NCBI GenBank assembly: GCA_009782175.1 | Contig: WRKR01000022.1 | Span: forward strand, 1 to 44,757 | Origin: Cystobacterineae bacterium | Lineage (GTDB): Bacteria; Myxococcota; Myxococcia; Myxococcales; Myxococcaceae | Reading direction: 5' to 3' | Length of the DNA stretch: 44,757 bases | Shown here: positions 1 to 44,757 of the stretch, one piece after another | How the letters are laid out: every line of letters begins with the position of its first letter | How positions within the stretch are numbered: position 1 is the stretch's first letter | Notes under the pieces: model-generated | Seen by the model: the letters and a program-made list of their open reading frames with translations, nothing else | Database searches by the model: none | What the model was told of the DNA's origin: nothing | Program-made: the position numbers and the translations under genes

Positions 1-42
1 CCAAAATTGCGTTGAATTTTTTTTCAAAACCTCAACGTTATG

Positions 43-114
43 GTTGGTGAAAGTTTTTCGAGCCTCAACGTTTTGGAATGAAGGGGAGTTGAGGCTCGAA
101 AAACTTTCACCAAC
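43..114. repeat. Perfect 27-bp inverted repeat with 18-nt loop
   Basis: The arm at 43-69 begins GTTGGTGAAAG and ends GCCTCAAC; its exact reverse complement lies at 88-114. The 18-nt centre is 70-87. A related direct repeat of about 13 bp (CTCAACGTT, A or T, TGG) occurs at about 31-43 and 64-76. No T-run follows directly on either strand, so a simple intrinsic terminator is not well supported. It may be a mobile-element end, a binding site or a hairpin RNA. Confidence 0.85.
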
Positions 115-180
115 CCACGCGCCAACGCTTTATCTGCCCATGATGCAGTCTGCGAAGCAGAGAGCTGCGGAATCTGCAAG

Positions 181-259
181 CCCCAGGGAGGTTTTAATTC
201 CGAGTTGCGCCCAGAGAGTTTAAGTCGCCAACGGTTGCTCGTATTAAAACCTCCCTGGG
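181..259. repeat. 16-bp perfect inverted repeat, 47-nt spacer
   Basis: CCCCAGGGAGGTTTTA at 181-196 is exactly complementary to 244-259. The 47-nt interval has no coding signal. Function unknown. It sits next to the T-rich hairpin at 296-333 and may be part of the same mobile or REP-like block. Confidence 0.75.
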
Positions 260-528
260 GCCGCTCGTAAGCCCCCGGCAGGGTGATTTTTTTTGGTTAC
301 TTTTTTTGTTCATACAAAAAAAGTGACTTGCCGAAGGCAAGGTGCGCCCGCAGGGCGAAAATAGCCGGGCCGCAGGCCCACTCTGCAAAACAACCCCCGC
401 CCGGGAGGGCAAAGAACCCCCTTTAAAAAGCTTGACACCTCTGAAAATTCAGCATTACATGCCCCTTAGCGCGCCAGAAATATGGCGTGTCACCGCAAAA
501 ATACCTGCGGGCGGGCTTAGCATCCCGT

Positions 529-636
529 ACAGTAGTAGTAAGGAAGCCGCAGGCCCGCCCTGTGGCTTCCCCTATCCACGCCCCGAGTCTCGGCGGCCTA
601 GATGGGGGGCCGAAAGGTCCGCCGGTTTACTACTGT
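529..636 (+). ncRNA. Candidate structured RNA (three-way junction), possible 5' leader
   Basis: Three nested helices can be drawn by eye. P1 pairs 529-537 (ACAGTAGTA) with 628-636. P2 pairs 542-553 with 559-570: 12 pairs, one G-U, 5-nt loop. P3 pairs 591-596 (CGGCGG) with 619-624. P2 and P3 sit side by side inside P1. The element ends about 80 nt before the ATG of the small gene at 715, so it could be its leader. I do not recognise it as a known riboswitch or ribozyme. Strand is assumed from the downstream gene; a palindromic fold would exist on both strands. Confidence 0.35.
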
Positions 637-714
637 CCGGTTGCTAACCTGTTTGGGCCGCTTTCCTCATGGTGGGGAGGGCGGGCAGTCCAACATGAAG
701 CAACCGGGGGTACC

Positions 715-1056
715 ATGCTTGAAGAAAAGCTAACCAAAAAGGAGCCCAAAGAAGGCGAGGGGCAAAAATTTGAGCTCCAAGGGGCCGATGAGCTTATGGC
801 TTGTGTTTCCGTCATCGACATTCTCGCAAAAATGGTGCTGCGCTGCCTCAGAAAACCGGGAAACCATCGCTATATTGCTGAAACAATTGAGGACCTTCAC
901 ACCATAAAAAGGCATTCCGACGCCATTAAGCACCGCTTGCGCCTCGCCATGCTGGAAACATCCGGCAGCCCTTCTATCGCCGAAGCCAAACGCCGCCATA
1001 GCTTGCTGTGGAGCAAAATAAGAAATACCATCCAGCACATACAATTTTTAAAATAA
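715..1056 (+). CDS. Small protein of unknown function (113 aa)
   Basis: I do not recognise this protein. The frame is open further upstream, but the upstream part is a translation of the structured spacer, so the ATG at 715 was chosen. The N-terminus is charged (Lys/Glu rich), followed by a helical stretch around residues 25-45 and a basic middle. No signal peptide, membrane segment or known motif is visible, so it is probably a small soluble helical protein. It converges with the VIT/vWA gene, and its end abuts a 21-bp tandem repeat (1146-1250). Reality as a gene is plausible but unproven. Confidence 0.4.
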   Translation: MLEEKLTKKEPKEGEGQKFELQGADELMACVSVIDILAKMVLRCLRKPGNHRYIAETIEDLHTIKRHSDAIKHRLRLAMLETSGSPSIAEAKRRHSLLWSKIRNTIQHIQFLK

Positions 1057-1145
1057 ACCTTTTTATGCTGAAAAGTGCTCAATTTCAGCAGCATGGGCCC
1101 AAAATTGACATAAATTCTTATATTTTCTTCAAAAACTTCCCCCCA

Positions 1146-1250
1146 TTTGAGCTGAATGGGCCTCATTTTAAGCTCAAAAACGGGAATTTTAAGCTCAATA
1201 TTGGGAATATTGAGCTCAAAAATGGGAATTTCAACGTCAATATTGGAAAT
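1146..1250. repeat. Five tandem 21-bp units between convergent genes
   Basis: Five in-register 21-bp units start at 1146, 1167, 1188, 1209 and 1230. Their shared core is (A/T)TT(A/G)AGCTCAA followed by AAAACGGGAAT or TATTGGGAAT; the first and last units are degenerate. The array stops 5 bp before the stop codon of the VIT/vWA gene (1255-1257). Both strands stay open through it because the unit is a multiple of three. Confidence 0.85.
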
Positions 1251-1254
1251 TGCG

Positions 1255-4200
1255 CTATTTAACTTCAAACTCACCTATGCTTACCATATCGCCTTGGCTT
1301 TGCAGGCGCAGTGTTATGGGCTGCTCCTTTTGTCGGGGCGTGCCAAAGCCCGTAAAAAAATTCAGCTGCAAGCTGGTAGCTCCTGAAACGGTTTGCTGGC
1401 GGTGGCCATAAAACTGGGCCTGCACGAGGTATTTTCCGGGCTTGGCTTTTTTCAGCAAAAACTCTTCGGGGCCATAGCCGCCGGTGAAGTCTGCCGACAG
1501 GCGTCCGCCCTGAAAGCTTAGGGGGTTGGAATAATATGTTTTCTCGCCGTTGGGGTCTGTCACCCACAAGTCAATGTCTGTGTTGTCACTGTCCCAGCTG
1601 AGCACCACGCGCAAATCCACAGGGAGGTTTCTCAAGAGGCGCTTGTCCATGGCCGAGGTGTTGGGCTTTGTTTTGGCGGTGGCCACAATGGCATTTAACT
1701 CTCCTAAGGCAATCAACTCTATGCCGGGGAAGCGGCCGTGCCAGGGGCGGCTAACCACCTCATAGAGGTTGTCCACTGCCTTTTGCATTTCACCCAGTTT
1801 GGCCCAGGCCAACCCCAGGTCGCGCCAGGACTGTGGCTCATTCGGCGACAACTCCAACACGCGCTCCAAAAGCCACACCGCCAAATCAGCGCGCCCGGCC
1901 TGCAAGAGGCGATAGCTCAGCACGCGCAGAATGTGGCGGCTCTCCAGGTTCATCTCCGCAAGGTTGGAAAGCACGCGCAACGCCAATGCGGTTTCGCCCT
2001 TGTCGAAGAAAATGTCGGCCACATCCAAAAAGAAGGCCGTGCTGTTGAGGTAGTCGGGACGCTCATCCAGGTAAATGCTATAAAGCTGCGCCTTCGAGGC
2101 CTTCTTCAACCGCTGCACATAGGGCGCATTGGACTCCCATTTCTTGAGTTGAATGGTGGCCTGCGCGGGGGCCGGAGAAGCAGAGCGCTCTGCTACGACG
2201 GAGCTCAAAGCGCTGCCGCTCAACTGCTGGCTCTCCCCTTCATATTCGGCCGACGCAGGAGGTCGCGCCATGCGTGGCGCAGGTTGCGCCATGCGTGCCG
2301 GAGGTCGCGCCATGCTTGCCGGAGGAGCTGCTTCTGGCATTCGCTCACTCCGGGTTCTCCTAGAGTCGGCTCTTGCTCCAATACGCTTGCCCATGACAGC
2401 CCCATCTGTCTCTGCGGAGCCAACACCCCTGCGCATGGAAAACCTCTCTGTCTCTGCGGAGCCTGTGGTGGGCTCACGCTCCGCTTTCTTCTTTTCCCTG
2501 TGAGGCCGCTCCTTCGAGAAGTCCCTCTCCCACCAGCGCAGCTTCTCATTAAACTGAGAGAGCACCCGCTCAACATGCACGGCCTTGCTTTGCTCGGCCT
2601 GTTTTCGCACGCGGCCTATTTGGCGCTCATATTCGGCCAGCAACTCGGCGGGCGGCACTATTTCATAGCGCACATAATCCTCTACACGGTCGAGCACAAT
2701 AAGGGAGGTGTTGCGCGTCACCAGGCCAAAGGTTTTGCCCAGGCGTTGGATTTGGGAGCGGTTCAACTCATATTCGGCTTCCAGCATCGCCACTTTGAGG
2801 CGCGCCCACTCTTGGGCTGCAAATTCCCCCGTTGCTTTTGTGGTTTCCACTTTAAAGCTTTGCTTTTCTCTCTTTCCGTCGGGCAAAAGCCACTCCACCT
2901 CCATGTCCGTTGAGGGTGCCGTCAAAATGCCCGCTACGGCCAAGCCCCCTGAAGCTGAAGCACTCCATGAGCGTACCAACTCCTTGGCGCCCACCGCCCT
3001 CAAGGCCACCACGCGGGGCGAGGCCTCGCGCAAGCTGCGTGCAGCCTCCTCCGGCTCCATGCTCATCAGGTCTACAAAAACACCGCCGCTGTTGTCGGCC
3101 ACAAAACGCAGACGGTTGAGGTCGGCAGAAGCAGAAGCATTTATGGCCAACACCGGCACTGAAAACTGCGGAAAACCCGGAGAGCCAAAGTTGACAAGCC
3201 CATCCGAAAACAACAACACCGCATCCACGGGCGAGGCGGGGCGAAAGGCCAAGGCACTGGTGGCGCCATCATATATAACCTCCTCCAAAACTTTCCTCAG
3301 CGTGGACCAGTCCCCCTTTTTTATTTGGAAGCGGCCCTTGTCTTCAGCGGCATCTCTGGCCAATGTCAACACCACCTCGGTGTTTTGCACGGCCTTAAAC
3401 CAGGCATCCAGCAGCATCAACTCACGGGCCTTCTCTCGCTTTTCACCGGAGCCCGAGGCGTCCCACAGCAAAGCCACACGCGAGGGCACTGGGCGCTGGG
3501 TGGGCTTAAAAGCCATGGGCGGCAGCTCGGCATAAAAATAGGAGGTGTTGTCCTTCTGCTCAACCACAACTTGAGGGTTTGGCGGCACGGCCAACAACAC
3601 CTCAATGCGCTCCTCAGGCTTTAGCTTTTCGCGGCGAAACTCCAGCTTGGCCTCCCCCTCGCGCTGCCACCACTCAGCCCCGGGAAGGCCGCTTAACACT
3701 TTGCTTTTGTCCACCACAACACCGCTGCTGCGCAGGCGCACATCCAATACATCCAACTGCTCCGAGGCAGGCAAGGCCAGGCGATAGAGTGCCGCGCCGC
3801 TCTTGTCTGTGGGCATGCGCTCCATGAGGGTGAGGGAAACCCTTCTCTCGCCTTTGGCCGGCAAGGGGTATACCCGCAGCTTAAAGTTGTTGCCCTGCGT
3901 CACCTCCAGCAAGGCTGGATCTACCCTTGTGCGTATAACCTCTTCAAACACCTCTTGGCCCTTGGCTTTCTCAACGGGGACGGCCGGCCGCAAATGGCCA
4001 TCTATATCCAAGGCGAAACCCGTCACCTGTTGCCCATCCAACAGGGGAAATTGCAACTCACCTTCCAGCACGCGCGCATTGGGGTTTCGAAAAACCAACT
4101 CCAAAGTGGTTTTGGCCAAATGCCCCGTCATTTGTCCTTCTATTTTTAAGGAAACCAGTTGAATGGGCAAAGCAGCGCTGTCCGAAAGCTGCATTAACGG

Positions 4201-4314
4201 CGGTGGTATAGGGCGCGGACGCGGCCTCACGGAAGTAGCCATCGCGTTATAGGCCCACATGCCTCCTGCTATGCCAAACAACACTGCAAACTTCAAAAGA
4301 CGACGCATAAACAT
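1255..4314 (-). CDS. Secreted VIT / vWA / TPR protein with C-terminal DUF2135-like domain
   Basis: A large envelope protein (1019 aa). Residues 1-27 form a signal or anchor segment with a basic start. Residues about 45-168 match the VIT (vault/inter-alpha-trypsin) domain. A vWA domain follows, with a MIDAS-like DASGS at 285-289, suggesting metal-dependent ligand binding. After a low-complexity Met/Ala/Arg/Pro region (about 640-720) come TPR-like helices (about 770-880). The C-terminus (about 915-1000, with DIDLWVTDPNGE) resembles the DUF2135/YfaP beta-sandwich. The neighbouring minus-strand lipoprotein gene also carries vWA, hinting at a shared surface role. An AGGGGAAA Shine-Dalgarno fits the second ATG (4308) at least as well as the first. 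Substrate and partner are unknown. Confidence 0.85.
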   Translation of the reverse strand: MFMRRLLKFAVLFGIAGGMWAYNAMATSVRPRPRPIPPPLMQLSDSAALPIQLVSLKIEGQMTGHLAKTTLELVFRNPNARVLEGELQFPLLDGQQVTGFALDIDGHLRPAVPVEKAKGQEVFEEVIRTRVDPALLEVTQGNNFKLRVYPLPAKGERRVSLTLMERMPTDKSGAALYRLALPASEQLDVLDVRLRSSGVVVDKSKVLSGLPGAEWWQREGEAKLEFRREKLKPEERIEVLLAVPPNPQVVVEQKDNTSYFYAELPPMAFKPTQRPVPSRVALLWDASGSGEKREKARELMLLDAWFKAVQNTEVVLTLARDAAEDKGRFQIKKGDWSTLRKVLEEVIYDGATSALAFRPASPVDAVLLFSDGLVNFGSPGFPQFSVPVLAINASASADLNRLRFVADNSGGVFVDLMSMEPEEAARSLREASPRVVALRAVGAKELVRSWSASASGGLAVAGILTAPSTDMEVEWLLPDGKREKQSFKVETTKATGEFAAQEWARLKVAMLEAEYELNRSQIQRLGKTFGLVTRNTSLIVLDRVEDYVRYEIVPPAELLAEYERQIGRVRKQAEQSKAVHVERVLSQFNEKLRWWERDFSKERPHREKKKAEREPTTGSAETERFSMRRGVGSAETDGAVMGKRIGARADSRRTRSERMPEAAPPASMARPPARMAQPAPRMARPPASAEYEGESQQLSGSALSSVVAERSASPAPAQATIQLKKWESNAPYVQRLKKASKAQLYSIYLDERPDYLNSTAFFLDVADIFFDKGETALALRVLSNLAEMNLESRHILRVLSYRLLQAGRADLAVWLLERVLELSPNEPQSWRDLGLAWAKLGEMQKAVDNLYEVVSRPWHGRFPGIELIALGELNAIVATAKTKPNTSAMDKRLLRNLPVDLRVVLSWDSDNTDIDLWVTDPNGEKTYYSNPLSFQGGRLSADFTGGYGPEEFLLKKAKPGKYLVQAQFYGHRQQTVSGATSLQLNFFTGFGTPRQKEQPITLRLQSQGDMVSIGEFEVK

Positions 4315-4535
4315 TTTCCCCTATGGTTTAAAACAAGGTTGCACTTGTTTGGCTTTTGCATTCCTCAGCGGACATTCACCCCTTTTGCACTCACCCCTTA
4401 AGGCCAGTGGCTGGTGTGTTGTTGAAGCTGGTGTGTTGTTGAAGTCATTCTATAGGCTGGCTTTCATTGAGGCTCGCTTCGCAAGGCAAGCTAAACGCTT
4501 TTCTCATGAAGAGCTCATGTCAAAGTGGAAGGGCT
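4315..4535. other. Spacer with copy of dispersed 23-bp repeat
   Basis: The spacer between gatB and the VIT/vWA gene contains a direct repeat (GCTGGTGTGTTGTTGAAG twice, about 4411-4444) and a member of the GAGGC..GCTAAA intergenic repeat family at about 4469-4500. It also holds a 23-bp block at 4509-4531 (AAGAGCTCATGTCAAAGTGG core) that recurs with two mismatches at 44730-44752. No gene is seen. Confidence 0.6.
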
Positions 4536-5966
4536 CTAGTTGTCCAGGCGGTTGCGGAGCAATTGGTTGACGAGGGCGGGGTTTCCCTTGCCTTTCATGG
4601 CCTTCATCACCTGGCCCACCAGGAAGCCGAAAACTTGTTTTTTGCCCGCGCGGTATTTCTCCGTTTCGCTTGCGTGGGCTTCCAAAACAGCCGCAATGGC
4701 AGCCTCTATGGCGCCCACATCCGAAACTTGAGCAAGGCCTTTGGCCTCAATAATCCGCTCAGGCTCTTCTCCCGTGCGGAACATGTGGGCAAACACCTCT
4801 TTGGCCGCATTCAGAGAAATTTTCCCCGCGTCCACCGCTTGGAGCAGGCGTGCAAACTGCTCCTTGGAAAAGCGCAAAGCAGAAAACGCTATTTCTTCTT
4901 CTTTGCTCATACGCAGGAGCTCCCCCATCACCCAGTTGGAGAGTTTTTTGGCATCGGCATAGTGGGTGAGGCAGCCTTCAAAATATTCTGCCAACTCGCG
5001 CTCTGCGGTCAGCACCGCAGCATCATAAGCTGGAAGCCCAAGGCTCTCTATATAGCGGCGGTATTTTTCTTTGGGCAGCTCCGGCAAGGTTTTTTTCAAA
5101 GCTTCTACTTGGCTTGCCTCTATGCGCAAGGGGGGCAAGTTGGGCTCGGGGAAATAGCGGTAGTCCTGTGCATTCTCCTTGGAGCGCATGGAGCGCGTCT
5201 CCCCTTTTTCTGCATCCCAAAGGCGTGTCTCCTGTACCAGTTTGCCACCGTTTTCCAGAACAGAAACCTGCCTTGCAATTTCATATTCAATGGCTTTTTG
5301 CACAAAGCGGAAGGAGTTAATGTTTTTTATTTCTACGCGTGTACCCAGGGTGGTTGAGCCTTTGGGGGCAATGGACACATTGGCATCACTGCGGAAGGAG
5401 CCCTCTTCGAGGTTGCCGTCGCTAACGCCTATATAGACGAGTATATCGCGAAGGCTGCGCAAATAGGCCGCGGCTTCTTCGGCGGTGTGGATGTCGGGTG
5501 CGCTCACAATTTCAAGCAAGGGTATTCCGGCTCGGTTTAAATCCACCAGGGACTCTGCGCTTTGTGGGTCGTGCATGAGTTTGCCAGCATCTTCTTCCAT
5601 GTGGATGCGGCGAATGCGGATGGGGCGCTCACCTTCGGTGGTAGAAACGCTCAAGGTGCCATGCTCACAAATGGGCAACTCATTTTGTGTCACCTGAAAG
5701 CCCGAGGGCAAATCCGGATAAAAATAGTGTTTGCGATCCCAGCGGCTTTCTAAGTTTATGGTGCATTGGAGTGCGAGGCCTGTGCGGATGGCCATGTCGA
5801 CAACGGCTGCGTTCAGTTTGGGCAAGGTGCCAGGCATGGCCATGCACAAGGGGTGGACATTGGCATTGGGCTCTTCTCCAAAACGCGTCGAAGCCGCACA
5901 AAACAATTTGCTTTTGGACAGGAGTTGGGCGTGCACTTCTAAACCTATGGTGGGCTGATAATTCAT
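4536..5966 (-). CDS. gatB: Aspartyl/glutamyl-tRNA amidotransferase subunit B
   Basis: GatB is the kinase/tRNA-binding subunit of GatCAB, which converts Glu-tRNA(Gln), and in many species Asp-tRNA(Asn), to the amide form using ammonia released by GatA. The 476-aa length is typical. The N-terminal IGLEVHAQL signature, the Cys/Met-rich CMAMPGTLP loop, the YFYPDLP(S/K)G motif and the C-terminal YqeY-like helical domain with GFLVGQVMKAMKGKGNP are all present. gatC and gatA lie upstream on the same strand, but a lipoprotein gene separates them from gatB, so a single gatCAB transcript is unlikely because a strong terminator (6017-6051) lies just upstream of gatB. No clear Shine-Dalgarno precedes the ATG. 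Confidence 0.97.
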   Translation of the reverse strand: MNYQPTIGLEVHAQLLSKSKLFCAASTRFGEEPNANVHPLCMAMPGTLPKLNAAVVDMAIRTGLALQCTINLESRWDRKHYFYPDLPSGFQVTQNELPICEHGTLSVSTTEGERPIRIRRIHMEEDAGKLMHDPQSAESLVDLNRAGIPLLEIVSAPDIHTAEEAAAYLRSLRDILVYIGVSDGNLEEGSFRSDANVSIAPKGSTTLGTRVEIKNINSFRFVQKAIEYEIARQVSVLENGGKLVQETRLWDAEKGETRSMRSKENAQDYRYFPEPNLPPLRIEASQVEALKKTLPELPKEKYRRYIESLGLPAYDAAVLTAERELAEYFEGCLTHYADAKKLSNWVMGELLRMSKEEEIAFSALRFSKEQFARLLQAVDAGKISLNAAKEVFAHMFRTGEEPERIIEAKGLAQVSDVGAIEAAIAAVLEAHASETEKYRAGKKQVFGFLVGQVMKAMKGKGNPALVNQLLRNRLDN

Positions 5967-6016
5967 AGGGAGAAAGCCTAACGCAAGAAAGCCCGCAGGG
6001 TGAGCACAAACAGCAC

Positions 6017-6051
6017 AAAAAAAACAGGCCCGCTCAAAAACGGGCCTGTTT
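6017..6051 (-). terminator. Rho-independent terminator after the vWA lipoprotein gene
   Basis: A perfect 11-bp stem (6022-6032 with 6041-6051, AAACAGGCCCG) with an 8-nt loop is followed on the minus strand by a run of eight T. It lies 25 bp after the lipoprotein stop and 51 bp before gatB, isolating gatB transcriptionally. Confidence 0.9.
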
Positions 6052-6075
6052 GTGTTTCACTTTAAGCTTGCCCCA

Positions 6076-8949
6076 TTAGTCGGGTATACGCACGCAGGAG
6101 CAGGTTTTGGTATCGCAACGCTCTCTGGGGCCACAACCACCACAGTCATTGGGGCAAATGCAGACATCCGCATCACAGCTGAAGCGGCCTTTGCAAAAGT
6201 CATCCTCGTTGGGGTCGAAATAGACGTCATTCTCGCATGGCCAGCGGCTCTCATCCGAGGCTTCCCAAGCGCGATAGGAGATGGCAACAGCGCTGTCCCT
6301 GTAGCGGGGTGGGCGACACTCCCCGAAGAAGGAAATGGTTCTATACATTCCATTATAGTCAAAGCCATTTTCCCGGCTCCTGGGGACATTGGCTCCATTG
6401 TCTTCATTGGGGTTGCTGCGACATTCACCCCTGGGGGCCCGAATGGCCACGCGCAGCGAAGCGCCAATGAAGGGTTTTTGGGCCACAACACCTCGGGTGC
6501 CGATGATGGCCTCCACAACCTCTTGTATGGTGGTTGCAATGGAATTTTGGTTTCTAATATCCGTTGAAATGCCATTTGTCGCTTGCACCACACGTTGAAT
6601 GCGTGTCAGCCTGTTGGGGTTGTTAATAGGGTCGTCGTTATAAGCAGGAACCGTATCATCACCACAGCCCACGCCTGCCGGACAATAAACGGCATTGACT
6701 CTAATGGTTTTCCCGGCAAGAACGGACAGCAGAGTGCCACCGTTCTCCGTATAGCCTGGTGGGCGAGAAGAACGTCCTTGGAAGAATTCGATAAAATTAT
6801 CGATGTTTTCCCAGCTATATCTCTCCGAAGAACTCCATCCATTGGTTTGGTCTTCTGCATCGCCGAGAAGCACCACCACAATGTCAGCCTCCTCTCGAAG
6901 GCAATGATCTCCATCGGAGCAGCTCATGTTCACCAGTGCTCGGCGCGCAGCGCCCAACAAGCCTTCATAAGAGTAGCCATTGGTGCCAATCCAGCAACCA
7001 CCGTTGTATCCATACACATAGCTGTTTCCGCCGCCGCCGCAGACTGGAGGTGGAGAATCCCAAGACGTATAGGCCGGATAGTTGTTCGGAGCCGTTCCTA
7101 CCGAACAGCTTCCTGCCACACAATTGCTGCTGTTGCGCAACCAGGCTTGGAATTGTTGAGGGTCTCGGGTGAAGCCGCGGATGATGTTCCTGTTGGTGCC
7201 GTTGGTGGGGAGGTGATAAGAAGAAGTCACCACGGCCACGCGCCAATCTATGGAGCTGTTGCTTAAGGCACTGGCCATGGCTTCACTGGCGGCAGACAGC
7301 CGATGTTGTGAGCTTCCCATGGAGCCCGAGTCGTCCACGACGAAAATGATATCGGCCATTCCTTGGACGGCAATGCCCGTTTCGCACTGCACCACTGTCC
7401 TGTCAAAATAGCGAGCCAAGGCTGCGCCACCGGCCACATCTTCCAAACCAAAAGCCGAGGCAGAGCCCGGGTCGTTGTCCAGTGCAACCGCCATCACCAC
7501 AATCACCTCACCATTGTCTCTAAGCACATATTGAGCGCGCACATATTGAGTGGTGGCTCCGGCAGTGCCCGCAGGTGGCTGCAGAATGTCCGTCCCGTTT
7601 CCTACACCCAGGAGCCTGCTGGCAATGTCATTGACGCGCGCTGCCGGGCTCATGTTGTTGCCTGATGAGAGTTGGAAATTGACATTGAAGGCATTGGCTT
7701 CAGTCCCCGTTGTGTCCCAGGAGGTGAAGGGCCCTATGGTTGGCCTTACACCCAGGCCGGTTTCTATCTGACCGTTGACCAGCTGTTGCAAGGTGGCGAG
7801 GCTGTTGATGGTGCTCATGCCTTGCCAGGACGTATGTTGCCAGGCCACAAAGGCAATGTTTCTAGAGGCATCAAAACCCATGAGGCCTCGGGTATTGCCG
7901 CGCTCAATGTCCACATAGCTGTTGGCAAAACCCATGGGCAAACCCAGCGCTATTTGGGCAGCAAAATTTCGTCGAATGTCAATTTTCACCAAATTGTCTG
8001 CAGAGCAAGCGTTCAATATTTCCGGGGTGTCGCTGAAGTTGTCAGGGGTTAAAGGGTCGGTCTCCTCATGAGGAGCATCAGGCTCGAAGCAGCCATTTTT
8101 GTTTTTATCCTCAAGGCCATCCGAAAGGCCATCCCCATCGGTATCAGCCTTGGTGGGGTCTGTTATGCTGCGGCGAATCCCCGGCGCGCATATGGCTGCA
8201 TAGCGCGTATTCGGGCAGTTGTCCGGGTGCTCGTCAACAAATACTTCTGTATTATTGGAGTGATCCCAAAACAATATTCCCTGTGTTAGCCCCTTCTCCA
8301 AACCATCCCAAAGGCCATCGTCATCGCTGTCTACGTTGGTCGGGTCTGTCTCTCCCAGCCTTGGTTGATATTTGCCATTCCGGTTCCTGTCTTCATAACC
8401 ATCGGCAAGTCCATCGCAGTCGGTGTCTGCGCGCGTGGGGTCTGTCCTGTTTGTAGGAGGCGAAAAATTTTTGGGGAAATAATTTTCACACAAAGGATCC
8501 GGTGAATAATAGCGGCCGATTTCTACGCCGTCCCAAATGCCGTCACCGTCGGTGTCGCGGTTGCGAGGGTCTGTCTTTTTGCCATTGGCATAGACTTTTT
8601 CCATCTCCTCCCAGTCGGGAATGCCGTCGCAGTCCACGTCACTCTCGCCATCGGGGTCTTCCGCTCTGGTTTTGGGCTCACGAGCTGGCGCCTCTCCTGT
8701 GAGCCAGGGCGGCGGCGGTATCTTTGCGAAGAGATCTATCGTATCCGAACAGTCTTCTTCCTCGCAGGGTGGACAGTTGTCTTTCTTGCAGGGACGACAG
8801 TTTTCCCCCACACAAAAACATTCTTCCAACTTACAAAGACAGTCGTCCCCCACGCAAGGGTTACAGTCGTCTCCCTTGCATACAGGGTCGGGCTTGGGGC
8901 ATCCGAAAGCAAACACCAATAAAGGCAACAAAAAGAATACATTTCTCAT
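6076..8949 (-). CDS. Cys-rich lipoprotein with calcium-type repeats and vWA domain
   Basis: A predicted surface lipoprotein of 957 aa. The start at 8949 was chosen over the longer frame (9117) because MRNVFFLLPLLVFAFGC is a lipoprotein signal and a GGAGG site lies 9 nt upstream. A Cys-dense segment (repeated C-x-x-C/ExC pairs, about residues 18-65) follows, then at least four thrombospondin-type-3 / EF-hand-like loops (DTDGDGIWDG, DTDCDGLADG, DSDDDGLWDG, DTDGDGLSDG), which bind calcium in known families. A vWA domain carries a perfect MIDAS (DDSGS near residue 535). A second Cys-rich tail ends the protein. The architecture is typical of Myxococcota-like outer-surface proteins, perhaps adhesins; ligand unknown. 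It splits gatCA from gatB. Confidence 0.85.
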   Translation of the reverse strand: MRNVFFLLPLLVFAFGCPKPDPVCKGDDCNPCVGDDCLCKLEECFCVGENCRPCKKDNCPPCEEEDCSDTIDLFAKIPPPPWLTGEAPAREPKTRAEDPDGESDVDCDGIPDWEEMEKVYANGKKTDPRNRDTDGDGIWDGVEIGRYYSPDPLCENYFPKNFSPPTNRTDPTRADTDCDGLADGYEDRNRNGKYQPRLGETDPTNVDSDDDGLWDGLEKGLTQGILFWDHSNNTEVFVDEHPDNCPNTRYAAICAPGIRRSITDPTKADTDGDGLSDGLEDKNKNGCFEPDAPHEETDPLTPDNFSDTPEILNACSADNLVKIDIRRNFAAQIALGLPMGFANSYVDIERGNTRGLMGFDASRNIAFVAWQHTSWQGMSTINSLATLQQLVNGQIETGLGVRPTIGPFTSWDTTGTEANAFNVNFQLSSGNNMSPAARVNDIASRLLGVGNGTDILQPPAGTAGATTQYVRAQYVLRDNGEVIVVMAVALDNDPGSASAFGLEDVAGGAALARYFDRTVVQCETGIAVQGMADIIFVVDDSGSMGSSQHRLSAASEAMASALSNSSIDWRVAVVTSSYHLPTNGTNRNIIRGFTRDPQQFQAWLRNSSNCVAGSCSVGTAPNNYPAYTSWDSPPPVCGGGGNSYVYGYNGGCWIGTNGYSYEGLLGAARRALVNMSCSDGDHCLREEADIVVVLLGDAEDQTNGWSSSERYSWENIDNFIEFFQGRSSRPPGYTENGGTLLSVLAGKTIRVNAVYCPAGVGCGDDTVPAYNDDPINNPNRLTRIQRVVQATNGISTDIRNQNSIATTIQEVVEAIIGTRGVVAQKPFIGASLRVAIRAPRGECRSNPNEDNGANVPRSRENGFDYNGMYRTISFFGECRPPRYRDSAVAISYRAWEASDESRWPCENDVYFDPNEDDFCKGRFSCDADVCICPNDCGGCGPRERCDTKTCSCVRIPD

Positions 8950-9311
8950 AAAACAGCCTCCGCGCAACTTTGACGCAACTTTGACCGGCCAACGCTGCTC
9001 TGAACATTCACCTGCCCCCAGAAAAAATTTTCCTTTGTGGCCACACGGACAACACAAGACACGGACAACACAAGACGCAGGCAACACCCAACAAAGCACC
9101 ACAGCACCGTGCCACACCGCTCAGCTGCTATGCAGAACAAAAACCATGCAGCACAAAAACCATGCAGAACAAAACAACGGCATAGCAGCACCATGACAGC
9201 ACCCACCGTCCTCAGGAAAATTTCCTTCAAAACCATACCAATGCCTACAGCTTATACTTTTAGGAGGGGGGCAACAAGCCCTCTTCTTTATCGTTACCTC
9301 AAGTTTCCACC
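8950..9311. repeat. 362-bp leader with two sets of 16-bp tandem repeats
   Basis: This is the 5' region of the lipoprotein gene. ACGGACAACACAAGAC occurs twice in tandem (9045-9060, 9061-9076). A second 16-bp unit, ATGCAG(A/C)ACAAAAACC, occurs at 9130-9145 and 9146-9161 and partly at 9162-9175. The strand is strongly purine/pyrimidine skewed (CA-rich on plus). No protein gene is supported. Confidence 0.7.
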
Positions 9312-10766
9312 CTATAATAAAGGGGCTCTCTGAAAGGAGGGTTTGTCCTCTTCCAGGGCATGGGCACAGCGCAGCAAGGCCGCCTCCTCAAAGGCCTTGC
9401 CCATGAGTTGTATACCTATGGGCAGGCCCTGAGCAGAAAACCCATAAGGCAAGGAAAGTGCCGGAAGGCCAACCAAATTGGCCAAAACGGTGTGTGTGTC
9501 CAAAGCCGCACTTTGCGCCGGGGTGGGGTTAAACTCCAGAGGGAAGGCCGGCGTGGAGGCCACGGGGCTCAACAGCAAATCCACCTTTTTGAAGGCCTGC
9601 TTTATTTCCTCACACAACAAGGTGCGCAGTTTTGCAGCTTTGACGAAAAAAGCCTCATAATGCCCGGAGGACAACACAAAGGTGCCCAAAGTCAGCTTCT
9701 TTTTCACGGTTTTGCCAAAACCTTCGCCGCGTGAGTTGAAATATAAGGCATGGAGGTTGGGGGCCTGCGTGCCCGCATGGCCATAGCGTATGCCGTCAAA
9801 GCGGGCCAAATTGCTGGAGGCTTCCGCTGCGGAAATGAGGGCATAGGCCAAAGGCGCCATGCGCGAAAGCGGCAGAGAAAGCTCTTCAACCTGGGCCCCC
9901 AGGCGCTCGCATGCCTTGGCGGCTTCCCCTATGCATGCGGCCACCTCCTTGTCGGCTCCTTCCAGGCTTTCACGCCAAAGGCCCACCCGCATGCCCCCCA
10001 TGCCCTGCTCGAGGCCTTGAGTATAGTCCCCTCCTGGCCTGGGGTTGCATAATACGTCCTCCTCGTCGGGCTGTGCCAATAGCGTCAGCAAAGCCGCTAT
10101 GTCCTTCACCTTGCGTGCCATGGGCCCCACCTGATCCATGGAAGAGGCATAGGCCACCACCCCACGGCGGGAAATGCGGCCAAAACTCGGCTTCAACCCC
10201 ACCACATTGCAAAAACTGGCCGGCTGTCGAATGGAGCCGCCCGAGTCACTGCCCAATGCCGCCCACAATACCCTTGCGCCCACCGCCGCTGCGGAGCCCC
10301 CGGAGGAGCCACCCGCACTGCGCTCCAATGCATAAGGGTTGTGTACTGCCCCAAAAACACCACTCGTTGAGGAGGAGCCCATCGCCATCTCATCCATGTT
10401 GAGTTTGCCCAACAATACCATGCCCGCTTGGCGCAGCTGCTGCACCACCGCCGCATCCATGGGCGCGACAAAATTCTGCAACATGCGAGAAGCACATGTT
10501 GTTTTGAGGCCCGCCACAAAAATATTGTCTTTTAAGGCCATGGGGAGGCCATCCAAAGGGCCTAGGGCTTCACCGCGGCTGCGCCGCTTGTCTGAGGCCG
10601 CAGCGGCTTCCAGGGCGCCTTGCGCGTCCACATATATAAAGGCATTCAACTTGGGCTCTGTCTCGGAAATGCGCTCCAAGCAGGCCTGCGTCGCCTCAAC
10701 GGAAGTGAGGCTTTTGTCCGCAAGCTTTGTGGCCAACTCCAACATGCTTAATTCGTGTATATTCAT
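9312..10766 (-). CDS. gatA: Aspartyl/glutamyl-tRNA amidotransferase subunit A
   Basis: GatA is the amidase-signature subunit that hydrolyses glutamine and feeds ammonia to GatB. The 484-aa length fits the family. The catalytic Lys is in PMALKDNIFV (about residue 79). The Gly/Ser-rich SAGGSSGGSAAAV loop and the GSDSGGSIRQPA strand with the cis-Ser and nucleophile Ser are intact. The C-terminus has the usual GLPALSLPYGF and GLPIGIQLMG motifs. It starts 3 nt after the gatC stop, implying translational coupling. Confidence 0.97.
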   Translation of the reverse strand: MNIHELSMLELATKLADKSLTSVEATQACLERISETEPKLNAFIYVDAQGALEAAAASDKRRSRGEALGPLDGLPMALKDNIFVAGLKTTCASRMLQNFVAPMDAAVVQQLRQAGMVLLGKLNMDEMAMGSSSTSGVFGAVHNPYALERSAGGSSGGSAAAVGARVLWAALGSDSGGSIRQPASFCNVVGLKPSFGRISRRGVVAYASSMDQVGPMARKVKDIAALLTLLAQPDEEDVLCNPRPGGDYTQGLEQGMGGMRVGLWRESLEGADKEVAACIGEAAKACERLGAQVEELSLPLSRMAPLAYALISAAEASSNLARFDGIRYGHAGTQAPNLHALYFNSRGEGFGKTVKKKLTLGTFVLSSGHYEAFFVKAAKLRTLLCEEIKQAFKKVDLLLSPVASTPAFPLEFNPTPAQSAALDTHTVLANLVGLPALSLPYGFSAQGLPIGIQLMGKAFEEAALLRCAHALEEDKPSFQRAPLL

Positions 10767-10769
10767 GGT

Positions 10770-11072
10770 TTATTCTATAATTTGGGGGACGACAAAACAG
10801 CTGCCCATCTTCACAGGCGCCTGTGCCAAAGCCTCTTTGCTGCCCATGGAGGGGCTCAGCTCATCCGGGCGGGTGGGGCATGTGCCGGGGAGGTTGACGC
10901 TGATGGTCATCGGGGTATCCTCCAGTGCAAGTGCCTCCAGCTCCTTTGCCCAGCCTGTTATAAACTCCATTTCCTGTTGGCAGGCCAAAAACGCCTCCTC
11001 ACTCATGCCTATGTGCGCATGGTGTACTGCAGCTTGGACTGCCGCCTCCAGTGCCTCCTTTGAAAATTCCAT
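10770..11072 (-). CDS. gatC: Aspartyl/glutamyl-tRNA amidotransferase subunit C
   Basis: GatC is the small belt subunit that stabilises the GatA-GatB interface. The protein is 100 aa, as usual. It has the N-terminal helical region ending in the conserved F-x-x-x-W-A-K-E-L-type helix, then the extended PTRPDE segment that wraps around GatA. A good AAGGAG lies 7 nt before the ATG. It is the first gene of the minus-strand gatC-gatA pair and is divergent from ftsK. Confidence 0.92.
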   Translation of the reverse strand: MEFSKEALEAAVQAAVHHAHIGMSEEAFLACQQEMEFITGWAKELEALALEDTPMTISVNLPGTCPTRPDELSPSMGSKEALAQAPVKMGSCFVVPQIIE

Positions 11073-11400
11073 ATCTTCTCCTTTGCTTTGCTCCCGCCTC
11101 CTGGGCTCAACCTCCCTGGGCTCAACCCAGCAGGCAGGGGAAAGTTGCTCTCTCCCCTATAGCCCCTTTTGGCGTTTAAATGCTTGCTCTAAACAAGCCC
11201 TTCTTCAATTGTTTTAAAACCCGTCCTTCAATGCTTTGCAACCTAGCCTTCAGCGTTTCGCCTTTCAATGTTTCGAAAGTCCCTCTGTTGTTGTTTTAAA
11301 AATGGTTTTGAAGGCTTGTCTGGAAAAGAGCAAGAAAATTGACCGAGCCATTATTGCACCTACACTGGATGGAGTCACAGCTTGGAACAGAGGTGTTGTT
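11073..11400. promoter_or_regulatory. Divergent gatC / ftsK intergenic region
   Basis: A 328-bp divergent spacer that must hold promoters in both directions. Visible structure: a near-perfect direct repeat CTCC(C)TGGGCTCAAC at about 11100-11128, and three imperfect copies of a CCTTCAATGCTTTG-like block at about 11224-11275. No clear -10/-35 pair can be assigned by eye. The ftsK frame is open back to 11236, but that part has no FtsK similarity. Confidence 0.5.
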
Positions 11401-14343
11401 ATGGCGACGCGCAGTGCCAAAAGCTCCGTCCTTTCTCAGCAGCAAATAAGAGTGCGGCGCAGGTCGTTACAAAAAAAACAGGCTTTGAGGCCTGGTGGCA
11501 CAGCCCAGCTGAGGAGGGCACTCATGGGCATTGCCTTGTCAGCCACCTCTTTGCTGGTGCTGCTTTCTGTTGCCAGCTTTAGCCCGGAAGACAGGGTGGG
11601 GCCGGAGTTTTATAATTGGATAGGGCCCATGGGGCATGCCATTGCTGAAACCTTCCGCGGCGCTTTGGGCATATGCGCCCTCATTCCTCCCGTGGCAGGC
11701 CTCTATGCCGCCTTTGTCCTCTTCGTCGGCAACCCCCACAAGGCCCGCTTTGCCCAATGGTTTTCTCTGGGCCTGTTAACGGTGGCTTTGTCTGTGCTGG
11801 CGCAACTCATTTGGGCGGATGAGGGGAGCAACTCCCATGCCCCCGGGGGGTGGTTGGGCAGTGAGTTGGGAGCCTTGCTGACGGCCTTCTTCTCCACGGC
11901 AGGGACGGTACTCCTCATGGGGGCTTTGGCCGCCACGGCCCTTATTGTTGGCACCCAATATGTCTTCTTGCGCCTGTGCAGCTTCCTCGCTGAGCAGTTT
12001 AAAAAACAACTCCTTCACTGGGCCCCCCTCATAGGAGGCTTTGCCCACAAGCAATGGCAAAAGCAATGGCAAAAATGGAAGGCATATAGAGAGGCCCGAC
12101 GCGAGGCCAAACAACTTGAAAAAGAAGAAGAGGCCGCCTTCCTCGCAGAGCTGGAGGCCGAAGAGGCACGCCTCCAGGAAGCGGAGGCCTCCTTGCCTGC
12201 TGAAAATGCCAAAACCAAAACCCAGCCCCCTCCTTCTCCAAAGGCGCCTCTCTTGTCCCTTGGCAAAACCAAACTCCTGAAAACAACCCTACAGGAGCAC
12301 AACAGCACGCCTCCTCAAAAAGCCCCCTCTCAGGCGGATCCACCCTGGGTGAGCCAACTGCTCCCCACGCTTTCTGCCATAGGCCCCAGCACAGAAAAAA
12401 ACAGCCCCCTCGCCAAAGAGGCTGTGCTTCCAACAACAGCTGCGCCTGAGGCTATGTCTATACCTATGCCTATGCCTGAAAGCATGGGCCCCTCGCTCCA
12501 GGCTGTTGAGGAAACCCCCATGGACATGGGCTCTGCCCATGGCAATGCCACCAGCCCAGGTGCCCCCAGTGAGGATTTTCTTCAAAAAATGCGGCGTACT
12601 CCTCTTATTGTGGAGCCCAAAACGCCTCCCAAGCCCAGCCCACATGCCCAGGCCTCCTTTGAGTTTATTGGTGGCCGCAAAAGCTTTGCCTTGCCCTCCT
12701 TGGAGCTTTTGGACATGCAGGCGCATGAAAGCACGGAGTTGGACAAAGAGAGCTTCTTCACCACGGCTGAAAAATTGCGCGCCAAGCTGGCGGATTTTGG
12801 CATTGTGGGCGAGGTGGTGGAAATACGTCCGGGCCCCGTCGTCACCATGTATGAGTTTTTGCCCGGGCCTGGCATTAAACTTTCCAAAATTGCTGCACTC
12901 TCGGATGATTTGGCCATGGCCATGGAGGCCATGCGCGTGCGCATTGTCGCCCCCATCCCCGGCAAGGGTGTGGTGGGCATTGAGGTACCCAACAAAAAAC
13001 GCGAAACCGTCTTCCTCAAAGAGGTGGCGGAGCAGGAGGCCTTCCAAAAATCCCCCTCCCGCCTGAGCATGTGCCTGGGGAAGGACATTGAGGGCATGCC
13101 CTATGTGTTGGATTTGGCCAAGGCCCCCCACTTGCTTATTGCAGGTACCACCGGCTCTGGAAAATCCGTCGCCGTCAACTCCATGGTTATGAGTGTGTTG
13201 ATGAAGTCCACCCCTGATGAGGTGCGCTTTATTATGGTGGATCCAAAAATGTTGGAGCTTTCTGTTTATGAGGGCATCCCCCATTTGCTGTTGCCGGTGG
13301 TGACAGATCCAAAGCAGGCCGCCTTGGCGTTGCAATGGGCGGTGGATGAGATGACGAGGCGCTATAAGCTTTTGGCCGAGGCCGGGGTACGCAACATTGC
13401 AAGCTTCAACCAACTCGTCGAAGTGGAGCACGCACAAGCCTCAAAGGCCAAGCAAAAGGCGCGCTCCAAAAAGGCCCAGGCCGCTTTGCCCAGCGAGGGT
13501 GAAAGCCTTGAGGCCGAAGAGGCGCGCGTCCAAAGCGAGCTTTTGCAGACAGAGCAGGAAGCCGAAATCCGCGTGGACGCTGACATGGCGGAATTGGAAG
13601 CACAGCTGGCCCACAAACAAGCTGAAGGCGCTGCGGCTGAGGCCCCCAAGGAGGAGCGAAAAAAGCTTCCCTATTTGGTGGTTATTATTGACGAGCTGGC
13701 GGATTTGATGATGGTGGCCAGCAAAGAGGTTGAAACCTCCGTGGCGCGCCTGGCACAAATGGCGCGCGCTGCAGGCATACACCTCATGGTGGCCACCCAA
13801 CGCCCCTCCACGGATGTTGTGACGGGCATTATTAAGGCCAACTTCCCCACGCGCATCAGCTTTATGCTGCGCAGCAAACCGGACTCGATGACCATTTTGG
13901 GCACCACAGGCGCCGAGGCCTTGCTGGGCATGGGCGACATGCTGATCATGCCGCCAACCAGCGCGCACCTCCAGCGCGTGCACGGCTGCTTTGTTTCCGA
14001 CACTGAAATTAAGCGCGCCGTAGAGCATTGGAAAAGCCAGGGCAAGCCTGTTTATGATGAAAATATTTTAAAGCCCAAAGAGGGCAGCGAGGACAGCATG
14101 GAGGCTGAAGGCGAGCTGCCGGATGAGCTTTATGAGCAGGCCCTGGCCGCCGTTGCAGAGCTCAAAGCCATTTCCATTTCCATGCTGCAAAGGCGCATGC
14201 GCATAGGCTATAACCGCGCCGCGCGGATGATTGAGCGCATGGAAAAAGAAGGCGTGGTTGGCCCCGCCGACGGCGTCAAACCACGCGAAGTCCTCCTGCC
14301 CCCGGAGGGCGGCGCCTCCCCCTATAGAGAATTGCATTTTTAA
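11401..14343 (+). CDS. ftsK: DNA translocase FtsK/SpoIIIE
   Basis: Septal DNA pump that clears and resolves chromosome ends at division. The ATG at 11401 (980 aa) was chosen; a GAGG lies 8 nt upstream and the basic N-terminus leads straight into the four-helix membrane domain (about residues 40-200). A charged coiled coil and Pro-rich linker (about 220-440) follow, then the alpha/beta motor with Walker A GTTGSGKS (582-589) and Walker B (VVIIDELADLM, Asp about 764). The C-terminal gamma winged helix (about 905-970) normally reads polar KOPS sites. Between VRNIASFNQ and the Walker B strand lies an Ala/Lys/Glu-rich insertion of about 75 residues, longer than in SpoIIIE as I recall it. Confidence 0.96.
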   Translation: MATRSAKSSVLSQQQIRVRRRSLQKKQALRPGGTAQLRRALMGIALSATSLLVLLSVASFSPEDRVGPEFYNWIGPMGHAIAETFRGALGICALIPPVAGLYAAFVLFVGNPHKARFAQWFSLGLLTVALSVLAQLIWADEGSNSHAPGGWLGSELGALLTAFFSTAGTVLLMGALAATALIVGTQYVFLRLCSFLAEQFKKQLLHWAPLIGGFAHKQWQKQWQKWKAYREARREAKQLEKEEEAAFLAELEAEEARLQEAEASLPAENAKTKTQPPPSPKAPLLSLGKTKLLKTTLQEHNSTPPQKAPSQADPPWVSQLLPTLSAIGPSTEKNSPLAKEAVLPTTAAPEAMSIPMPMPESMGPSLQAVEETPMDMGSAHGNATSPGAPSEDFLQKMRRTPLIVEPKTPPKPSPHAQASFEFIGGRKSFALPSLELLDMQAHESTELDKESFFTTAEKLRAKLADFGIVGEVVEIRPGPVVTMYEFLPGPGIKLSKIAALSDDLAMAMEAMRVRIVAPIPGKGVVGIEVPNKKRETVFLKEVAEQEAFQKSPSRLSMCLGKDIEGMPYVLDLAKAPHLLIAGTTGSGKSVAVNSMVMSVLMKSTPDEVRFIMVDPKMLELSVYEGIPHLLLPVVTDPKQAALALQWAVDEMTRRYKLLAEAGVRNIASFNQLVEVEHAQASKAKQKARSKKAQAALPSEGESLEAEEARVQSELLQTEQEAEIRVDADMAELEAQLAHKQAEGAAAEAPKEERKKLPYLVVIIDELADLMMVASKEVETSVARLAQMARAAGIHLMVATQRPSTDVVTGIIKANFPTRISFMLRSKPDSMTILGTTGAEALLGMGDMLIMPPTSAHLQRVHGCFVSDTEIKRAVEHWKSQGKPVYDENILKPKEGSEDSMEAEGELPDELYEQALAAVAELKAISISMLQRRMRIGYNRAARMIERMEKEGVVGPADGVKPREVLLPPEGGASPYRELHF

Positions 14344-14921
14344 AGGCCTGCATTTTGTCCCCCAGGCAGGGAGTTTTCAGAGGGGGCCTGCGACCCAGCT
14401 ATTTTCAAAGGAAAAGTTTTTTTTGGGGGGGGGTGTTTTTTCCCCTCCGGGGGGGAGGAGGCTCGCTAAAGCTCGCCTGACTCCACTTCGTTCCGTCCCG
14501 CCTCCGGCGAAGGTTTTTTTTGCCTTCCAGAGTTTTCCGAGAAGCTTTCAAAACTGTTTTTTCCAAAAACGGTTGGAGCCTTTTGCAGCGCCCAGGCGCA
14601 TTGAGAAGCGCCTGGAGGCGTTTGGGGTAGAGTTGGGCAAGGGTGAGCCAAGTGTTTGGGCGTTGCACTGCAGCATAGAAATACTCAACAAGGTGGTTAT
14701 GGAGCAGCAGCTCAGCATTGACAAAATGTGGGGCTTTCTGGTTGCAAGGCAGAGTCCGTTGGCGTCTACAAAGTGCTCAACTTTTCTCGAATACTTGATG
14801 GCTCAAACCTTCACCTCCATAGAGGGAGCAAAACTTCCTCCCTGCTCCCTGGCTTCGGTTGGCCCCCTTTTGCCCTCCATAGGCTGGGGATACTCAGAAA
14901 TACTGTGGAATGAAAACCTTT
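14344..14921. other. Gene-free spacer, G/C- and T-tract rich, with dispersed repeat
   Basis: Between ftsK and the tRNA there are long homopolymer tracts (14416-14442) and a GAGGCTCGCTAAAGCTCGCCTGACTCC block (14459-14485) belonging to the intergenic repeat family seen near 4469, 22605 and 29505. Reading frames through it lack a plausible start, have no family resemblance, and differ in composition from neighbouring genes. It may include decayed coding sequence; I see no functional gene. Confidence 0.55.
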
Positions 14922-14967
14922 AAAAAAACCAAGCCCCTCAGGGGTTTTAGAGCACCGAGGGGCTTGG
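14922..14967 (-). terminator. Rho-independent terminator of the tRNA-Ala gene
   Basis: A perfect 11-bp stem (CCAAGCCCCTC, 14929-14939 with 14957-14967) is followed on the minus strand by seven T. It lies just downstream of the minus-strand tRNA. Confidence 0.92.
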
Positions 14968-14983
14968 GGAAACATGGGGGTTG

Positions 14984-15056
14984 TGGAGGTGGCGGGAATC
15001 GAACCCGCGGCCTTCGCATTGCGAACGCGACGCTCTCCCAACTGAGCTACACCCCC
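14984..15056 (-). tRNA. tRNA-Ala (anticodon CGC)
   Basis: A full 73-nt cloverleaf. The acceptor stem GGGGGTG pairs with CACCTCC and contains the G3-U70 pair that identifies alanine tRNAs. The D arm has AGTTGGGA, the anticodon stem is TCGCG/TGCGA, the loop TTCGCAA gives anticodon CGC, and the T arm is GCGGG-TTCGAAT-CCCGC. Discriminator base is A and CCA is not encoded. It reads GCG codons. Confidence 0.95.
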
Positions 15057-15165
15057 GGCCAGCAGTGCGCATAGTTGAGGGTGTGGGCATTGTCAAGCAG
15101 GACGAACATTCGCCAAGCCTTGACGTGCGTGCTAAAAAAGGAGAGTGGTAGGAATTTTCTAGACA

Positions 15166-15206
15166 TTGCTATAACAATTCAGCCTTCTTTTATAATATTT
15201 GCCCAA
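15166..15206 (+). promoter_or_regulatory. Candidate sigma-70 promoter of the TPR membrane protein, near-leaderless
   Basis: A perfect TATAAT at 15191-15196 has a weak -35 (TTGCTA, 15166-15171) 19 bp upstream. Transcription would begin at about 15203, only a few nt before the ATG at 15207, which has no Shine-Dalgarno. A leaderless or near-leaderless mRNA is therefore possible. Confidence 0.4.
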
Positions 15207-17489
15207 ATGCCCCCTCCTTCTAAAACAGTCACCGCAGCAGAGCTTGCGAAGTTAGAGCAGTCTTTCGCAGCCAACCCCACTTCAGACGCCTGGCAGCCGC
15301 TGGCAGAGGCCTACCTCGCCATGGGCCGCTATATGGAGGCCATGGTGGTGTGCCGAAAAGGCGCGCGCGCCAATGCAACCAGCCCCAAGCCTCGCCTCTT
15401 GCTGGCCGAGGTTTATATAGCCCAGGGGAAAGAGGCCAAAGCGAAGGAAGAGGCCCAAGCGGCTTTGCAGATCGCACCCCATGAGGTTGCAGCGTTGAGG
15501 CTGTGTGGCCATTTGCAGATGAAGCTTGGTGAAACGGAGGAGGGCACAGCCAAGTTGCTTGCGGCTGCGCGGGCGGATTTGACGGACATGCAGACGCAAA
15601 CTGTTTTGGCGCAATGGGGCATTCCCATGCCTGTACCTCCACCTCTGACGGTGGCCAGCGAGCAGGCACCCTCCCCTTCGGCTCCTCCCCAGGCTGCCCA
15701 CAGTGTTTCGCTTCCAGAGGCTGCCCACCTCAAGCCGCCGCCTCCCCCGCCTGCCGCTCCTCCTGTGCACCGACCTGAGTGGATAGCTCCTGTTGAGTTG
15801 GAGGAGCCTAAAAAACGCGGGGGTGCCAGTGCCGCTTTGTGGACTTTGGTATTTGTATTGGTTGGGGGGTTGTCCGTCGGCGTTTATGTGTGGGTAGAGA
15901 AATACAAAACGGAGCAGCGACAAAAAATAACCAACCATTTGAGGAATGCTGCAGAGCAATTCAAACGCGACAACCATGCCGCCTATCAAAGAGCGGTTGA
16001 AGAGGCGCGTGAGGCCCTCAAGTTGGATGAGGATTCTGCTACGGCTCATGCCTATTTGGCTTATGCCCAGGCCATACGTCTGGAGGAGCATGCGGGGGGA
16101 GAAGCGGCTTTAGAGGAGGCGAAAAAAAGTCTGGCCATTGCGAAACAAAGCGGTGAGGTGCTTTCCTATACGCACATGGCAGAGGCCTTGCTGGACACCT
16201 ACCACGGCAAGGTGCAGCAGGCAGAAAAAACGCTCGCGGATTTGGTGCGTAAATATGAAGGCGAAAGCGAGCAGAAGCGACCTGCTTTGCTGTTGATGAC
16301 GCTGGGTAACTTGCAAATGATTTTGGGGGATTTGGATGCAGCCAGCGAAAGCCTGGAAAAATCTCAGCGCTATGCCCCAGATGCGCCGCGGGTTTATGCG
16401 CTATCGGGCAAACTGGCTCGTCAGAAAGGCAACATCCCGGAGGCCAAGCGCCTCTATGAGCTTGCTCTCAAATATGAGCGCAACCATCCGGACTCGCTCA
16501 TTGGCCGAAGCTGGGCGCTGTTGGAGCAAAAGGAGCCTGGCCTTTCTTATATAACGGTTGCTCAGGACTTAAACAATTTGCTGGATGGCAAGAGGGAGCT
16601 TTCGGTGCGTCAAGAGGCCATGGCCCATATGCTGCATAGCTTGCTTATTGCACGGCTCTCCGCGGATTTGCCTTCATTTAAAACAGAAATTCAGAAAGAA
16701 TTGGAAAACAAAACGGGCATTGGCACGAGCAAGGCCAAAAATGCAAGTGCCATTTCAGCGGCTGAAACCGCTGCTCGCATAGACAGCCAAAACCCGGAGC
16801 TGCAACTGCTCAGAGCCCAAAGGCTTGCTGTCGAAGGCAACATGGAAGCTGCCATTGAGCAAGTGAACCAAGCCATTGTGTTAGCCCCCTCCAGTGCCTA
16901 CCTGCACATAGAGTTGGCTCGCCTCTTGGCGAAGAAGGCACCTGCCTCCAAGGAAGCAGAAACGGTGCTCCGCTCAGCAAGAAAAATGGCGCCACGGAAC
17001 CCGGTTATTCCCATCCGCCTTGCAAAAATCCTCCTGGAGCAACGCAAAACAGAAGAAGCCATTGGGCTGTTGCAAGAGGCAACCACAAACCTTGCAACAA
17101 AAAACCCCGAAGCGAAAATGTTGTTGGCTCAAATTTTTCGTGAGAACAGGAAAGACCATGCCAAAGCCACTGCCCTCTATATGGAAGCCATTTCCGAGTT
17201 TGAAAGAGACAAAGCCAATGTGGCGCGTGCCTATTTGGAGTTGGGCATAACGCATGAGAAAGCAGGAGCGTTGAAGCAAAGCAAAGAAGCCTATGAGCAA
17301 GCAAAGGCGGTGGATTATTCCTTTGAAACGGCCTATTGCCGTTTAGGGGATGTTTTGGAGGCTTCAGAAGAGCCTGAGGACAAAGAGGAGTTGCAAAAAC
17401 TGGCCAACACCTATTTGTCCGTGCCTGCCTGGGCGCAACAAGGAGAATGTGCAACAAAAATGCAGCAGCGCTCTGAAGCCAATAAATAA
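15207..17489 (+). CDS. Membrane-anchored TPR protein
   Basis: A 760-aa protein. The ATG at 15207 was chosen because the TPR fold starts at once (AAELAKLEQSF...WQPLAEAYLAMGRY). N-terminal TPRs (about residues 10-130) are followed by a Pro-rich linker (about 145-200) and one transmembrane helix (ALWTLVFVLVGGLSVGVYVW, about 212-232). A long array of TPRs fills the rest, including units with AHAYLAYAQ, YALSGKLARQKGN and AYLELGITHEKAGALKQSKEAYEQA. The helix would place N-terminal TPRs in the cytoplasm and the larger array in the periplasm. Probable scaffold for an envelope complex, partner unknown. It is next to, not inside, the T3S locus. Confidence 0.8.
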   Translation: MPPPSKTVTAAELAKLEQSFAANPTSDAWQPLAEAYLAMGRYMEAMVVCRKGARANATSPKPRLLLAEVYIAQGKEAKAKEEAQAALQIAPHEVAALRLCGHLQMKLGETEEGTAKLLAAARADLTDMQTQTVLAQWGIPMPVPPPLTVASEQAPSPSAPPQAAHSVSLPEAAHLKPPPPPPAAPPVHRPEWIAPVELEEPKKRGGASAALWTLVFVLVGGLSVGVYVWVEKYKTEQRQKITNHLRNAAEQFKRDNHAAYQRAVEEAREALKLDEDSATAHAYLAYAQAIRLEEHAGGEAALEEAKKSLAIAKQSGEVLSYTHMAEALLDTYHGKVQQAEKTLADLVRKYEGESEQKRPALLLMTLGNLQMILGDLDAASESLEKSQRYAPDAPRVYALSGKLARQKGNIPEAKRLYELALKYERNHPDSLIGRSWALLEQKEPGLSYITVAQDLNNLLDGKRELSVRQEAMAHMLHSLLIARLSADLPSFKTEIQKELENKTGIGTSKAKNASAISAAETAARIDSQNPELQLLRAQRLAVEGNMEAAIEQVNQAIVLAPSSAYLHIELARLLAKKAPASKEAETVLRSARKMAPRNPVIPIRLAKILLEQRKTEEAIGLLQEATTNLATKNPEAKMLLAQIFRENRKDHAKATALYMEAISEFERDKANVARAYLELGITHEKAGALKQSKEAYEQAKAVDYSFETAYCRLGDVLEASEEPEDKEELQKLANTYLSVPAWAQQGECATKMQQRSEANK

Positions 17490-17547
17490 CTTTGGGTTTT
17501 CCCCCTGCCCTGCGCAGAAGGGTTGGGCCAACAGGGGCGAAAGGTTT

Positions 17548-18750
17548 TCAGCGTTTGTTTAACAACTCTTCAACCATTTGGTTGGAGACGGCCAAATAGG
17601 CAAGGCGTTGGAGTTGAATTTCTTCGGGAAGGCCCGCAAAAACATGGAAGGCTTCTTCCAAAAAATCCAAATCCCCTCCTGAAGCCATTTTGCAAAGAGA
17701 AGTGGCTGTCTCATCATTCTCCACAGCCTCTTTCCAATGTGCATGCTCAGGAGGCAGCTTGGCCTGCAACAAAGCGGTGAAAAGCTGCGCCGCACTCAGG
17801 CGTATACGCAACTCGTCCAAGCTGTTGAGCAGCGTCTGCTCTGCCTTGGCGAGTTTCAGCGCATGCACAAGCCGCGGATCCACAGCGCCCGTCAGGTCGT
17901 CCAACTCAATGGTTTCTTGAAAAGCATTGTGCAAGGTGCGAAGCGCGGCTTCATCGCAAGAAAACTCAGCGCCTGCATGGTGCAAATAGACGATGGCGCA
18001 GGCAATGGCGCAGGCAACATCCGCGCTGTTTTGAGCGAGCGCGTTTTTGGCGCGTTGCAAGCCTGTTTCTGTCAGCGTTGGCTTTTGGTGGCTTAACTTG
18101 GCTTTTGCCAGATCCCGCAACAACCCCTCAGGGCCCAAGGCAATAAACGTTTGGAGAGGCAAAGGAGGGCCTAACTCATGCACATCCAAAACCCAGAGGG
18201 GAATTTGCTCCAGGCGGCGCAGCCCCTTTTGAAAAAGCTGCTCCGGAGAATCAAAAGGACGAAAATTTTGAGCGAATGCCAAAGGCGTTTCTTCAGAATT
18301 TTCAACACCAGAGGAGGCGCGGGTTCCAACATTCTCCTCTTCTTCCTTTTCCTCAAGCTCTTCGAGGCCGACAACATAGTCCATGTCCACGGCTATCAAC
18401 TCCAAAGCCTTAAGCCCCTTTGCCCCTGAAAAATTGCAACGCACGAGTTTGAGGTTTTCGAAAGTAGCCCCCTCAAGTTGGGCGTTGCGAAAGTCACAGT
18501 CCTGAAGGCGCCCACCGTGGAAATAGGCATTGGACAAATCCGCGTTGCGGAAAGAGACGCGTGATAGATCGCACGCCTCCCATTCAGAGCCCGCCAAACA
18601 AAGCTCTGCCAAGTTGGTATTGGCTGAAAAGAGTTGGACAAAAGTCGCCCCCGTATAGTCCTCAGCCGTTTTTCCTTCTTGGCGCAGCTGGTTCCACGTT
18701 TTGGAGCCGTTTTTCAATAAAGCTTCAATCCTCAGAGGCATAGGAGACAT
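17548..18750 (-). CDS. Pentapeptide-repeat protein
   Basis: A 400-aa protein. Residues about 35-120 consist of pentapeptide repeats of A(D/N)LxX type (for example SFRNADLSNAYFHGGRLQDC and FRNAQLEGATFENLKL), which fold as a right-handed beta-helix. An acidic linker (LEELEEKEEEENV) joins it to a C-terminal domain of about 250 residues that I do not recognise. It is helical and Ala/Leu rich, ending QLRRLAYLAVSNQ-like. No signal peptide or membrane helix is visible, so it is likely cytoplasmic. It converges with the TPR gene and diverges from the rluC-like gene. A second in-frame ATG lies at 18741; neither has a clear Shine-Dalgarno. Confidence 0.75.
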   Translation of the reverse strand: MSPMPLRIEALLKNGSKTWNQLRQEGKTAEDYTGATFVQLFSANTNLAELCLAGSEWEACDLSRVSFRNADLSNAYFHGGRLQDCDFRNAQLEGATFENLKLVRCNFSGAKGLKALELIAVDMDYVVGLEELEEKEEEENVGTRASSGVENSEETPLAFAQNFRPFDSPEQLFQKGLRRLEQIPLWVLDVHELGPPLPLQTFIALGPEGLLRDLAKAKLSHQKPTLTETGLQRAKNALAQNSADVACAIACAIVYLHHAGAEFSCDEAALRTLHNAFQETIELDDLTGAVDPRLVHALKLAKAEQTLLNSLDELRIRLSAAQLFTALLQAKLPPEHAHWKEAVENDETATSLCKMASGGDLDFLEEAFHVFAGLPEEIQLQRLAYLAVSNQMVEELLNKR

Positions 18751-18866
18751 GACTTGCGTTTATCTGTGCTTTGCTCACTCTTTCCAACCTGAAAATAACA
18801 GGCGAAGCATTTTTTTGGGTGCTCACTTAGCCGCCAGGCGCTAATGGAAAGCAAAAGGCCTGTTTC

Positions 18867-19982
18867 ATGTTTGAATTTTCCATTTCCGAAGATGATGTGG
18901 GTGTACGCGTTGACAAATTCCTTCGGAGACAGTTTCCGGACGTCCCCAAGTCCCACCTGTTTAAGCTGATTCGAACGAAAAATGTTCGCCTCAACAACAA
19001 ACGTGCGAAACCCGGACAGCTTCTCGTTGAGGGGAATGTGCTGAGCATACGCAAAGCTCTGGAAGCGCTGAGCCGCTCCCCAAATGCTCCTCCTCAAAGC
19101 CCCAAAGGTGCTCCTCCACACCGCTCGCCCAGTGCTCCTCCAAGCCATTTTCCAAACAAAGCTTCTTTTGAAGGGAGAAGGCCTTTAAAACCCTATATTC
19201 CGCTCCCCATTCTCCACGAGGATGATTGGATTTTGGTGGTTAACAAGCCTGCCGGCATGGCCGTCCACCCTGGCAGTGGCATTCCGCACGGGACGGTGGT
19301 GGATTTTGTCCGCGCCTATTTGGGAGAGAAAGCTGTGCGCAATGGTTTTTCGGCAAGCCCGGCACACCGGTTGGACAAGGACACCTCGGGGGTGTTGGTG
19401 GTGGCCAAGCGTCGCCCGGCCATGGTACATTTTACGAAGTTGTTGACGGAGGGGAAAATAAAAAAGCGCTATTTTGCTTTGGTGCAAGGGCGAATGCCAA
19501 GCCCGCGAGGGAAAATAGAGGTGGCTTTGGCAGAGCGCCAGCAAAGCCACGCCTCCAAGCAAAAGCATGGCAGGCGCATGCAAGAGGCGCGGACTTTGTG
19601 GCAGCAGTTGGAATGCCAAAACGGGTGCGCATTGTTGTCCGTGGTTTTGGAGACAGGGCGCACCCACCAAATACGCCGGCATTTTTCCTCGTGGAACCGC
19701 CCTGTCCTCGGGGACACGCGTTATGGTGACTTTGCATTTAACCGCATTGCGAAAAAACGCTGGGGGCTTGGCCGCATGTTTCTGCATGCCTGTACTTTGG
19801 AATTTGCGCACCCCAAAAGTGGGGAGAAAATGTATATGCAAGCCACATTGCCTGCAGAGCTGAATATGGTTTTGGCCAACATGGGCTTTTTGAGCCACAA
19901 TGAGGCAGAGCTCCAACTTTCAAACCCGGAAGCTCACCTTGAAAAAAAAGCCAAAAAGGAAAAGAAAGAAGAAGGCCGATGA
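18867..19982 (+). CDS. rluC: RluC-like 23S rRNA pseudouridine synthase
   Basis: An RluA-family pseudouridine synthase of 371 aa. An S4 RNA-binding domain (residues about 10-65, with VRVDKFLRRQFPDVPKSHLF) precedes the catalytic domain containing HRLDKDTSG with the catalytic Asp at about residue 170. GRTHQIRRHF and the DTRYGD motif are also present. The S4 wording resembles RluC more than RluD. A Pro/Ser-rich insertion (about 72-97) separates the two domains, and the C-terminus is Lys/Glu rich. The stop overlaps the PBP1A start by 4 nt (ATGA), so the two are co-translated. The exact target uridine cannot be read from the sequence. Confidence 0.88.
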   Translation: MFEFSISEDDVGVRVDKFLRRQFPDVPKSHLFKLIRTKNVRLNNKRAKPGQLLVEGNVLSIRKALEALSRSPNAPPQSPKGAPPHRSPSAPPSHFPNKASFEGRRPLKPYIPLPILHEDDWILVVNKPAGMAVHPGSGIPHGTVVDFVRAYLGEKAVRNGFSASPAHRLDKDTSGVLVVAKRRPAMVHFTKLLTEGKIKKRYFALVQGRMPSPRGKIEVALAERQQSHASKQKHGRRMQEARTLWQQLECQNGCALLSVVLETGRTHQIRRHFSSWNRPVLGDTRYGDFAFNRIAKKRWGLGRMFLHACTLEFAHPKSGEKMYMQATLPAELNMVLANMGFLSHNEAELQLSNPEAHLEKKAKKEKKEEGR

Positions 19983-22540
19983 AACCACAAAAACCAACAT
20001 CGACTTTTATGAAACGCGTGCTCCAAACACCGCCTCGCTCCTGGTTTAGGCGAATATGGAATGCCTTCATATTTTTGTCGTTGACGCTTGCCACTTTGGC
20101 GTTGGTGGCGGCTGCTGTCCTCTATGTTGAGTTTTCACCCGGGCTTTCAGAAGCGCCGGATGCGGCCACATATTACCCTCCTGTTTTGACAGAAGTGTTT
20201 AGCGCCGAGGGAGTGTTGATAGGGGAGTTTTATGAAGAGCGCCGAAAACTCATCCCCTATGAGCGCATTCCAAAGCGCCTCGTTCAGGCTTTTGTCGCCT
20301 CTGAGGACAGTCAATTTTTCGACCATTTTGGTATGGATTTTCTGGGCACAATGCGTGCGGCCTATAAAACGGTGGTGAAGAAAGTTTTAGGCTCAGGCTC
20401 CATGCAAGGTGGATCCACGTTGACGCAGCAGACAGCCAAGGCCATTATTATTAACACCGAAGGTTATGAGGTGGGGACAGCCAAAACCTTGGGGCGAAAA
20501 ATTCGAGAAGCCATTTTGGCTTTTCGCCTTGAGGCAGCACTCAGCAAAGAAGAAATCCTCTACCTCTATTTGAATAATGTTTATTTGGGGCACCACAGCT
20601 ATGGCATTCAGTCCGCTGCGGAAAATTATTTTCGCAAAAGCGTTGCAGAGCTTTCACTGGCCCAAATGGCACTGCTTGCCGGCTTGCCACAGGCACCTTC
20701 AAAATATTCCCCATTTATAAAACCAGAAGCCGCCAAACGTCGCCGGAGCTATGTGTTAAGGCGCATGTTTGAAGAGGGGATGATTGGTGAGGCAGAAAGA
20801 CGAGAGGCAGAAAACACCCCCGTCGAGGTTTATGGCGTGGAGAATGTATTTCGCGAGTTTGCCCCCTATTATACGGAGGAAGTGCGCCGCTATGTGGTCG
20901 ACCGCTGGGGAAACCCGGCTTTGTTGAAAGAAGGCCTCAAGGTTTTCACCGCCATGGATGCAGAAAAACAACGCATTGCTCAAGAGGCGGTGTTGAAGGA
21001 ATTGCTTGCGGTGGACAAGCGCCAGGGCTACCGCGGGCCCATTATGCGCATAGAAGACGCAGAGGCCCAACAGCAGTTGGATGAGCGTTTAAAGAAAGTT
21101 TTGGCCCAAAAACCACTGCAAGAGAACGAGCTTTATATAGGCCGGGTGGTTGCCGTTGCAGGCCATGGGCAGTGGGCCAAAATTAAAATAGGAGAGGAGT
21201 TGGGCATGCTGCCTCTGGCAGGCATGCGTTGGGCGCGCAAGCCAAACCCCGACCAATATTATCCCAATGCCTTCATTTCCAAAATTAACACTGCCCTTCG
21301 CCTCGACGACCTGGTGGTGGTGCGTGCCGTTTCAGCCAAAAGCCTGTTTGAGAGAGAGCCTTCCGCGGAACTTGCCGAAGCCGCCAGAGATACAAAAGCC
21401 TGGCTGCAGCTGGAACAAGAGCCTGAGTTGCAAACAGCCCTGGTTTCCATAGACCCTCACCGCCGCTATGTGGTGGCGATGGTGGGAGGTTATGACTTTG
21501 ATGCCAACGAGTTTAACCGCGCATTCCAAGCTTGCCGGCAGCCGGGCAGCTCTTTCAAACCCTTTGTTTATGCCGCAGCCCTGGAGCAGCTGAAATGGAC
21601 ACAGGCGACAGTGCTTGTCGACAGCCCCATTGTTTATGATGACCCTGAAAGCGAAACGCGCTGGAAGCCAGCCAACTATGGACAAAACTTTGTGGGGGAT
21701 GTTTCTCTGCGCACGGCTGTCGCTTCCTCGCTGAACCTTCCTGCGGTGAAAACCTTTATTGCCGTAGGCGTCAAACCCATGGAAGAGTGGAATGCGCGTT
21801 TTGGTTTTTCGACCTCGCTTAACCCTGACTTTTCAGCAGCCCTGGGCAGCTCCTGCGTAAAGCCCATAGAGTTGGCCAATGCCTATGCCGTTTTTAACAA
21901 CGGCGGACTCAAAGCACCCTCGTGGATGGTCCGCAAAATTGAAGACCGCTTTGGAAGGACTTTGGAAGACCATACGGCTTATGATGATGTTTGGGCTCCG
22001 CTGACAGACCGCATTGCGGCAGGCCATGCTGCCTTGTTTGAAGAAGAAGAGCGCGTGCTCTCCAAAGAGACTGCTTTTTTGACGACGGACCTCTTGCGCG
22101 CCGTGGTACGCGAAGGCACAGGCGCCCCAGCCCAAGCACTCAAAAAACCCGCCGCCGGAAAAACCGGCACGACCAATGACTCTTTTGATGCATGGTTTGC
22201 CGGGTTTACGCGCGACTTAGTAACGGTGGTGTGGGTGGGTTATGACATGAATAAATACCCCCTGGGCCGCTATGAAACCGGAGGGAGGGCCGCCTTGCCC
22301 CTGTGGATAAATTATATGAGAGGTGCCCTGGAAGGCCACCCTCAACCTGAGTTTGTGCCCCCAGCAGACCTCAACCTTGTGCGCGTGCGCATTGACAAAA
22401 ACAACGGCCTCTTGGCTTCCTCAGGGACAGAGCCCCGCAACATTACCGAAATATATTTCCTCAAAGGCACAGAGCCAAAACAGCAAACCAGCCCCAAAGG
22501 AGAAGCCGACGCCCAACGCTTTTTTATGGAAAACCCCTAA
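19979..22540 (+). CDS. mrcA: Penicillin-binding protein 1A, bifunctional transglycosylase/transpeptidase
   Basis: Class A PBP (853 aa) that polymerises and crosslinks peptidoglycan in the periplasm. A short cytoplasmic N-terminus and one membrane helix (about residues 25-45) precede the GT51 domain, with the catalytic EDSQFFDHFG and GGSTLTQQ motifs and the LYLNNVYLGH motif. An OB-like insert follows (about 340-450). The transpeptidase has SSFK with Ser about 524, SSLN (about 582-585) and KTGTT (about 728). All catalytic motifs are intact. It overlaps the rluC-like gene, with AGAAGG upstream. Confidence 0.96.
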   Translation: MKPQKPTSTFMKRVLQTPPRSWFRRIWNAFIFLSLTLATLALVAAAVLYVEFSPGLSEAPDAATYYPPVLTEVFSAEGVLIGEFYEERRKLIPYERIPKRLVQAFVASEDSQFFDHFGMDFLGTMRAAYKTVVKKVLGSGSMQGGSTLTQQTAKAIIINTEGYEVGTAKTLGRKIREAILAFRLEAALSKEEILYLYLNNVYLGHHSYGIQSAAENYFRKSVAELSLAQMALLAGLPQAPSKYSPFIKPEAAKRRRSYVLRRMFEEGMIGEAERREAENTPVEVYGVENVFREFAPYYTEEVRRYVVDRWGNPALLKEGLKVFTAMDAEKQRIAQEAVLKELLAVDKRQGYRGPIMRIEDAEAQQQLDERLKKVLAQKPLQENELYIGRVVAVAGHGQWAKIKIGEELGMLPLAGMRWARKPNPDQYYPNAFISKINTALRLDDLVVVRAVSAKSLFEREPSAELAEAARDTKAWLQLEQEPELQTALVSIDPHRRYVVAMVGGYDFDANEFNRAFQACRQPGSSFKPFVYAAALEQLKWTQATVLVDSPIVYDDPESETRWKPANYGQNFVGDVSLRTAVASSLNLPAVKTFIAVGVKPMEEWNARFGFSTSLNPDFSAALGSSCVKPIELANAYAVFNNGGLKAPSWMVRKIEDRFGRTLEDHTAYDDVWAPLTDRIAAGHAALFEEEERVLSKETAFLTTDLLRAVVREGTGAPAQALKKPAAGKTGTTNDSFDAWFAGFTRDLVTVVWVGYDMNKYPLGRYETGGRAALPLWINYMRGALEGHPQPEFVPPADLNLVRVRIDKNNGLLASSGTEPRNITEIYFLKGTEPKQQTSPKGEADAQRFFMENP

Positions 22541-22832
22541 AAGAGAGGGAGCGCCTAGACCGCTTTTACTTAGAACTGATTTGATTCTCCAGACCGGTTT
22601 CAATTGAGGCAAGCTAAAGCTTGGCTGCACTCTGCTCCATGAATGCTCTGCTCCATGAATGAAGGGAGAGAGGAAACTCTCTTCTCCTTCTTCCGCTCCA
22701 TGGGCTGAGGGGGGCACAAAAACGATGGCGCTTGTTTTTTGGCAAGCCTTTTAAATATATTGAGAGGGGTTTTTTCTGGTGCTTCCTTCTCCACATTTTG
22801 AAAGGAAGCCGTCTAGATGAAGGAGCATAAAC
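22541..22832. other. Spacer with copy 1 of the 51-bp dispersed repeat
   Basis: 22556-22606 carries a 51-bp block (core ACTTAGAACTGATTTGATT) that recurs with two mismatches at 44599-44649 in the same orientation. It is followed at 22605-22640 by a GAGGCAAGCTAAAGCTTGGCTGC member of the intergenic repeat family, then a 12-bp direct repeat (TGCTCCATGAAT, about 22628-22660). No gene is supported. Confidence 0.7.
22556..22606 (+). repeat. 51-bp dispersed repeat, copy 1
   Basis: Begins TAGACCGCTTTTACTTAGAA and ends CCGGTTTCAATT. See the second copy at 44599-44649 (two mismatches). Located just after the PBP1A gene. Confidence 0.92.
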
Positions 22833-23591
22833 ATGAGCAGGTGGAGTGGGTTTTTGGCCTTGAGTTGCCTATGGGCCTTCATTTTCCCTCAAGCGGGGGC
22901 GGCGCAAAACAGGGTTGTTTATTGTGATGGTGGATTTGATTGCTCAAATAAGAGGTTAATCCAACAGAATGAACAAATAATGCAGAGCTATTTTGCTCTT
23001 CAAAACCTTCAGCGGATGCAAGCCTTGTATGAAGGCACTCAAGCCACCACCCAAGGCCAGAAAGCACAACCGCCCCAACCGCCCTATGTACAAGCACGAC
23101 ACCAATATAAACCCAACCCCAACTCCACCGCGGTGGAGCAATTTATCAAAACTTTAAATATGGAAGAAGCCAAAGCGGCCGAGTTGAAAGCCGCTCTGAC
23201 TTTGGGCATGCAAGCGTTGATGGCCGAGGCGAAAAAACTGGGCCGCCAAGAAAACTTAAGTTTTTCTGTCGCTGTTTTGTTGGGCTCAGCCCATCTGATC
23301 CTCCATGGAGAAGAGTTGGGGGCAGCAAGGTTTCAGGCCCTTGCCCAAATGCTGGACCAATTTTTTGGAAGAAACCCCAAGTTGGACAATGCCAAGGATG
23401 CCGACAAACAAAAACTCTCTGAGGGTTGTCAGCTCTCTGCCTTAATGCTCCTTGCGGCCTACCAACATGCCGTGGCAACGCAGGATGCCAAAGCCATTGA
23501 AGAGGCAAAGCTTGGCGCAAGGCAGCTCCTCAAGTCTTTGGGCATAGACGAGAAAGACTTCAAACCCCTTCTCGACAAACTCGCCAGTTAG
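22833..23591 (+). CDS. Secreted helical protein of unknown function
   Basis: A 252-aa protein that I do not recognise. Residues 1-24 form a good Sec signal (LALSCLWAFIFPQAGAAQ, cleavage near AGA-AQ). The mature N-terminus has one Cys pair (YCDGGFDC), then Gln-rich helical sequence, then an Ala/Leu-rich helical domain to the end. A third Cys lies near residue 203 (EGCQLSA). AAGGAG lies 8 nt before the ATG. Expected in the periplasm or outside. It is convergent with the TPR chaperone gene that ends the T3S locus. Confidence 0.7.
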   Translation: MSRWSGFLALSCLWAFIFPQAGAAQNRVVYCDGGFDCSNKRLIQQNEQIMQSYFALQNLQRMQALYEGTQATTQGQKAQPPQPPYVQARHQYKPNPNSTAVEQFIKTLNMEEAKAAELKAALTLGMQALMAEAKKLGRQENLSFSVAVLLGSAHLILHGEELGAARFQALAQMLDQFFGRNPKLDNAKDADKQKLSEGCQLSALMLLAAYQHAVATQDAKAIEEAKLGARQLLKSLGIDEKDFKPLLDKLAS

Positions 23592-23857
23592 CTTGAGGCC
23601 ATTAGACCGGATGAGGGTTGAAGCGAGCCCCGCTTGAGCTCGCCTCAAAAACCCATTTGCCGGGAAGCGAGGCTTCACTCTGCACACCATGCCTCTACAC
23701 AACAGGCGAGAGAGGAAAGCTCTCTTTGATGGGGGAACACCCTTGGGGTTAGGCCAGCAAAGCGAAGCCCAAGCTCCTCCTCGGAGGGCGAAAAAACCCA
23801 TTTAAATGCCCGCCGCTCAGGCAAAGCGAAGCGGCGAACATGGGGAGCCAAGAAAAG
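23592..23857. other. Convergent spacer with hairpins
   Basis: Contains a GAAGCGAGCC..GCTTGAGCTCGCCTC member of the dispersed repeat family (about 23620-23650). A hairpin CGCCGCT/AGCGGCG at about 23811-23837 may act as a bidirectional transcription end between the secreted-protein gene and the TPR gene. No gene seen. Confidence 0.45.
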
Positions 23858-24421
23858 TTATTTGTTTTCTTTCTTTTTGTTTTCTTCTCTTTCGATGGCT
23901 TTGAGCATCTCTTGTGCAAGGCGCCTTGCCCTCATGCTTTGCTCGTTTTTCCCTTCGGGATCCATCTCCACGGCGGCTTTTAAGTCCGTCACAGCTTCAA
24001 TAATTTTTGACTGATAGAGATAAACCTCTGCGCGGTTGACACAAGAAGCAATGTCCTTGGGGTTGAGCTCCAAGGCTCGATTCAGGCTGGCCAAGGCAGC
24101 ATCCAAGCTGAAGCCTTCATCCGAAAACCCAGCCTCGTGGGCTTCCAGTTGAATGGCGCCCAGGGCGGCGTGGAAATACCAAACGTTTGTATTCAGCGCG
24201 ATGAGACCATCATAGATGACTTTCGCATCCTTATAGCGGCCCTGCTGAAAGAGGTTATAGCCTATTTCGGCGATATACATCACCTCATTGCCCGTAATGC
24301 TTTGCTGCAACTCTTCCAGGGGGATTTCCCCGCGAGCATATTTGTCCAACCGCTCCGGGGGAGCAGTCAGCGGTGCGGGTTTTTCTTTTGCCGGTGTTTC
24401 TGCCTTTGGGTTGTCTGTCAT
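23858..24421 (-). CDS. TPR protein, SycD/LcrH-like T3S chaperone candidate
   Basis: A 187-aa cytoplasmic protein. A Pro/Lys-rich N-terminus (about 1-25) precedes three TPR-like units: IAEIGYNLFQQGRYKDAKVIYDGL, AALGAIQLEAHEA...LASLNRALELNP and AEVYLYQSKIIEAVTDLKAAVEMDP. The first matches the class II translocator-chaperone (SycD/LcrH/IpgC) pattern, where small TPR proteins bind secreted substrates. The C-terminus is a charged helix (EREENKKKENK). It follows Gly-rich twin A, from which it is separated by a terminator. GAGG precedes the ATG by 8 nt. The chaperone role is inferred from fold and location. Confidence 0.7.
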   Translation of the reverse strand: MTDNPKAETPAKEKPAPLTAPPERLDKYARGEIPLEELQQSITGNEVMYIAEIGYNLFQQGRYKDAKVIYDGLIALNTNVWYFHAALGAIQLEAHEAGFSDEGFSLDAALASLNRALELNPKDIASCVNRAEVYLYQSKIIEAVTDLKAAVEMDPEGKNEQSMRARRLAQEMLKAIEREENKKKENK

Positions 24422-24530
24422 CTCTTGTCCTCTCTGTCCTCTCTTGTCGCCTCAAATTCCGCAAAACAAAATTTCTCTCTTATGCCCAAAAATGAAGCTT
24501 ATGAAACCCTTTTTTTCAAAAAAAATTTCA

Positions 24531-24564
24531 AAAAAAAGGCGCCCCACCAGAAAAGGGCGCCTTT
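24531..24564 (-). terminator. Terminator after Gly-rich twin A
   Basis: AAAGGCGCCC (24535-24544) pairs with GGGCGCCTTT (24555-24564), and the minus strand continues with a T-run. It is part of the duplicated block shared with twin B. Confidence 0.88.
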
Positions 24565-24587
24565 GGAATTTTGATGCTTTCTAAGGA

Positions 24588-24938
24588 CTATCTCATGTTA
24601 TTAATGACTGACATCGCTATCTCATTTTGCTTCTTCAGCATGTTAGTCATCATCGCGATAGTCTCTTGGATGTCCTGCATCTGTGCCTGCATCATCATGT
24701 TATCCATCCCCTTCGACATCATTTTATCGAGCATACCCTGAAAGTCTTGCGCAGATGGACCCGACATTTTTGATATACTACCACCACCACCACCACCACC
24801 GCTGCCGCCGAACATGTCCACTATACCGCCCAACATGTTCGTTATGGAACTGGTGGAGCCCGAAGAGCCACCGCCCATTATCCCTGAAATCATAGAGCCA
24901 ACATTGCCAATCATACTTCCGATGCTTCCAAAATCCAT
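24588..24938 (-). CDS. Gly/Met-rich small protein, twin A; candidate T3S substrate
   Basis: A 116-aa protein of unknown family. The N-terminal half is hydrophobic and Gly/Ser rich (SIGSMIGNVGSMISGIMGGG) and contains a run of seven Gly (about residues 48-54). The C-terminal half is a Met/Gln-rich amphipathic helix ending TNMLKKQNEIAMSVINNMR. A strong AAAAGGAG lies 7 nt upstream. Twin B (28692-29036) is almost identical in the C-terminal half. Location inside a T3S locus, small size, no Sec signal and a C-terminal amphipathic helix all fit an exported, self-assembling T3S component such as a filament, needle or translocon part. This is inference; it lacks the needle-family motif I know. Confidence 0.75.
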   Translation of the reverse strand: MDFGSIGSMIGNVGSMISGIMGGGSSGSTSSITNMLGGIVDMFGGSGGGGGGGSISKMSGPSAQDFQGMLDKMMSKGMDNMMMQAQMQDIQETIAMMTNMLKKQNEIAMSVINNMR

Positions 24939-25308
24939 GGTGTTTCTCCTTTTAAATGGTGTGCAACTTTATCTCTAAAACCCATGAAGATTATCTGTGC
25001 TTGTCGAAAAAAGTTTCTCACACAGTCGATCTTTTTTTCAAAAAAAACACTCACTGTCAATAACTTATTGAAAAAATTATCGAAAAAACACTGACTTTCG
25101 GCCTGAATTTTATCCCTGGGGGCTGAGTTTCGGCCGGCCTCAGGCGAGGCGGCAGGGGCTCGTCCACCCCAAACCAGTCCAGGAGCGCCGTGGCAATATA
25201 GCGGCCATGGCGCAGCTTATCTGAGCTACGCAAAGCACATATGCCTTTGTTTTTATGAGGTTTTTTGAACTTTTTCCTTCTTTTGCCTTGGGGGCCGTGG
25301 CGAAACAA
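24939..25308. other. Spacer upstream of twin A with unrecognised minus-strand frame
   Basis: Includes the conserved leader shared with twin B (to about 25033), an AT-rich stretch, then a more G/C-rich piece (about 25100-25240). A minus-strand frame at 25057-25308 (TTG start, 83 aa, basic N-terminus) covers that piece. It matches nothing I recognise and may be a decayed fragment. Confidence 0.45.
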
Positions 25309-26286
25309 TTATTCCTTCATCCGCTGAAGGGCAGCCCTTGCCTGCGCATGCCCCTGCTCTGCCGCCTCCTTAAACCACTTTTCCGCTTCAGCTTCGTCCT
25401 TTATCACCCCTTCGCCGTCGGCATAGAGCTGCCCAAGGGCGAATTGCGCCTCTGCATCCCCTGCCGCCTTCTTCCACCATTTTGCCGCTTCAGCTGCGTC
25501 CTTGGCCACGCCTTGGCCTTTATAATACATGAGCCCAAGTTTGAATTGCGCCTGCACATGCCACTGCTCTGCCGCCTTCTTAAGCCACTTTGCCGCTTCA
25601 GCTTCGTCCTTTATCACCCCTTCGCTGTCGGCATAGAGCTGCCCAAGTTTGAATTTCGCCTCCGTATCCCCTTTCTTTGCCGCCTTCTTCCACCATTTTG
25701 CCGCTTCAGCTTCGTCCTTGGCCACCCCTTCGCCGTCGGCATAGAGCTGCCCAAGGGTGAATTGCGCATCCGCATGCCCCTGCTCTGCCGCCTTCTTAAG
25801 CCACTTTGCCGCTTCAGCTGTGTCCTCGAACCCCCCTTGGTCGTCGACATAAAGCTGCCCAAGGAAGAATTGCGCCTGTGCATGCCCCTGCTCTGCCGCC
25901 TTCTTAAACCACTTTTCCGCTTCAGCTGTGTCCTCTTTGCCGCTGCCTCTACTGGCATAGAACAGCCCAAGGCCGAATTGCGCCTGCGCATACCCCTGCT
26001 CTGCTGTCTTATTCATCCACTCTAGCAATTCAGCCTCGTCCTCTGGCACCCCCAGGCCTGCGGCAAGCAGCCCAAAAGCCAATTGCACCCCCGCATCCCC
26101 CTGCTTTGCTGCTGGCTGACACTGCTCTGGCACCTCGCAAGCACTTTGCTGGGCGCTGCCTTCTGAGTGGCCTTGAGGTGAAAGTGAAGCATTTTTCACG
26201 CAAGCCAAAACAGAGAATGCCGCCAGGACAGAGCATGCTGTACACATGGCCATGGGGGCCTTCATCAACCCTTGTTTTCTCTTCAT
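25309..26286 (-). CDS. Sel1-repeat lipoprotein
   Basis: A 325-aa predicted lipoprotein. The ATG at 26286 was chosen: basic MKRKQ start, hydrophobic stretch and lipobox SVLAC (Cys about residue 29), with GGGAG just upstream. Seven Sel1-like repeats of about 36 residues follow (typical unit ALGQLYADGEGVIKDEAEAE, then KWFKEAAEQGH). Units are very alike at DNA level, suggesting recent internal duplication. Sel1 proteins are alpha-solenoid scaffolds, often in envelope or host-interaction systems. It lies between sctV and Gly-rich twin A, so a role in the secretion system is possible but not shown. Confidence 0.85.
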   Translation of the reverse strand: MKRKQGLMKAPMAMCTACSVLAAFSVLACVKNASLSPQGHSEGSAQQSACEVPEQCQPAAKQGDAGVQLAFGLLAAGLGVPEDEAELLEWMNKTAEQGYAQAQFGLGLFYASRGSGKEDTAEAEKWFKKAAEQGHAQAQFFLGQLYVDDQGGFEDTAEAAKWLKKAAEQGHADAQFTLGQLYADGEGVAKDEAEAAKWWKKAAKKGDTEAKFKLGQLYADSEGVIKDEAEAAKWLKKAAEQWHVQAQFKLGLMYYKGQGVAKDAAEAAKWWKKAAGDAEAQFALGQLYADGEGVIKDEAEAEKWFKEAAEQGHAQARAALQRMKE

Positions 26287-26372
26287 TTCTCCCGCTCTCT
26301 TGGACTCAAACAGGCCTGACAACACAATGCTCTTCCGCTACATTCAGGGAGGGGCGCTTTTCCAGCAAGGCT

Positions 26373-28493
26373 TCAGCGGGACAGCATAATTTGCGTAATA
26401 ACCTTTATTTGGATTTCGGGGGGCAACTCTTGATAGCTCATAACGGGCAGTGGCGGTGTAAACTCATGTGACAACAGGTTATACACATAACGTCGGACTT
26501 GCATTTTCGTGAGGATGACGGGCCGTTGTGCAGAAGGGCTCACAAAGCCGCATTCCCGCCGGACAGCGCCAACAATCTCCCGGGAAATATCTGGCTCTAT
26601 GGCCAAATAGGCAGAGCCGCTGGCTGAATATTTGATGGACTCTTGAATAATGCGCTCAATATCCCTGTCCAGAGAATAAACCAGCAAAGAAGTGGTTCCC
26701 CGGGCATGCTTGCTGGCAATAGGCCGCCTCAACGCCACGCGCACGTGCTCTGTCAGCATAATGCTGTCTGTCTCCTGGCTGTTTTCAGCAATGGCTTGCA
26801 AAATGCCTTGCATATCGCGAATGGAGACGCCCTCGCCCACAAGGCGTTTGAGAATTTCTGTCAACTTCACAATGCTGACCACCCTGGGGATGGTTTCCTT
26901 AATGAGCGTAGGCGAAATTTTCTCCAGCTGATCCAACATGAATTGGGCTTCTTGTACGCCTATAAAGTCCGGGGCATAGCGTTTGAGCACCGCCGACAAA
27001 TGCAAAATCAGAAAAGCGGGGATGTTCCATACGGTGGGGCCTATAGCGCGCACGGATTCTGCATGGGTGGATGGAACCCAGGCGGCGGCCTGCATGGTGG
27101 CCGGATTCACGCTGGGAGTCCCCGGAATCCCCATCATTTTCAGCCTGTTGACACTCTCGTTGGCGAGCACATGCTTGAGCACCACCTGCCCTAAAACAAG
27201 TGGAACCTCATTGATATAGATGGCATAGCCTGCCGCGGGCAGGCTTGAATTTCCGCGGACCCGGATGCTGGGAAAGCGCACGCCAAGCTCGACAAACAAG
27301 CCGTTGCGCATTTGCGGGATGAGCTCTGACATAAAGCGCCCTTTGTCCGCGCTGGGGTCTACAAACCTGACCAAATCCGGGGCCACTTCCAAAACCACTG
27401 GGGTAACCATGGGGACAAACATTTCGGAATCTGGATTTACAGGGGGCGGGGGCGCCGCGATGGAGGGTGCCACAACATCCTCATCCTCTTCTTCAGTGTC
27501 CACGAGTTTAGGTGGCGGTTTAATGCCTTCTTTCTCTTTTTTCATGAGCCAATAACCAAAGCCTCCCACAATGCCTCCCAGCAGAAGAAAGGGGACGGTG
27601 GGAAGCCCTGGAATAGCCCCAAACACCAACAGCATGCCGCCTGCAATGGCCAATGCCCTGGGGTATCGCGTCAGCTGTGTCGTCACATCCTTCCCCAGGT
27701 GTGTGCCCTCTTCTTCTCCTCCGACGCGTGTGACGATAATGCCGGCGGCCGTTGAAATGAGAATGGCAGGAATCATCCCCACCAAACCATCTCCAATGGT
27801 CAACAAAGTATATTTGCGGGCTGCAGCGTCAATGCCCATTCCCTTCTGCATCACGCCAATGGCGAGGCCTCCGACAATGTTCACCACCGTCACAATAATA
27901 TTGGCAATGGCATCGCCTTTGACAAACTTCATGGCGCCGTCCATGGCACCCATCAAAGCGCTTTCTCGCTCCAAGTCTCTGCGGCGACGCTTGCCTTCTT
28001 CTGTATCAATGACGCCGCCGCGCATATCCGCGTCAATGGACATCTGCTTGCCTGGCATGGCATCCAAAGTAAAGCGCGCGCCCACCTCAGAGACGCGCTC
28101 GGAGCCTTTGGCGATAACCAGAAAGTTCACAATAACCAGGATGATAAAAACAATGGCGCCGACGACAAAATTGCCTGCGGCCACAAAATTGCCGAAGGCG
28201 ACAACCACCTCACCCGGGTCGCCCGTGGAAAGGATTAAGCGCGTGGTTGAAACAGAGAGCGCCAGCCTATACAGCGTCGTCAGCAACAACAACGTTGGGA
28301 AAATAGAAAGGTTTAAGGCCTTGGGCACATAGAGGGAAATGAGCAAAATCAGCACCGACAAGCTGATGTTGATGGTCAACAAGACGTCCAGCAACATGGT
28401 CGGCAACGGAATCAACATCATTCCGATGATGGCAATGACCAACCCAGCTAAAACGACGTCGGAATATTTGCTAATGAACCGATTTTCGCTCAT
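26373..28493 (-). CDS. sctV: T3S export gate protein SctV (FlhA/YscV family)
   Basis: Major export-gate subunit (706 aa). The N-terminal half (about residues 15-325) has the multi-helix membrane domain with the FHIPEP-family signature around DAMPGKQMSIDADMRGGVID and the cytoplasmic loop GKRRRRDLERESALMGAMDG. The C-terminal half forms the nonameric ring that docks chaperone-substrate complexes. The ATG at 28493 (AGGGA upstream) is preferred over the TTG codon just before it. A terminator (28632-28668) separates it from Gly-rich twin B, so it must have its own promoter in the 28494-28640 spacer or depend on read-through. Confidence 0.96.
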   Translation of the reverse strand: MSENRFISKYSDVVLAGLVIAIIGMMLIPLPTMLLDVLLTINISLSVLILLISLYVPKALNLSIFPTLLLLTTLYRLALSVSTTRLILSTGDPGEVVVAFGNFVAAGNFVVGAIVFIILVIVNFLVIAKGSERVSEVGARFTLDAMPGKQMSIDADMRGGVIDTEEGKRRRRDLERESALMGAMDGAMKFVKGDAIANIIVTVVNIVGGLAIGVMQKGMGIDAAARKYTLLTIGDGLVGMIPAILISTAAGIIVTRVGGEEEGTHLGKDVTTQLTRYPRALAIAGGMLLVFGAIPGLPTVPFLLLGGIVGGFGYWLMKKEKEGIKPPPKLVDTEEEDEDVVAPSIAAPPPPVNPDSEMFVPMVTPVVLEVAPDLVRFVDPSADKGRFMSELIPQMRNGLFVELGVRFPSIRVRGNSSLPAAGYAIYINEVPLVLGQVVLKHVLANESVNRLKMMGIPGTPSVNPATMQAAAWVPSTHAESVRAIGPTVWNIPAFLILHLSAVLKRYAPDFIGVQEAQFMLDQLEKISPTLIKETIPRVVSIVKLTEILKRLVGEGVSIRDMQGILQAIAENSQETDSIMLTEHVRVALRRPIASKHARGTTSLLVYSLDRDIERIIQESIKYSASGSAYLAIEPDISREIVGAVRRECGFVSPSAQRPVILTKMQVRRYVYNLLSHEFTPPLPVMSYQELPPEIQIKVITQIMLSR

Positions 28494-28631
28494 CAAAAGT
28501 CCCTACACCGAAAGTGCCCGCATTCTGGCTTTTCTTACGAGCTTTCTTTGAAGTCAAACGAAAAGCCCACATGCGCATAAACATGCAGGCAGATGACAAC
28601 AACTTCTATCAGTGGCTTTCAAATTGAAAAC

Positions 28632-28668
28632 AAAAAAAGCGGCGCCCCACCAGGAATAGGGCGCCTTT
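28632..28668 (-). terminator. Terminator after Gly-rich twin B, upstream of sctV
   Basis: GGCGCCC (28641-28647) pairs with GGGCGCC (28659-28665), and T7 follows on the minus strand. It is homologous to the twin A terminator. Confidence 0.87.
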
Positions 28669-28691
28669 GGGATTTTGATGCTCTCTAAGGA

Positions 28692-29036
28692 CTATCTCAT
28701 GTTATTAATGACTGACATCGCTATCTCATTTTGCTTCTTCAGCATGTTAGTCATCATCGCGATAGTCTCTTGGGTGTCCTGCATCTGTGCCTGCATCATC
28801 ATGTTATCCATCCCCTTCGACATCATTTTATCGAGCATACCCTGAAAGTTTTGCGCAGATGGACCCGACATTTTTGATATACCACCACCACCACCACCAC
28901 CACCTCCTCCTCCACCGAACATGTCCACTATACCGCCCAACGTGCCCATGATGCCACTGCTGGAGCTCGAAGAGCCACCGCCCATTATCCCTGAAATCAT
29001 AGAGCCAACATTGCCAATTATACTTCCGATATCCAT
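28692..29036 (-). CDS. Gly/Met-rich small protein, twin B; candidate T3S substrate
   Basis: A 114-aa paralogue of twin A. The N-terminus MDIGSIIGNVGSMISGIMGG, a longer Gly run (GGGGGGGGGGGG) and an identical C-terminal helix except for one or two residues (QNFQGML versus QDFQGML, DTQET versus DIQET). It has the same AAAAGGAG leader. Differences concentrate in the Ser/Thr/Gly hinge, while the Met/Gln-rich helix is preserved, suggesting that the helix is the functional part. Role as for twin A: inferred exported or assembly component of the T3S system. Confidence 0.75.
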   Translation of the reverse strand: MDIGSIIGNVGSMISGIMGGGSSSSSSGIMGTLGGIVDMFGGGGGGGGGGGGISKMSGPSAQNFQGMLDKMMSKGMDNMMMQAQMQDTQETIAMMTNMLKKQNEIAMSVINNMR

Positions 29037-29562
29037 GGTGTTTCTCCTTTTAAATGGTGTGCAACTTTATCTCTAAAACGCATACAGACTATCTATGGTT
29101 GTCGAGAAAAACCTCTCACACAGTCGATCTTTATTTGTTGACAGAAAGAGAAATTTCTTTCTGTTAAATGACATATATATTGTCGACGGAGACAAACATT
29201 TGTTTCTCGAAAAACAAACAAAAAACATCTTTTTTTATTTGTGTCTTTGATTGCGCAAAACATTTCACACAGAAAGGGGTTTGCGAGAAAACCGTCAATA
29301 ATAACAATATATTAATATGGAACACAAAGAGTGTGTTTTGCGCAAAAATTCAAATACAGAACACAAACTAAACTGAGTGTTCGGGTTTAGACATAAAACA
29401 CAAACACTCTAAACCAGACTGAGTGTTTGTATGCTGCCACAAAAGACATACACTTTAAGCCGGTTTTATGTTGAAGTGAGTGTGGCGAGCACAGCACAAC
29501 GTTGGAGGCGAGCTAAAGCTTGTCTGCGCTCTGCTCCATTTCCTTCGTTCTGTGCGGGGGTG
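29037..29562. promoter_or_regulatory. AT-rich spacer with nested inverted repeats
   Basis: After the conserved leader (to about 29133) the DNA becomes strongly AT-rich, unlike the rest of the locus. Inverted repeats include TGCGCAAAAC at 29252-29261 with 29335-29344, and ACAAACACTC at 29400-29409 with 29421-29430. CTAAAC/GTTTAG pairs lie near 29368-29390. A GGCGAGCTAAAGCTTGTCTGCGCTC dispersed-repeat copy is at about 29504-29530. No gene. Likely control region for twin B. Confidence 0.6.
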
Positions 29563-30042
29563 TTATCGGGAGCTGCGAAGGAGTGAGAGCATGGCTTGAG
29601 CTTTTTTGTGCAGCTTGTCTTTGGGGGGCAAAAGCCGCATGGCAAGCAGCAAGTCTTCGGCTGCTTGTTTGCGTTGTCCCAAGGCCAGCCTCGCTTCTGC
29701 TCTGCCTATAAAAACCGAGGCGTCTTTGGGCGCCAGGCGCAGGGCAATATCAAAAGCGGCCAGGGCATCCTGCGCGTTGCCTGCGGCCAACTCAACCACG
29801 CCCAGGGCCTTGGCAAAATAAATGTCTGTGGGGCTAATGGCATAAAGCCCTTGGAATAAGGTGCGGGCTTCTCGAATTTTCCCCTGCATGAAAAACTGGT
29901 GGCCAAACCGTGCAATGCTATAAAGCTCCGCATCGGTATATCCGCGTACTTCTTTCAGGCTTGCTTTGCGGTCTATCCAACGTTGCAACATTTCCTGAGG
30001 CGAAGGGGAGGCGGCAGGAGAGGACACCGGGGGTTGTTTCAT
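29563..30042 (-). CDS. TPR protein, SycD/LcrH-like T3S chaperone candidate
   Basis: A 159-aa protein from the ATG at 30042 (AGGGGAAAG upstream); the frame is open to a TTG at 30085-30087. After a Pro/Ser-rich start, TPR units read LYSIARFGHQFFMQGKIREA, AKALGVVELAAGNAQDALAAF and VFIGRAEARLALGQRKQAAED. Order and spacing match SycD/LcrH class II chaperones. It is the last gene of the long operon and lies directly upstream of Gly-rich twin B, so it may serve that protein. The C-terminus is a short basic helix. Confidence 0.72.
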   Translation of the reverse strand: MKQPPVSSPAASPSPQEMLQRWIDRKASLKEVRGYTDAELYSIARFGHQFFMQGKIREARTLFQGLYAISPTDIYFAKALGVVELAAGNAQDALAAFDIALRLAPKDASVFIGRAEARLALGQRKQAAEDLLLAMRLLPPKDKLHKKAQAMLSLLRSSR

Positions 30043-30083
30043 GGCTTTCCCCTTTTCCACCAAACAGCCAAGCATGCAACCAT

Positions 30084-30566
30084 TCAATAGCCTTCTTTTC
30101 TTTGCTCCTCCTGGCGAAGTCGCTCAACTTCATCCAGGTTTTCACTTATTTCACCCACCAAGCGCAACATGTTTTCTTCATAGGCCAGCATGGACTTTAA
30201 ACGCTCCAGGCGATCTGCAGGCACATTCAAAACCATCAACTGTTTTTTGAGTTTGCCAAGCGACTCGGAAGTGCCGCGCTCCAAGGCCTGCGCCAACTCT
30301 TCACGCTCTGAAAAAGCATTTGAAGCGTCTTCTTTTCCACTCCAAGGCATGGGAGGGGATGGCAACCTCAGCTCTTCTGAAGAGCGGGCAGGGCCTATAA
30401 ACTCCAACAAAGCCGCAGAAGCCAGCGGGGCAGACTGGGCGTCACGCTTCCGGCTTGTCTGCCTGCTCTCCAACTGCGAGGAGCGAATCAGCTTCTCTTG
30501 AACATTTCTTGCCCCTCCCCATGACCACATGGGGGACTTTGGCGGTGGTGAATTTATATTCGACAT
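30084..30566 (-). CDS. Unknown T3S-locus protein (160 aa)
   Basis: I do not recognise this family. Residues 1-90 are Ser/Pro-rich and probably disordered (MSNINSPPPKSPMWSWGGAR start, no Sec signal). Residues about 90-160 form a charged coiled coil ending RLVGEISENLDEVERLRQEE. A disordered N-terminus plus a coiled coil is typical of T3S-exported or chaperone-bound proteins, and the gene sits between the FhlB-like gene and a TPR chaperone. It could be a substrate of that chaperone or a gatekeeper-like regulator; neither is shown. Confidence 0.6.
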   Translation of the reverse strand: MSNINSPPPKSPMWSWGGARNVQEKLIRSSQLESRQTSRKRDAQSAPLASAALLEFIGPARSSEELRLPSPPMPWSGKEDASNAFSEREELAQALERGTSESLGKLKKQLMVLNVPADRLERLKSMLAYEENMLRLVGEISENLDEVERLRQEEQRKEGY

Positions 30567-30594
30567 CTCTCATCCATGGTGGAGCCCCTTCAAC

Positions 30595-30876
30595 TCATTT
30601 TCTCTGCAAAGGCGCATTTTGTTGCGAAAGCGAATAAACAAAATTCAAAATTTCGGCCACAGCATCATAAAGGCTCTCCGGAATTTCTTGCCCAACTTCT
30701 ACGCGAAACAAAGCTTCTGCCAAACTCACATTGCGCAAGACAGGAATGTTATTTGCTTTCGCAATTTCTCGGATTTTATCAGCCCTCAGCTTCAACCCTT
30801 TGGCAATAACCCGCGGAGCACTGTCCTGCTCTTTGTCATATTTCAGCGCAATGGCAATTTCTGAGCCCTCATCCAT
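30595..30876 (-). CDS. Stand-alone SctU/FlhB C-terminal domain (FhlB/FlhX-like)
   Basis: A 93-aa protein aligned without gaps to the cytoplasmic C-terminal domain of SctU next door: ALKYDKEQDSAPRV is identical and ALFR-x-E-x-G-x-EIPE-x-LYDAVAE-x-LNFVY is shared. It begins right after the place of the SctU NPEH cleavage site and has no membrane segments and no Asn-Pro itself. Some flagellated bacteria carry such a fragment (FhlB/FlhX), which can replace the FlhB C-domain in substrate-specificity switching. Here it follows sctU by 43 nt and looks like a tandem duplication product. No Shine-Dalgarno is evident. Confidence 0.88.
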   Translation of the reverse strand: MDEGSEIAIALKYDKEQDSAPRVIAKGLKLRADKIREIAKANNIPVLRNVSLAEALFRVEVGQEIPESLYDAVAEILNFVYSLSQQNAPLQRK

Positions 30877-30919
30877 AAAAAGAAGCTAGCAAAAGCCACG
30901 CTCGCTTGCCAAGCCCCCA

Positions 30920-31975
30920 CTATTTGTTGTGGCTTAGGCCATAGACAAAATTCAAAACCTCAGCCACAGCATCATATAACTCTTCGGGAATTTCACTGCC
31001 TATCTCGATGCGAAACAAGGCATGCGCCAAGGGCACATTCCTCAATATGGCCACATCATGCCGACGCGCCAGCTCCTTTATGCTTTGTGCACGGCTGTCC
31101 AAGCCTTTGCAAAGCACACGCGGAGCACTGTCTTGCTCTTTGTCATATTTCAGGGCAACCGCCACATGCTCCGGATTGGTCACCACAAAGTCCGCATCCG
31201 CCACCGCCGCCATTTGGGCCCCCTCCATAATTTCATGATGCATTTGCTTTCGCTTGGCCTTGCTATGTGGATCTCCCTCAGACTCCTTATATTCACGCTT
31301 GACTTCCTGCATGCTCATCATCATCTTCTTGCGATAACTATAGTGTTGAAACCACACATCAAAAATCGCAAAAGCCAAATAGGCCAAGCTGACTTGCACC
31401 ACCAGCCTAAAAATCAACTCCCCCATCAGCGCCATGGTGACATTGGCTTCTTGAGTTACGGTCAGCGTAATGAATTTCAGCGCATCCTGAATCACCAGAT
31501 AAACCACAAAACCCGTAACACCCATCTTCACCAATGACTTGGGCAACTCCATGAGTTTTTGTTGAGAAAACAGATTTTTAAGGCCACTTAAAGGGTTGAG
31601 TTTGTCCAGCTTGGGCATCAATACTTTGGGGCTAAACAAAGCACCTACCAACAAAAAATCCGTCAAACTCCCCACCACCGCGCAGGAGATAACCACCGGC
31701 AAGGAAAGCAACAACACATTCCATATGCCCATGTTGAGCGCATCGCGTATGGCTTGAGAGATGTTTTCAGGCTGAGCAATGGCATCAAAAGTAAACAAAA
31801 ACATCATGTTAATGCGATCTTCCCAAAAGGGCCACATGCTTTTTAATACGCCCATGGCCACCACAAAACCCAAGACACTCTTTAAGTCCTGGCTCTTCCA
31901 AACATTGCCATCTTTGCGCGCATCCCGAATTTTTTTGGACGTGGGTTGTTCTGTTTTTTCTCCGCCTTCAGCCAT
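30920..31975 (-). CDS. sctU: T3S export switch protein SctU (FlhB/YscU family)
   Basis: 351 aa from the ATG at 31975 (AAAGGAG 7 nt upstream). The EKTEQPTSKK-like N-terminus, typical of the family, is followed by four membrane helices (about 32-210). A linker with KREYKESEGDPHSKAKRK and the autocleavage region NPEH (267-270) come next; most relatives have NPTH, so Thr is replaced by Glu while Asn-Pro is kept. The C-domain ends in FVYGLSHNK. SctU closes the export gate and switches substrate class after self-cleavage. It is downstream of sctT with a 16-nt gap. Confidence 0.96.
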   Translation of the reverse strand: MAEGGEKTEQPTSKKIRDARKDGNVWKSQDLKSVLGFVVAMGVLKSMWPFWEDRINMMFLFTFDAIAQPENISQAIRDALNMGIWNVLLLSLPVVISCAVVGSLTDFLLVGALFSPKVLMPKLDKLNPLSGLKNLFSQQKLMELPKSLVKMGVTGFVVYLVIQDALKFITLTVTQEANVTMALMGELIFRLVVQVSLAYLAFAIFDVWFQHYSYRKKMMMSMQEVKREYKESEGDPHSKAKRKQMHHEIMEGAQMAAVADADFVVTNPEHVAVALKYDKEQDSAPRVLCKGLDSRAQSIKELARRHDVAILRNVPLAHALFRIEIGSEIPEELYDAVAEVLNFVYGLSHNK

Positions 31976-31991
31976 CTTAAGCTCCTTTCCT

Positions 31992-32822
31992 TCAACCCAG
32001 AAGGCCGATGGCGCGACCAAAGCGCAGAAACATGACGTTGTATTCCTGGCTGAGGCGCCCCACCATCAGGTGCAGCGAAACAATAACCATCAACGCCGTC
32101 ACAGCAGGCTTTATTTGCATGGCCATGAAAAACACTTGTATTTGGGGAGCCGCGCGGTTGATGACGCCCAGCGCCGCTTCTGTGAGGAAAATAGCGAGCA
32201 ATATGGGTGAGGCCAAAATCAACCCAATGCGAAACAAATCGCCAAATACCCGCAGGACAACCTCAATAAACGGCCACATCCCCAGAGAAAAACGGGGAAA
32301 CTCATTCAAAGGTACCTTCAAAAAACTATCGGCCAAAGCTTCAATAACCCAATGGTGTCCATTCAGCGTTAAAAACAACACCACCACCAGTTGAAGCTTC
32401 AATGAAGAATAGAGGGTTACTCTGTGCTGTATTTGGGGCACAAACATTTGTGCCTGGGTGGAGCCTGAAAAAATGTCCATAAATGCCCCGGCTGCCCCAG
32501 CAAATTTAAAAACCAAATCCACAATAAACGCCAAAGAAAAACCAATAAAAACCTCTTTGAGCAACAAGGCCAAATAGGGAACCACCTCAATGGGAATTTG
32601 CGCCATCTGCTCGCTTAACGCAGGAAACAACAAAGCACCCAATATCACCCCCAAACCCATGCGCGCTTGCGCCGGAATGCTTTCTCCTCCAAGAAAAGGC
32701 GTAAAAATAACCACCGGCAACAATCGCGCCAGAATGAGCGCCATTGAAAAAACGGCCAGACTCAAGTCAACTCTAATTCCAAACTCGTTGCGCGCCTGAG
32801 TCAGAATTTCATCCAAATTCAT
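31992..32822 (-). CDS. sctT: T3S export gate protein SctT (FliR family)
   Basis: 276 aa, six or so membrane helices (for example MALILARLLPVVIFTPFLGG and FIGFSLAFIVDLVFKFAG). With SctR and SctS it builds the helical inner-membrane export channel. FliR-family features include the GxxIPAQARMGLG loop and a C-terminal LMVGRLSQE segment. The ATG overlaps the sctS stop by 4 nt (ATGA). Confidence 0.95.
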   Translation of the reverse strand: MNLDEILTQARNEFGIRVDLSLAVFSMALILARLLPVVIFTPFLGGESIPAQARMGLGVILGALLFPALSEQMAQIPIEVVPYLALLLKEVFIGFSLAFIVDLVFKFAGAAGAFMDIFSGSTQAQMFVPQIQHRVTLYSSLKLQLVVVLFLTLNGHHWVIEALADSFLKVPLNEFPRFSLGMWPFIEVVLRVFGDLFRIGLILASPILLAIFLTEAALGVINRAAPQIQVFFMAMQIKPAVTALMVIVSLHLMVGRLSQEYNVMFLRFGRAIGLLG

Positions 32823-33085
32823 GGAGCAACCATGTTGGGGAACTGATCGAAAATCCTAAAAGTAAACCTCAACAGCTGTGTCCCTATCCACCCACCGGCA
32901 ACGCCAAGCGTTCCAAATACGGCTATCAGCTTGGGAGCAAAGGAAAGCGTCTGCTCCTGAATTTGCGTGGTCGCTTGCACAACAGAAATGGTGACACCCA
33001 CAACCAAACTCATGAGCACAGGTAAAGCGGCTGTCAACAACACGAGATATAAGGCTTGCTGCGTTAAAAAAGTCAGTTGATGCAT
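32819..33085 (-). CDS. sctS: T3S export gate protein SctS (FliQ family)
   Basis: 88 aa with two membrane helices separated by the conserved polar loop (VQATTQIQEQTLSFAPKL), diagnostic of FliQ/SctS. Four copies wrap around SctR5-SctT in the export gate of known systems. It lies 15 nt after sctR and overlaps sctT. Confidence 0.96.
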   Translation of the reverse strand: MHQLTFLTQQALYLVLLTAALPVLMSLVVGVTISVVQATTQIQEQTLSFAPKLIAVFGTLGVAGGWIGTQLLRFTFRIFDQFPNMVAP

Positions 33086-33100
33086 GGCAATGCGACTCCG

Positions 33101-33895
33101 TCAGAGATAACCAGAAACCAAACCCTTGGCGATAAGATACCAGCCATCCACCAACACAAAAATGAGCAACTTAAATGGCATGGATATGGTTGTCGGCGAC
33201 AACATATGCATGCCCAAAGCAAGCAAAATGTTGGCCACCAACATGTCGATGACAATGAAAGGAATAAACAACAAAAACCCAATTTGGAAAGCCTGCTTGA
33301 GCTCTGAAACCACAAATGCGGGCGTCAATATGAGAAAATCATCCGGCCCAATGTCATCTCTGTCTGCCGGCGCCCTCATCTTGCGCGCAAGGCTATAAAA
33401 AAGCGTCTTGTCTTTGGCTGAAACTCGCTTTTTTAAAAAAGTCCGCAAAGGCTCTTTCGCTTTCTGGGCAGCCTCCATCAGCTGCCCTGCGGACTTCGCA
33501 GAAAGCAGCCCCTCGCTGTTCTGAATGTCGGCAGGGTTCGCCTCGCGGTACATCTCCTGGAGTGTCGGTGACATGATGTAGACCGTCAAAATAATCGCCA
33601 ACCCCGTAATCACTTGCGTAGGCGGAATTTGCTGCGTGCCCAGGGCTGAACGCACAATGGACAAAACCACTGAAATTTTGACAAAGCTGGTCACCATCAG
33701 CAGCACAAAAGGGGCAAGCCCCATCGCTGCCAAAACCAACAACAATACCATGGGCCGGCTGGCATAGGAGTCCGGCGTTAGTGTGTCTACGGACAAAGAC
33801 TGAGGGCCGCCACGCCTCTGCGCCAAAACCCACATGGGAAATATGGACGCTATCAACAACCCAATTCTAAAAAAACGCGCATTCCAAGTCCTCAC
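33101..33895 (-). CDS. sctR: T3S export gate protein SctR (FliP family)
   Basis: 264 aa beginning with GTG (33895) that overlaps the FliO-like stop (GTGA). An N-terminal cleavable-type signal (FFRIGLLIASIFPMWVLAQ) resembles flagellar FliP, which is often made with one; injectisome SctR usually lacks it. FliP-family signatures VLLMVTSFVKISVVLSIVR, LGTQQIPPTQV and FIPFIVIDMLVANILLALGM are intact. Core pore subunit of the export gate. Confidence 0.95.
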   Translation of the reverse strand: MRTWNARFFRIGLLIASIFPMWVLAQRRGGPQSLSVDTLTPDSYASRPMVLLLVLAAMGLAPFVLLMVTSFVKISVVLSIVRSALGTQQIPPTQVITGLAIILTVYIMSPTLQEMYREANPADIQNSEGLLSAKSAGQLMEAAQKAKEPLRTFLKKRVSAKDKTLFYSLARKMRAPADRDDIGPDDFLILTPAFVVSELKQAFQIGFLLFIPFIVIDMLVANILLALGMHMLSPTTISMPFKLLIFVLVDGWYLIAKGLVSGYL

Positions 33896-34677
33896 GACTC
33901 TCCCTCGCTAAATGGCTCTTTGCTTGTCTTTCGCTCCAAGAGCTTCTTCAGAAACAAACTGGGCTCACCAGACGGCTTGTTTTTGTTGCTGCTGAGCACC
34001 TGCTCCACCTCTTCTGTGTTCAGTTTTGATAAGACAGTCAAAACCCTCTCCCCGTTGGACAACAAAAAATAGTCGTTGGCAACTTTGACAAGCAATAAAC
34101 CTTTTCTCGCATCAACAGAAACCCGCTCTATAATGGAAATGACGCGCTGACCTCTGCCATCCCTCAATTTTAACAAACGCTTCCCACCCCAATTCAACAA
34201 AATATAAGCCAGGAGTACAACTCCCGCGAGCACCAGCAACGTTTGCAGCAACATCCACCCCAGCCCCGGCTCATATGGAGAAAGCTCAGCACCCAGCGAA
34301 GAAAGCTCAGTGTCAGCAGGAGGAAGCTTGGCGTCAACGGGAGAAAGCTCAGTGTCAGCAGGAGGAAGCTTGGCACCAACGGGAGAAAGCTCAGTGTCAG
34401 CGGGAGGAAGCTTGGCGCCAACGGGAGAAAGCTCAGCGTCAGCGGGAGGAAGCTTGGTGCCAACGGGAGAAAGCTCAGTGTCAGCGGGAGAAAGCTTGGC
34501 GTCAACGGGAGAAAGCTCAGTGTCAGCAGGAGGAAGCTTGGCGCCAACGGGAGAAAGCTCAGTGTCAGCGGGAGGAAGCTTGGCGCCAGCGGGAGAAAGT
34601 TTGGCGTTTGGCTCTGGAAGGGCTTCTGGGCTTAAGGCTTCTGCGCTGGCAAGCGCAATAACGAGCAGGGACAGCAT
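33892..34677 (-). CDS. FliO-like export-gate assembly protein with periplasmic 14-residue repeats
   Basis: 261 aa from the ATG at 34677 (AGGAG 5 nt upstream). A TTG at 34713 would add a basic n-region and a more usual signal peptide. After the signal, residues 27-124 are seven tandem copies of LSPVGAKLPPADTE plus a partial eighth. One membrane helix follows (MLLQTLLVLAGVVLLAYILL, about 139-158), then a cytoplasmic domain with RVISIIERVSVDARKGLLLVK, as in FliO. FliO helps assemble FliP rings in flagella; injectisomes normally have no counterpart. Its place directly before sctR is the flagellar order O-P-Q-R. Confidence 0.85.
   Translation of the reverse strand: MLSLLVIALASAEALSPEALPEPNAKLSPAGAKLPPADTELSPVGAKLPPADTELSPVDAKLSPADTELSPVGTKLPPADAELSPVGAKLPPADTELSPVGAKLPPADTELSPVDAKLPPADTELSSLGAELSPYEPGLGWMLLQTLLVLAGVVLLAYILLNWGGKRLLKLRDGRGQRVISIIERVSVDARKGLLLVKVANDYFLLSNGERVLTVLSKLNTEEVEQVLSSNKNKPSGEPSLFLKKLLERKTSKEPFSEGES
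34306..34599. repeat. Seven tandem 42-bp units inside the FliO-like gene
   Basis: Each 42-bp unit encodes LSPVGAKLPPADTE with few changes (G/D, P/S, T/A). Because 42 is a multiple of three, all other frames remain open across it. Low divergence between units indicates recent expansion or gene conversion; copy number may vary between strains. Confidence 0.95.
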
Positions 34678-34693
34678 GCTTGCTCCTGCAAAT

Positions 34694-34945
34694 TTATGAG
34701 CCTTCAACGGCAATCAGCCTTATGCCCAATTGTCCGTCGAACTCGACCAGTTCACCTTGTCCAACTGTCTTTCCATTGACAACCAAGTTCAATGGATCTG
34801 AGGCAAGTCGACCTAGATCGATCACATGCCCTACTTTCATTTCAACAACCTCTTCTATGGTCACTGGAATGCGTGCAAGCTCGACAACAAGCCTCAAAGG
34901 CACATCGCTCAACAGTGGTGCAGCACTCAGTTGGTTTGGGTCCAT
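34694..34945 (-). CDS. Internal translation product SctQ-C (SpoA2 domain)
   Basis: The internal in-frame ATG (34943-34945, MDPNQLSAAPLLSD) is preceded at 5 nt by AAAAGGGG. The 83-aa product is exactly the C-terminal SpoA domain. In several known T3S systems, such a short form is made by internal initiation and is needed with full-length SctQ. The call here rests on position and ribosome-binding site only. Confidence 0.55.
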   Translation of the reverse strand: MDPNQLSAAPLLSDVPLRLVVELARIPVTIEEVVEMKVGHVIDLGRLASDPLNLVVNGKTVGQGELVEFDGQLGIRLIAVEGS

Positions 34946-36007
34946 TATTTCCCCTTTTCTTTTGCCCCTATCAGAAAGATTGTGGTCAAGGCTTTCTGAT
35001 ACTGTGCCTAGAGTTATTTTTTCAACCTCTGCTTTATACCCTCTCCCGTCAAAACCAAGCTGACAATCCAAATGGCCCGAAAAACCCGCGCCAATTCGCA
35101 ATTCAGCGCTTCCGTCCGCTCGCTTATCCGGTCTCAAAGTGAGCTTATCTAAAAGTACAGTCGCCCCTGGGCGAAGCCCTTCATATTCAGCCTTGGGAAT
35201 CTCCGCATGCCCAATCTCCACGCGCAAAGACAAATTGGGCAATGCAAGGCGATCTTTTGCTCGAATCAAATTTTGCTGCATTCTATAGGCTCGAACAGGT
35301 GCATCCGCATGCGGCTGCAATTTGGACAACACTGTCGCAGGAATAAAAAACCGAAAACATCCCTTATGTCCATCGACGCTGGCCGACAAACTCATCAACA
35401 CCATATGCGTCTCTGAGGCCATCAACGGCATAACGGCTTTGCTGCTGCTAAAAATATTGTCCAGGCGAACATGAACCTTCCCAGCCCCAGCGTTGACAAA
35501 CATCGTCCTTAAAACCTGCAAAGCAAGAAATTGAAGAATGCCTTCTTCCAGCTCCGTCAATGCACGAATTTCAACGGATTCACTGTTGGCGCCAAGCAAC
35601 AGCTCAACCGCTTTGTGTGCAAAGCCAAGCTCAATTTCCCAAAAACCCCTCGGCTGGTATGGCCGAAATGACAACACCGCCAAAAAAGTGGGCTCAGCAA
35701 CGCAGGACGGCAACGCAGAAACAGGCACAACTTGAAAATAATCAAAAGTCAGCTGAACATCTTCGCTCTGAAGACAATTTTTGAGTGTTTGAGCTATTGC
35801 CTCCAACATCTCAAAAGGCTCAGCAAATGCCGGGAATAACCACTCCAAACTCTTAAAGAGTTGTGCCTCTTGACGAGAAACTTTGGGGAGGTTGGGAAAA
35901 AACTCTACCTTTTTCCAAGAACACATTGAAAGCAGATCATTCTGCGTCAGCAGCATGGTGCTGTCAGCTGCCCGCCGAGAAGGGGTTATTTTGCTTGTAT
36001 CTGTCAC
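34694..36007 (-). CDS. sctQ: T3S sorting-platform / C-ring protein SctQ (FliM/FliN family)
   Basis: 437 aa, GTG start overlapping the sctP stop (GTGA). The N-terminal part (about 1-240) resembles the FliM/SctQ middle region only loosely. Two SpoA domains follow: SpoA1 at about 255-340 (LSLRVEIGHAEIPKAEYEGL) and SpoA2 at about 362-437 (RLVVELARIPVTIEEVVEMK ... GQGELVEFDGQLGIRL). SctQ forms the cytoplasmic pods or ring that sort substrates. An internal ATG at 34945 with its own GGGG Shine-Dalgarno would give the SpoA2 domain alone, as known for YscQ and SpaO. Confidence 0.93.
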   Translation of the reverse strand: MTDTSKITPSRRAADSTMLLTQNDLLSMCSWKKVEFFPNLPKVSRQEAQLFKSLEWLFPAFAEPFEMLEAIAQTLKNCLQSEDVQLTFDYFQVVPVSALPSCVAEPTFLAVLSFRPYQPRGFWEIELGFAHKAVELLLGANSESVEIRALTELEEGILQFLALQVLRTMFVNAGAGKVHVRLDNIFSSSKAVMPLMASETHMVLMSLSASVDGHKGCFRFFIPATVLSKLQPHADAPVRAYRMQQNLIRAKDRLALPNLSLRVEIGHAEIPKAEYEGLRPGATVLLDKLTLRPDKRADGSAELRIGAGFSGHLDCQLGFDGRGYKAEVEKITLGTVSESLDHNLSDRGKRKGEIMDPNQLSAAPLLSDVPLRLVVELARIPVTIEEVVEMKVGHVIDLGRLASDPLNLVVNGKTVGQGELVEFDGQLGIRLIAVEGS

Positions 36008-37023
36008 GAGTTCATCTCAAATTTCAGATGGGTCAGCGTCAAGCCCCGCACATCCAACGCCGTATGCAAAGCGTCACTTTGCTCTTCAACCACCTTTAAA
36101 GCATTCTTGTCGGAACCAGAGAAAACCACGCTTATTTTTCCACCGGATGATGAAACCCGCATAGAAAGCCCGGACAAAACATCCGAGCGAAAATCAATCT
36201 GAAATTCTGCATTGCCTGCTTTGTTGGTTCCAACACGCACCCGCTCAACAATTTTTTGAGCAATCTCGCTGGCAATCCTCCTTAGGCGCTCAGAATCACC
36301 TGTGGGCTTTGGACGAACAAGGGGGGCTGGCTCCATGAGGGCGGGATTGGTGTTGAGCAACCTCCCCAAATCCTCCTGGGGCTCTTTGTTTGAGCGCTTA
36401 AGCTCAGCGGCTTGACGCATATCTGAAGTCTTCTCTTCTGCCCTTATACTTTTGCTCTCTTCTCTGGCTGCAGTGTATTTCTTGGCATCCGATTTGGCTT
36501 GAGCAGAACGGCCCTCTACTTGGCTCTCCGTCTCTGAAGCAGACTTCTTCCCCACCTCTGCTTGCTCTCGTGTTTCTGTCTTGGAAAGGTTTCTATCGCC
36601 TTGCTGAAGTTTTGTCGCTTGCTCCTGGCTGTGCTGCGTGCTCTGTTCTTTCAGCTGCTTCTGGGAGAGGGGCTTATTGTTTTCTGAAGACGCTTTTGCG
36701 GATTCACCTTCTTGCCCCATCAACTCTCGCAACACCGCATTGCTTTCTCCTCCAGCGCGTGCATATCTGCCCAACACGCGCTCTTTGTCCGCTTGCATTC
36801 GCGCGGCCGAGGAGGGATCTGCCTTTTCTAAAAATTTTGCATGAGCCTCCGAGGCATGTCCTCGGTTAATGTTTTGCCCCTGCTGTTTTTGGCTATCGCT
36901 AACAAGTCGAGAAAAAACAGTGTTTGTTGCTTGTTTGTCAACTCGGAGCTTGTCTTCTATGCGCCTTTGCTCCGCAACGCGCTCAGCCTGGCGAGCTGCC
37001 CCATCATCATCAATTCTGCTCAT
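36004..37023 (-). CDS. sctP: T3S needle/hook-length regulator SctP (FliK family)
   Basis: 339 aa. The first about 240 residues are polar, Gln/Lys/Glu/Ser rich and probably extended, as expected for a molecular ruler. The C-terminal about 95 residues (from LRRIASEIAQKIVERVRVG to LTLTHLKFEMNS) match the FliK/Flg_hook substrate-switch domain that contacts SctU. It overlaps both neighbours by 4 nt (ATGA with sctO, GTGA with sctQ). Assignment rests on the C-domain pattern plus gene order. Confidence 0.8.
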   Translation of the reverse strand: MSRIDDDGAARQAERVAEQRRIEDKLRVDKQATNTVFSRLVSDSQKQQGQNINRGHASEAHAKFLEKADPSSAARMQADKERVLGRYARAGGESNAVLRELMGQEGESAKASSENNKPLSQKQLKEQSTQHSQEQATKLQQGDRNLSKTETREQAEVGKKSASETESQVEGRSAQAKSDAKKYTAAREESKSIRAEEKTSDMRQAAELKRSNKEPQEDLGRLLNTNPALMEPAPLVRPKPTGDSERLRRIASEIAQKIVERVRVGTNKAGNAEFQIDFRSDVLSGLSMRVSSSGGKISVVFSGSDKNALKVVEEQSDALHTALDVRGLTLTHLKFEMNS

Positions 37024-37520
37024 GTTTTTCCCCCTCTCCTTCTTTGTAAGTGCAAGGCGTTGCCAATCTCCTCTTGCACAAGCTCTTCTCGCATTTGCCG
37101 TTCATAACGCACTTGTTTAGCCCATTGCTCTTTGTGTTTCTCAATGGCTTTCTTCTCTTTGGCCGCCTCTGCCATTTCCGACCTTTTTTGCTCCATCCAC
37201 TGCTCCGCTCGCTTCACATTTCCTTCTTGCGCCCCTATCTCCAGCTCCAGCTTCGCCTCCTCATCCTTCAGCCTTTGCTCAAAACGCTCAAATTGCTCAA
37301 ATGCGTTGGCCTGAAGCGCTTGCGCGGATAAGACGGATTGCATATGAGCAAGCACCTTCTCTTTGCGTTCCTGTTGCCGCCTTGTCAAATGGGAACGCAT
37401 CTCTTCTAAAATTTTTTTCTGCTTGTGCAAAGCCTGCATCGCCTCAGAAAAAACCTGCTTTGCAGCTTCCTCCGCTCGTTCCCGCATTTCTAGCAAAGTT
37501 TGCAGTCGATAAGCTGGCAT
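37020..37520 (-). CDS. sctO: T3S ATPase stalk protein SctO (FliJ/YscO family)
   Basis: 166 aa, almost entirely one long antiparallel coiled coil (LQTLLEMRERAEEAAKQVFS start, basic tail). FliJ/SctO sits in the central pore of the SctN hexamer, like the gamma subunit of F1, and links it to SctV. Size, coiled coil and position right after sctN are diagnostic. Confidence 0.88.
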   Translation of the reverse strand: MPAYRLQTLLEMRERAEEAAKQVFSEAMQALHKQKKILEEMRSHLTRRQQERKEKVLAHMQSVLSAQALQANAFEQFERFEQRLKDEEAKLELEIGAQEGNVKRAEQWMEQKRSEMAEAAKEKKAIEKHKEQWAKQVRYERQMREELVQEEIGNALHLQRRRGGKT

Positions 37521-37535
37521 ATGCTTTGCCTTCTA

Positions 37536-38852
37536 TCACGCTTCAAATAAAGCAACGAGTGCTGCTGCTGTGTCTTCAAAACTGACACTGCTGTCCGTGG
37601 ACTGTTTCAAAAAACCGATGATAGCGTCATATTTGTCAATGGCATAGTCCGTTCGTGGATCTGTCCCATATTGATAGGCGCCAAGCAAAATCAAATCCCT
37701 TTGTTTTTCATAGGTTGCAAGGGCTTCCCGAAGTTTTCCTGCGGCAACTTTGTGCTTTTTGTCGACCACTTGATTCATGACGCGGGACAAGGAAGCCAAA
37801 ACATCCATGGCCGGCCATTGGTTGCGCTCTGCGAGGGTGCGGTTTAAAATGAAGTGTCCGTCCAGAATACCGCGTACTTCGTCGGCAATGGGCTCTTCCA
37901 TGTCGCCACCGGCAACCAAAACCGTATAAATGGCCGTGCATTTGCCTTTCTCAGAATTCCCGGTCCTCTCGAGGATTTTGGGGAGCATGGAAAACACAGA
38001 GGGAGGATATCCCTGGCGTGCAGGGGGCTCTCCTATGGCCAAACCAATTTCACGCTGTGCTCTTGCAAGGCGCGTCACGGTATCCAGCATGAACAAGACG
38101 TTGCCCCCACGCTCTCGAAAATATTCTGCAATGGAGGTAGCCACAAAAGCAGCACGCAAACGCACCAAAGAAGGTTGGTCTGAGGTTGCGCAAACCACAA
38201 TAGAACGCTTAAGCCCCTCTCCCAGCGCATCTTCCACAAACTCCAAAACCTCGCGACCGCGCTCGCCAATCAGTGCAATAACGGCCAACTCGGCAGCCGT
38301 GTTGCGCGCAATCTGCCCCATCAACGTAGACTTGCCAACACCAGAGCCTGCAAAAAGCCCTATACGTTGTCCTTCGCCCACCGTCAGCAACCCATCAATG
38401 CAACGCACCCCCAAAGGCAATGGCCTCAAAATACGTTGGCGCTTGTATGGATCTGGACACTCCCGGTCCACGGACCATTCTATCAACCCCTCTTTAGGCA
38501 AAGGACGACCATCAATGGGCTCTCCCAAACCATTGAGTACGCGACCCAACAAGGCATCTCCTACGCGAATGTTCAAAGGGCGACCTGTGGAAAGCACTTC
38601 ACTGTCTGGGCCTATGCCTTGCAGTTCTCCCAGAGGCATCATCATTACCTCATCCCCTTGAAAACCCACCACCTCCGCTTTGACAGCTGCACGGTTGCGC
38701 CCTTTTATAAAACACAACTCACCCACACGCACGTTGGGCACAGCCGCCTTAATCACCAAACCTGTCAGCTCTGTGACACGCCCACGCACGCCGACCAATT
38801 GCGCATTCCTGAGCAAGTTTTGATAGCGCCCCCAGGGAATTGCAAGGTCCAT
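37536..38852 (-). CDS. sctN: T3S ATPase SctN (FliI/YscN family)
   Basis: 438 aa from the ATG at 38852; a TTG two codons earlier overlaps the sctL stop. The N-terminal beta-barrel (about 1-90) is followed by the RecA-type core with Walker A GSGVGKST (169-176), the VLFMLDTVTRLARAQREIG Walker B region, and the GEPPARQGYPPSVFSMLP signature that separates T3S ATPases from F1-beta. The hexamer unfolds substrates and releases chaperones. Catalytic motifs are complete. Confidence 0.97.
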   Translation of the reverse strand: MDLAIPWGRYQNLLRNAQLVGVRGRVTELTGLVIKAAVPNVRVGELCFIKGRNRAAVKAEVVGFQGDEVMMMPLGELQGIGPDSEVLSTGRPLNIRVGDALLGRVLNGLGEPIDGRPLPKEGLIEWSVDRECPDPYKRQRILRPLPLGVRCIDGLLTVGEGQRIGLFAGSGVGKSTLMGQIARNTAAELAVIALIGERGREVLEFVEDALGEGLKRSIVVCATSDQPSLVRLRAAFVATSIAEYFRERGGNVLFMLDTVTRLARAQREIGLAIGEPPARQGYPPSVFSMLPKILERTGNSEKGKCTAIYTVLVAGGDMEEPIADEVRGILDGHFILNRTLAERNQWPAMDVLASLSRVMNQVVDKKHKVAAGKLREALATYEKQRDLILLGAYQYGTDPRTDYAIDKYDAIIGFLKQSTDSSVSFEDTAAALVALFEA

Positions 38853-38854
38853 TC

Positions 38855-39556
38855 TCAATCCGCCTTCCCCAAAGCATCCTCTTCAAACAGAATACGCAGT
38901 GCTCTAAACTGAGTTTCCAGTTGAGCGTCAATGGTCCCAAACTCGGTTTGCACAATGCAACCTCCGGGCTGCACCTCCAGATCGTCCCGAATGGCAATGT
39001 CAACACTGCGCCCAATCAGCTCTATAAGCTCAGGCCGCCTCTCTCGAAGCAATTTGGCATCCCGCGGGTGAACGCGCAAAAGCATGGCCTTGGCTGTTCG
39101 CAAATTCTCAATGGCGTTTGCACAAATTTCCAAAAGCAGCTGCGGCTCCCTCTCCAAATCCCTGCCAATCATTTTTTCGGCAATCTGGCAGGCCAACTCA
39201 ATAAGCTCCTTTTTGGCCTCTGCCAACATACTGCCTGCTTGCATCTTCGCCTTGGCCAACTCCGTGGCGGCCTGAGCTGCAGCTTCTTCCAACGCTTCCT
39301 CACGTGTTTCTTGAAAAACAAGTGCGCGCTGGCGCTCAGCATCCTCTAACAACTCTCGGGCTTTTTGTTCAGCCTCTTCGATGATGCCTTTGGCTTTCGA
39401 GCGTGCATCCACCTCTTCGGGACGCACAACAATGCCACGTATGGGGGGGGAACGCATGGCTGCCGCAGGTTTAAGGGGTGATGGATCGCTGGACAAACCC
39501 CCAGGAATAATTTTTCCTGAGCTTCTGAGTGGCCCCTTGTTGTCAATATCTGCCAT
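38855..39556 (-). CDS. sctL: T3S ATPase regulator SctL (FliH/YscL family)
   Basis: 233 aa. N-terminal about 45 residues are disordered. A long Ala/Glu/Lys-rich helix (about 50-125: ARSKAKGIIEEAEQKARELL and on) leads into the FliH C-domain (about 130-230, with LACQIAEKMIGRDLEREPQL and VQPGGCIVQTEFGTIDAQLE). The latter, DxxLxPGGCxIET-like, is a hallmark of the family. SctL dimers link SctN to SctQ. GGAG lies 8 nt before the ATG. Confidence 0.94.
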   Translation of the reverse strand: MADIDNKGPLRSSGKIIPGGLSSDPSPLKPAAAMRSPPIRGIVVRPEEVDARSKAKGIIEEAEQKARELLEDAERQRALVFQETREEALEEAAAQAATELAKAKMQAGSMLAEAKKELIELACQIAEKMIGRDLEREPQLLLEICANAIENLRTAKAMLLRVHPRDAKLLRERRPELIELIGRSVDIAIRDDLEVQPGGCIVQTEFGTIDAQLETQFRALRILFEEDALGKAD

Positions 39557-39585
39557 AGCTCATCTCCGCAGCATTCTAAAACGCC

Positions 39586-41310
39586 CTACCCCTTGCGAGT
39601 GGGTTTCTCTCCAATATTCCTTTGACCATGAGTTGCCTGCGCTGTCCTCTCATTCCCTTGCCTTAAGGCTCCTGCTCCCCCTGGCATAGGCCTGCGAGGA
39701 GCAGACTGTGGTGAGGGCATGCGAATGCCCGCTGCCTTGCCCGTGGGCATATTTGGGGTCGAAGGCGACACCGGACGCCTTGCTTCTGTTATTTCAGGCG
39801 AGGGTGATGGGCGCCTTGTTTCTGCTGCCTTAGGCAGGGGCAACGGGCGCTTGGCTTCTGTTATTTCATACGAGGGTGACGGACGCCTTGCTCCTGCTGT
39901 TTTAGGCGGGGGCGACGGACGCCTTGCTTCTGTTATTTCAGGCGGGGGCGACGGACGCCTTGCTTCTGTTATTTCAGGCGGGGGTGACGGACGCCTTGCT
40001 TCTGTTGTTTTAGGCGGGGGCAACGGGCGCTTGGCTTCTGTTATTTCAGGCGAGGGTGATGGACGCCTCACATGTGCCGTTTTGGGCGGCTGCGCTGCCG
40101 AGCGCTCTATGGTGTGTGGTTTTGGCAGTCGATGGCTGCGGTTTGCAGCTGGAGAAGCCATGGGGAGGTTTCCCCTCTCTCCACCAGGGCCTACAAGCCT
40201 TGAGGGTGTAGGCTTCGGAAGCTTTTCAGCTGGCACGCGAGAGGGTTTCATGGCTGGCGGCGCTGCCAAACGCGCAGAGCCCACACTTGGAACAGAACCC
40301 AGGGGAGCAGGTTTCGCTCGAGCAGCTGCCTTAGGAGGTGGAGTGACAGGGATTATTTTGGGTTTGGACAAAACGAGTGGGCGCTCAACAAAGCCCCGCT
40401 TCGCCAAAAATTCAAGCTGATCCAAAATGTCAGCTCTTCCACCATCTCCCTGGACTTTCTTGCCTTTTTCTTCATCCAACCAATGAGAGAGCAGCTTGCC
40501 CAATTCCCCTTCATGCCGCCGTGCCATTTTAGAAGCAAAATCGGCGGATTCTGACAGACAAGCCCTCATAATGCGCCGTACACCTGCGCTTCGAAGCGCC
40601 GAGGAGGAATTTGCCGTTCCACCATATAACTCTAACAATCTACGCGAGTCATTGGCCTGCAGTGGACGCATTTGGCCAGCTGCATCACAAGCTTTTTGAG
40701 CCAATATCCTCTGGTCCGGAGGAAGTGAATCAAAAAAACTCTGCCGTTCGCCACTGGGCAACCCCGCCAATGCTGTTGCAAACACACGAGCGCCCATTCT
40801 GTCACAAACCGTAATAAGCTCTCTGGCCTGCAAACCCAAAATGTCTTCAAACCTAAAGAGGGCGCTGATGGAAGCGTTTTGAAGTTCTTCTTCAAGTTTC
40901 CAGCGCACAAAGGAAAACACTTCAGGGCTGGGTTCTCTGCGCAGTTGTGTTTTTTTAGAGCTGGGAAGTGCAGCTTGAACGGAATTCGCCAGCAAGGAAG
41001 GCAAAGCGCGCAAAACCACTTCAGCAACAACGGGCTTCTCTTTTGCCAACAATCCAGCCAGGTGTTCCGGTTCTGCTGTCGCAAGCCTCCGGCGTCGCAT
41101 GCTGAGCAGGCGACGCATTTCACGTACCAAGAAAGGTATCCTCTGCTCCTTGGGGATGGAGCGAAAAGCTTCAGTGCGGTGCTTTAAAAGCTCTGCGTCT
41201 TCTTCAGGCAAAAACTGAAACGCTTCATCGGCTCCCGCTCCACCAAAAACGACCGATGCCAAAAGCAACATGGTTTGTCGTTTGGAAAGTGAAGCAAAAT
41301 AGTGTTCCAC
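39586..41310 (-). CDS. FliG-like protein in the sctK/fliG position, with Pro-rich repeat tail
   Basis: 574 aa, GTG start. Residues 1-70 resemble FliG_N (LSKRQTMLLLASVV ... FQFLPEEDAELL). Residues 80-145 resemble FliG_M (EKPVVAEVVLRALPS in place of EHPQ..., SPEVFSFVRWKLEEEL). Residues 152-230 align without gaps to the FliG_C motor domain (FEDILGL ... ALAGLPSGERQSFFDSLP). The ARM-C segment between M and C appears missing, and the Asp-Asp of the torque helix is Gln-Ala (161-162). After about residue 310 the protein is Pro/Ala/Arg rich, with nine 12-residue repeats (410-517). In known injectisomes this slot holds SctK. Family assignment is from remembered consensus patterns. Confidence 0.78.
   Translation of the reverse strand: MEHYFASLSKRQTMLLLASVVFGGAGADEAFQFLPEEDAELLKHRTEAFRSIPKEQRIPFLVREMRRLLSMRRRRLATAEPEHLAGLLAKEKPVVAEVVLRALPSLLANSVQAALPSSKKTQLRREPSPEVFSFVRWKLEEELQNASISALFRFEDILGLQARELITVCDRMGARVFATALAGLPSGERQSFFDSLPPDQRILAQKACDAAGQMRPLQANDSRRLLELYGGTANSSSALRSAGVRRIMRACLSESADFASKMARRHEGELGKLLSHWLDEEKGKKVQGDGGRADILDQLEFLAKRGFVERPLVLSKPKIIPVTPPPKAAARAKPAPLGSVPSVGSARLAAPPAMKPSRVPAEKLPKPTPSRLVGPGGERGNLPMASPAANRSHRLPKPHTIERSAAQPPKTAHVRRPSPSPEITEAKRPLPPPKTTEARRPSPPPEITEARRPSPPPEITEARRPSPPPKTAGARRPSPSYEITEAKRPLPLPKAAETRRPSPSPEITEARRPVSPSTPNMPTGKAAGIRMPSPQSAPRRPMPGGAGALRQGNERTAQATHGQRNIGEKPTRKG
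39760..40083. repeat. Nine tandem 36-bp units in the FliG-like gene
   Basis: Units encode (E/K)(I/T)TEARRPSPPP with alternation between EITEA-type and KTTEA-type copies. The run is in-frame and close to identical between some units, indicating recent expansion. The encoded segment is basic and Pro-rich, hence extended. Confidence 0.93.
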
Positions 41311-41352
41311 GGATAGAAAATAACCTTTCTCAGGGGATGGAAGAAAAAAAAC

Positions 41353-42126
41353 CTATCCTGTCCTCTTTGCAGCACGGCTCTTTAGGAAAATCCATATGGA
41401 GACGCCGGCCACCAGCAAAATTAAAAAACCAGCTCCGCCTACCACCACCAGACGAAATTGGTCCGCGCTGGATTTGGTCATTTGGAAACCAAACACTGTC
41501 TGCAGGCGATCTTTTAGATCTAACTCAGCCTGGGGAGGCGCCGCAAGCACCATGAGGACTTGAACCGCTTCAGGCGCCAACTGTGGCACTGCGGCTGCCA
41601 CAAAACGCCGTATGGAAGGCTCATCCATGGGAGGCTTTTCTTCTTCTCTGGACGTGCGATATTTAATAAACACCGACGCTGAAGGCCTGGGCCTCTCCGC
41701 GTCAGGCACCAGATCGTTAGACTCGGGCAGCATGACCAAAGTCCTCACCTCTAAAATTCCAGGGACTCGGTTGAGCGCATTCGAAATTTCCCCTCCCAAA
41801 GCCTCAAGCAGCATGGCCCGCTCCTCCGTCTGTGTTGGAATCATCCCCTTATTCTTTTTAAACAGGGAAAGCCCGTCCGCACGAACCCGAGGCAAAGAGT
41901 TGTCCGTCAGCAACTGCACAGCGTTGACGGCATCGGCTTTAGGAACGCTGATAATATAGGTAGCTTCGTCAGCTTCAACGCGCTGTTTAGACGCCTGAAT
42001 GCTGTTGCGTTGCAGCAACACATAAATTTCGTTGGCTTCTTCTTCGGATAGATCATGCTGCAAATTCTCAACACAAGCGACCAAACCAATGCCCAACAAG
42101 GCAACAAACCCATATTTTCGGAACAT
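41353..42126 (-). CDS. sctJ: T3S inner-membrane ring lipoprotein SctJ (YscJ/FliF family)
   Basis: 257 aa from the ATG at 42126; the longer open frame to 42204 lies in the terminator region. MFRKYGFVALLGIGLVAC is a lipoprotein signal with lipobox LVAC (Cys about residue 18). The periplasmic RBM domains follow (YVLLQRNSIQASKQ..., LEGELSRALN-like LLEALGGEISNALNRVPGIL, then SVFIKYRT). One C-terminal membrane helix ends the protein (VVGGAGFLILLVAGVSIWIF, about 226-247). Lipid anchoring and shortness mark the injectisome type (SctJ), not flagellar FliF, which is larger and not lipidated. No Shine-Dalgarno is evident. Confidence 0.95.
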   Translation of the reverse strand: MFRKYGFVALLGIGLVACVENLQHDLSEEEANEIYVLLQRNSIQASKQRVEADEATYIISVPKADAVNAVQLLTDNSLPRVRADGLSLFKKNKGMIPTQTEERAMLLEALGGEISNALNRVPGILEVRTLVMLPESNDLVPDAERPRPSASVFIKYRTSREEEKPPMDEPSIRRFVAAAVPQLAPEAVQVLMVLAAPPQAELDLKDRLQTVFGFQMTKSSADQFRLVVVGGAGFLILLVAGVSIWIFLKSRAAKRTG

Positions 42127-42184
42127 AAGCTTTGCGAGACTACACGAAGCTTCCAAAAAAAGCGGCCCAAAAGAAGCAACTTTT

Positions 42185-42215
42185 AAAAAAAAAGCGGCCC
42201 CCAAGTGCCGCTTTT
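42185..42215 (-). terminator. Intrinsic terminator between sctI and sctJ
   Basis: AAAGCGGC (42191-42198) pairs with GCCGCTTT (42207-42214) around an 8-nt loop, and the minus strand continues with a run of nine T. It lies inside the operon, after sctI and before sctJ, so it could lower expression of downstream genes relative to the rod protein. Confidence 0.85.
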
Positions 42216-42287
42216 CGAAAAAAAGAACTGTTTCTTTGAAAAATGAGACTTAAGTCTGCAAACCGTCTCTGTTGTTTTTTTGAAAAA

Positions 42288-42851
42288 TCAGACTTGGGTT
42301 TTCAAGGTATCCTTGAGGCCTGAAGTCGTTTTTTCAACAATTTTGCTCGTCAAGTCCATTTCCTGGCTATATTTGTACATGCTGGCCTGGAGGCTGAGCA
42401 GCTCCGCGTTGGAAAACTTCTTTCCTTGCAATGCAGAGCCGATGAGCTTGTCCAAAGAGGCTTGCCCTTTTTCTACGCCATCCATTAAATTTGCAAGGCT
42501 TCGGGTGCTTTTTGAAGAGGGCTGCTGCGTTTGCGTTGCGCTTTCTGCCTTGCGCGGTTTTGAAGTCTCGCTCAAGGCCTGAGTTCTTATCTTATTCATG
42601 CGAGATCTATCGGTTTTTTCAACCTGCCCCGCATCCCGCACAACATCCGCTTTGTTCACCGATTCGCTGGCTTGGACTTGAGAAACCGACTGGTTTTGGC
42701 GAATATGGCCAGCCTTGTTTTCTGCCTGCGTGTTGAGTGCTTCATCAAATTTGCTTGGGCCCTGTTTGGCCTGTTGGACTGCTTGCTCTGGAAGCTTTTG
42801 CTGTGCTGCCTGTGCTTGAGCTGCTGCAATCCCTGCGAGTGGTCCCGCCAT
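42288..42851 (-). CDS. sctI: T3S inner rod protein SctI (YscI family)
   Basis: 187 aa. The first about 140 residues are Ala/Gln/Lys rich and disordered, without Sec signal, as for T3S-exported proteins. The last about 45 match the SctI/YscI rod pattern: FSNAELLSLQASMYKYSQEM then DLTSKIVEKTTSGLKDTLKTQ. AAGGAGAG lies 7 nt before the ATG. Its beginning overlaps the sigma-factor gene by 107 nt in another frame. The position equals that of fliE in flagellar operons. At 187 aa it is longer than typical SctI (about 90-120). Confidence 0.88.
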   Translation of the reverse strand: MAGPLAGIAAAQAQAAQQKLPEQAVQQAKQGPSKFDEALNTQAENKAGHIRQNQSVSQVQASESVNKADVVRDAGQVEKTDRSRMNKIRTQALSETSKPRKAESATQTQQPSSKSTRSLANLMDGVEKGQASLDKLIGSALQGKKFSNAELLSLQASMYKYSQEMDLTSKIVEKTTSGLKDTLKTQV

Positions 42852-43569
42852 TGTCTTCTCTCCTTTTTAAAGTCATCTCTCCTGATTGTCGCTCATCCTC
42901 AACTAAAAGTTGCTTCAATTTTTCAATGGCGCGCGCATGTAGCCGAGAAGCCCAGCTTTTTGACTGCCCAATTGCTGCTCCCGCCTCCTCTAAAGTCTTC
43001 GACTGAAAATAATAGGCCTGGAGCAACCGACGCTCTTTCTCTGACAGCATTCCCATGGCTTTTCGAATGCGCCTTTTGGTTTGCTCAAGCTCTAAATGCT
43101 CTTCGGCAGACAGTCGCTCGCTGGCAATCTGTAGGCTTTCTGCCGCATCTAAACTGGCCGCATAGACAATGGCCAAGCCCGAAACAGCATTCGAAATTTC
43201 ACCCACATCTTCTGCAAAAGAGCTCTGCGAAAGAGCGTCTCTGTCCGAAAGGTTGCTTAAATAGGCATTGGAGCGCTCAGCACCGAGGAGGTTGGGCTCT
43301 GAGCTGCTGTTGCTGCCCAAAATGCCCATCTTCCTTAGCCCGTCAAAAATGGCTCCCTTCACTCGATAATGGGCAAAGGTTAAAAAATTGGCACCCATGC
43401 TTGGATCAAAACGCTCTGCTGCCTCCAACAAGCCCATATGCCCATAGGCCATCAACTCATCCAAATCCATATGAGAATGAAATTGTCGGCATATACCCGC
43501 AGCGATGGACCTCACATAGGGCCCATATTTTTCCAGGAGCTGATTTTTGTTCTCCCCAAACTTTTCCAA
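42745..43569 (-). CDS. FliA/WhiG-like sigma factor (sigma-28 type)
   Basis: About 274 aa; the TTG at 43569 has AGGAG 6 nt upstream, while another TTG at 43596 overlaps the preceding gene. Region 2 (DLDELMAYGHMGLLEAAERF then FLTFAHYRVKGAIFDGLRKM) and region 4 (LSEKERRLLQAYYFQSKTLEEAG..IGQSKSWASRLHARA) fit the FliA/WhiG group; region 3 (about 95-150) is diverged. The last about 45 residues are Ser/Thr/Gly-rich and overlap sctI by 107 nt; they are not part of the usual fold. It likely directs transcription of the T3S locus, as FliA does for late flagellar genes. Confidence 0.9.
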   Translation of the reverse strand: MEKFGENKNQLLEKYGPYVRSIAAGICRQFHSHMDLDELMAYGHMGLLEAAERFDPSMGANFLTFAHYRVKGAIFDGLRKMGILGSNSSSEPNLLGAERSNAYLSNLSDRDALSQSSFAEDVGEISNAVSGLAIVYAASLDAAESLQIASERLSAEEHLELEQTKRRIRKAMGMLSEKERRLLQAYYFQSKTLEEAGAAIGQSKSWASRLHARAIEKLKQLLVEDERQSGEMTLKRREDNGGTTRRDCSSSSTGSTAKASRASSPTGQTGPKQI

Positions 43570-43577
43570 AGCGACTC

Positions 43578-43967
43578 CTATTCCGCCTTCGCCCAAATTT
43601 TTTCAAGCGTTTCCTGAAGTCGAGGATCTCCTTCAATATCCTCTGCTATCTTATTTGTGAGTGTCTTTGAGTTTGTACGAACAATTTCACGAAGAATGTT
43701 GGCAACCAAACGCCGCGTTGCTTCTTCTTTCGTCTTAATGGCACCCTCTCGAAACTGCCGGACAATTTCAGCCGCCTGAGCAATAACAGGATCGCTCACG
43801 CTCACAATGGCTCCTACATCTCCCAACCTCACCGCGGGCGCAATAGGCTCAATCCCCGCCCTAAATGCAGCGCCTGTCGCTTTTGGAGCCACACCCGTTC
43901 CTCGGGCCATACCCGCCCCTCGAGCTGCACCGGCTCCTTTCTTGCCGCCTATCTTGCCAACAGACAT
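43578..43967 (-). CDS. Unknown protein next to the sigma factor (129 aa)
   Basis: I do not recognise this family. Residues 1-45 are Gly/Ala/Arg rich and basic (MSVGKIGGKKGAGAARGAGM). Residues 55-129 are helical (SVSDPVIAQAAEIVRQFREG ... RRLVANILREIVRTNSKTLT). GGGGAG lies 8 nt before the ATG. It lies directly upstream of the sigma gene, separated by 8 nt from the preferred TTG. FlgM-type anti-sigma factors often neighbour FliA, and the helical C-terminal part is about the right size, but similarity to FlgM is too weak to claim. It could equally be a secreted substrate. Confidence 0.6.
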   Translation of the reverse strand: MSVGKIGGKKGAGAARGAGMARGTGVAPKATGAAFRAGIEPIAPAVRLGDVGAIVSVSDPVIAQAAEIVRQFREGAIKTKEEATRRLVANILREIVRTNSKTLTNKIAEDIEGDPRLQETLEKIWAKAE

Positions 43968-44005
43968 GGGGACTCCCCGTGCAATTCAAAACCCAATGCC
44001 CAAAC

Positions 44006-44452
44006 TTAAGGCGCTTTGGGCTTCGCTTTAGAAAACAAACCCTTCTCCCTGCAATCCAACAGTGAATCCGCAAACATTGCAGCATCACTGTCAGGTTCCA
44101 TCACCTTCGCCTGCTGCAATTCCTTCAATGCGGCAACATCCTTGCCCATAAACAACAAGGCCTCCCCCGCATGCGCATGCGGCAAAGCAGACCTCGGAGC
44201 CAAACGCTGCGCCGCCCTAAATGCCTGCAACGCTTTCTCATACTTCCCTTGAACCAAATCCAACGTGCCTAAGGCAATCTGCGGAACTTCACTTTTGGGC
44301 ATCAACATGCAAGCCCCCATAAACACTTCATGGGCCTCTGCAAAACGACCCATGTCCATCCACAAATAACCCGTCTCTAAAAGAATTTTTGCCTGAATTT
44401 TTGTCGTGGGAACCAGACTGCCTAAAATTCCTGAGGAAGCTTCTGTTGTCAT
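44006..44452 (-). CDS. TPR protein at head of T3S operon (SycD/SctG-like)
   Basis: 148 aa, three TPR units: AKILLETGYLWMDMGRFAEA, PQIALGTLDLVQGKYEKALQ and PHAHAGEALLFMGKDVAALK. This matches the small TPR chaperones of T3S systems (LcrH/SycD, or YscG that guards the needle subunit). It is the first recognisable gene of the minus-strand operon. No Shine-Dalgarno is evident. Which substrate it serves is unknown. Confidence 0.75.
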   Translation of the reverse strand: MTTEASSGILGSLVPTTKIQAKILLETGYLWMDMGRFAEAHEVFMGACMLMPKSEVPQIALGTLDLVQGKYEKALQAFRAAQRLAPRSALPHAHAGEALLFMGKDVAALKELQQAKVMEPDSDAAMFADSLLDCREKGLFSKAKPKAP

Positions 44453-44541
44453 AACTCAAGAGCCTATTCCAAGCCCAGGGGCTTAGGCGAACAAATTTTA
44501 ATAACACCCTCTAAATTCATGAACTCGAGCACGCCCACCTT

Positions 44542-44571
44542 AAAAAAGGCGACCCCTTTCGAAGTCGCCTT
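44542..44571 (-). terminator. Intrinsic terminator upstream of the T3S operon
   Basis: AAGGCGAC (44546-44553) pairs with GTCGCCTT (44564-44571), and the minus strand continues with T6. It would end a minus-strand gene lying right of the window and so marks the left limit of that unit and the start of the T3S operon. Confidence 0.8.
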
Positions 44572-44598
44572 CAATTCAAAAAACCCATGACCGTGGTT

Positions 44599-44649
44599 TA
44601 GACCGTTTTTACTTAGAACTGATTTGATTATCCAGACCGGTTTCAATTT
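44599..44649 (+). repeat. 51-bp dispersed repeat, copy 2
   Basis: Identical to 22556-22606 except for two substitutions. Both copies lie in intergenic DNA in the same orientation, 22 kb apart, bracketing the T3S locus. Substitutions are not silent in the frame that is open through both, so conservation is at the DNA level. Confidence 0.92.
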
Positions 44650-44757
44650 GGCATGAGGTCGAGGCGGGCGAGGATTTCGCGATGGGAGTGCACTTAAGTG
44701 CATGACCTGAGCGAAACCGGAGCCCAACGAAGAGATCATGTCAAAGTGAAAGCGGTC

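What the first reader, a model, noticed from the sequence alone, without database searches (positions are those of the whole stretch)
24531..29133. Twin Gly/Met-rich genes duplicated with promoter and terminator around sctV
Two approximately 500-bp blocks, nearly identical including leader and terminator, encode 114- and 116-aa proteins with a hydrophobic Gly-rich start, poly-Gly hinge and an almost invariant Met/Gln amphipathic C-helix. No gene for the needle or filament is otherwise seen. They are the best candidates for an exported, polymerising component of this system and match no family I know.
Basis: partly seen in the sequence, partly recalled or inferred. Interest (0 to 1): 0.78.

Follow-up and report, generated by a model that had tools for sequence, protein, structure and literature searches.

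The report
Needle genes in a "needleless" T3SS
Two near-identical small genes beside a protein-export gene in a myxobacterial relative look like divergent subunits of the hollow needle that type III secretion machines build, in a predatory system that the literature describes as having no needle.

Summary
In detail: two ~500-bp blocks flank sctV, each with a matching leader and strong terminator, encoding 116- and 114-aa proteins. Relatives fill the same slot (TPR chaperone – gene(s) – sctV) in Myxococcaceae, including Myxococcus xanthus, where most are 71–76 aa and occur in 1–7 near-identical copies. A 22-sequence profile of slot proteins retrieves only needle-related entries as its 12 best PDB matches (E 1e-5 to 5e-3; next 0.73); a reversed control retrieves none. 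Slot orthologues in two genomes pass Pfam's curated needle cut-off; the window pair alone does not. The system is the T3SS* that published work calls "needleless". Array copies carry a fixed-spacing promoter resembling the flagellar sigma-28 type, and the locus encodes its own sigma factor. Best reading: divergent SctF-like needle subunits of a secretin-less T3SS. Export and polymerisation are inferred, not shown. A second, longer SctF-like gene lies just beyond the window, so which paralogue builds the needle is open.

The parts
28692..29036 (-). needle-like gene, copy upstream of sctV (114 aa, P0002)
   Evidence: relatives
24588..24938 (-). needle-like gene, copy downstream of sctV and the Sel1 gene (116 aa, P0001)
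24535..24564 (-). intrinsic terminator of the 24588 copy
28641..28665 (-). intrinsic terminator of the 28692 copy
24989..25018 (-). flagellar (sigma-28)-type promoter match AGAAACTTT-N14-GATAATC, 2 mismatches to the motif at relatives' needle-like genes; only match in the window at up to 3 mismatches (39 of 100 shuffles also have one or more)
29087..29116 (-). corresponding stretch of the other copy, degenerate (GAGGTTTT ... GATAGTC); position counted by hand from the printed leader
26373..28496 (-). sctV export gate
23858..24421 (-). TPR protein resembling LcrH/SycD T3SS chaperones (E 8e-14, below the curated cut-off)
29563..30087 (-). TPR protein resembling LcrH/SycD T3SS chaperones (E 2e-27, below the curated cut-off); marks the slot in relatives
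30920..32020 (-). sctU
31992..33895 (-). sctT, sctS, sctR
34694..36007 (-). sctQ (FliM/FliN-like)
36004..37520 (-). sctP-like (weak, HpaP/FliK) and sctO (YscO-like)
37536..39556 (-). sctN ATPase and sctL stator
41353..42204 (-). sctJ
42288..42851 (-). sctI-like inner rod (weak)
42745..43596 (-). sigma factor with sigma70 regions 2 and 4; called FliA-like here by inference from the promoter type
44006..44452 (-). TPR protein resembling LcrH/SycD and, weakly, CdsG
44634..44757 (.). right end of the window, about 124 nt repeated with 1 mismatch (by eye) at the start of contig C42, whose first gene is the longer needle-like paralogue (C42:127-672, -)

Best explanation
The twins encode divergent SctF-like needle subunits of the myxobacterial secretin-less type III system (T3SS*). 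Proposed working: TPR chaperones of the LcrH/SycD type hold the sticky C-terminal helix in the cytoplasm; the SctN/SctRSTUV apparatus exports the subunits; they polymerise on the SctJ/SctI base into a helical tube through the conserved C-terminal helix; the Gly-rich N-terminal part is an added flexible extension. A sigma factor encoded in the locus, of the flagellar type, drives them as FliA drives flagellin, and extra gene copies give the dose a polymer needs. Shown here: sequence relationship to needle subunits, conserved slot, copy number, conserved promoter, chaperone-type neighbours. Inferred: export, polymerisation, chaperone binding, which sigma factor reads the promoter, and where the needle ends (periplasm, or out through another secretin).
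For: (1) Profile A4 (22 slot proteins) against 177,635 distinct PDB sequences: the best 12 are ten MxiH/PrgI entries (E 2e-4 to 8e-4, one a PrgI-SipD fusion), a 43-residue chain of needle-chaperone entry 7y6c (E 1e-5; named co-chaperone by the depositor, read by me as the needle's C-terminal fragment) and a fusion named lethal factor plus type III secretion system protein (E 5e-3); the needle matches run over nearly their full length; first other match E 0.73. Reversed control: no needle, best E 0.24. Profiles A1 and A5 also rank 7y6c_F first (E 0.0012, 0.0009). (2) Pfam T3SS_needle_F over 147 genomes of the class: above the curated cut-off in 2 (G025, two tandem genes; G059), in the same slot; above it in 0 of 14 control genomes. 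Of 65 listed hits at E<=0.1, 35 share a contig with a window-type sctV and all 35 lie within 25 kb of it (18 within 10 kb); 25 are on other contigs, 5 in genomes without it; some of the 35 are the longer paralogue or sctI. 10 of 22 A4 members match this Pfam model at E<=1, best 3.6e-7. (3) The slot is conserved in named genomes, including M. xanthus AM003 (L132:6957-7178, -). (4) Co-occurrence in 147 genomes: both 108, family only 3, SctV only 14, neither 22 (Fisher p 8e-14, ignoring relatedness). (5) Arrays of up to 7 copies; those of G050 differ by 0-7 of 216 nt. (6) Promoter GGAAACTYC-N14-GATAATC: 35 sites in 8 of 12 genomes, 31 of them within 200 nt upstream of a family gene, 0 in the backward-pattern control, spacing always 14 although 10-16 was allowed. 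(7) Neighbouring TPR proteins resemble LcrH/SycD chaperones.
Against: The two window proteins alone match no Pfam family, and in their own genome the Pfam needle model does not list them. They carry an N-terminal Gly-rich extension and are 114-116 aa, against about 80 for classical needles (recalled). AlphaFold models have low confidence (mean pLDDT 54 and 51), so structure neither supports nor refutes. A second SctF-like gene exists at the other end of the locus and, in a second T3SS type, sits directly before sctI and sctJ (L112), the classical needle position as I recall it, so the twins could be a second filament or an accessory. The 28692 copy's promoter looks degenerate. The exact motif is absent in 4 of the 12 genomes tested: G024, G128, G016 and the window's own. 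dN/dS of about 0.25-0.38 in three pairs shows only moderate constraint. Chaperones of the LcrH/SycD type classically serve translocators rather than needles (recalled).
Confidence: 0.78

Rival explanations
1. The longer paralogue (C42:127-672 in this genome) is the true needle, and the short twins form a different exported part: a needle tip, plug, extension or second filament that shares the needle's C-terminal helix.
For: The long gene lies directly before sctI and sctJ in a second T3SS type (L112) and beside the sctI-side operon in the window-type system (L042, L122); its profile matches PrgI weakly (E about 1) over the C-terminal part. Short genes vary from 1 to 7 copies.
Against: The short slot family gives the stronger and near full-length needle match, is the right length in most named species, and slot orthologues are the ones over Pfam's cut-off.
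Confidence: 0.3
2. The twins are exported translocator-like or early substrates that only mimic the needle helix to dock on the machine, without forming a polymer.
For: Neighbouring chaperones are of the LcrH/SycD type, which classically serve translocators (recalled). One A4 member also matches SseC (E 4e-5). In other classes the same C-terminal helix ends larger, scattered proteins.
Against: No SseC match for the window proteins; 71-76 aa is too short for a known translocator (recalled); tandem amplification suits a bulk structural protein.
Confidence: 0.15
3. Chance similarity of Met/Gln-rich amphipathic helices; the genes are cytoplasmic and unrelated to SctF.
For: Low-complexity composition; the window proteins alone match nothing.
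Against: The reversed control of the same composition finds no needle; the top matches are needle-related; the independent Pfam model finds the same slot.
Confidence: 0.05

Closest known systems
SctF / T3SS_needle_F (PF09392; MxiH, PrgI, YscF, EscF)
   Same: Small helical protein with the conserved part at the C-terminus, ending in I/V-x-N-hydrophobic, often with a final K or R; encoded in the T3SS locus; near full-length profile match.
   Different: Window copies score below detection on their own; Gly-rich N-terminal extension; multi-copy; no secretin in the locus; not placed before sctI.
Myxobacterial T3SS* ('needleless' T3SS, MXAN_2434-2464)
   Same: Export apparatus, ATPase, C-ring and several LcrH-like chaperones (passages of PMC10433427); an M. 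xanthus AM003 locus of the same gene order was found with this locus's chaperone as query.
   Different: Published accounts state that the cluster lacks a needle homologue (PMC12075869, PMC10433427, PMC3459982; passages read). MXAN numbers could not be assigned, because the DK1622 record was not searched; that L132 is this cluster is inferred from gene content.
Flagellar late genes under FliA (sigma-28)
   Same: Filament gene behind a promoter of 8-N11-8 layout ending in CGATAA (consensus recalled), and a sigma factor encoded in the locus.
   Different: Here at a needle-like gene in a non-flagellar system; sigma-promoter pairing not tested.

Membership tests
SctF / T3SS_needle_F | Window proteins themselves pass the Pfam gathering score | tested here: not met
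   no Pfam match for P0001 or P0002; not listed in their own genome
SctF / T3SS_needle_F | Slot orthologues pass the Pfam gathering score (29.4 bits) | tested here: met
   G025 (33.0 bits, two genes) and G059 (33.5 bits), 2 of 147 genomes; slot seen (L115, L116)
SctF / T3SS_needle_F | Family profile retrieves solved needle subunits | tested here: met
   reversed control
SctF / T3SS_needle_F | Encoded within a T3SS locus and co-occurring with it | tested here: met
SctF / T3SS_needle_F | About 80 residues, two helices, no extra domain | tested here: inconclusive
   71-76 aa in most named species, 171-400 aa in others, 114-116 aa in the window; AlphaFold low confidence
SctF / T3SS_needle_F | Exported by the T3SS and polymerises into a hollow helical rod | not testable with these tools
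   needs experiment
SctF / T3SS_needle_F | Bound by dedicated TPR-type chaperones | tested here: inconclusive
   adjacent TPR proteins resemble LcrH/SycD, below curated cut-offs; binding not tested
Secretin-less T3SS* of myxobacteria | sct core genes without a T3SS secretin | tested here: met
   (no secretin among 28 window ORFs scanned); three secretins elsewhere in the genome, one PilQ and one GspD above cut-off and one unassigned, none above the SctC cut-off

The most novel reading that the evidence does not exclude
The 'needleless' T3SS* of predatory myxobacteria does build a needle, from these multi-copy SctF-like subunits, without an outer-membrane secretin of its own, either ending in the periplasm or leaving through the secretin of the partner Kil/Tad pilus. 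It is switched on by a locus-encoded flagellar-type sigma factor whose promoter also precedes candidate cargo, such as a LysM protein with a VgrG3-like C-terminal domain. The system would then be a true secretin-free needle machine standing between flagellum and injectisome.
Probability: 0.5. Interest if true: 0.88.

Novelty: new variant of a known kind. Interest (0 to 1): 0.8.

Why it matters
The myxobacterial T3SS* is placed at the base of the non-flagellar T3SS tree, and its missing needle is used both to argue that the ancestral SctF was lost in that lineage (PMC3459982, passages) and to propose that Kil pilus tips stand in for the missing needle (PMC12075869, passages). A needle subunit in the locus would change both arguments and gives a specific gene to delete in M. 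xanthus. The promoter motif offers a route to the system's unknown effectors.

Tried and rejected
Pfam and NCBIfam with the short-family members one by one gave only scattered weak matches: a needle model in 1 of 9 members each, among unrelated weak matches. A genome-contig scan with the window protein alone found no relative, so the neighbouring chaperone's alignment was used instead. AlphaFold models of the M. xanthus and window proteins were low in confidence and were not taken to a fold search. A sigma-70 promoter was looked for and not found. A first promoter pattern was wrongly spaced and gave no useful hit, corrected. One dN/dS comparison (L128 against L038) was out of register and is discarded; it was redone. 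I first assumed the family was Polyangiaceae; the named contigs showed Myxococcaceae.

Misses: of 31 named loci holding both the chaperone slot and sctV (counted by hand), 17 show the gene by profile. Of the other 14, L175 carries two genes with a needle-like end that I added to the list by that motif; 11 have a 211-268-aa ORF at the slot with a needle-like tail, judged by eye; L157 and L167 show none. Three of the 25 proteins listed (second copies, and L179 of 400 aa) were not put into alignment A4, which holds 20 of them plus the two window proteins: left out were L128:11871, L131:12274, L169:12221, L175:10074 and L179.

The counts 108/3/14/22 were made by hand from the listings; the Fisher test ignores relatedness of genomes.

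Full report
Observation. The two blocks are present as described. The genes, 24588-24938 and 28692-29036, are on the minus strand with sctV between them. Their terminators are strong and duplicated. The last 60 codons differ by two non-synonymous changes and no synonymous one, so the near-identity is that of a recent copy.

Surroundings. The window is a whole contig of a 2.70-Mb, 99.95% complete genome. Its right half is a T3SS locus with sctI-like, sctJ, sctL, sctN, sctO, sctP-like, sctQ, fliO, sctR, S, T, U and V, a sigma factor, and TPR proteins that resemble LcrH/SycD chaperones. No secretin was seen among the 28 window ORFs scanned. Three secretins exist elsewhere in the genome: one PilQ and one GspD above their cut-offs and one unassigned; none passes the SctC cut-off.

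Relatives. A single-protein search gave arrays of short genes in relatives. Their neighbourhoods show a constant layout: sctU, a FlhB-C-like gene, a conserved unknown gene, a TPR chaperone, then one to seven short genes, TPR genes and sctV; one copy, in G052, lies away from the T3SS genes (L040), though that genome has a slot copy too (L108). The named-genome scan used the chaperone as query and returned 58 loci, mostly Myxococcaceae, including M. xanthus AM003, where the 74-aa gene lies at L132:6957-7178 on the minus strand. Of 31 named loci that contain both the chaperone slot and sctV (counted by hand), 17 show the gene by profile; the rest are discussed under Tried and rejected. The profile matched 111 of 147 genomes of the class at E<=1e-3 and an SctV-like gene was found in 122 (E<=1e-10); both were found in 108. 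The SctV count includes other FHIPEP systems, such as a second T3SS type of about 42% identity. Three genomes have a family match but no SctV match (G099, G104, G105; 66-81% complete).

Family. The profile of 22 slot proteins (A4) retrieved needle-related chains as the 12 best PDB sequences: ten MxiH or PrgI entries, the 43-residue chain F of 7y6c, which bears a needle co-chaperone's name but whose sequence I read as a needle fragment, and a lethal-factor fusion with a type III secretion protein. E-values run from 1e-5 to 5e-3 and nothing else scores below 0.73. Reversed sequences of the same composition retrieved none. Pfam's needle model, run over whole genomes, passed its cut-off in G025 and G059, at the slot, and its weaker hits cluster around sctV: 35 of 35 on shared contigs within 25 kb, some of them being the longer paralogue or sctI; 25 further hits are on other contigs, where distance cannot be judged, and 5 in genomes without a window-type sctV. 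The window pair alone scores below Pfam detection, so I call it SctF-like, a remote homologue, and do not file it as a formal Pfam member.

Second paralogue. A longer protein (about 160-220 aa, Gly-rich middle, same C-terminal motif) sits near sctI in both T3SS types. This genome's copy is the first gene of contig C42, whose first ~124 nt match the window's last ~124 nt with one mismatch; with the synteny of relatives (L042, L122) it most likely heads the operon that runs into the window. Which paralogue is the main needle cannot be settled here.

Promoter. Upstream sequences of the needle-like genes share GGAAACTYC-N14-GATAATC. In 12 genomes the pattern with 10-16 free bases gave 35 sites in 8 genomes, all with 14; 31 lie within 200 nt upstream of a family gene; the control pattern gave none. 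With one mismatch and S at the first base of the second half, 12 of 16 genomes matched, control none. Myxococcus copies appear to use one more base of spacing and CATAATC (read). The window's 24588 copy matches with two mismatches, 50 nt upstream of its start codon; on its own this would not be significant (39 of 100 shuffles have a match). The layout equals the flagellar sigma-28 type as recalled. The other four sites precede a LysM protein with a VgrG3-like C-terminal domain (PF21277, E 2e-50), a DUF1521 protein inside a T3SS locus, and two proteins without a Pfam match.

Literature. Passages of PMC3459982 state that Myxo systems lack secretin and SctF and that SctF was lost there. Passages of PMC12075869 and PMC10433427 call the system needleless or lacking needle homologues. 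In the held library only PMC3459982 has both 'myxobacteria' and 'SctF', and no paper has 'Myxococcota', 'type III secretion' and 'needle protein' together; other searches were made, of which I saw the listings. Passages of PMC11509652 also use the needle-less label. Subscription papers, including the original T3SS* report (recalled, Thiery et al. 2022), were not seen, so priority is not proven.

Verdict. Supported: a needle-like, multi-copy gene family locked to the T3SS* locus. Inferred: that it is exported and polymerises. Interest 0.8.

Noticed in passing
G000:C42:127-672 (-) and window end 44757: A second, longer SctF-like gene on a contig that overlaps the window's right end; probably first gene of the same T3SS operon.
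   Followed up: partly
L187:780-2558 (+): The needle-gene promoter motif also precedes a 593-aa LysM protein with a VgrG3-like C-terminal domain; a candidate lytic T3SS* substrate.
   Followed up: partly
L190:1900-3015 (-): Same motif before a DUF1521 protein inside the T3SS locus.
   Followed up: partly
L188:1024-4797 (-); L186:1283-2023 (+): Same motif before a 1258-aa and a 247-aa protein with no Pfam match at E<=0.01.
   Followed up: no
L189:3144-3362 (-): A needle-like gene away from the T3SS locus (G133) that carries the same promoter motif.
   Followed up: no
L076-L105, e.g. L081, L084, L089: In other classes of the phylum the needle-like C-terminal helix ends larger proteins (open frames of about 300-1400 aa), up to 11 matches per genome (G190).
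   Followed up: partly
L112:6585-15468: A second T3SS type with a long SctF-like gene directly before sctI and sctJ.
   Followed up: partly
window 33892-34713 and 39586-41310: The FliO-like and FliG_C-containing proteins carry long repeats (KLPPADTELSPVG-like and PSPPPEITEARR-like).
   Followed up: no
   Followed up: partly
window 30084-30566 and 43578-43967: Two conserved locus proteins with no Pfam (E<=0.1) or NCBIfam (E<=0.01) match.
   Followed up: no

What the first reader, a model, noticed from the sequence alone, without database searches (positions are those of the whole stretch)
28494..44452. Type III secretion locus in flagellar gene order, with injectisome parts but no secretin
Seen: order sctI-J-(FliG)-L-N-O-P-Q-(FliO)-R-S-T-U-(FhlB)-V corresponds to fliE-F-G-H-I-J-K-M/N-O-P-Q-R-flhB-flhX-flhA, with a FliA-like sigma at the head. 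Yet SctJ is a lipoprotein and SctQ is the two-SpoA form. No flagellin, hook, rod, stator, SctC or SctD gene is in the window. Known: secretin-less non-flagellar T3S systems of Myxococcales have been placed near the flagellum/injectisome split. Inference: this is a transitional or reduced T3S machine, possibly working without an outer-membrane secretin.
Basis: partly seen in the sequence, partly recalled or inferred. Interest (0 to 1): 0.88.

Follow-up and report, generated by a model that had tools for sequence, protein, structure and literature searches.

The report
Myxobacterial predation T3SS with needle-like genes
The locus is the known secretin-less type III secretion system of predatory myxobacteria, here kept as the only one in a small-genome relative from termite guts, and although this system is described as "needleless" its gene cluster carries several genes related to the injectisome needle.

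Summary
The type III secretion (T3S) locus is real and complete as described. It runs on the minus strand, 44452 to 23858; sctV itself is 26373-28496. The genome (2.70 Mb, 99.95% complete) has one FHIPEP gene. It has no flagellin, rod, MotB or SctC; its three secretins are PilQ, GspD and a Tad/Kil type.

SctV lies inside the vertically inherited secretin-less "Myxo" non-flagellar T3SS of Myxococcaceae (100/100). That system corresponds to T3SS* of Myxococcus xanthus (MXAN_2434-2464), which lyses prey together with the Kil Tad pilus. So the system is known and is not a new transitional machine. The window belongs to a genome-reduced genus whose nearest relatives are termite-gut MAGs.

New: the locus is not needle-free. 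Two small genes (28692-29036, 24588-24938), and a third at the operon head on the adjoining contig, belong to a family found in the same slot in 39 of 41 relatives. Each sits beside or near a TPR gene of the SycD type. A profile of the family finds T3SS needle proteins as its 12 best hits in the PDB. Two relatives' copies pass Pfam's needle cut-off. A true FliG homologue, reported absent, is also present. That these proteins form a needle is inferred.

The parts
44006..44452 (-). TPRa: TPR chaperone-like protein next to the operon-head needle-like gene, which lies on adjoining contig G000:C42:124-726
   Evidence: TPR_2 1.6e-11; LcrH_SycD 49 bits, CdsG 24.8 bits, both below cut-off; contig overlap
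43578..43967 (-). X1: conserved protein of unknown function
   Evidence: no Pfam match; same place in many Myxococcaceae loci
42745..43596 (-). FliA/WhiG-type sigma factor
   Evidence: TIGR02479 3e-33
42288..42851 (-). SctI inner rod protein
   Evidence: PF17001 8e-4; NF038054 0.005
41353..42126 (-). SctJ lipoprotein (ORF extends to 42204; likely start ATG 42126)
   Evidence: PF01514 2.9e-21; TIGR02544 1.6e-36; sequence
39586..41310 (-). FliG homologue (FliG middle and C domains) with a Pro-rich repeat tail
   Evidence: FliG_C 1.2e-7; family profile vs PDB: FliG best, 2.9e-6; model pLDDT 82.5, best folds all FliG
38855..39556 (-). SctL/FliH stator
   Evidence: PF02108 5.7e-22
37536..38858 (-). 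SctN ATPase
   Evidence: TIGR02546 625 bits, cut-off 604.75
37020..37520 (-). SctO stalk
   Evidence: PF16789 1.7e-29
36004..37023 (-). SctP/FliK-like ruler
   Evidence: HpaP 1.1e-4, Flg_hook 1.2e-4, both below cut-off
34694..36007 (-). SctQ C-ring/sorting platform protein
   Evidence: FliMN_C 1.3e-20, FliM 1.7e-8; TIGR02551 98.5 bits vs cut-off 100.8
33892..34713 (-). FliO-like protein with a 42-bp tandem repeat
   Evidence: PF04347 5e-9; repeat
33101..33895 (-). SctR
   Evidence: TIGR01102 233.9 bits, cut-off 208.6
32819..33085 (-). SctS
   Evidence: PF01313 2.2e-25
31992..32822 (-). SctT
   Evidence: PF01311 3.2e-51
30920..32020 (-). SctU
   Evidence: TIGR01404 373 bits, cut-off 358
30595..30876 (-). 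FhlB: free-standing FlhB/SctU cytoplasmic C-domain
   Evidence: PF01312 6.5e-28, profile 260-335
30084..30566 (-). X2: conserved unknown (WPWGG motif in relatives)
   Evidence: no Pfam match; conserved between fhlB and TPRb
29563..30087 (-). TPRb: SycD/LcrH-type T3S chaperone
   Evidence: TIGR02552 95.4 bits (cut-off 104.8), SctY 7e-11
28692..29036 (-). NDL1: needle (SctF)-like subunit, Gly-rich N-terminal part, needle-like C-terminal helix
   Evidence: family profile; own-genome search 5e-18; PDB profile hits
26373..28496 (-). SctV export gate
   Evidence: FHIPEP 2.7e-225; TIGR01399 742 bits, cut-off 692; tree
25309..26325 (-). Sel1-repeat protein inserted between sctV and NDL2
   Evidence: PF08238 1.7e-52; 108-bp repeats
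24588..24938 (-). NDL2: needle-like paralogue, part of a duplicated block of about 520 bp
   Evidence: own-genome search 7.7e-18; duplication 24514-25038 / 28617-29136
23858..24421 (-). TPRc: SycD-type TPR chaperone next to NDL2
   Evidence: TIGR02552 51.6 bits, below cut-off

Best explanation
This is the orthologue of the Myxococcaceae predation T3SS (the Myxo 'long' NF-T3SS, called T3SS* in M. xanthus), kept as the sole T3S machine in a genome-reduced genus related to termite-gut MAGs. Shown: a full export apparatus and sorting platform (SctJ, FliG-like, SctQ, SctL, SctN, SctO, SctRSTUV), no secretin of its own, no flagellar rod, filament or stator, and three small genes homologous to T3SS needle subunits, each beside or near a TPR protein of the SycD class. 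Inferred working: the TPR proteins hold the needle-like subunits in the cytosol; the SctN/SctV machine exports them; they polymerise on the SctI/SctJ base into a short needle or filament. Having no SctC, this filament ends in the periplasm or passes the outer membrane through the partner Tad/Kil secretin at the contact site, and delivers lytic effectors to prey in the gut.
For: SctV tree: window inside Myxococcaceae group A, 100/100; A + B + injectisomes split from flagella, 100/100. Gene order conserved across Myxococcaceae. Needle-like family: at least one member in the TPRb-TPRc-sctV slot in 39 of 41 loci. Profile against 177,635 PDB sequences: the 12 best hits are all T3SS needle entries (7y6c_F 2.9e-6, PrgI 0.005, MxiH 0.008); with untouched sequences only, 7y6c_F 1.3e-4. 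Pfam PF09392 run over 60 genomes: G025 copies at 33.0 bits and the G037 copy at 33.5 exceed the 29.4 cut-off; 16 of 29 hits with E<0.1 lie within 25 kb of an FHIPEP gene. Own genome: exactly three significant family hits, all in this locus. TPR proteins match SycD/SctY/CdsG. Short Myxo locus: needle-like gene directly before sctI-sctJ. Relatives' ORFs have GC3 0.88-0.97 and GGAG-type ribosome sites. Tad/Kil-type secretin with FHA-TadA ATPase and A24 peptidase present. T3SS* acts with Kil in M. xanthus (PMC12075869).
Against: NDL1 and NDL2 do not match PF09392 on their own. Homology rests on about 55 residues of a Met/Gln-rich helix. With the 16 untouched short sequences only 7y6c_F stays significant and PrgI falls to E 0.9. 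The AlphaFold model of NDL1 is poor (pLDDT 52). The family's N-terminal part is variable, and some members lie outside T3S loci (G003:C459, G002:C21), so some may be other substrates. M. xanthus copies lie on the strand opposite to the operon. Two of 41 loci lack a recognisable copy. No data on polymerisation; use of the Kil secretin and the prey role here are inferred from M. xanthus.
Confidence: 0.72

Rival explanations
1. The small proteins are T3S substrates (effectors, tip/translocator-like or rod-like proteins) that share a C-terminal helix for export or docking but do not build a needle; the machine remains needleless and its cargo is handed to Kil tips, as proposed for T3SS*.
For: Variable Gly/Ser-rich N-terminal parts; several copies and members outside the locus; SctI also weakly matches the needle model; published model of tips replacing the needle (PMC12075869).
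Against: Shortest forms are 71-75 aa, the whole size of a needle subunit; PDB profile hits are needles, not rod proteins; needle-sctI-sctJ order in the short locus; constant pairing with SycD/CdsG-type TPR proteins.
Confidence: 0.3
2. One reading: a transitional or reduced T3S machine near the flagellum/injectisome split, working without any outer-membrane channel.
For: Flagellar-like order, FliO, FliG, FhlB and FliA-like sigma present; no SctC; Myxo group placed at the base of NF-T3SS in PMC3459982.
Against: In this tree the order among Myxo long, Myxo short and injectisomes is unresolved; the locus is vertically inherited within Myxococcaceae, so nothing transitional happened in this lineage; needle-like genes are present.
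Confidence: 0.2
3. A degenerate relic in a shrinking genome.
For: 2.7 Mb genome in a family of mostly 4-13 Mb genomes; long branch of the genus; the FHA 'SctD' gene lies on another contig.
Against: All core genes intact and clear of stops; kept in all three genomes of the genus; SctR 88-89% identical between them; the Tad/Kil-type partner is kept.
Confidence: 0.04

Closest known systems
Myxo NF-T3SS, long locus (Abby & Rocha 2012, PMC3459982) = T3SS* of Myxococcus xanthus, MXAN_2434-2464 (PMC10433427, PMC12075869)
   Same: Gene set, gene order, no secretin, SctV clade, several LcrH-type TPR proteins, co-occurrence with a Tad/Kil system
   Different: Here the only T3SS, in a 2.7 Mb genome; FHA 'SctD' gene on another contig; sctV stands before TPRc and NDL2; needle-like genes and FliG homologue recognised here, reported absent before
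Classical injectisome (PrgI/MxiH type needle, SctC secretin)
   Same: SctJ, N, Q, R, S, T, U, V, SctI and needle-like subunits; needle-sctI-sctJ order in the short Myxo locus as in prgI-prgJ-prgK (the latter from general knowledge)
   Different: No SctC, no canonical SctD, no recognised tip or translocon; FliG, FliO and FhlB present
Bacterial flagellum
   Same: Gene order, FliG, FliO, FliH, FliK-like and FliA-like sigma
   Different: No rod, flagellin or MotB; SctJ lipoprotein instead of FliF; SctV outside the FlhA clade
T3SS needle family SctF (PF09392)
   Same: Size of short members, C-terminal helix, chaperone pairing, place in operon
   Different: Long low-complexity N-terminal extensions in many members; window members below the Pfam cut-off

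Membership tests
Myxo NF-T3SS long locus / T3SS* | SctV within the Myxo NF-T3SS clade | tested here: met
   100/100
Myxo NF-T3SS long locus / T3SS* | conserved gene order sctI-J-L-N-O-P-Q-R-S-T-U-V with TPR proteins | tested here: met
Myxo NF-T3SS long locus / T3SS* | no secretin in locus or dedicated SctC in genome | tested here: met
   PilQ, GspD and Tad/Kil type only; SctC scores 142, 111, 52 vs cut-off 238
Myxo NF-T3SS long locus / T3SS* | large inner-ring protein SctD in the locus | tested here: not met
   Relatives have a double-FHA protein next to sctV; its orthologue here is at G000:C5:84685-85677. Presence in the genome, not place, is kept.
Myxo NF-T3SS long locus / T3SS* | absence of needle subunit SctF (as published) | tested here: not met
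   needle-like genes found here and in the known members alike; the published description, not the membership, is questioned
SctF needle (PF09392) | match above Pfam gathering score | tested here: inconclusive
   Met for homologues in G025 (33.0) and G037 (33.5), cut-off 29.4; not met for NDL1 and NDL2
SctF needle (PF09392) | family profile finds solved needle proteins | tested here: met
   12 best hits; 7y6c_F 1.3e-4 only
SctF needle (PF09392) | helix-turn-helix subunit fold | tested here: inconclusive
   model has helices 62-71 and 76-113 but pLDDT 52
SctF needle (PF09392) | T3S-exported and polymerises into a needle | not testable with these tools
   needs experiment
Classical injectisome | SctC secretin | tested here: not met
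Classical injectisome | SctD with periplasmic domain | tested here: not met
   no TIGR02500 match above cut-off in any of 60 genomes
Classical injectisome | translocon and tip proteins | not tested
   no search run
Flagellum | rod/hook, flagellin, stator | tested here: not met
   PF00460, PF00669, PF13677: none in G000; controls positive
Flagellum | FlhA-clade export gate | tested here: not met
FliG family | FliG middle and C-terminal domains | tested here: met
   PF01706 over cut-off; profile vs PDB 2.9e-6, residues 86-213; Foldseek best hits all FliG but E 8e-3 and low TM

The most novel reading that the evidence does not exclude
The 'needleless' predation T3SS of myxobacteria is not needleless. 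It builds a needle or filament from a diversified family of SctF homologues, made in several copies with their own TPR chaperones, and lacking SctC it threads this filament through, or docks it on, the Tad/Kil secretin: a hybrid Tad-T3SS injection machine with a FliG-type C-ring.
Probability: 0.33. Interest if true: 0.86.

Novelty: new member of a known kind. Interest (0 to 1): 0.62.

Why it matters
T3SS* is one of two machines by which Myxococcus lyses prey, and current models start from the belief that it has no needle (PMC12075869, 2025). The same belief underlies the scheme in which the Myxo system lost an ancestral SctF (PMC3459982). Needle homologues in nearly every such locus, directly before sctI-sctJ in the short variant, and a FliG homologue make both claims testable with a few gene deletions. 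Retention of the machine as the only T3SS in a genome-reduced lineage related to termite-gut MAGs suggests that contact-dependent lysis matters there.

Tried and rejected
Flagellum elsewhere in the genome: rejected. Dedicated secretin elsewhere: rejected. SctD by TIGR02500: only FHA-domain background. Foldseek for NDL1: not run, the model was too poor. My first needle alignment A1 carried one extra typed M in row 1; the search was repeated with untouched sequences (A3), with a weaker but still significant top hit. Syn/nonsyn counts for rows of unequal length are out of register and not used. The 332-aa plus-strand ORF at 42672 and other antisense ORFs were treated as chance. Literature searches found no report of a needle in the Myxo systems; papers outside the open library (e.g. 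Thiery 2022) could not be read.
Full report
What is there. The window is contig C22 of a 2.70-Mb genome, 65 contigs, 99.95% complete. A minus-strand T3S operon runs from the contig end to 23858. SctN, SctR, SctU and SctV exceed the injectisome equivalog cut-offs and score better on those than on the flagellar models. sctV lies at 26373-28496, just outside the stated interval. The window end overlaps the start of contig C42 by about 125 bp with one mismatch, so the operon head continues there.

Identity. One FHIPEP gene exists in the genome; family members have up to four. The closest SctR proteins (88-89%) are from MAGs Co191P4bin16 and Emb289P3bin65; these codes denote Cornitermes and Embiratermes termite gut samples (PMC7024585). 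The next are Myxococcus, Corallococcus and Archangium (65-75%). Gene order is the same across these Myxococcaceae. In the SctV tree the window sits in a Myxococcaceae clade (100/100). This clade, the second (short) Myxo locus and rhizobial/Mycetohabitans injectisomes form one group against flagella (100/100); their mutual order is open. This is the Myxo NF-T3SS of Abby & Rocha 2012 and, by synteny, T3SS* (MXAN_2434-2464) of M. xanthus, needed for prey lysis with the Kil Tad pilus. That group A is the long locus and group B the short one is my reading of gene content and of B's presence in small-genome families of the order.

Absences tested genome-wide. No rod protein, flagellin or MotB; the controls ring. 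Three secretins exist. By family score they are PilQ (447 bits) and GspD (593), and by context a Tad/Kil-type one with an FHA-TadA ATPase, an FHA protein and an A24 peptidase. None approaches the SctC cut-off. No canonical SctD exists in any of 60 relatives. The Myxococcus "SctD" is a double-FHA protein with one C-terminal membrane span and no periplasmic domain (sequence). Its orthologue here lies on contig C5 (45% identity, 5e-66).

Needle-like genes. Between TPRb and sctV, and beside TPRc, lie two near-identical genes (114 and 116 aa) from a duplicated block of about 520 bp. Relatives have one to five, occasionally six, small ORFs in the same slot, 71-75 aa in many Myxococcus, Corallococcus and Archangium loci and longer with low-complexity N-terminal parts elsewhere. 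One profile links them: 39 of 41 loci that reach from sctU to sctV have at least one (a few loci are the same organism fetched twice). Against the PDB, the profile's 12 best hits are T3SS needle entries only. The top one, 7y6c_F, is a 43-residue chain in a needle co-chaperone entry; I take it to be the needle fragment. With untouched sequences it stays significant (1.3e-4) while PrgI drops to 0.9. Independently, Pfam's needle model run on 60 genomes gives hits above its cut-off in G025, where both copies lie in the TPRb-TPRc slot, and in G037, between TPRc and TPRb. Of 29 hits at E<0.1, 16 lie within 25 kb of an FHIPEP gene, where about 2% would be expected by chance (rough estimate); one of the 16 is the window's own SctI. 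In the window's genome the family profile finds three copies and nothing else significant: the two in the window and one on C42 at the operon head before TPRa. The ORFs in high-GC relatives have GC3 of 0.88-0.97 and purine-rich ribosome sites. The TPR proteins match T3S chaperones SycD, SctY and, for TPRa, CdsG (all below cut-off). In the short Myxo locus the needle-like gene stands immediately before sctI-sctJ.

FliG. The protein at 39586-41310, reported absent from Myxo systems, is a FliG homologue: FliG_C over cut-off, family profile best matches FliG crystal structures, model of good confidence whose best fold matches are all FliG, though with low TM-scores, probably from domain flexibility. 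More distant Myxococcota loci carry FliG with both middle and C domains over cut-off.

Interpretation. What I add is that the published label needleless is probably wrong at gene level. That the proteins polymerise, and how they pass the outer membrane, is inferred; the Tad/Kil secretin is the obvious candidate because Kil recruits T3SS* in M. xanthus (PMC12075869).

Limits. The needle homology rests on about 55 residues; the NDL1 model is poor; members outside T3S loci suggest some are substrates. Tree sampling of injectisomes is thin because pathogen virulence plasmids were not fetched.

Noticed in passing
L103, L104, L107 (Deltaproteobacteria/bacterium MAGs): A more flagellar-like non-flagellar T3S locus: sigma, sctI, FliG with middle and C domains, L, N, O, P, split SctQ (two genes), FliO, R, S, T, and TPR genes each beside a large coiled-coil protein; candidate deeper branch of NF-T3SS.
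   Followed up: partly
G003:C459:2509-4333 (L169), L165:6563-6976 (G002:C21), G003:C8: Needle-like C-terminal domains on proteins encoded outside T3S loci, sometimes two in a row; possible orphan substrates.
   Followed up: partly
window 34300-34599 and 39772-40068: 42-bp (7 copies, 94% alike) and 36-bp (8 copies) in-frame tandem repeats in the FliO-like and FliG-like genes.
   Followed up: no
window 25309-26325: Sel1-repeat protein with 108-bp repeats inserted between sctV and NDL2; not at this place in the relatives examined.
   Followed up: no
window 30920-32020: SctU carries NPEH (VTNPEHVAVALKY) in place of the usual NPTH autocleavage motif.
   Followed up: no
L106:15149-17813 (Archangium lansinium): Six near-identical tandem copies of the 73-aa needle-like gene in one T3S locus.
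   Followed up: partly
window 6076-9117 and 1255-4314: Two large minus-strand proteins (1013 and 1019 aa): the first with Cys-rich and DxDxDG-type calcium-binding-like repeats, the second with an N-terminal export signal; by eye only.
   Followed up: no

Follow-up and report, generated by a model that had tools for sequence, protein, structure and literature searches.

Why does a FliO-type protein, lengthened by a tandem repeat, lie in front of sctR in a type III secretion system (T3SS) that is not flagellar? The question is raised by the 44,757-nucleotide stretch of DNA analysed here (the window), contig WRKR01000022.1 of a Cystobacterineae bacterium. With a probability of roughly 0.7, we read the protein as the FliO of a non-flagellar T3SS, in which a helix and a domain would act as a gate chaperone and a periplasmic spacer would have been expanded by slippage, with little specific function. 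The T3SS cluster spans sctV (26373) to sctJ, an sctI-like gene and a FliA/WhiG-like sigma factor (43596), and includes the following genes:

26373–33085, minus strand: sctV, an FlhB-C-like gene, sctU, sctT and sctS, with small genes between them (profile searches)
33101–33895, minus strand: sctR (FliP family); TIGR01102 (yscR) 233.9, cut-off 208.6; TIGR01103 (fliP) 216.0, cut-off 217.45
34694–36007, minus strand: sctQ, FliM/FliN-related (profile searches)
36004–39556, minus strand: sctP-like and sctO-like genes, sctN and sctL; sctO and sctL are named by position
41353–42204, minus strand: sctJ (profile searches)

By profile scores, gene content and phylogeny, this cluster is a myxobacterial non-flagellar T3SS without a secretin, most likely of the type known in Myxococcus xanthus as T3SS*. 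First, the sctV product scores 742.1 with the SctV model (cut-off 692.25) and 663.4 with the FlhA model (cut-off 772.1), and SctN scores 625.3 (cut-off 604.75). SctU passes the cut-off of its own model and also just passes that of FlhB; SctJ (125.8, cut-off 161.95) and SctQ (98.5, cut-off 100.8) both fall below theirs. Second, the window's genome has one FliP and one FliO only, and flagellar rod proteins (PF00460) gave no match in genomes G000, G001 and G002. The window yielded no sctD, and the cluster contains no secretin; the genome's three secretins are all on other contigs. Third, the M. xanthus T3SS* (MXAN_2434-2464; PMC12075869 and PMC10433427), a system with a role in prey lysis, comprises SctJ, I, Q, R, S, T, U, V, N and L together with several TPR genes and no secretin in the cluster, and the window is alike; orthology is read here from gene composition. 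Finally, a tree built on 65 SctR/FliP sequences groups the window's SctR into a 33-member clade (ultrafast bootstrap 97) that is separate from a group of 12 flagellar FliP (100). A decayed flagellum, with FliO as a flagellar remnant, would account for the joint presence of FliO, a FliG-derived protein, a FliM-like region in SctQ and a FliA/WhiG-like sigma factor. That origin is scarcely credible given the separation of SctR from the flagellar FliP of related genomes in the tree, the several relatives that carry both the T3SS cluster and a flagellum, and the intactness of the genes, which appear to be under purifying selection. The secretins on the other contigs (L033, L034 and L035) are PilQ-like with AMIN, GspD-like, and Tad-like with BON; the Tad-type one would suit a T3SS that lacks its own secretin and pairs with a Kil/Tad system, as happens in M. 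xanthus.

The fliO-like gene lies directly upstream of sctR, which it overlaps by 4 bases, with sctQ on its other side. Its product reads, in order, signal peptide, seven 14-residue repeats, a degenerate eighth, membrane helix and FliO domain:

33892–34677, minus strand: fliO-like gene of the non-flagellar T3SS, 261 aa from ATG
34683–34687, minus strand: AGGAG ribosome-binding-like motif, 5 bases before the ATG
34642–34677, minus strand: putative signal peptide MLSLLVIALASA, short and hydrophobic; cleavage placed at ASA/EA by reading the sequence
34306–34599, minus strand: seven tandem 42-bp units, consensus LSPVGAKLPPADTE (TRF and in-frame reading)
34264–34305, minus strand: degenerate eighth unit LSSLGAELSPYEPG, which aligns with the short linker of relatives
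34195–34251, minus strand: membrane helix LLQTLLVLAGVVLLAYILL, mean hydropathy 2.58, followed by a K/R-rich stretch
33940–34158, minus strand: FliO domain (PF04347; profile match), probably cytoplasmic

The gene has two candidate starts, the ATG at 34677 and a TTG at 34713 (273 aa). The ATG is favoured because the AGGAG motif precedes it and is kept before the ATG in both other species of the genus (conserved in G001 and in L001, a locus on WQYA01000004.1 from a 'Cystobacterineae bacterium' MAG). We rejected the TTG start: no conserved ribosome-binding motif precedes it, and in L001 nothing upstream of the ATG could serve as an in-frame start (ATG, GTG or TTG). From the ATG, no positive residue precedes the hydrophobic stretch of the signal peptide, and relatives' FliO-like proteins show the same signal-peptide region. 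The first-pass annotation had proposed a FliO-type domain and a membrane helix right before sctR, and our searches bear this out: PF04347 matches residues 186–258 (TTG-start numbering) at 36.5 bits (cut-off 22) and was recovered again in a genome-wide search, and the hydropathy of the helix and the overlap with sctR agree. The NCBIfam equivalog for flagellar FliO (TIGR03500) gave 41.3 bits, below its cut-off of 55.25, and we file the protein as a T3SS-associated FliO, not a flagellar one. The annotation had also placed the repeats in the periplasm, which is likely: a signal peptide in front, basic residues following the helix and the FliO family rule would put the repeats outside and the FliO domain in the cytoplasm. 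Pfam found no LysM or AMIN domain in the protein, and AlphaFold models of it (window and L001) had a pLDDT of 44.3, too poor to show a fold.

How unusual is FliO in such a system? Among 60 related genomes there are 87 FliP-family sites, 48 of which score at least 230 bits (34 belong to the window's class, 14 are flagellar), and FliO exceeds the Pfam cut-off within ~1.5 kb of all 48, the 34/34 window-class sctR included (lists compared by eye). The 34 sites reduce to 33 distinct loci, the class-A set. A class-A FliO model matches 33/33 class-A loci, a circular figure because these loci were mostly chosen for having FliO, and 34/34 is the unbiased count; the model also matches 11 of 12 flagellar FliO and gives mostly noise on a second T3SS class ('B'). 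Our first-pass annotation had called FliO flagellum-specific, which is outdated. FliO in myxobacterial non-flagellar T3SS is already published, and our survey agrees with it: Andrianova et al. (2025; PMC12403147) describe FliO as occurring 'frequently' in the non-flagellar T3SS of Myxococcota, including both systems of M. xanthus, and in some Pseudomonadota. The Myxococcota proteins described there share with the window's a FliO domain and one helix, and their periplasmic extensions are known to vary, but the extensions it names are LysM and AMIN, whereas that of the window is a tandem-repeat linker; in the main text of that paper the words 'proline' and 'linker' are absent and 'repeat' appears only as 'repeated'. 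The present locus adds to the case that FliO belonged to the ancestral export gate and is not a flagellar speciality; classical injectisomes would have lost it.

In Salmonella, according to PMC5542435, FliO protects FliP and promotes formation of the FliP–FliR complex. The flagellar protein resembles the window's in its bitopic form with a cytoplasmic domain and in a gene beside fliP, and it is needed for FliP stability; the same text calls FliO flagellum-specific and absent from injectisomes, whereas the FliO of the window belongs to a non-flagellar system and falls under the flagellar equivalog cut-off. By analogy, the helix and cytoplasmic domain would most likely stabilise freshly synthesised SctR (FliP) in the inner membrane and aid its assembly with its partners into the export gate. 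The client here may differ from SctR, because in Campylobacter, by published accounts, FliP levels do not drop when FliO is lost, and it is FlhB for which FliO matters. With both flagellar proteins as guides, the same role for SctR or SctU would be the simplest reading. Comparison of the window with L001 indicates that the FliO core (helix plus cytoplasmic part) is a working gene under strong purifying selection (dN 0.077, dS 1.39, dN/dS 0.055); SctR gives a dN/dS of 0.129.

What, then, is the repeat? The seven 14-residue repeats of the first-pass annotation stand, as the TRF array and the in-frame units agree. TRF reports a 42-bp array of 7.1 copies with 94% matches at 34300–34599, and each 42-bp unit consists of two 21-bp, 7-residue half-units with 15 of 21 bases alike and the pattern L-x-P-x-x-x-K/E. 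The best self-match of the linker covers 14/14 residues, a value reached by none of 300 composition shuffles. A dispersed or mobile repeat is ruled out, as all 7 matches of the unit in the 2.7-Mb genome lie inside the array. We also rejected an alternative coding frame: although five of the unit's six frames are open, that openness is a property of the 42-bp unit, and only the FliO frame runs into a conserved domain. TonB-type periplasmic spacers are proline-rich and charged and lie between an anchor and an outer domain; the FliO repeat is likewise proline-rich, charged and probably periplasmic, but its helix comes after the spacer, and the likeness is one of description. Among the papers listed in our literature search, none reported a FliO with tandem repeats.

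We take the array for a periplasmic spacer that slippage has lengthened rather than for a fixed ruler or a wall-spanning device. The exported N-terminal part would be a flexible, proline-rich periplasmic spacer that joins the signal peptide to the helix and whose length can drift. In the window's species it would have grown from ~20 to ~128 residues through tandem duplication of the 42-bp unit, and because the units are in frame, changes in copy number would alter length only. The added length would be tolerated, would probably have little or no specific function, and would be neutral or nearly so.

Several comparisons bear on this reading. First, the genus comprises three genomes, one per species, all with the fliO-like gene; the linker between signal peptide and helix has 128 residues in the window versus 18 and 20 in the other two species, and the 14-residue repeat is lineage-specific, particular to the window's species. 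The best match of the 42-bp unit within the L001 gene is the linker, LPESGSELPPLELG, at 21 of 42 bases (next best 18), which is only a hint that the repeat derives from the short linker of the genus. Second, the class-A linkers (33 proteins, with boundaries set by a heuristic that gave no linker for L010) contain much Pro and Ala. Their shortest member has 18 residues and the longest 128, about a sevenfold span; the median, 59, includes lower bounds for L024 and L048 at contig ends. The window's is the longest, followed by those of L032 (116) and L008 (103). Third, internal tandem duplication (reached by at most 3 of 300 shuffles) occurs in 6 of 32 linkers, with periods of 14 residues in the window and L008, 20 in L032, 5 in L016, 16 in L022 and 21 in L059. 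The duplicated sequences are unrelated among the six, the window and L008 having only the period in common, and tandem duplication has thus arisen in the FliO linker more than once. Finally, of the only 10 codon cells that differ among the seven units, 6 are non-synonymous and 4 synonymous, and pN/pS over 21 unit pairs is 0.74; at these small numbers, differences between copies do not show constraint, though some may be present. Against a neutral spacer, the array is in frame and without stops and closely keeps the L-x-P-x-x-x-K/E pattern, features that might also come from selection for a rod-like or binding segment, and the linker is the longest of the set. The 18-, 20- and 128-residue linkers form a natural length series in one genus for asking whether the periplasmic arm of FliO matters.

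The repeat might instead be a working periplasmic arm that passes through the peptidoglycan or touches parts of the basal body or outer membrane, in place of LysM or AMIN. Its regular pattern would suit such an arm, ~100 residues of extended chain could reach 20–30 nm, and LysM and AMIN occupy the same place in other Myxococcota FliO (PMC12403147). We nevertheless consider an arm unlikely, since the units show little constraint, no Pfam domain lies above cut-off on the repeat (the best, Spo12, has 14.4 bits against 20.5), and linker length varies widely in the class. The earlier suggestion that the repeat spans the cell wall also fits poorly with the two short linkers in the genus, and because close relatives lack it, a wall-spanning arm cannot be essential to the class. 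Copy number raises a separate doubt. The assembly is a draft of 65 contigs, the 294-bp array exceeds common short reads, and each species is represented by one genome, so the true array could be shorter or longer. An artefact of this kind is very unlikely to explain the repeat, as the units differ in a fixed order and both flanks are intact coding sequence; several units would be real even if the count were not.

The FliO array is one of two proline-rich repeats in the cluster; the other lies in a gene that may be more interesting than the FliO repeat:

39586–41310, minus strand: FliG-derived protein in the sctK/fliG position, between sctJ and sctL, with a proline-rich repeat tail (profile searches)

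Pfam FliG_C matches this product at 32.4 bits (cut-off 23.3) and matches 17/17 family members at E up to 1, these members having been picked through a match to the window query; FliG_M is weak, with 3 of 17. A profile of the 17 proteins against the PDB has FliG as its top match (E 0.0011), and profile–profile comparison with 14 flagellar FliG of related genomes gives a probability of 96.6% (E 5.7e-10, 149 columns), compared with 0.2% for a reversed-profile control (single FliG) and at most 1.4% for 13 other window proteins tested. In flagellar FliG, an acidic pair of the torque helix serves torque. This pair is absent at the matching place in 17/17 of the T3SS proteins and present in all 13 flagellar FliG (of 14) that a motif search located. 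By these profiles, the product is derived from the middle and C-terminal regions of FliG without being a torque-generating FliG. We did not find it in L054 and L055 (other families, in which SctJ was not found either) or in the incomplete loci L036, L042, L048 and L051, and an AlphaFold model of its N-terminal part (pLDDT 45.4) was too poor for a fold search. The tail is long and proline-rich in several species, with unrelated repeats (those of L050 and L053 differ from the window's). In the window it contains a second minisatellite (39772–40068, minus strand; 36 bp, 8.2 copies, unit like RRPSPPPEITEA).

A FliG-derived protein conserved in 17 loci contradicts the statement of Abby and Rocha (2012; PMC3459982) that Myxo T3SS lack FliG. 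It bears on whether SctK descends from FliG, a 2014 review having marked SctK as 'FliG (?)' (PMC4045390). Titles and abstracts yielded no published FliG-derived protein in a myxobacterial T3SS, which is no proof of absence. Tentatively, and at somewhat under even odds, we suggest that the earliest-branching non-flagellar T3SS never shed FliO and FliG, both supposedly hallmarks of flagella, with FliO kept as a gate chaperone and a FliG-derived protein without motor contacts linking the membrane ring to the C-ring, the SctK role. If so, a missing step from flagellar switch to injectisome sorting platform would be visible in living bacteria.

Other genes in and around the cluster are also of note. 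A stand-alone protein like the FlhB C-terminal region (30595–30876, minus strand) comes right after sctU, and matching frames occur in 19 of the 20 larger loci examined, some of which may be sctU itself. The FliA/WhiG-like sigma factor (42745–43596, minus strand) scores 115.5 bits, below the model cut-off of 189.6, and its frame overlaps the sctI-like gene by ~100 bases, an overlap also seen in L001. Two paralogous glycine-rich proteins of ~115 aa (24588–24938 and 28692–29036, minus strand), with a C-terminus that ends in SVINNMR, flank the sctV end of the cluster; they had no useful family match, a PHROGs search included, and weak relatives lie near the same T3SS in 4/20 and 3/20 loci. They are possible export substrates or filament subunits. 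Adjoining sctV is a protein that we label Sel1-like from its sequence (25309–26325, minus strand), with 108-bp DNA repeats; searching the 20 larger loci turned up no relative. A large protein farther away (6076–9117, minus strand) has calcium-binding-type repeats and a VWA-like region, labels likewise given by eye.

Follow-up and report, generated by a model that had tools for sequence, protein, structure and literature searches.

The described system closest to the locus considered here is the needle-less type III secretion system (T3SS*) of Myxococcus xanthus (mxan_2434-2464; PMC10433427), which is functional and required for prey lysis (PMC12075869). Abby and Rocha (2012; PMC3459982) reported that FliE and FliG are absent from the myxobacterial systems, which they positioned as the basal lineage of the non-flagellar T3SS. 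In the injectisomes, SctK binds SctD and SctQ (PMC8211105; PMC13160099). We describe here a gene in the sctK position of a T3SS* locus whose product is likely to be derived from FliG and to serve, without rotating, as an adaptor of the cytoplasmic ring in the needle-less T3SS* of myxobacteria.

The window, that is the whole stretch of DNA analysed, is a complete contig of 44,757 bases and belongs to a genome of 2.7 Mb that is 99.95% complete. Its nearest relatives are two MAGs, the isolate names of which suggest termite guts, followed by Myxococcaceae such as Myxococcus, Archangium and Corallococcus, and the locus is therefore to be grouped with the needle-less T3SS* of the M. xanthus type. 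A Myxococcus-type T3SS* locus is also carried by a record titled Comamonas sp. KCTC 72670 (L078, BNCN01000014.1), which may be misnamed or contaminated.

In the direction of transcription, the locus (the coordinates of the Sct, FliG-like and FliO-like genes are all on the minus strand) starts with a TPR protein, a small protein, a FliA/WhiG-type sigma factor and SctI, followed by the FliF-like SctJ (41353..42204), the FliG-like ORF of 574 amino acids with a GTG start (39586..41310) and the FliH-like SctL (38855..39556; family scans). Downstream are encoded the ATPase SctN (37536..38858), which passes the SctN equivalog cut-off with 625 versus 605 bits, SctO (FliJ/YscO-like, 37020..37520) and SctP (FliK/HpaP-like, 36004..37023), both assigned by family scans, SctQ (34694..36007) with a FliM middle domain (Pfam FliM at 35.1 bits, cut-off 27) and a FliO-like protein (33892..34713; Pfam FliO at 36.5 bits, cut-off 22). 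SctR (33101..33895), SctS (32819..33085) and SctT (31992..32822) were named by reading the sequence together with flagellar operon order, and SctU (30920..32020) by reading the sequence, rather than by family scan; after a second short FlhB-type ORF and more small genes follows SctV (26373..28496). The second FlhB-type ORF (30595-30876, 93 amino acids) comprises the FlhB/SctU C-terminal domain only and is present in many relatives too. The sigma factor gene (42745-43596), near the operon head, is conserved with the T3SS* and probably encodes the locus' own regulator. Elsewhere in the same genome, a secretin and several FHA-domain genes (G000:C2:89636-94377) are a possible partner Kil/Tad system of the T3SS*.

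FliO is normally a flagellar protein. A FliO-like gene is present in 34 loci, each time between SctQ and SctR; the FliO-like protein of the window possesses tandem repeats in its N-terminal part. SctJ precedes the FliG-like gene in 50 of the 51 loci holding SctJ, SctL follows it in 44/45, and the gene order matches that of fliF-G-H-I-J-K in E. coli and that of the flagellar operon in a related myxobacterium. The locus has the appearance of an operon for flagellar export and the C-ring from which rod, hook, filament and stator have been lost. As the FliG-like ORF is the sole FliG_C protein found in the genome (99.95% complete) and the sole FlhA/SctV homologue found there is SctV, the FliG-like protein serves no flagellum.

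The FliG-like ORF is a true FliG relative. Its residues 140-223 match Pfam FliG_C with 32.4 bits (cut-off 23.3), a match shared by all 30 family members examined (E up to 1; best 7.5e-12), while NCBIfam FliG weakly matches the middle domain ARM-M at residues 75-122 (E 0.003). When the family profile was run against PDB sequences, FliG was the sole convincing family (best E 6.6e-6), and hhalign against 21 flagellar FliGs of Myxococcota gave a probability of 97.9, an E of 5e-13 and a score of 97.4, to be compared with 14.9 +/- 2.4 (maximum 21.4) for 60 column-shuffled controls and 24 for the reversed profile. Each of the two domains is significant alone (ARM-M, E 4.6e-10; FliG_C residues 148-224, E 4.5e-6). 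With an AlphaFold model of 335 amino acids (mean pLDDT 81.7), FliG structures fill the top Foldseek ranks, with structural Z up to 8.3 against full-length FliG. The rmsd of the full-length matches is large, mostly 8-18 A, which in the model reflects a different domain arrangement. Taken individually, ARM-M superimposes on the FliG ARM-M fold with Z 8.0 and 2.8 A over 72 residues, and the C-terminal domain, modelled separately with a pLDDT of 93.4, on FliG with Z 7.2 and 3.1 A over 90 residues. The preliminary description, which had recognized a FliG homologue in the sctK position from the sequence, is thus borne out by Pfam, PDB sequence, hhalign and fold comparison, and by the conservation, across homologous loci, of FliG_C and of the placement of the gene between sctJ and sctL. 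Two distant relatives, L100 (9645-12097) and L101 (9595-11985), pass Pfam FliG_M; in these, the FliG-like gene lies beside an SctJ that has an N-terminal extension, with no other T3SS genes nearby, and the genome of L101 (G068, 92% complete) has zero FlhA/SctV matches.

With respect to domain layout, the protein has retained the middle and C-terminal parts of FliG, has lost ARM-C and carries additions. The ARM-M equivalent (residues 73-146, 40873..41094, minus strand, as for all segments of the gene), assigned by hhalign and fold match, is followed by the FliG_C core (residues 148-224, 40639..40869), which harbours the FxF motif and is supported by Pfam, hhalign and residue mapping. The N-terminal region (residues 1-72, 41095..41310), four helices in the model, is a possible FliG_N equivalent. 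Of the proposed alignment with FliG N, M and C parts, M and C hold, but FliG_N is not significant alone, as the profile match of residues 1-73 (score 21.7) falls within the shuffled controls (up to 25.6). The register proposed for the start of the motor domain, in which FRFEDILGLQARE aligns without gaps with FxFEDLxxLDDR of flagellar FliG, is reproduced by the hhalign alignment. Between ARM-M and FliG_C about 42-48 FliG residues are missing; in the hhalign alignment about 42-43 FliG residues have no partner at this point, and the structural alignments skip from residue 187 of Thermotoga maritima FliG to about 236, in agreement with the suspected deletion of ARM-C. In L100 and L101, too, little separates the FliG_M match from the FliG_C match. 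Within the FliG_C fold, the 90 aligned residues extend across a 161-residue span of the model, the last helix being preceded by an insertion of approximately 65-70 residues; this insertion (about residues 225-285, 40456..40638), delimited by structural alignment, is conserved in the family and has no FliG counterpart in hhalign, which gives no significant match after residue 225. The equivalent of the last FliG_C helix, DILDQLEFLAKRGFVERP (residues 286-314, 40369..40455), is assigned by structural alignment, which ends at model residue 311 and FliG residue 327, and is not significant by sequence alone in hhalign. The protein ends in a disordered, Pro/Arg-rich tail that contains tandem repeats (residues 320-574, 39586..40353); among relatives, the tail differs in length by hundreds of residues, with a median of about 220 residues past residue 320.

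The occupation of the sctK position by a FliG relative leads to the question whether SctK itself descends from FliG, as had been suggested. Where SctK came from had not been settled when the injectisome was derived from the flagellum; a 2014 review put 'FliG (?)' beside SctK (PMC4045390). The route would lead via the T3SS* form, with loss of ARM-C and insertion into FliG_C, followed by loss of the N-terminal and ARM-M parts; we regard such a descent as possible, at somewhat less than an even chance. That the T3SS* protein represents a living intermediate to canonical SctK (YscK/PscK/OrgA/HrpB4) is to be held just as tentatively. In its favour, the SctK-type gene is flanked by sctJ and sctL in Mycetohabitans, Rhizobium, Phyllobacterium, Ensifer and Bosea, the SctV of the T3SS* groups, weakly (82/78), with canonical and not with flagellar proteins, and, FliG structures aside, the full model matches the fold of PscK best (6uie; Z 5.8, 4.1 A, 120 residues), with model residues 152-311 aligned to PscK 59-206. 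The other non-FliG fold matches are MgtE, a fold relative of FliG, with Z 4.9 and the rest at or below 3.2. Against an intermediate, however, a Z below 8, as the 5.8 of PscK, can reflect a common arrangement in helical proteins, and PscK is not among the fold candidates for the C-terminal domain alone, which does not exclude PscK. Sequence profiles stay within the shuffled controls for T3SS* versus SctK (hhalign score 18.0, shuffles up to 21.1) and equally for FliG versus SctK (19.9, shuffles up to 20.9). The SctK set used is narrow, 13 mostly rhizobial sequences, of which an 8-sequence subset recognises PscK in the PDB with E 0.002; no YscK or OrgA_MxiK family match was obtained in 30 T3SS* members. 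The suggested descent of SctK from FliG is therefore supported by fold and synteny, but not by sequence profiles. A spaced Gly-Gly motif common to the T3SS* insertion and SctK was discarded, as it ranked 862 of 57,232 windows in a full scan. If the descent is true, SctK is a descendant of FliG and the sorting platform a dismantled, non-rotating flagellar C-ring.

The T3SS* is a non-flagellar system, as the SctN equivalog cut-off is passed and SctV lies outside the flagellar clade. In the SctV/FlhA tree, flagellar FlhA forms a separate clade (100/100), as do the T3SS* proteins (98/97), which join the canonical ones at 82/78. The lack of FliG in myxobacterial systems, as reported previously, does not hold for the Myxococcaceae T3SS* family; relatives of FliG and FliO in the locus call for a revision of this statement and fit the basal placement. 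Alternatively, FliG might have entered a system that was non-flagellar by then, through a later transfer from a flagellar operon. Many Myxococcota indeed carry a flagellar FliG and the phylum has further FliG-derived proteins, but the locus has preserved the flagellar gene order over its full length, FliO included, and conservation of the protein spans the Myxococcaceae, with distant relatives beside SctJ in other families of the phylum, which makes a later recruitment unlikely.

Other FliG_C proteins of Myxococcota combine a membrane segment and a periplasmic part with a FliG M+C region (hhalign against FliG: probability 99.2, E 1e-19); in one of them the periplasmic part has a weak FliF_C match below the cut-off. 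These proteins, which resemble natural fusions of a FliF-like periplasmic and membrane part with FliG M+C (L087 8917-10464; L089 9678-11363; L090 8582-10204; L091 9862-11742; L092 9918-11408; L094-L099), are adjoined by MotA and MotB relatives in 11 of 12 loci, the exception, L088, being a truncated contig of 3.5 kb, and T3SS export genes were not detected in the fetched flanks of the twelve loci. They may be compact stand-alone rotor-stator cassettes independent of flagella. Proteins of the phylum with intermediate FliG scores were considered as evolutionary intermediates and rejected, as they adjoin MotAB and not T3SS genes. A 'short' myxobacterial T3SS encodes a small ORF between SctJ and SctQ (L107 15606-16145; L109 4155-4700; L108 16461-17504), which may, on weak grounds, be a remnant of the FliG-like adaptor, its hhalign score being 21.6 with shuffles up to 17.8 and a probability of 2%.

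Loss of torque generation, as proposed in the preliminary description, had been deduced from the absence of the Asp pair of DDRSIQR. This pair maps to D243-D244 of E. coli FliG and not to the torque pair D288-D289 and is variable among flagellar FliGs of the same phylum, therefore its absence proves nothing. Informative are other positions, among them K264 and R297, which, from established FliG genetics, we take to be stator-facing torque residues as well. R281 and D288-D289 of FliG contact the stator (PMC12505986). Flagellar FliGs of the phylum have K264 and R281 without exception and an acidic residue at both D288 and D289, whereas in the T3SS* family K264 is replaced by Ala in 34/35 proteins, the R281 position is mostly Asp, D288 mostly Lys or Arg, and D289 Ala, Ser or Val; the R297 position is basic in most T3SS* relatives and Pro in the window. 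As K264, R281, D288 and D289 are lost or reversed and MotA/MotB relatives are absent from the 52 T3SS* loci, the protein has very probably lost torque generation, as judged from these residues and neighbours. Continued service as a stator-driven rotor subunit would be consistent with the retained FliG_C fold and with five MotA/TolQ/ExbB-family genes in the genome, but is highly improbable with the torque residues lost or charge-reversed throughout the family and no MotAB relative in the loci. Finally, that the similarity reflects a generic ARM/MgtE_N-like helical fold and not descent from FliG, with MgtE_N weakly matching 16/30 members, is scarcely credible in view of the far stronger FliG matches, two domains in FliG order, the fliG gene position and the hhalign shuffle controls.

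The FliG-like protein is predicted to act, most likely, as a static adaptor holding the FliM-like SctQ ring. Sequence features point to SctQ as the likely ring partner: the SctQ of the window possesses a FliM middle domain above the Pfam cut-off, which is absent in two canonical SctQ proteins tested, and the GGxG motif of FliM (LLGGAGE), a known FliG contact, is kept in the SctQ of most relatives shown. In the genus of the window, its own SctQ included, GGxG is degenerate, and of the FliM-contacting EHPQ motif of FliG only the Glu is invariant in the T3SS* family while HPQ is eroded; the FliG-FliM-type interface has therefore drifted. ARM-M would bind the FliM-like middle domain of SctQ and the protein could thereby anchor the SctQ-SctL-SctN sorting platform beneath the inner-membrane ring, with no role in torque. 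On the membrane side, SctJ, as read from the sequences, ends about 10-25 residues past its last membrane helix, and it gave no match to FliF_C. Because SctJ is without this C-terminal FliG-binding domain of FliF, a contact of the flagellar FliF-FliG type is doubtful, and the scaffold link between SctJ and SctQ proposed previously is unlikely to be of flagellar type. The membrane-side contact is thus probably of another kind; a different protein of the inner ring, SctD-like, may be bound by the N-terminal region or by the FliG_C domain with its insertion, comparable to the binding of SctD by SctK in injectisomes. SctD was not found in the window, which ends at the contig end just upstream of the locus, in flanks, or among ORFs tested upstream of the locus in relatives.

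The FliG-like protein is a probable missing component of a machine required for prey lysis, and survival of FliG in a secretion machine for predation helps to explain the descent of secretion machines from flagella. With a FliG relative in the sctK position, the question of SctK origin becomes directly testable in Myxococcus, a predator that is genetically tractable.

Compared with the T3SS* of M. xanthus, the locus is of the same kind, the M. xanthus homologue (L073) of the FliG-like protein showing 48% identity and having the same neighbours; in the open-licence literature, the component lists of this system (PMC10433427; PMC3459982) name neither FliG nor SctK. In comparison with flagellar FliG, ARM-C is gone, torque charges are lost or reversed, FliG_C harbours an insertion, a long disordered tail is present, and neither a flagellar FliG nor FlhA was found in the host genome, whereas the sequence and fold of ARM-M and FliG_C, the FxF motif, the gene position between FliF-type and FliH-type genes and a FliM-domain partner in the same locus are shared. 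In comparison with SctK (YscK/PscK/MxiK/OrgA/HrpB4), there is no detectable sequence similarity and no SctK family match, and the ARM-M domain is unmatched in PscK, but the gene occupies the same position between sctJ and sctL and residues 152-311 of its product resemble the PscK fold.
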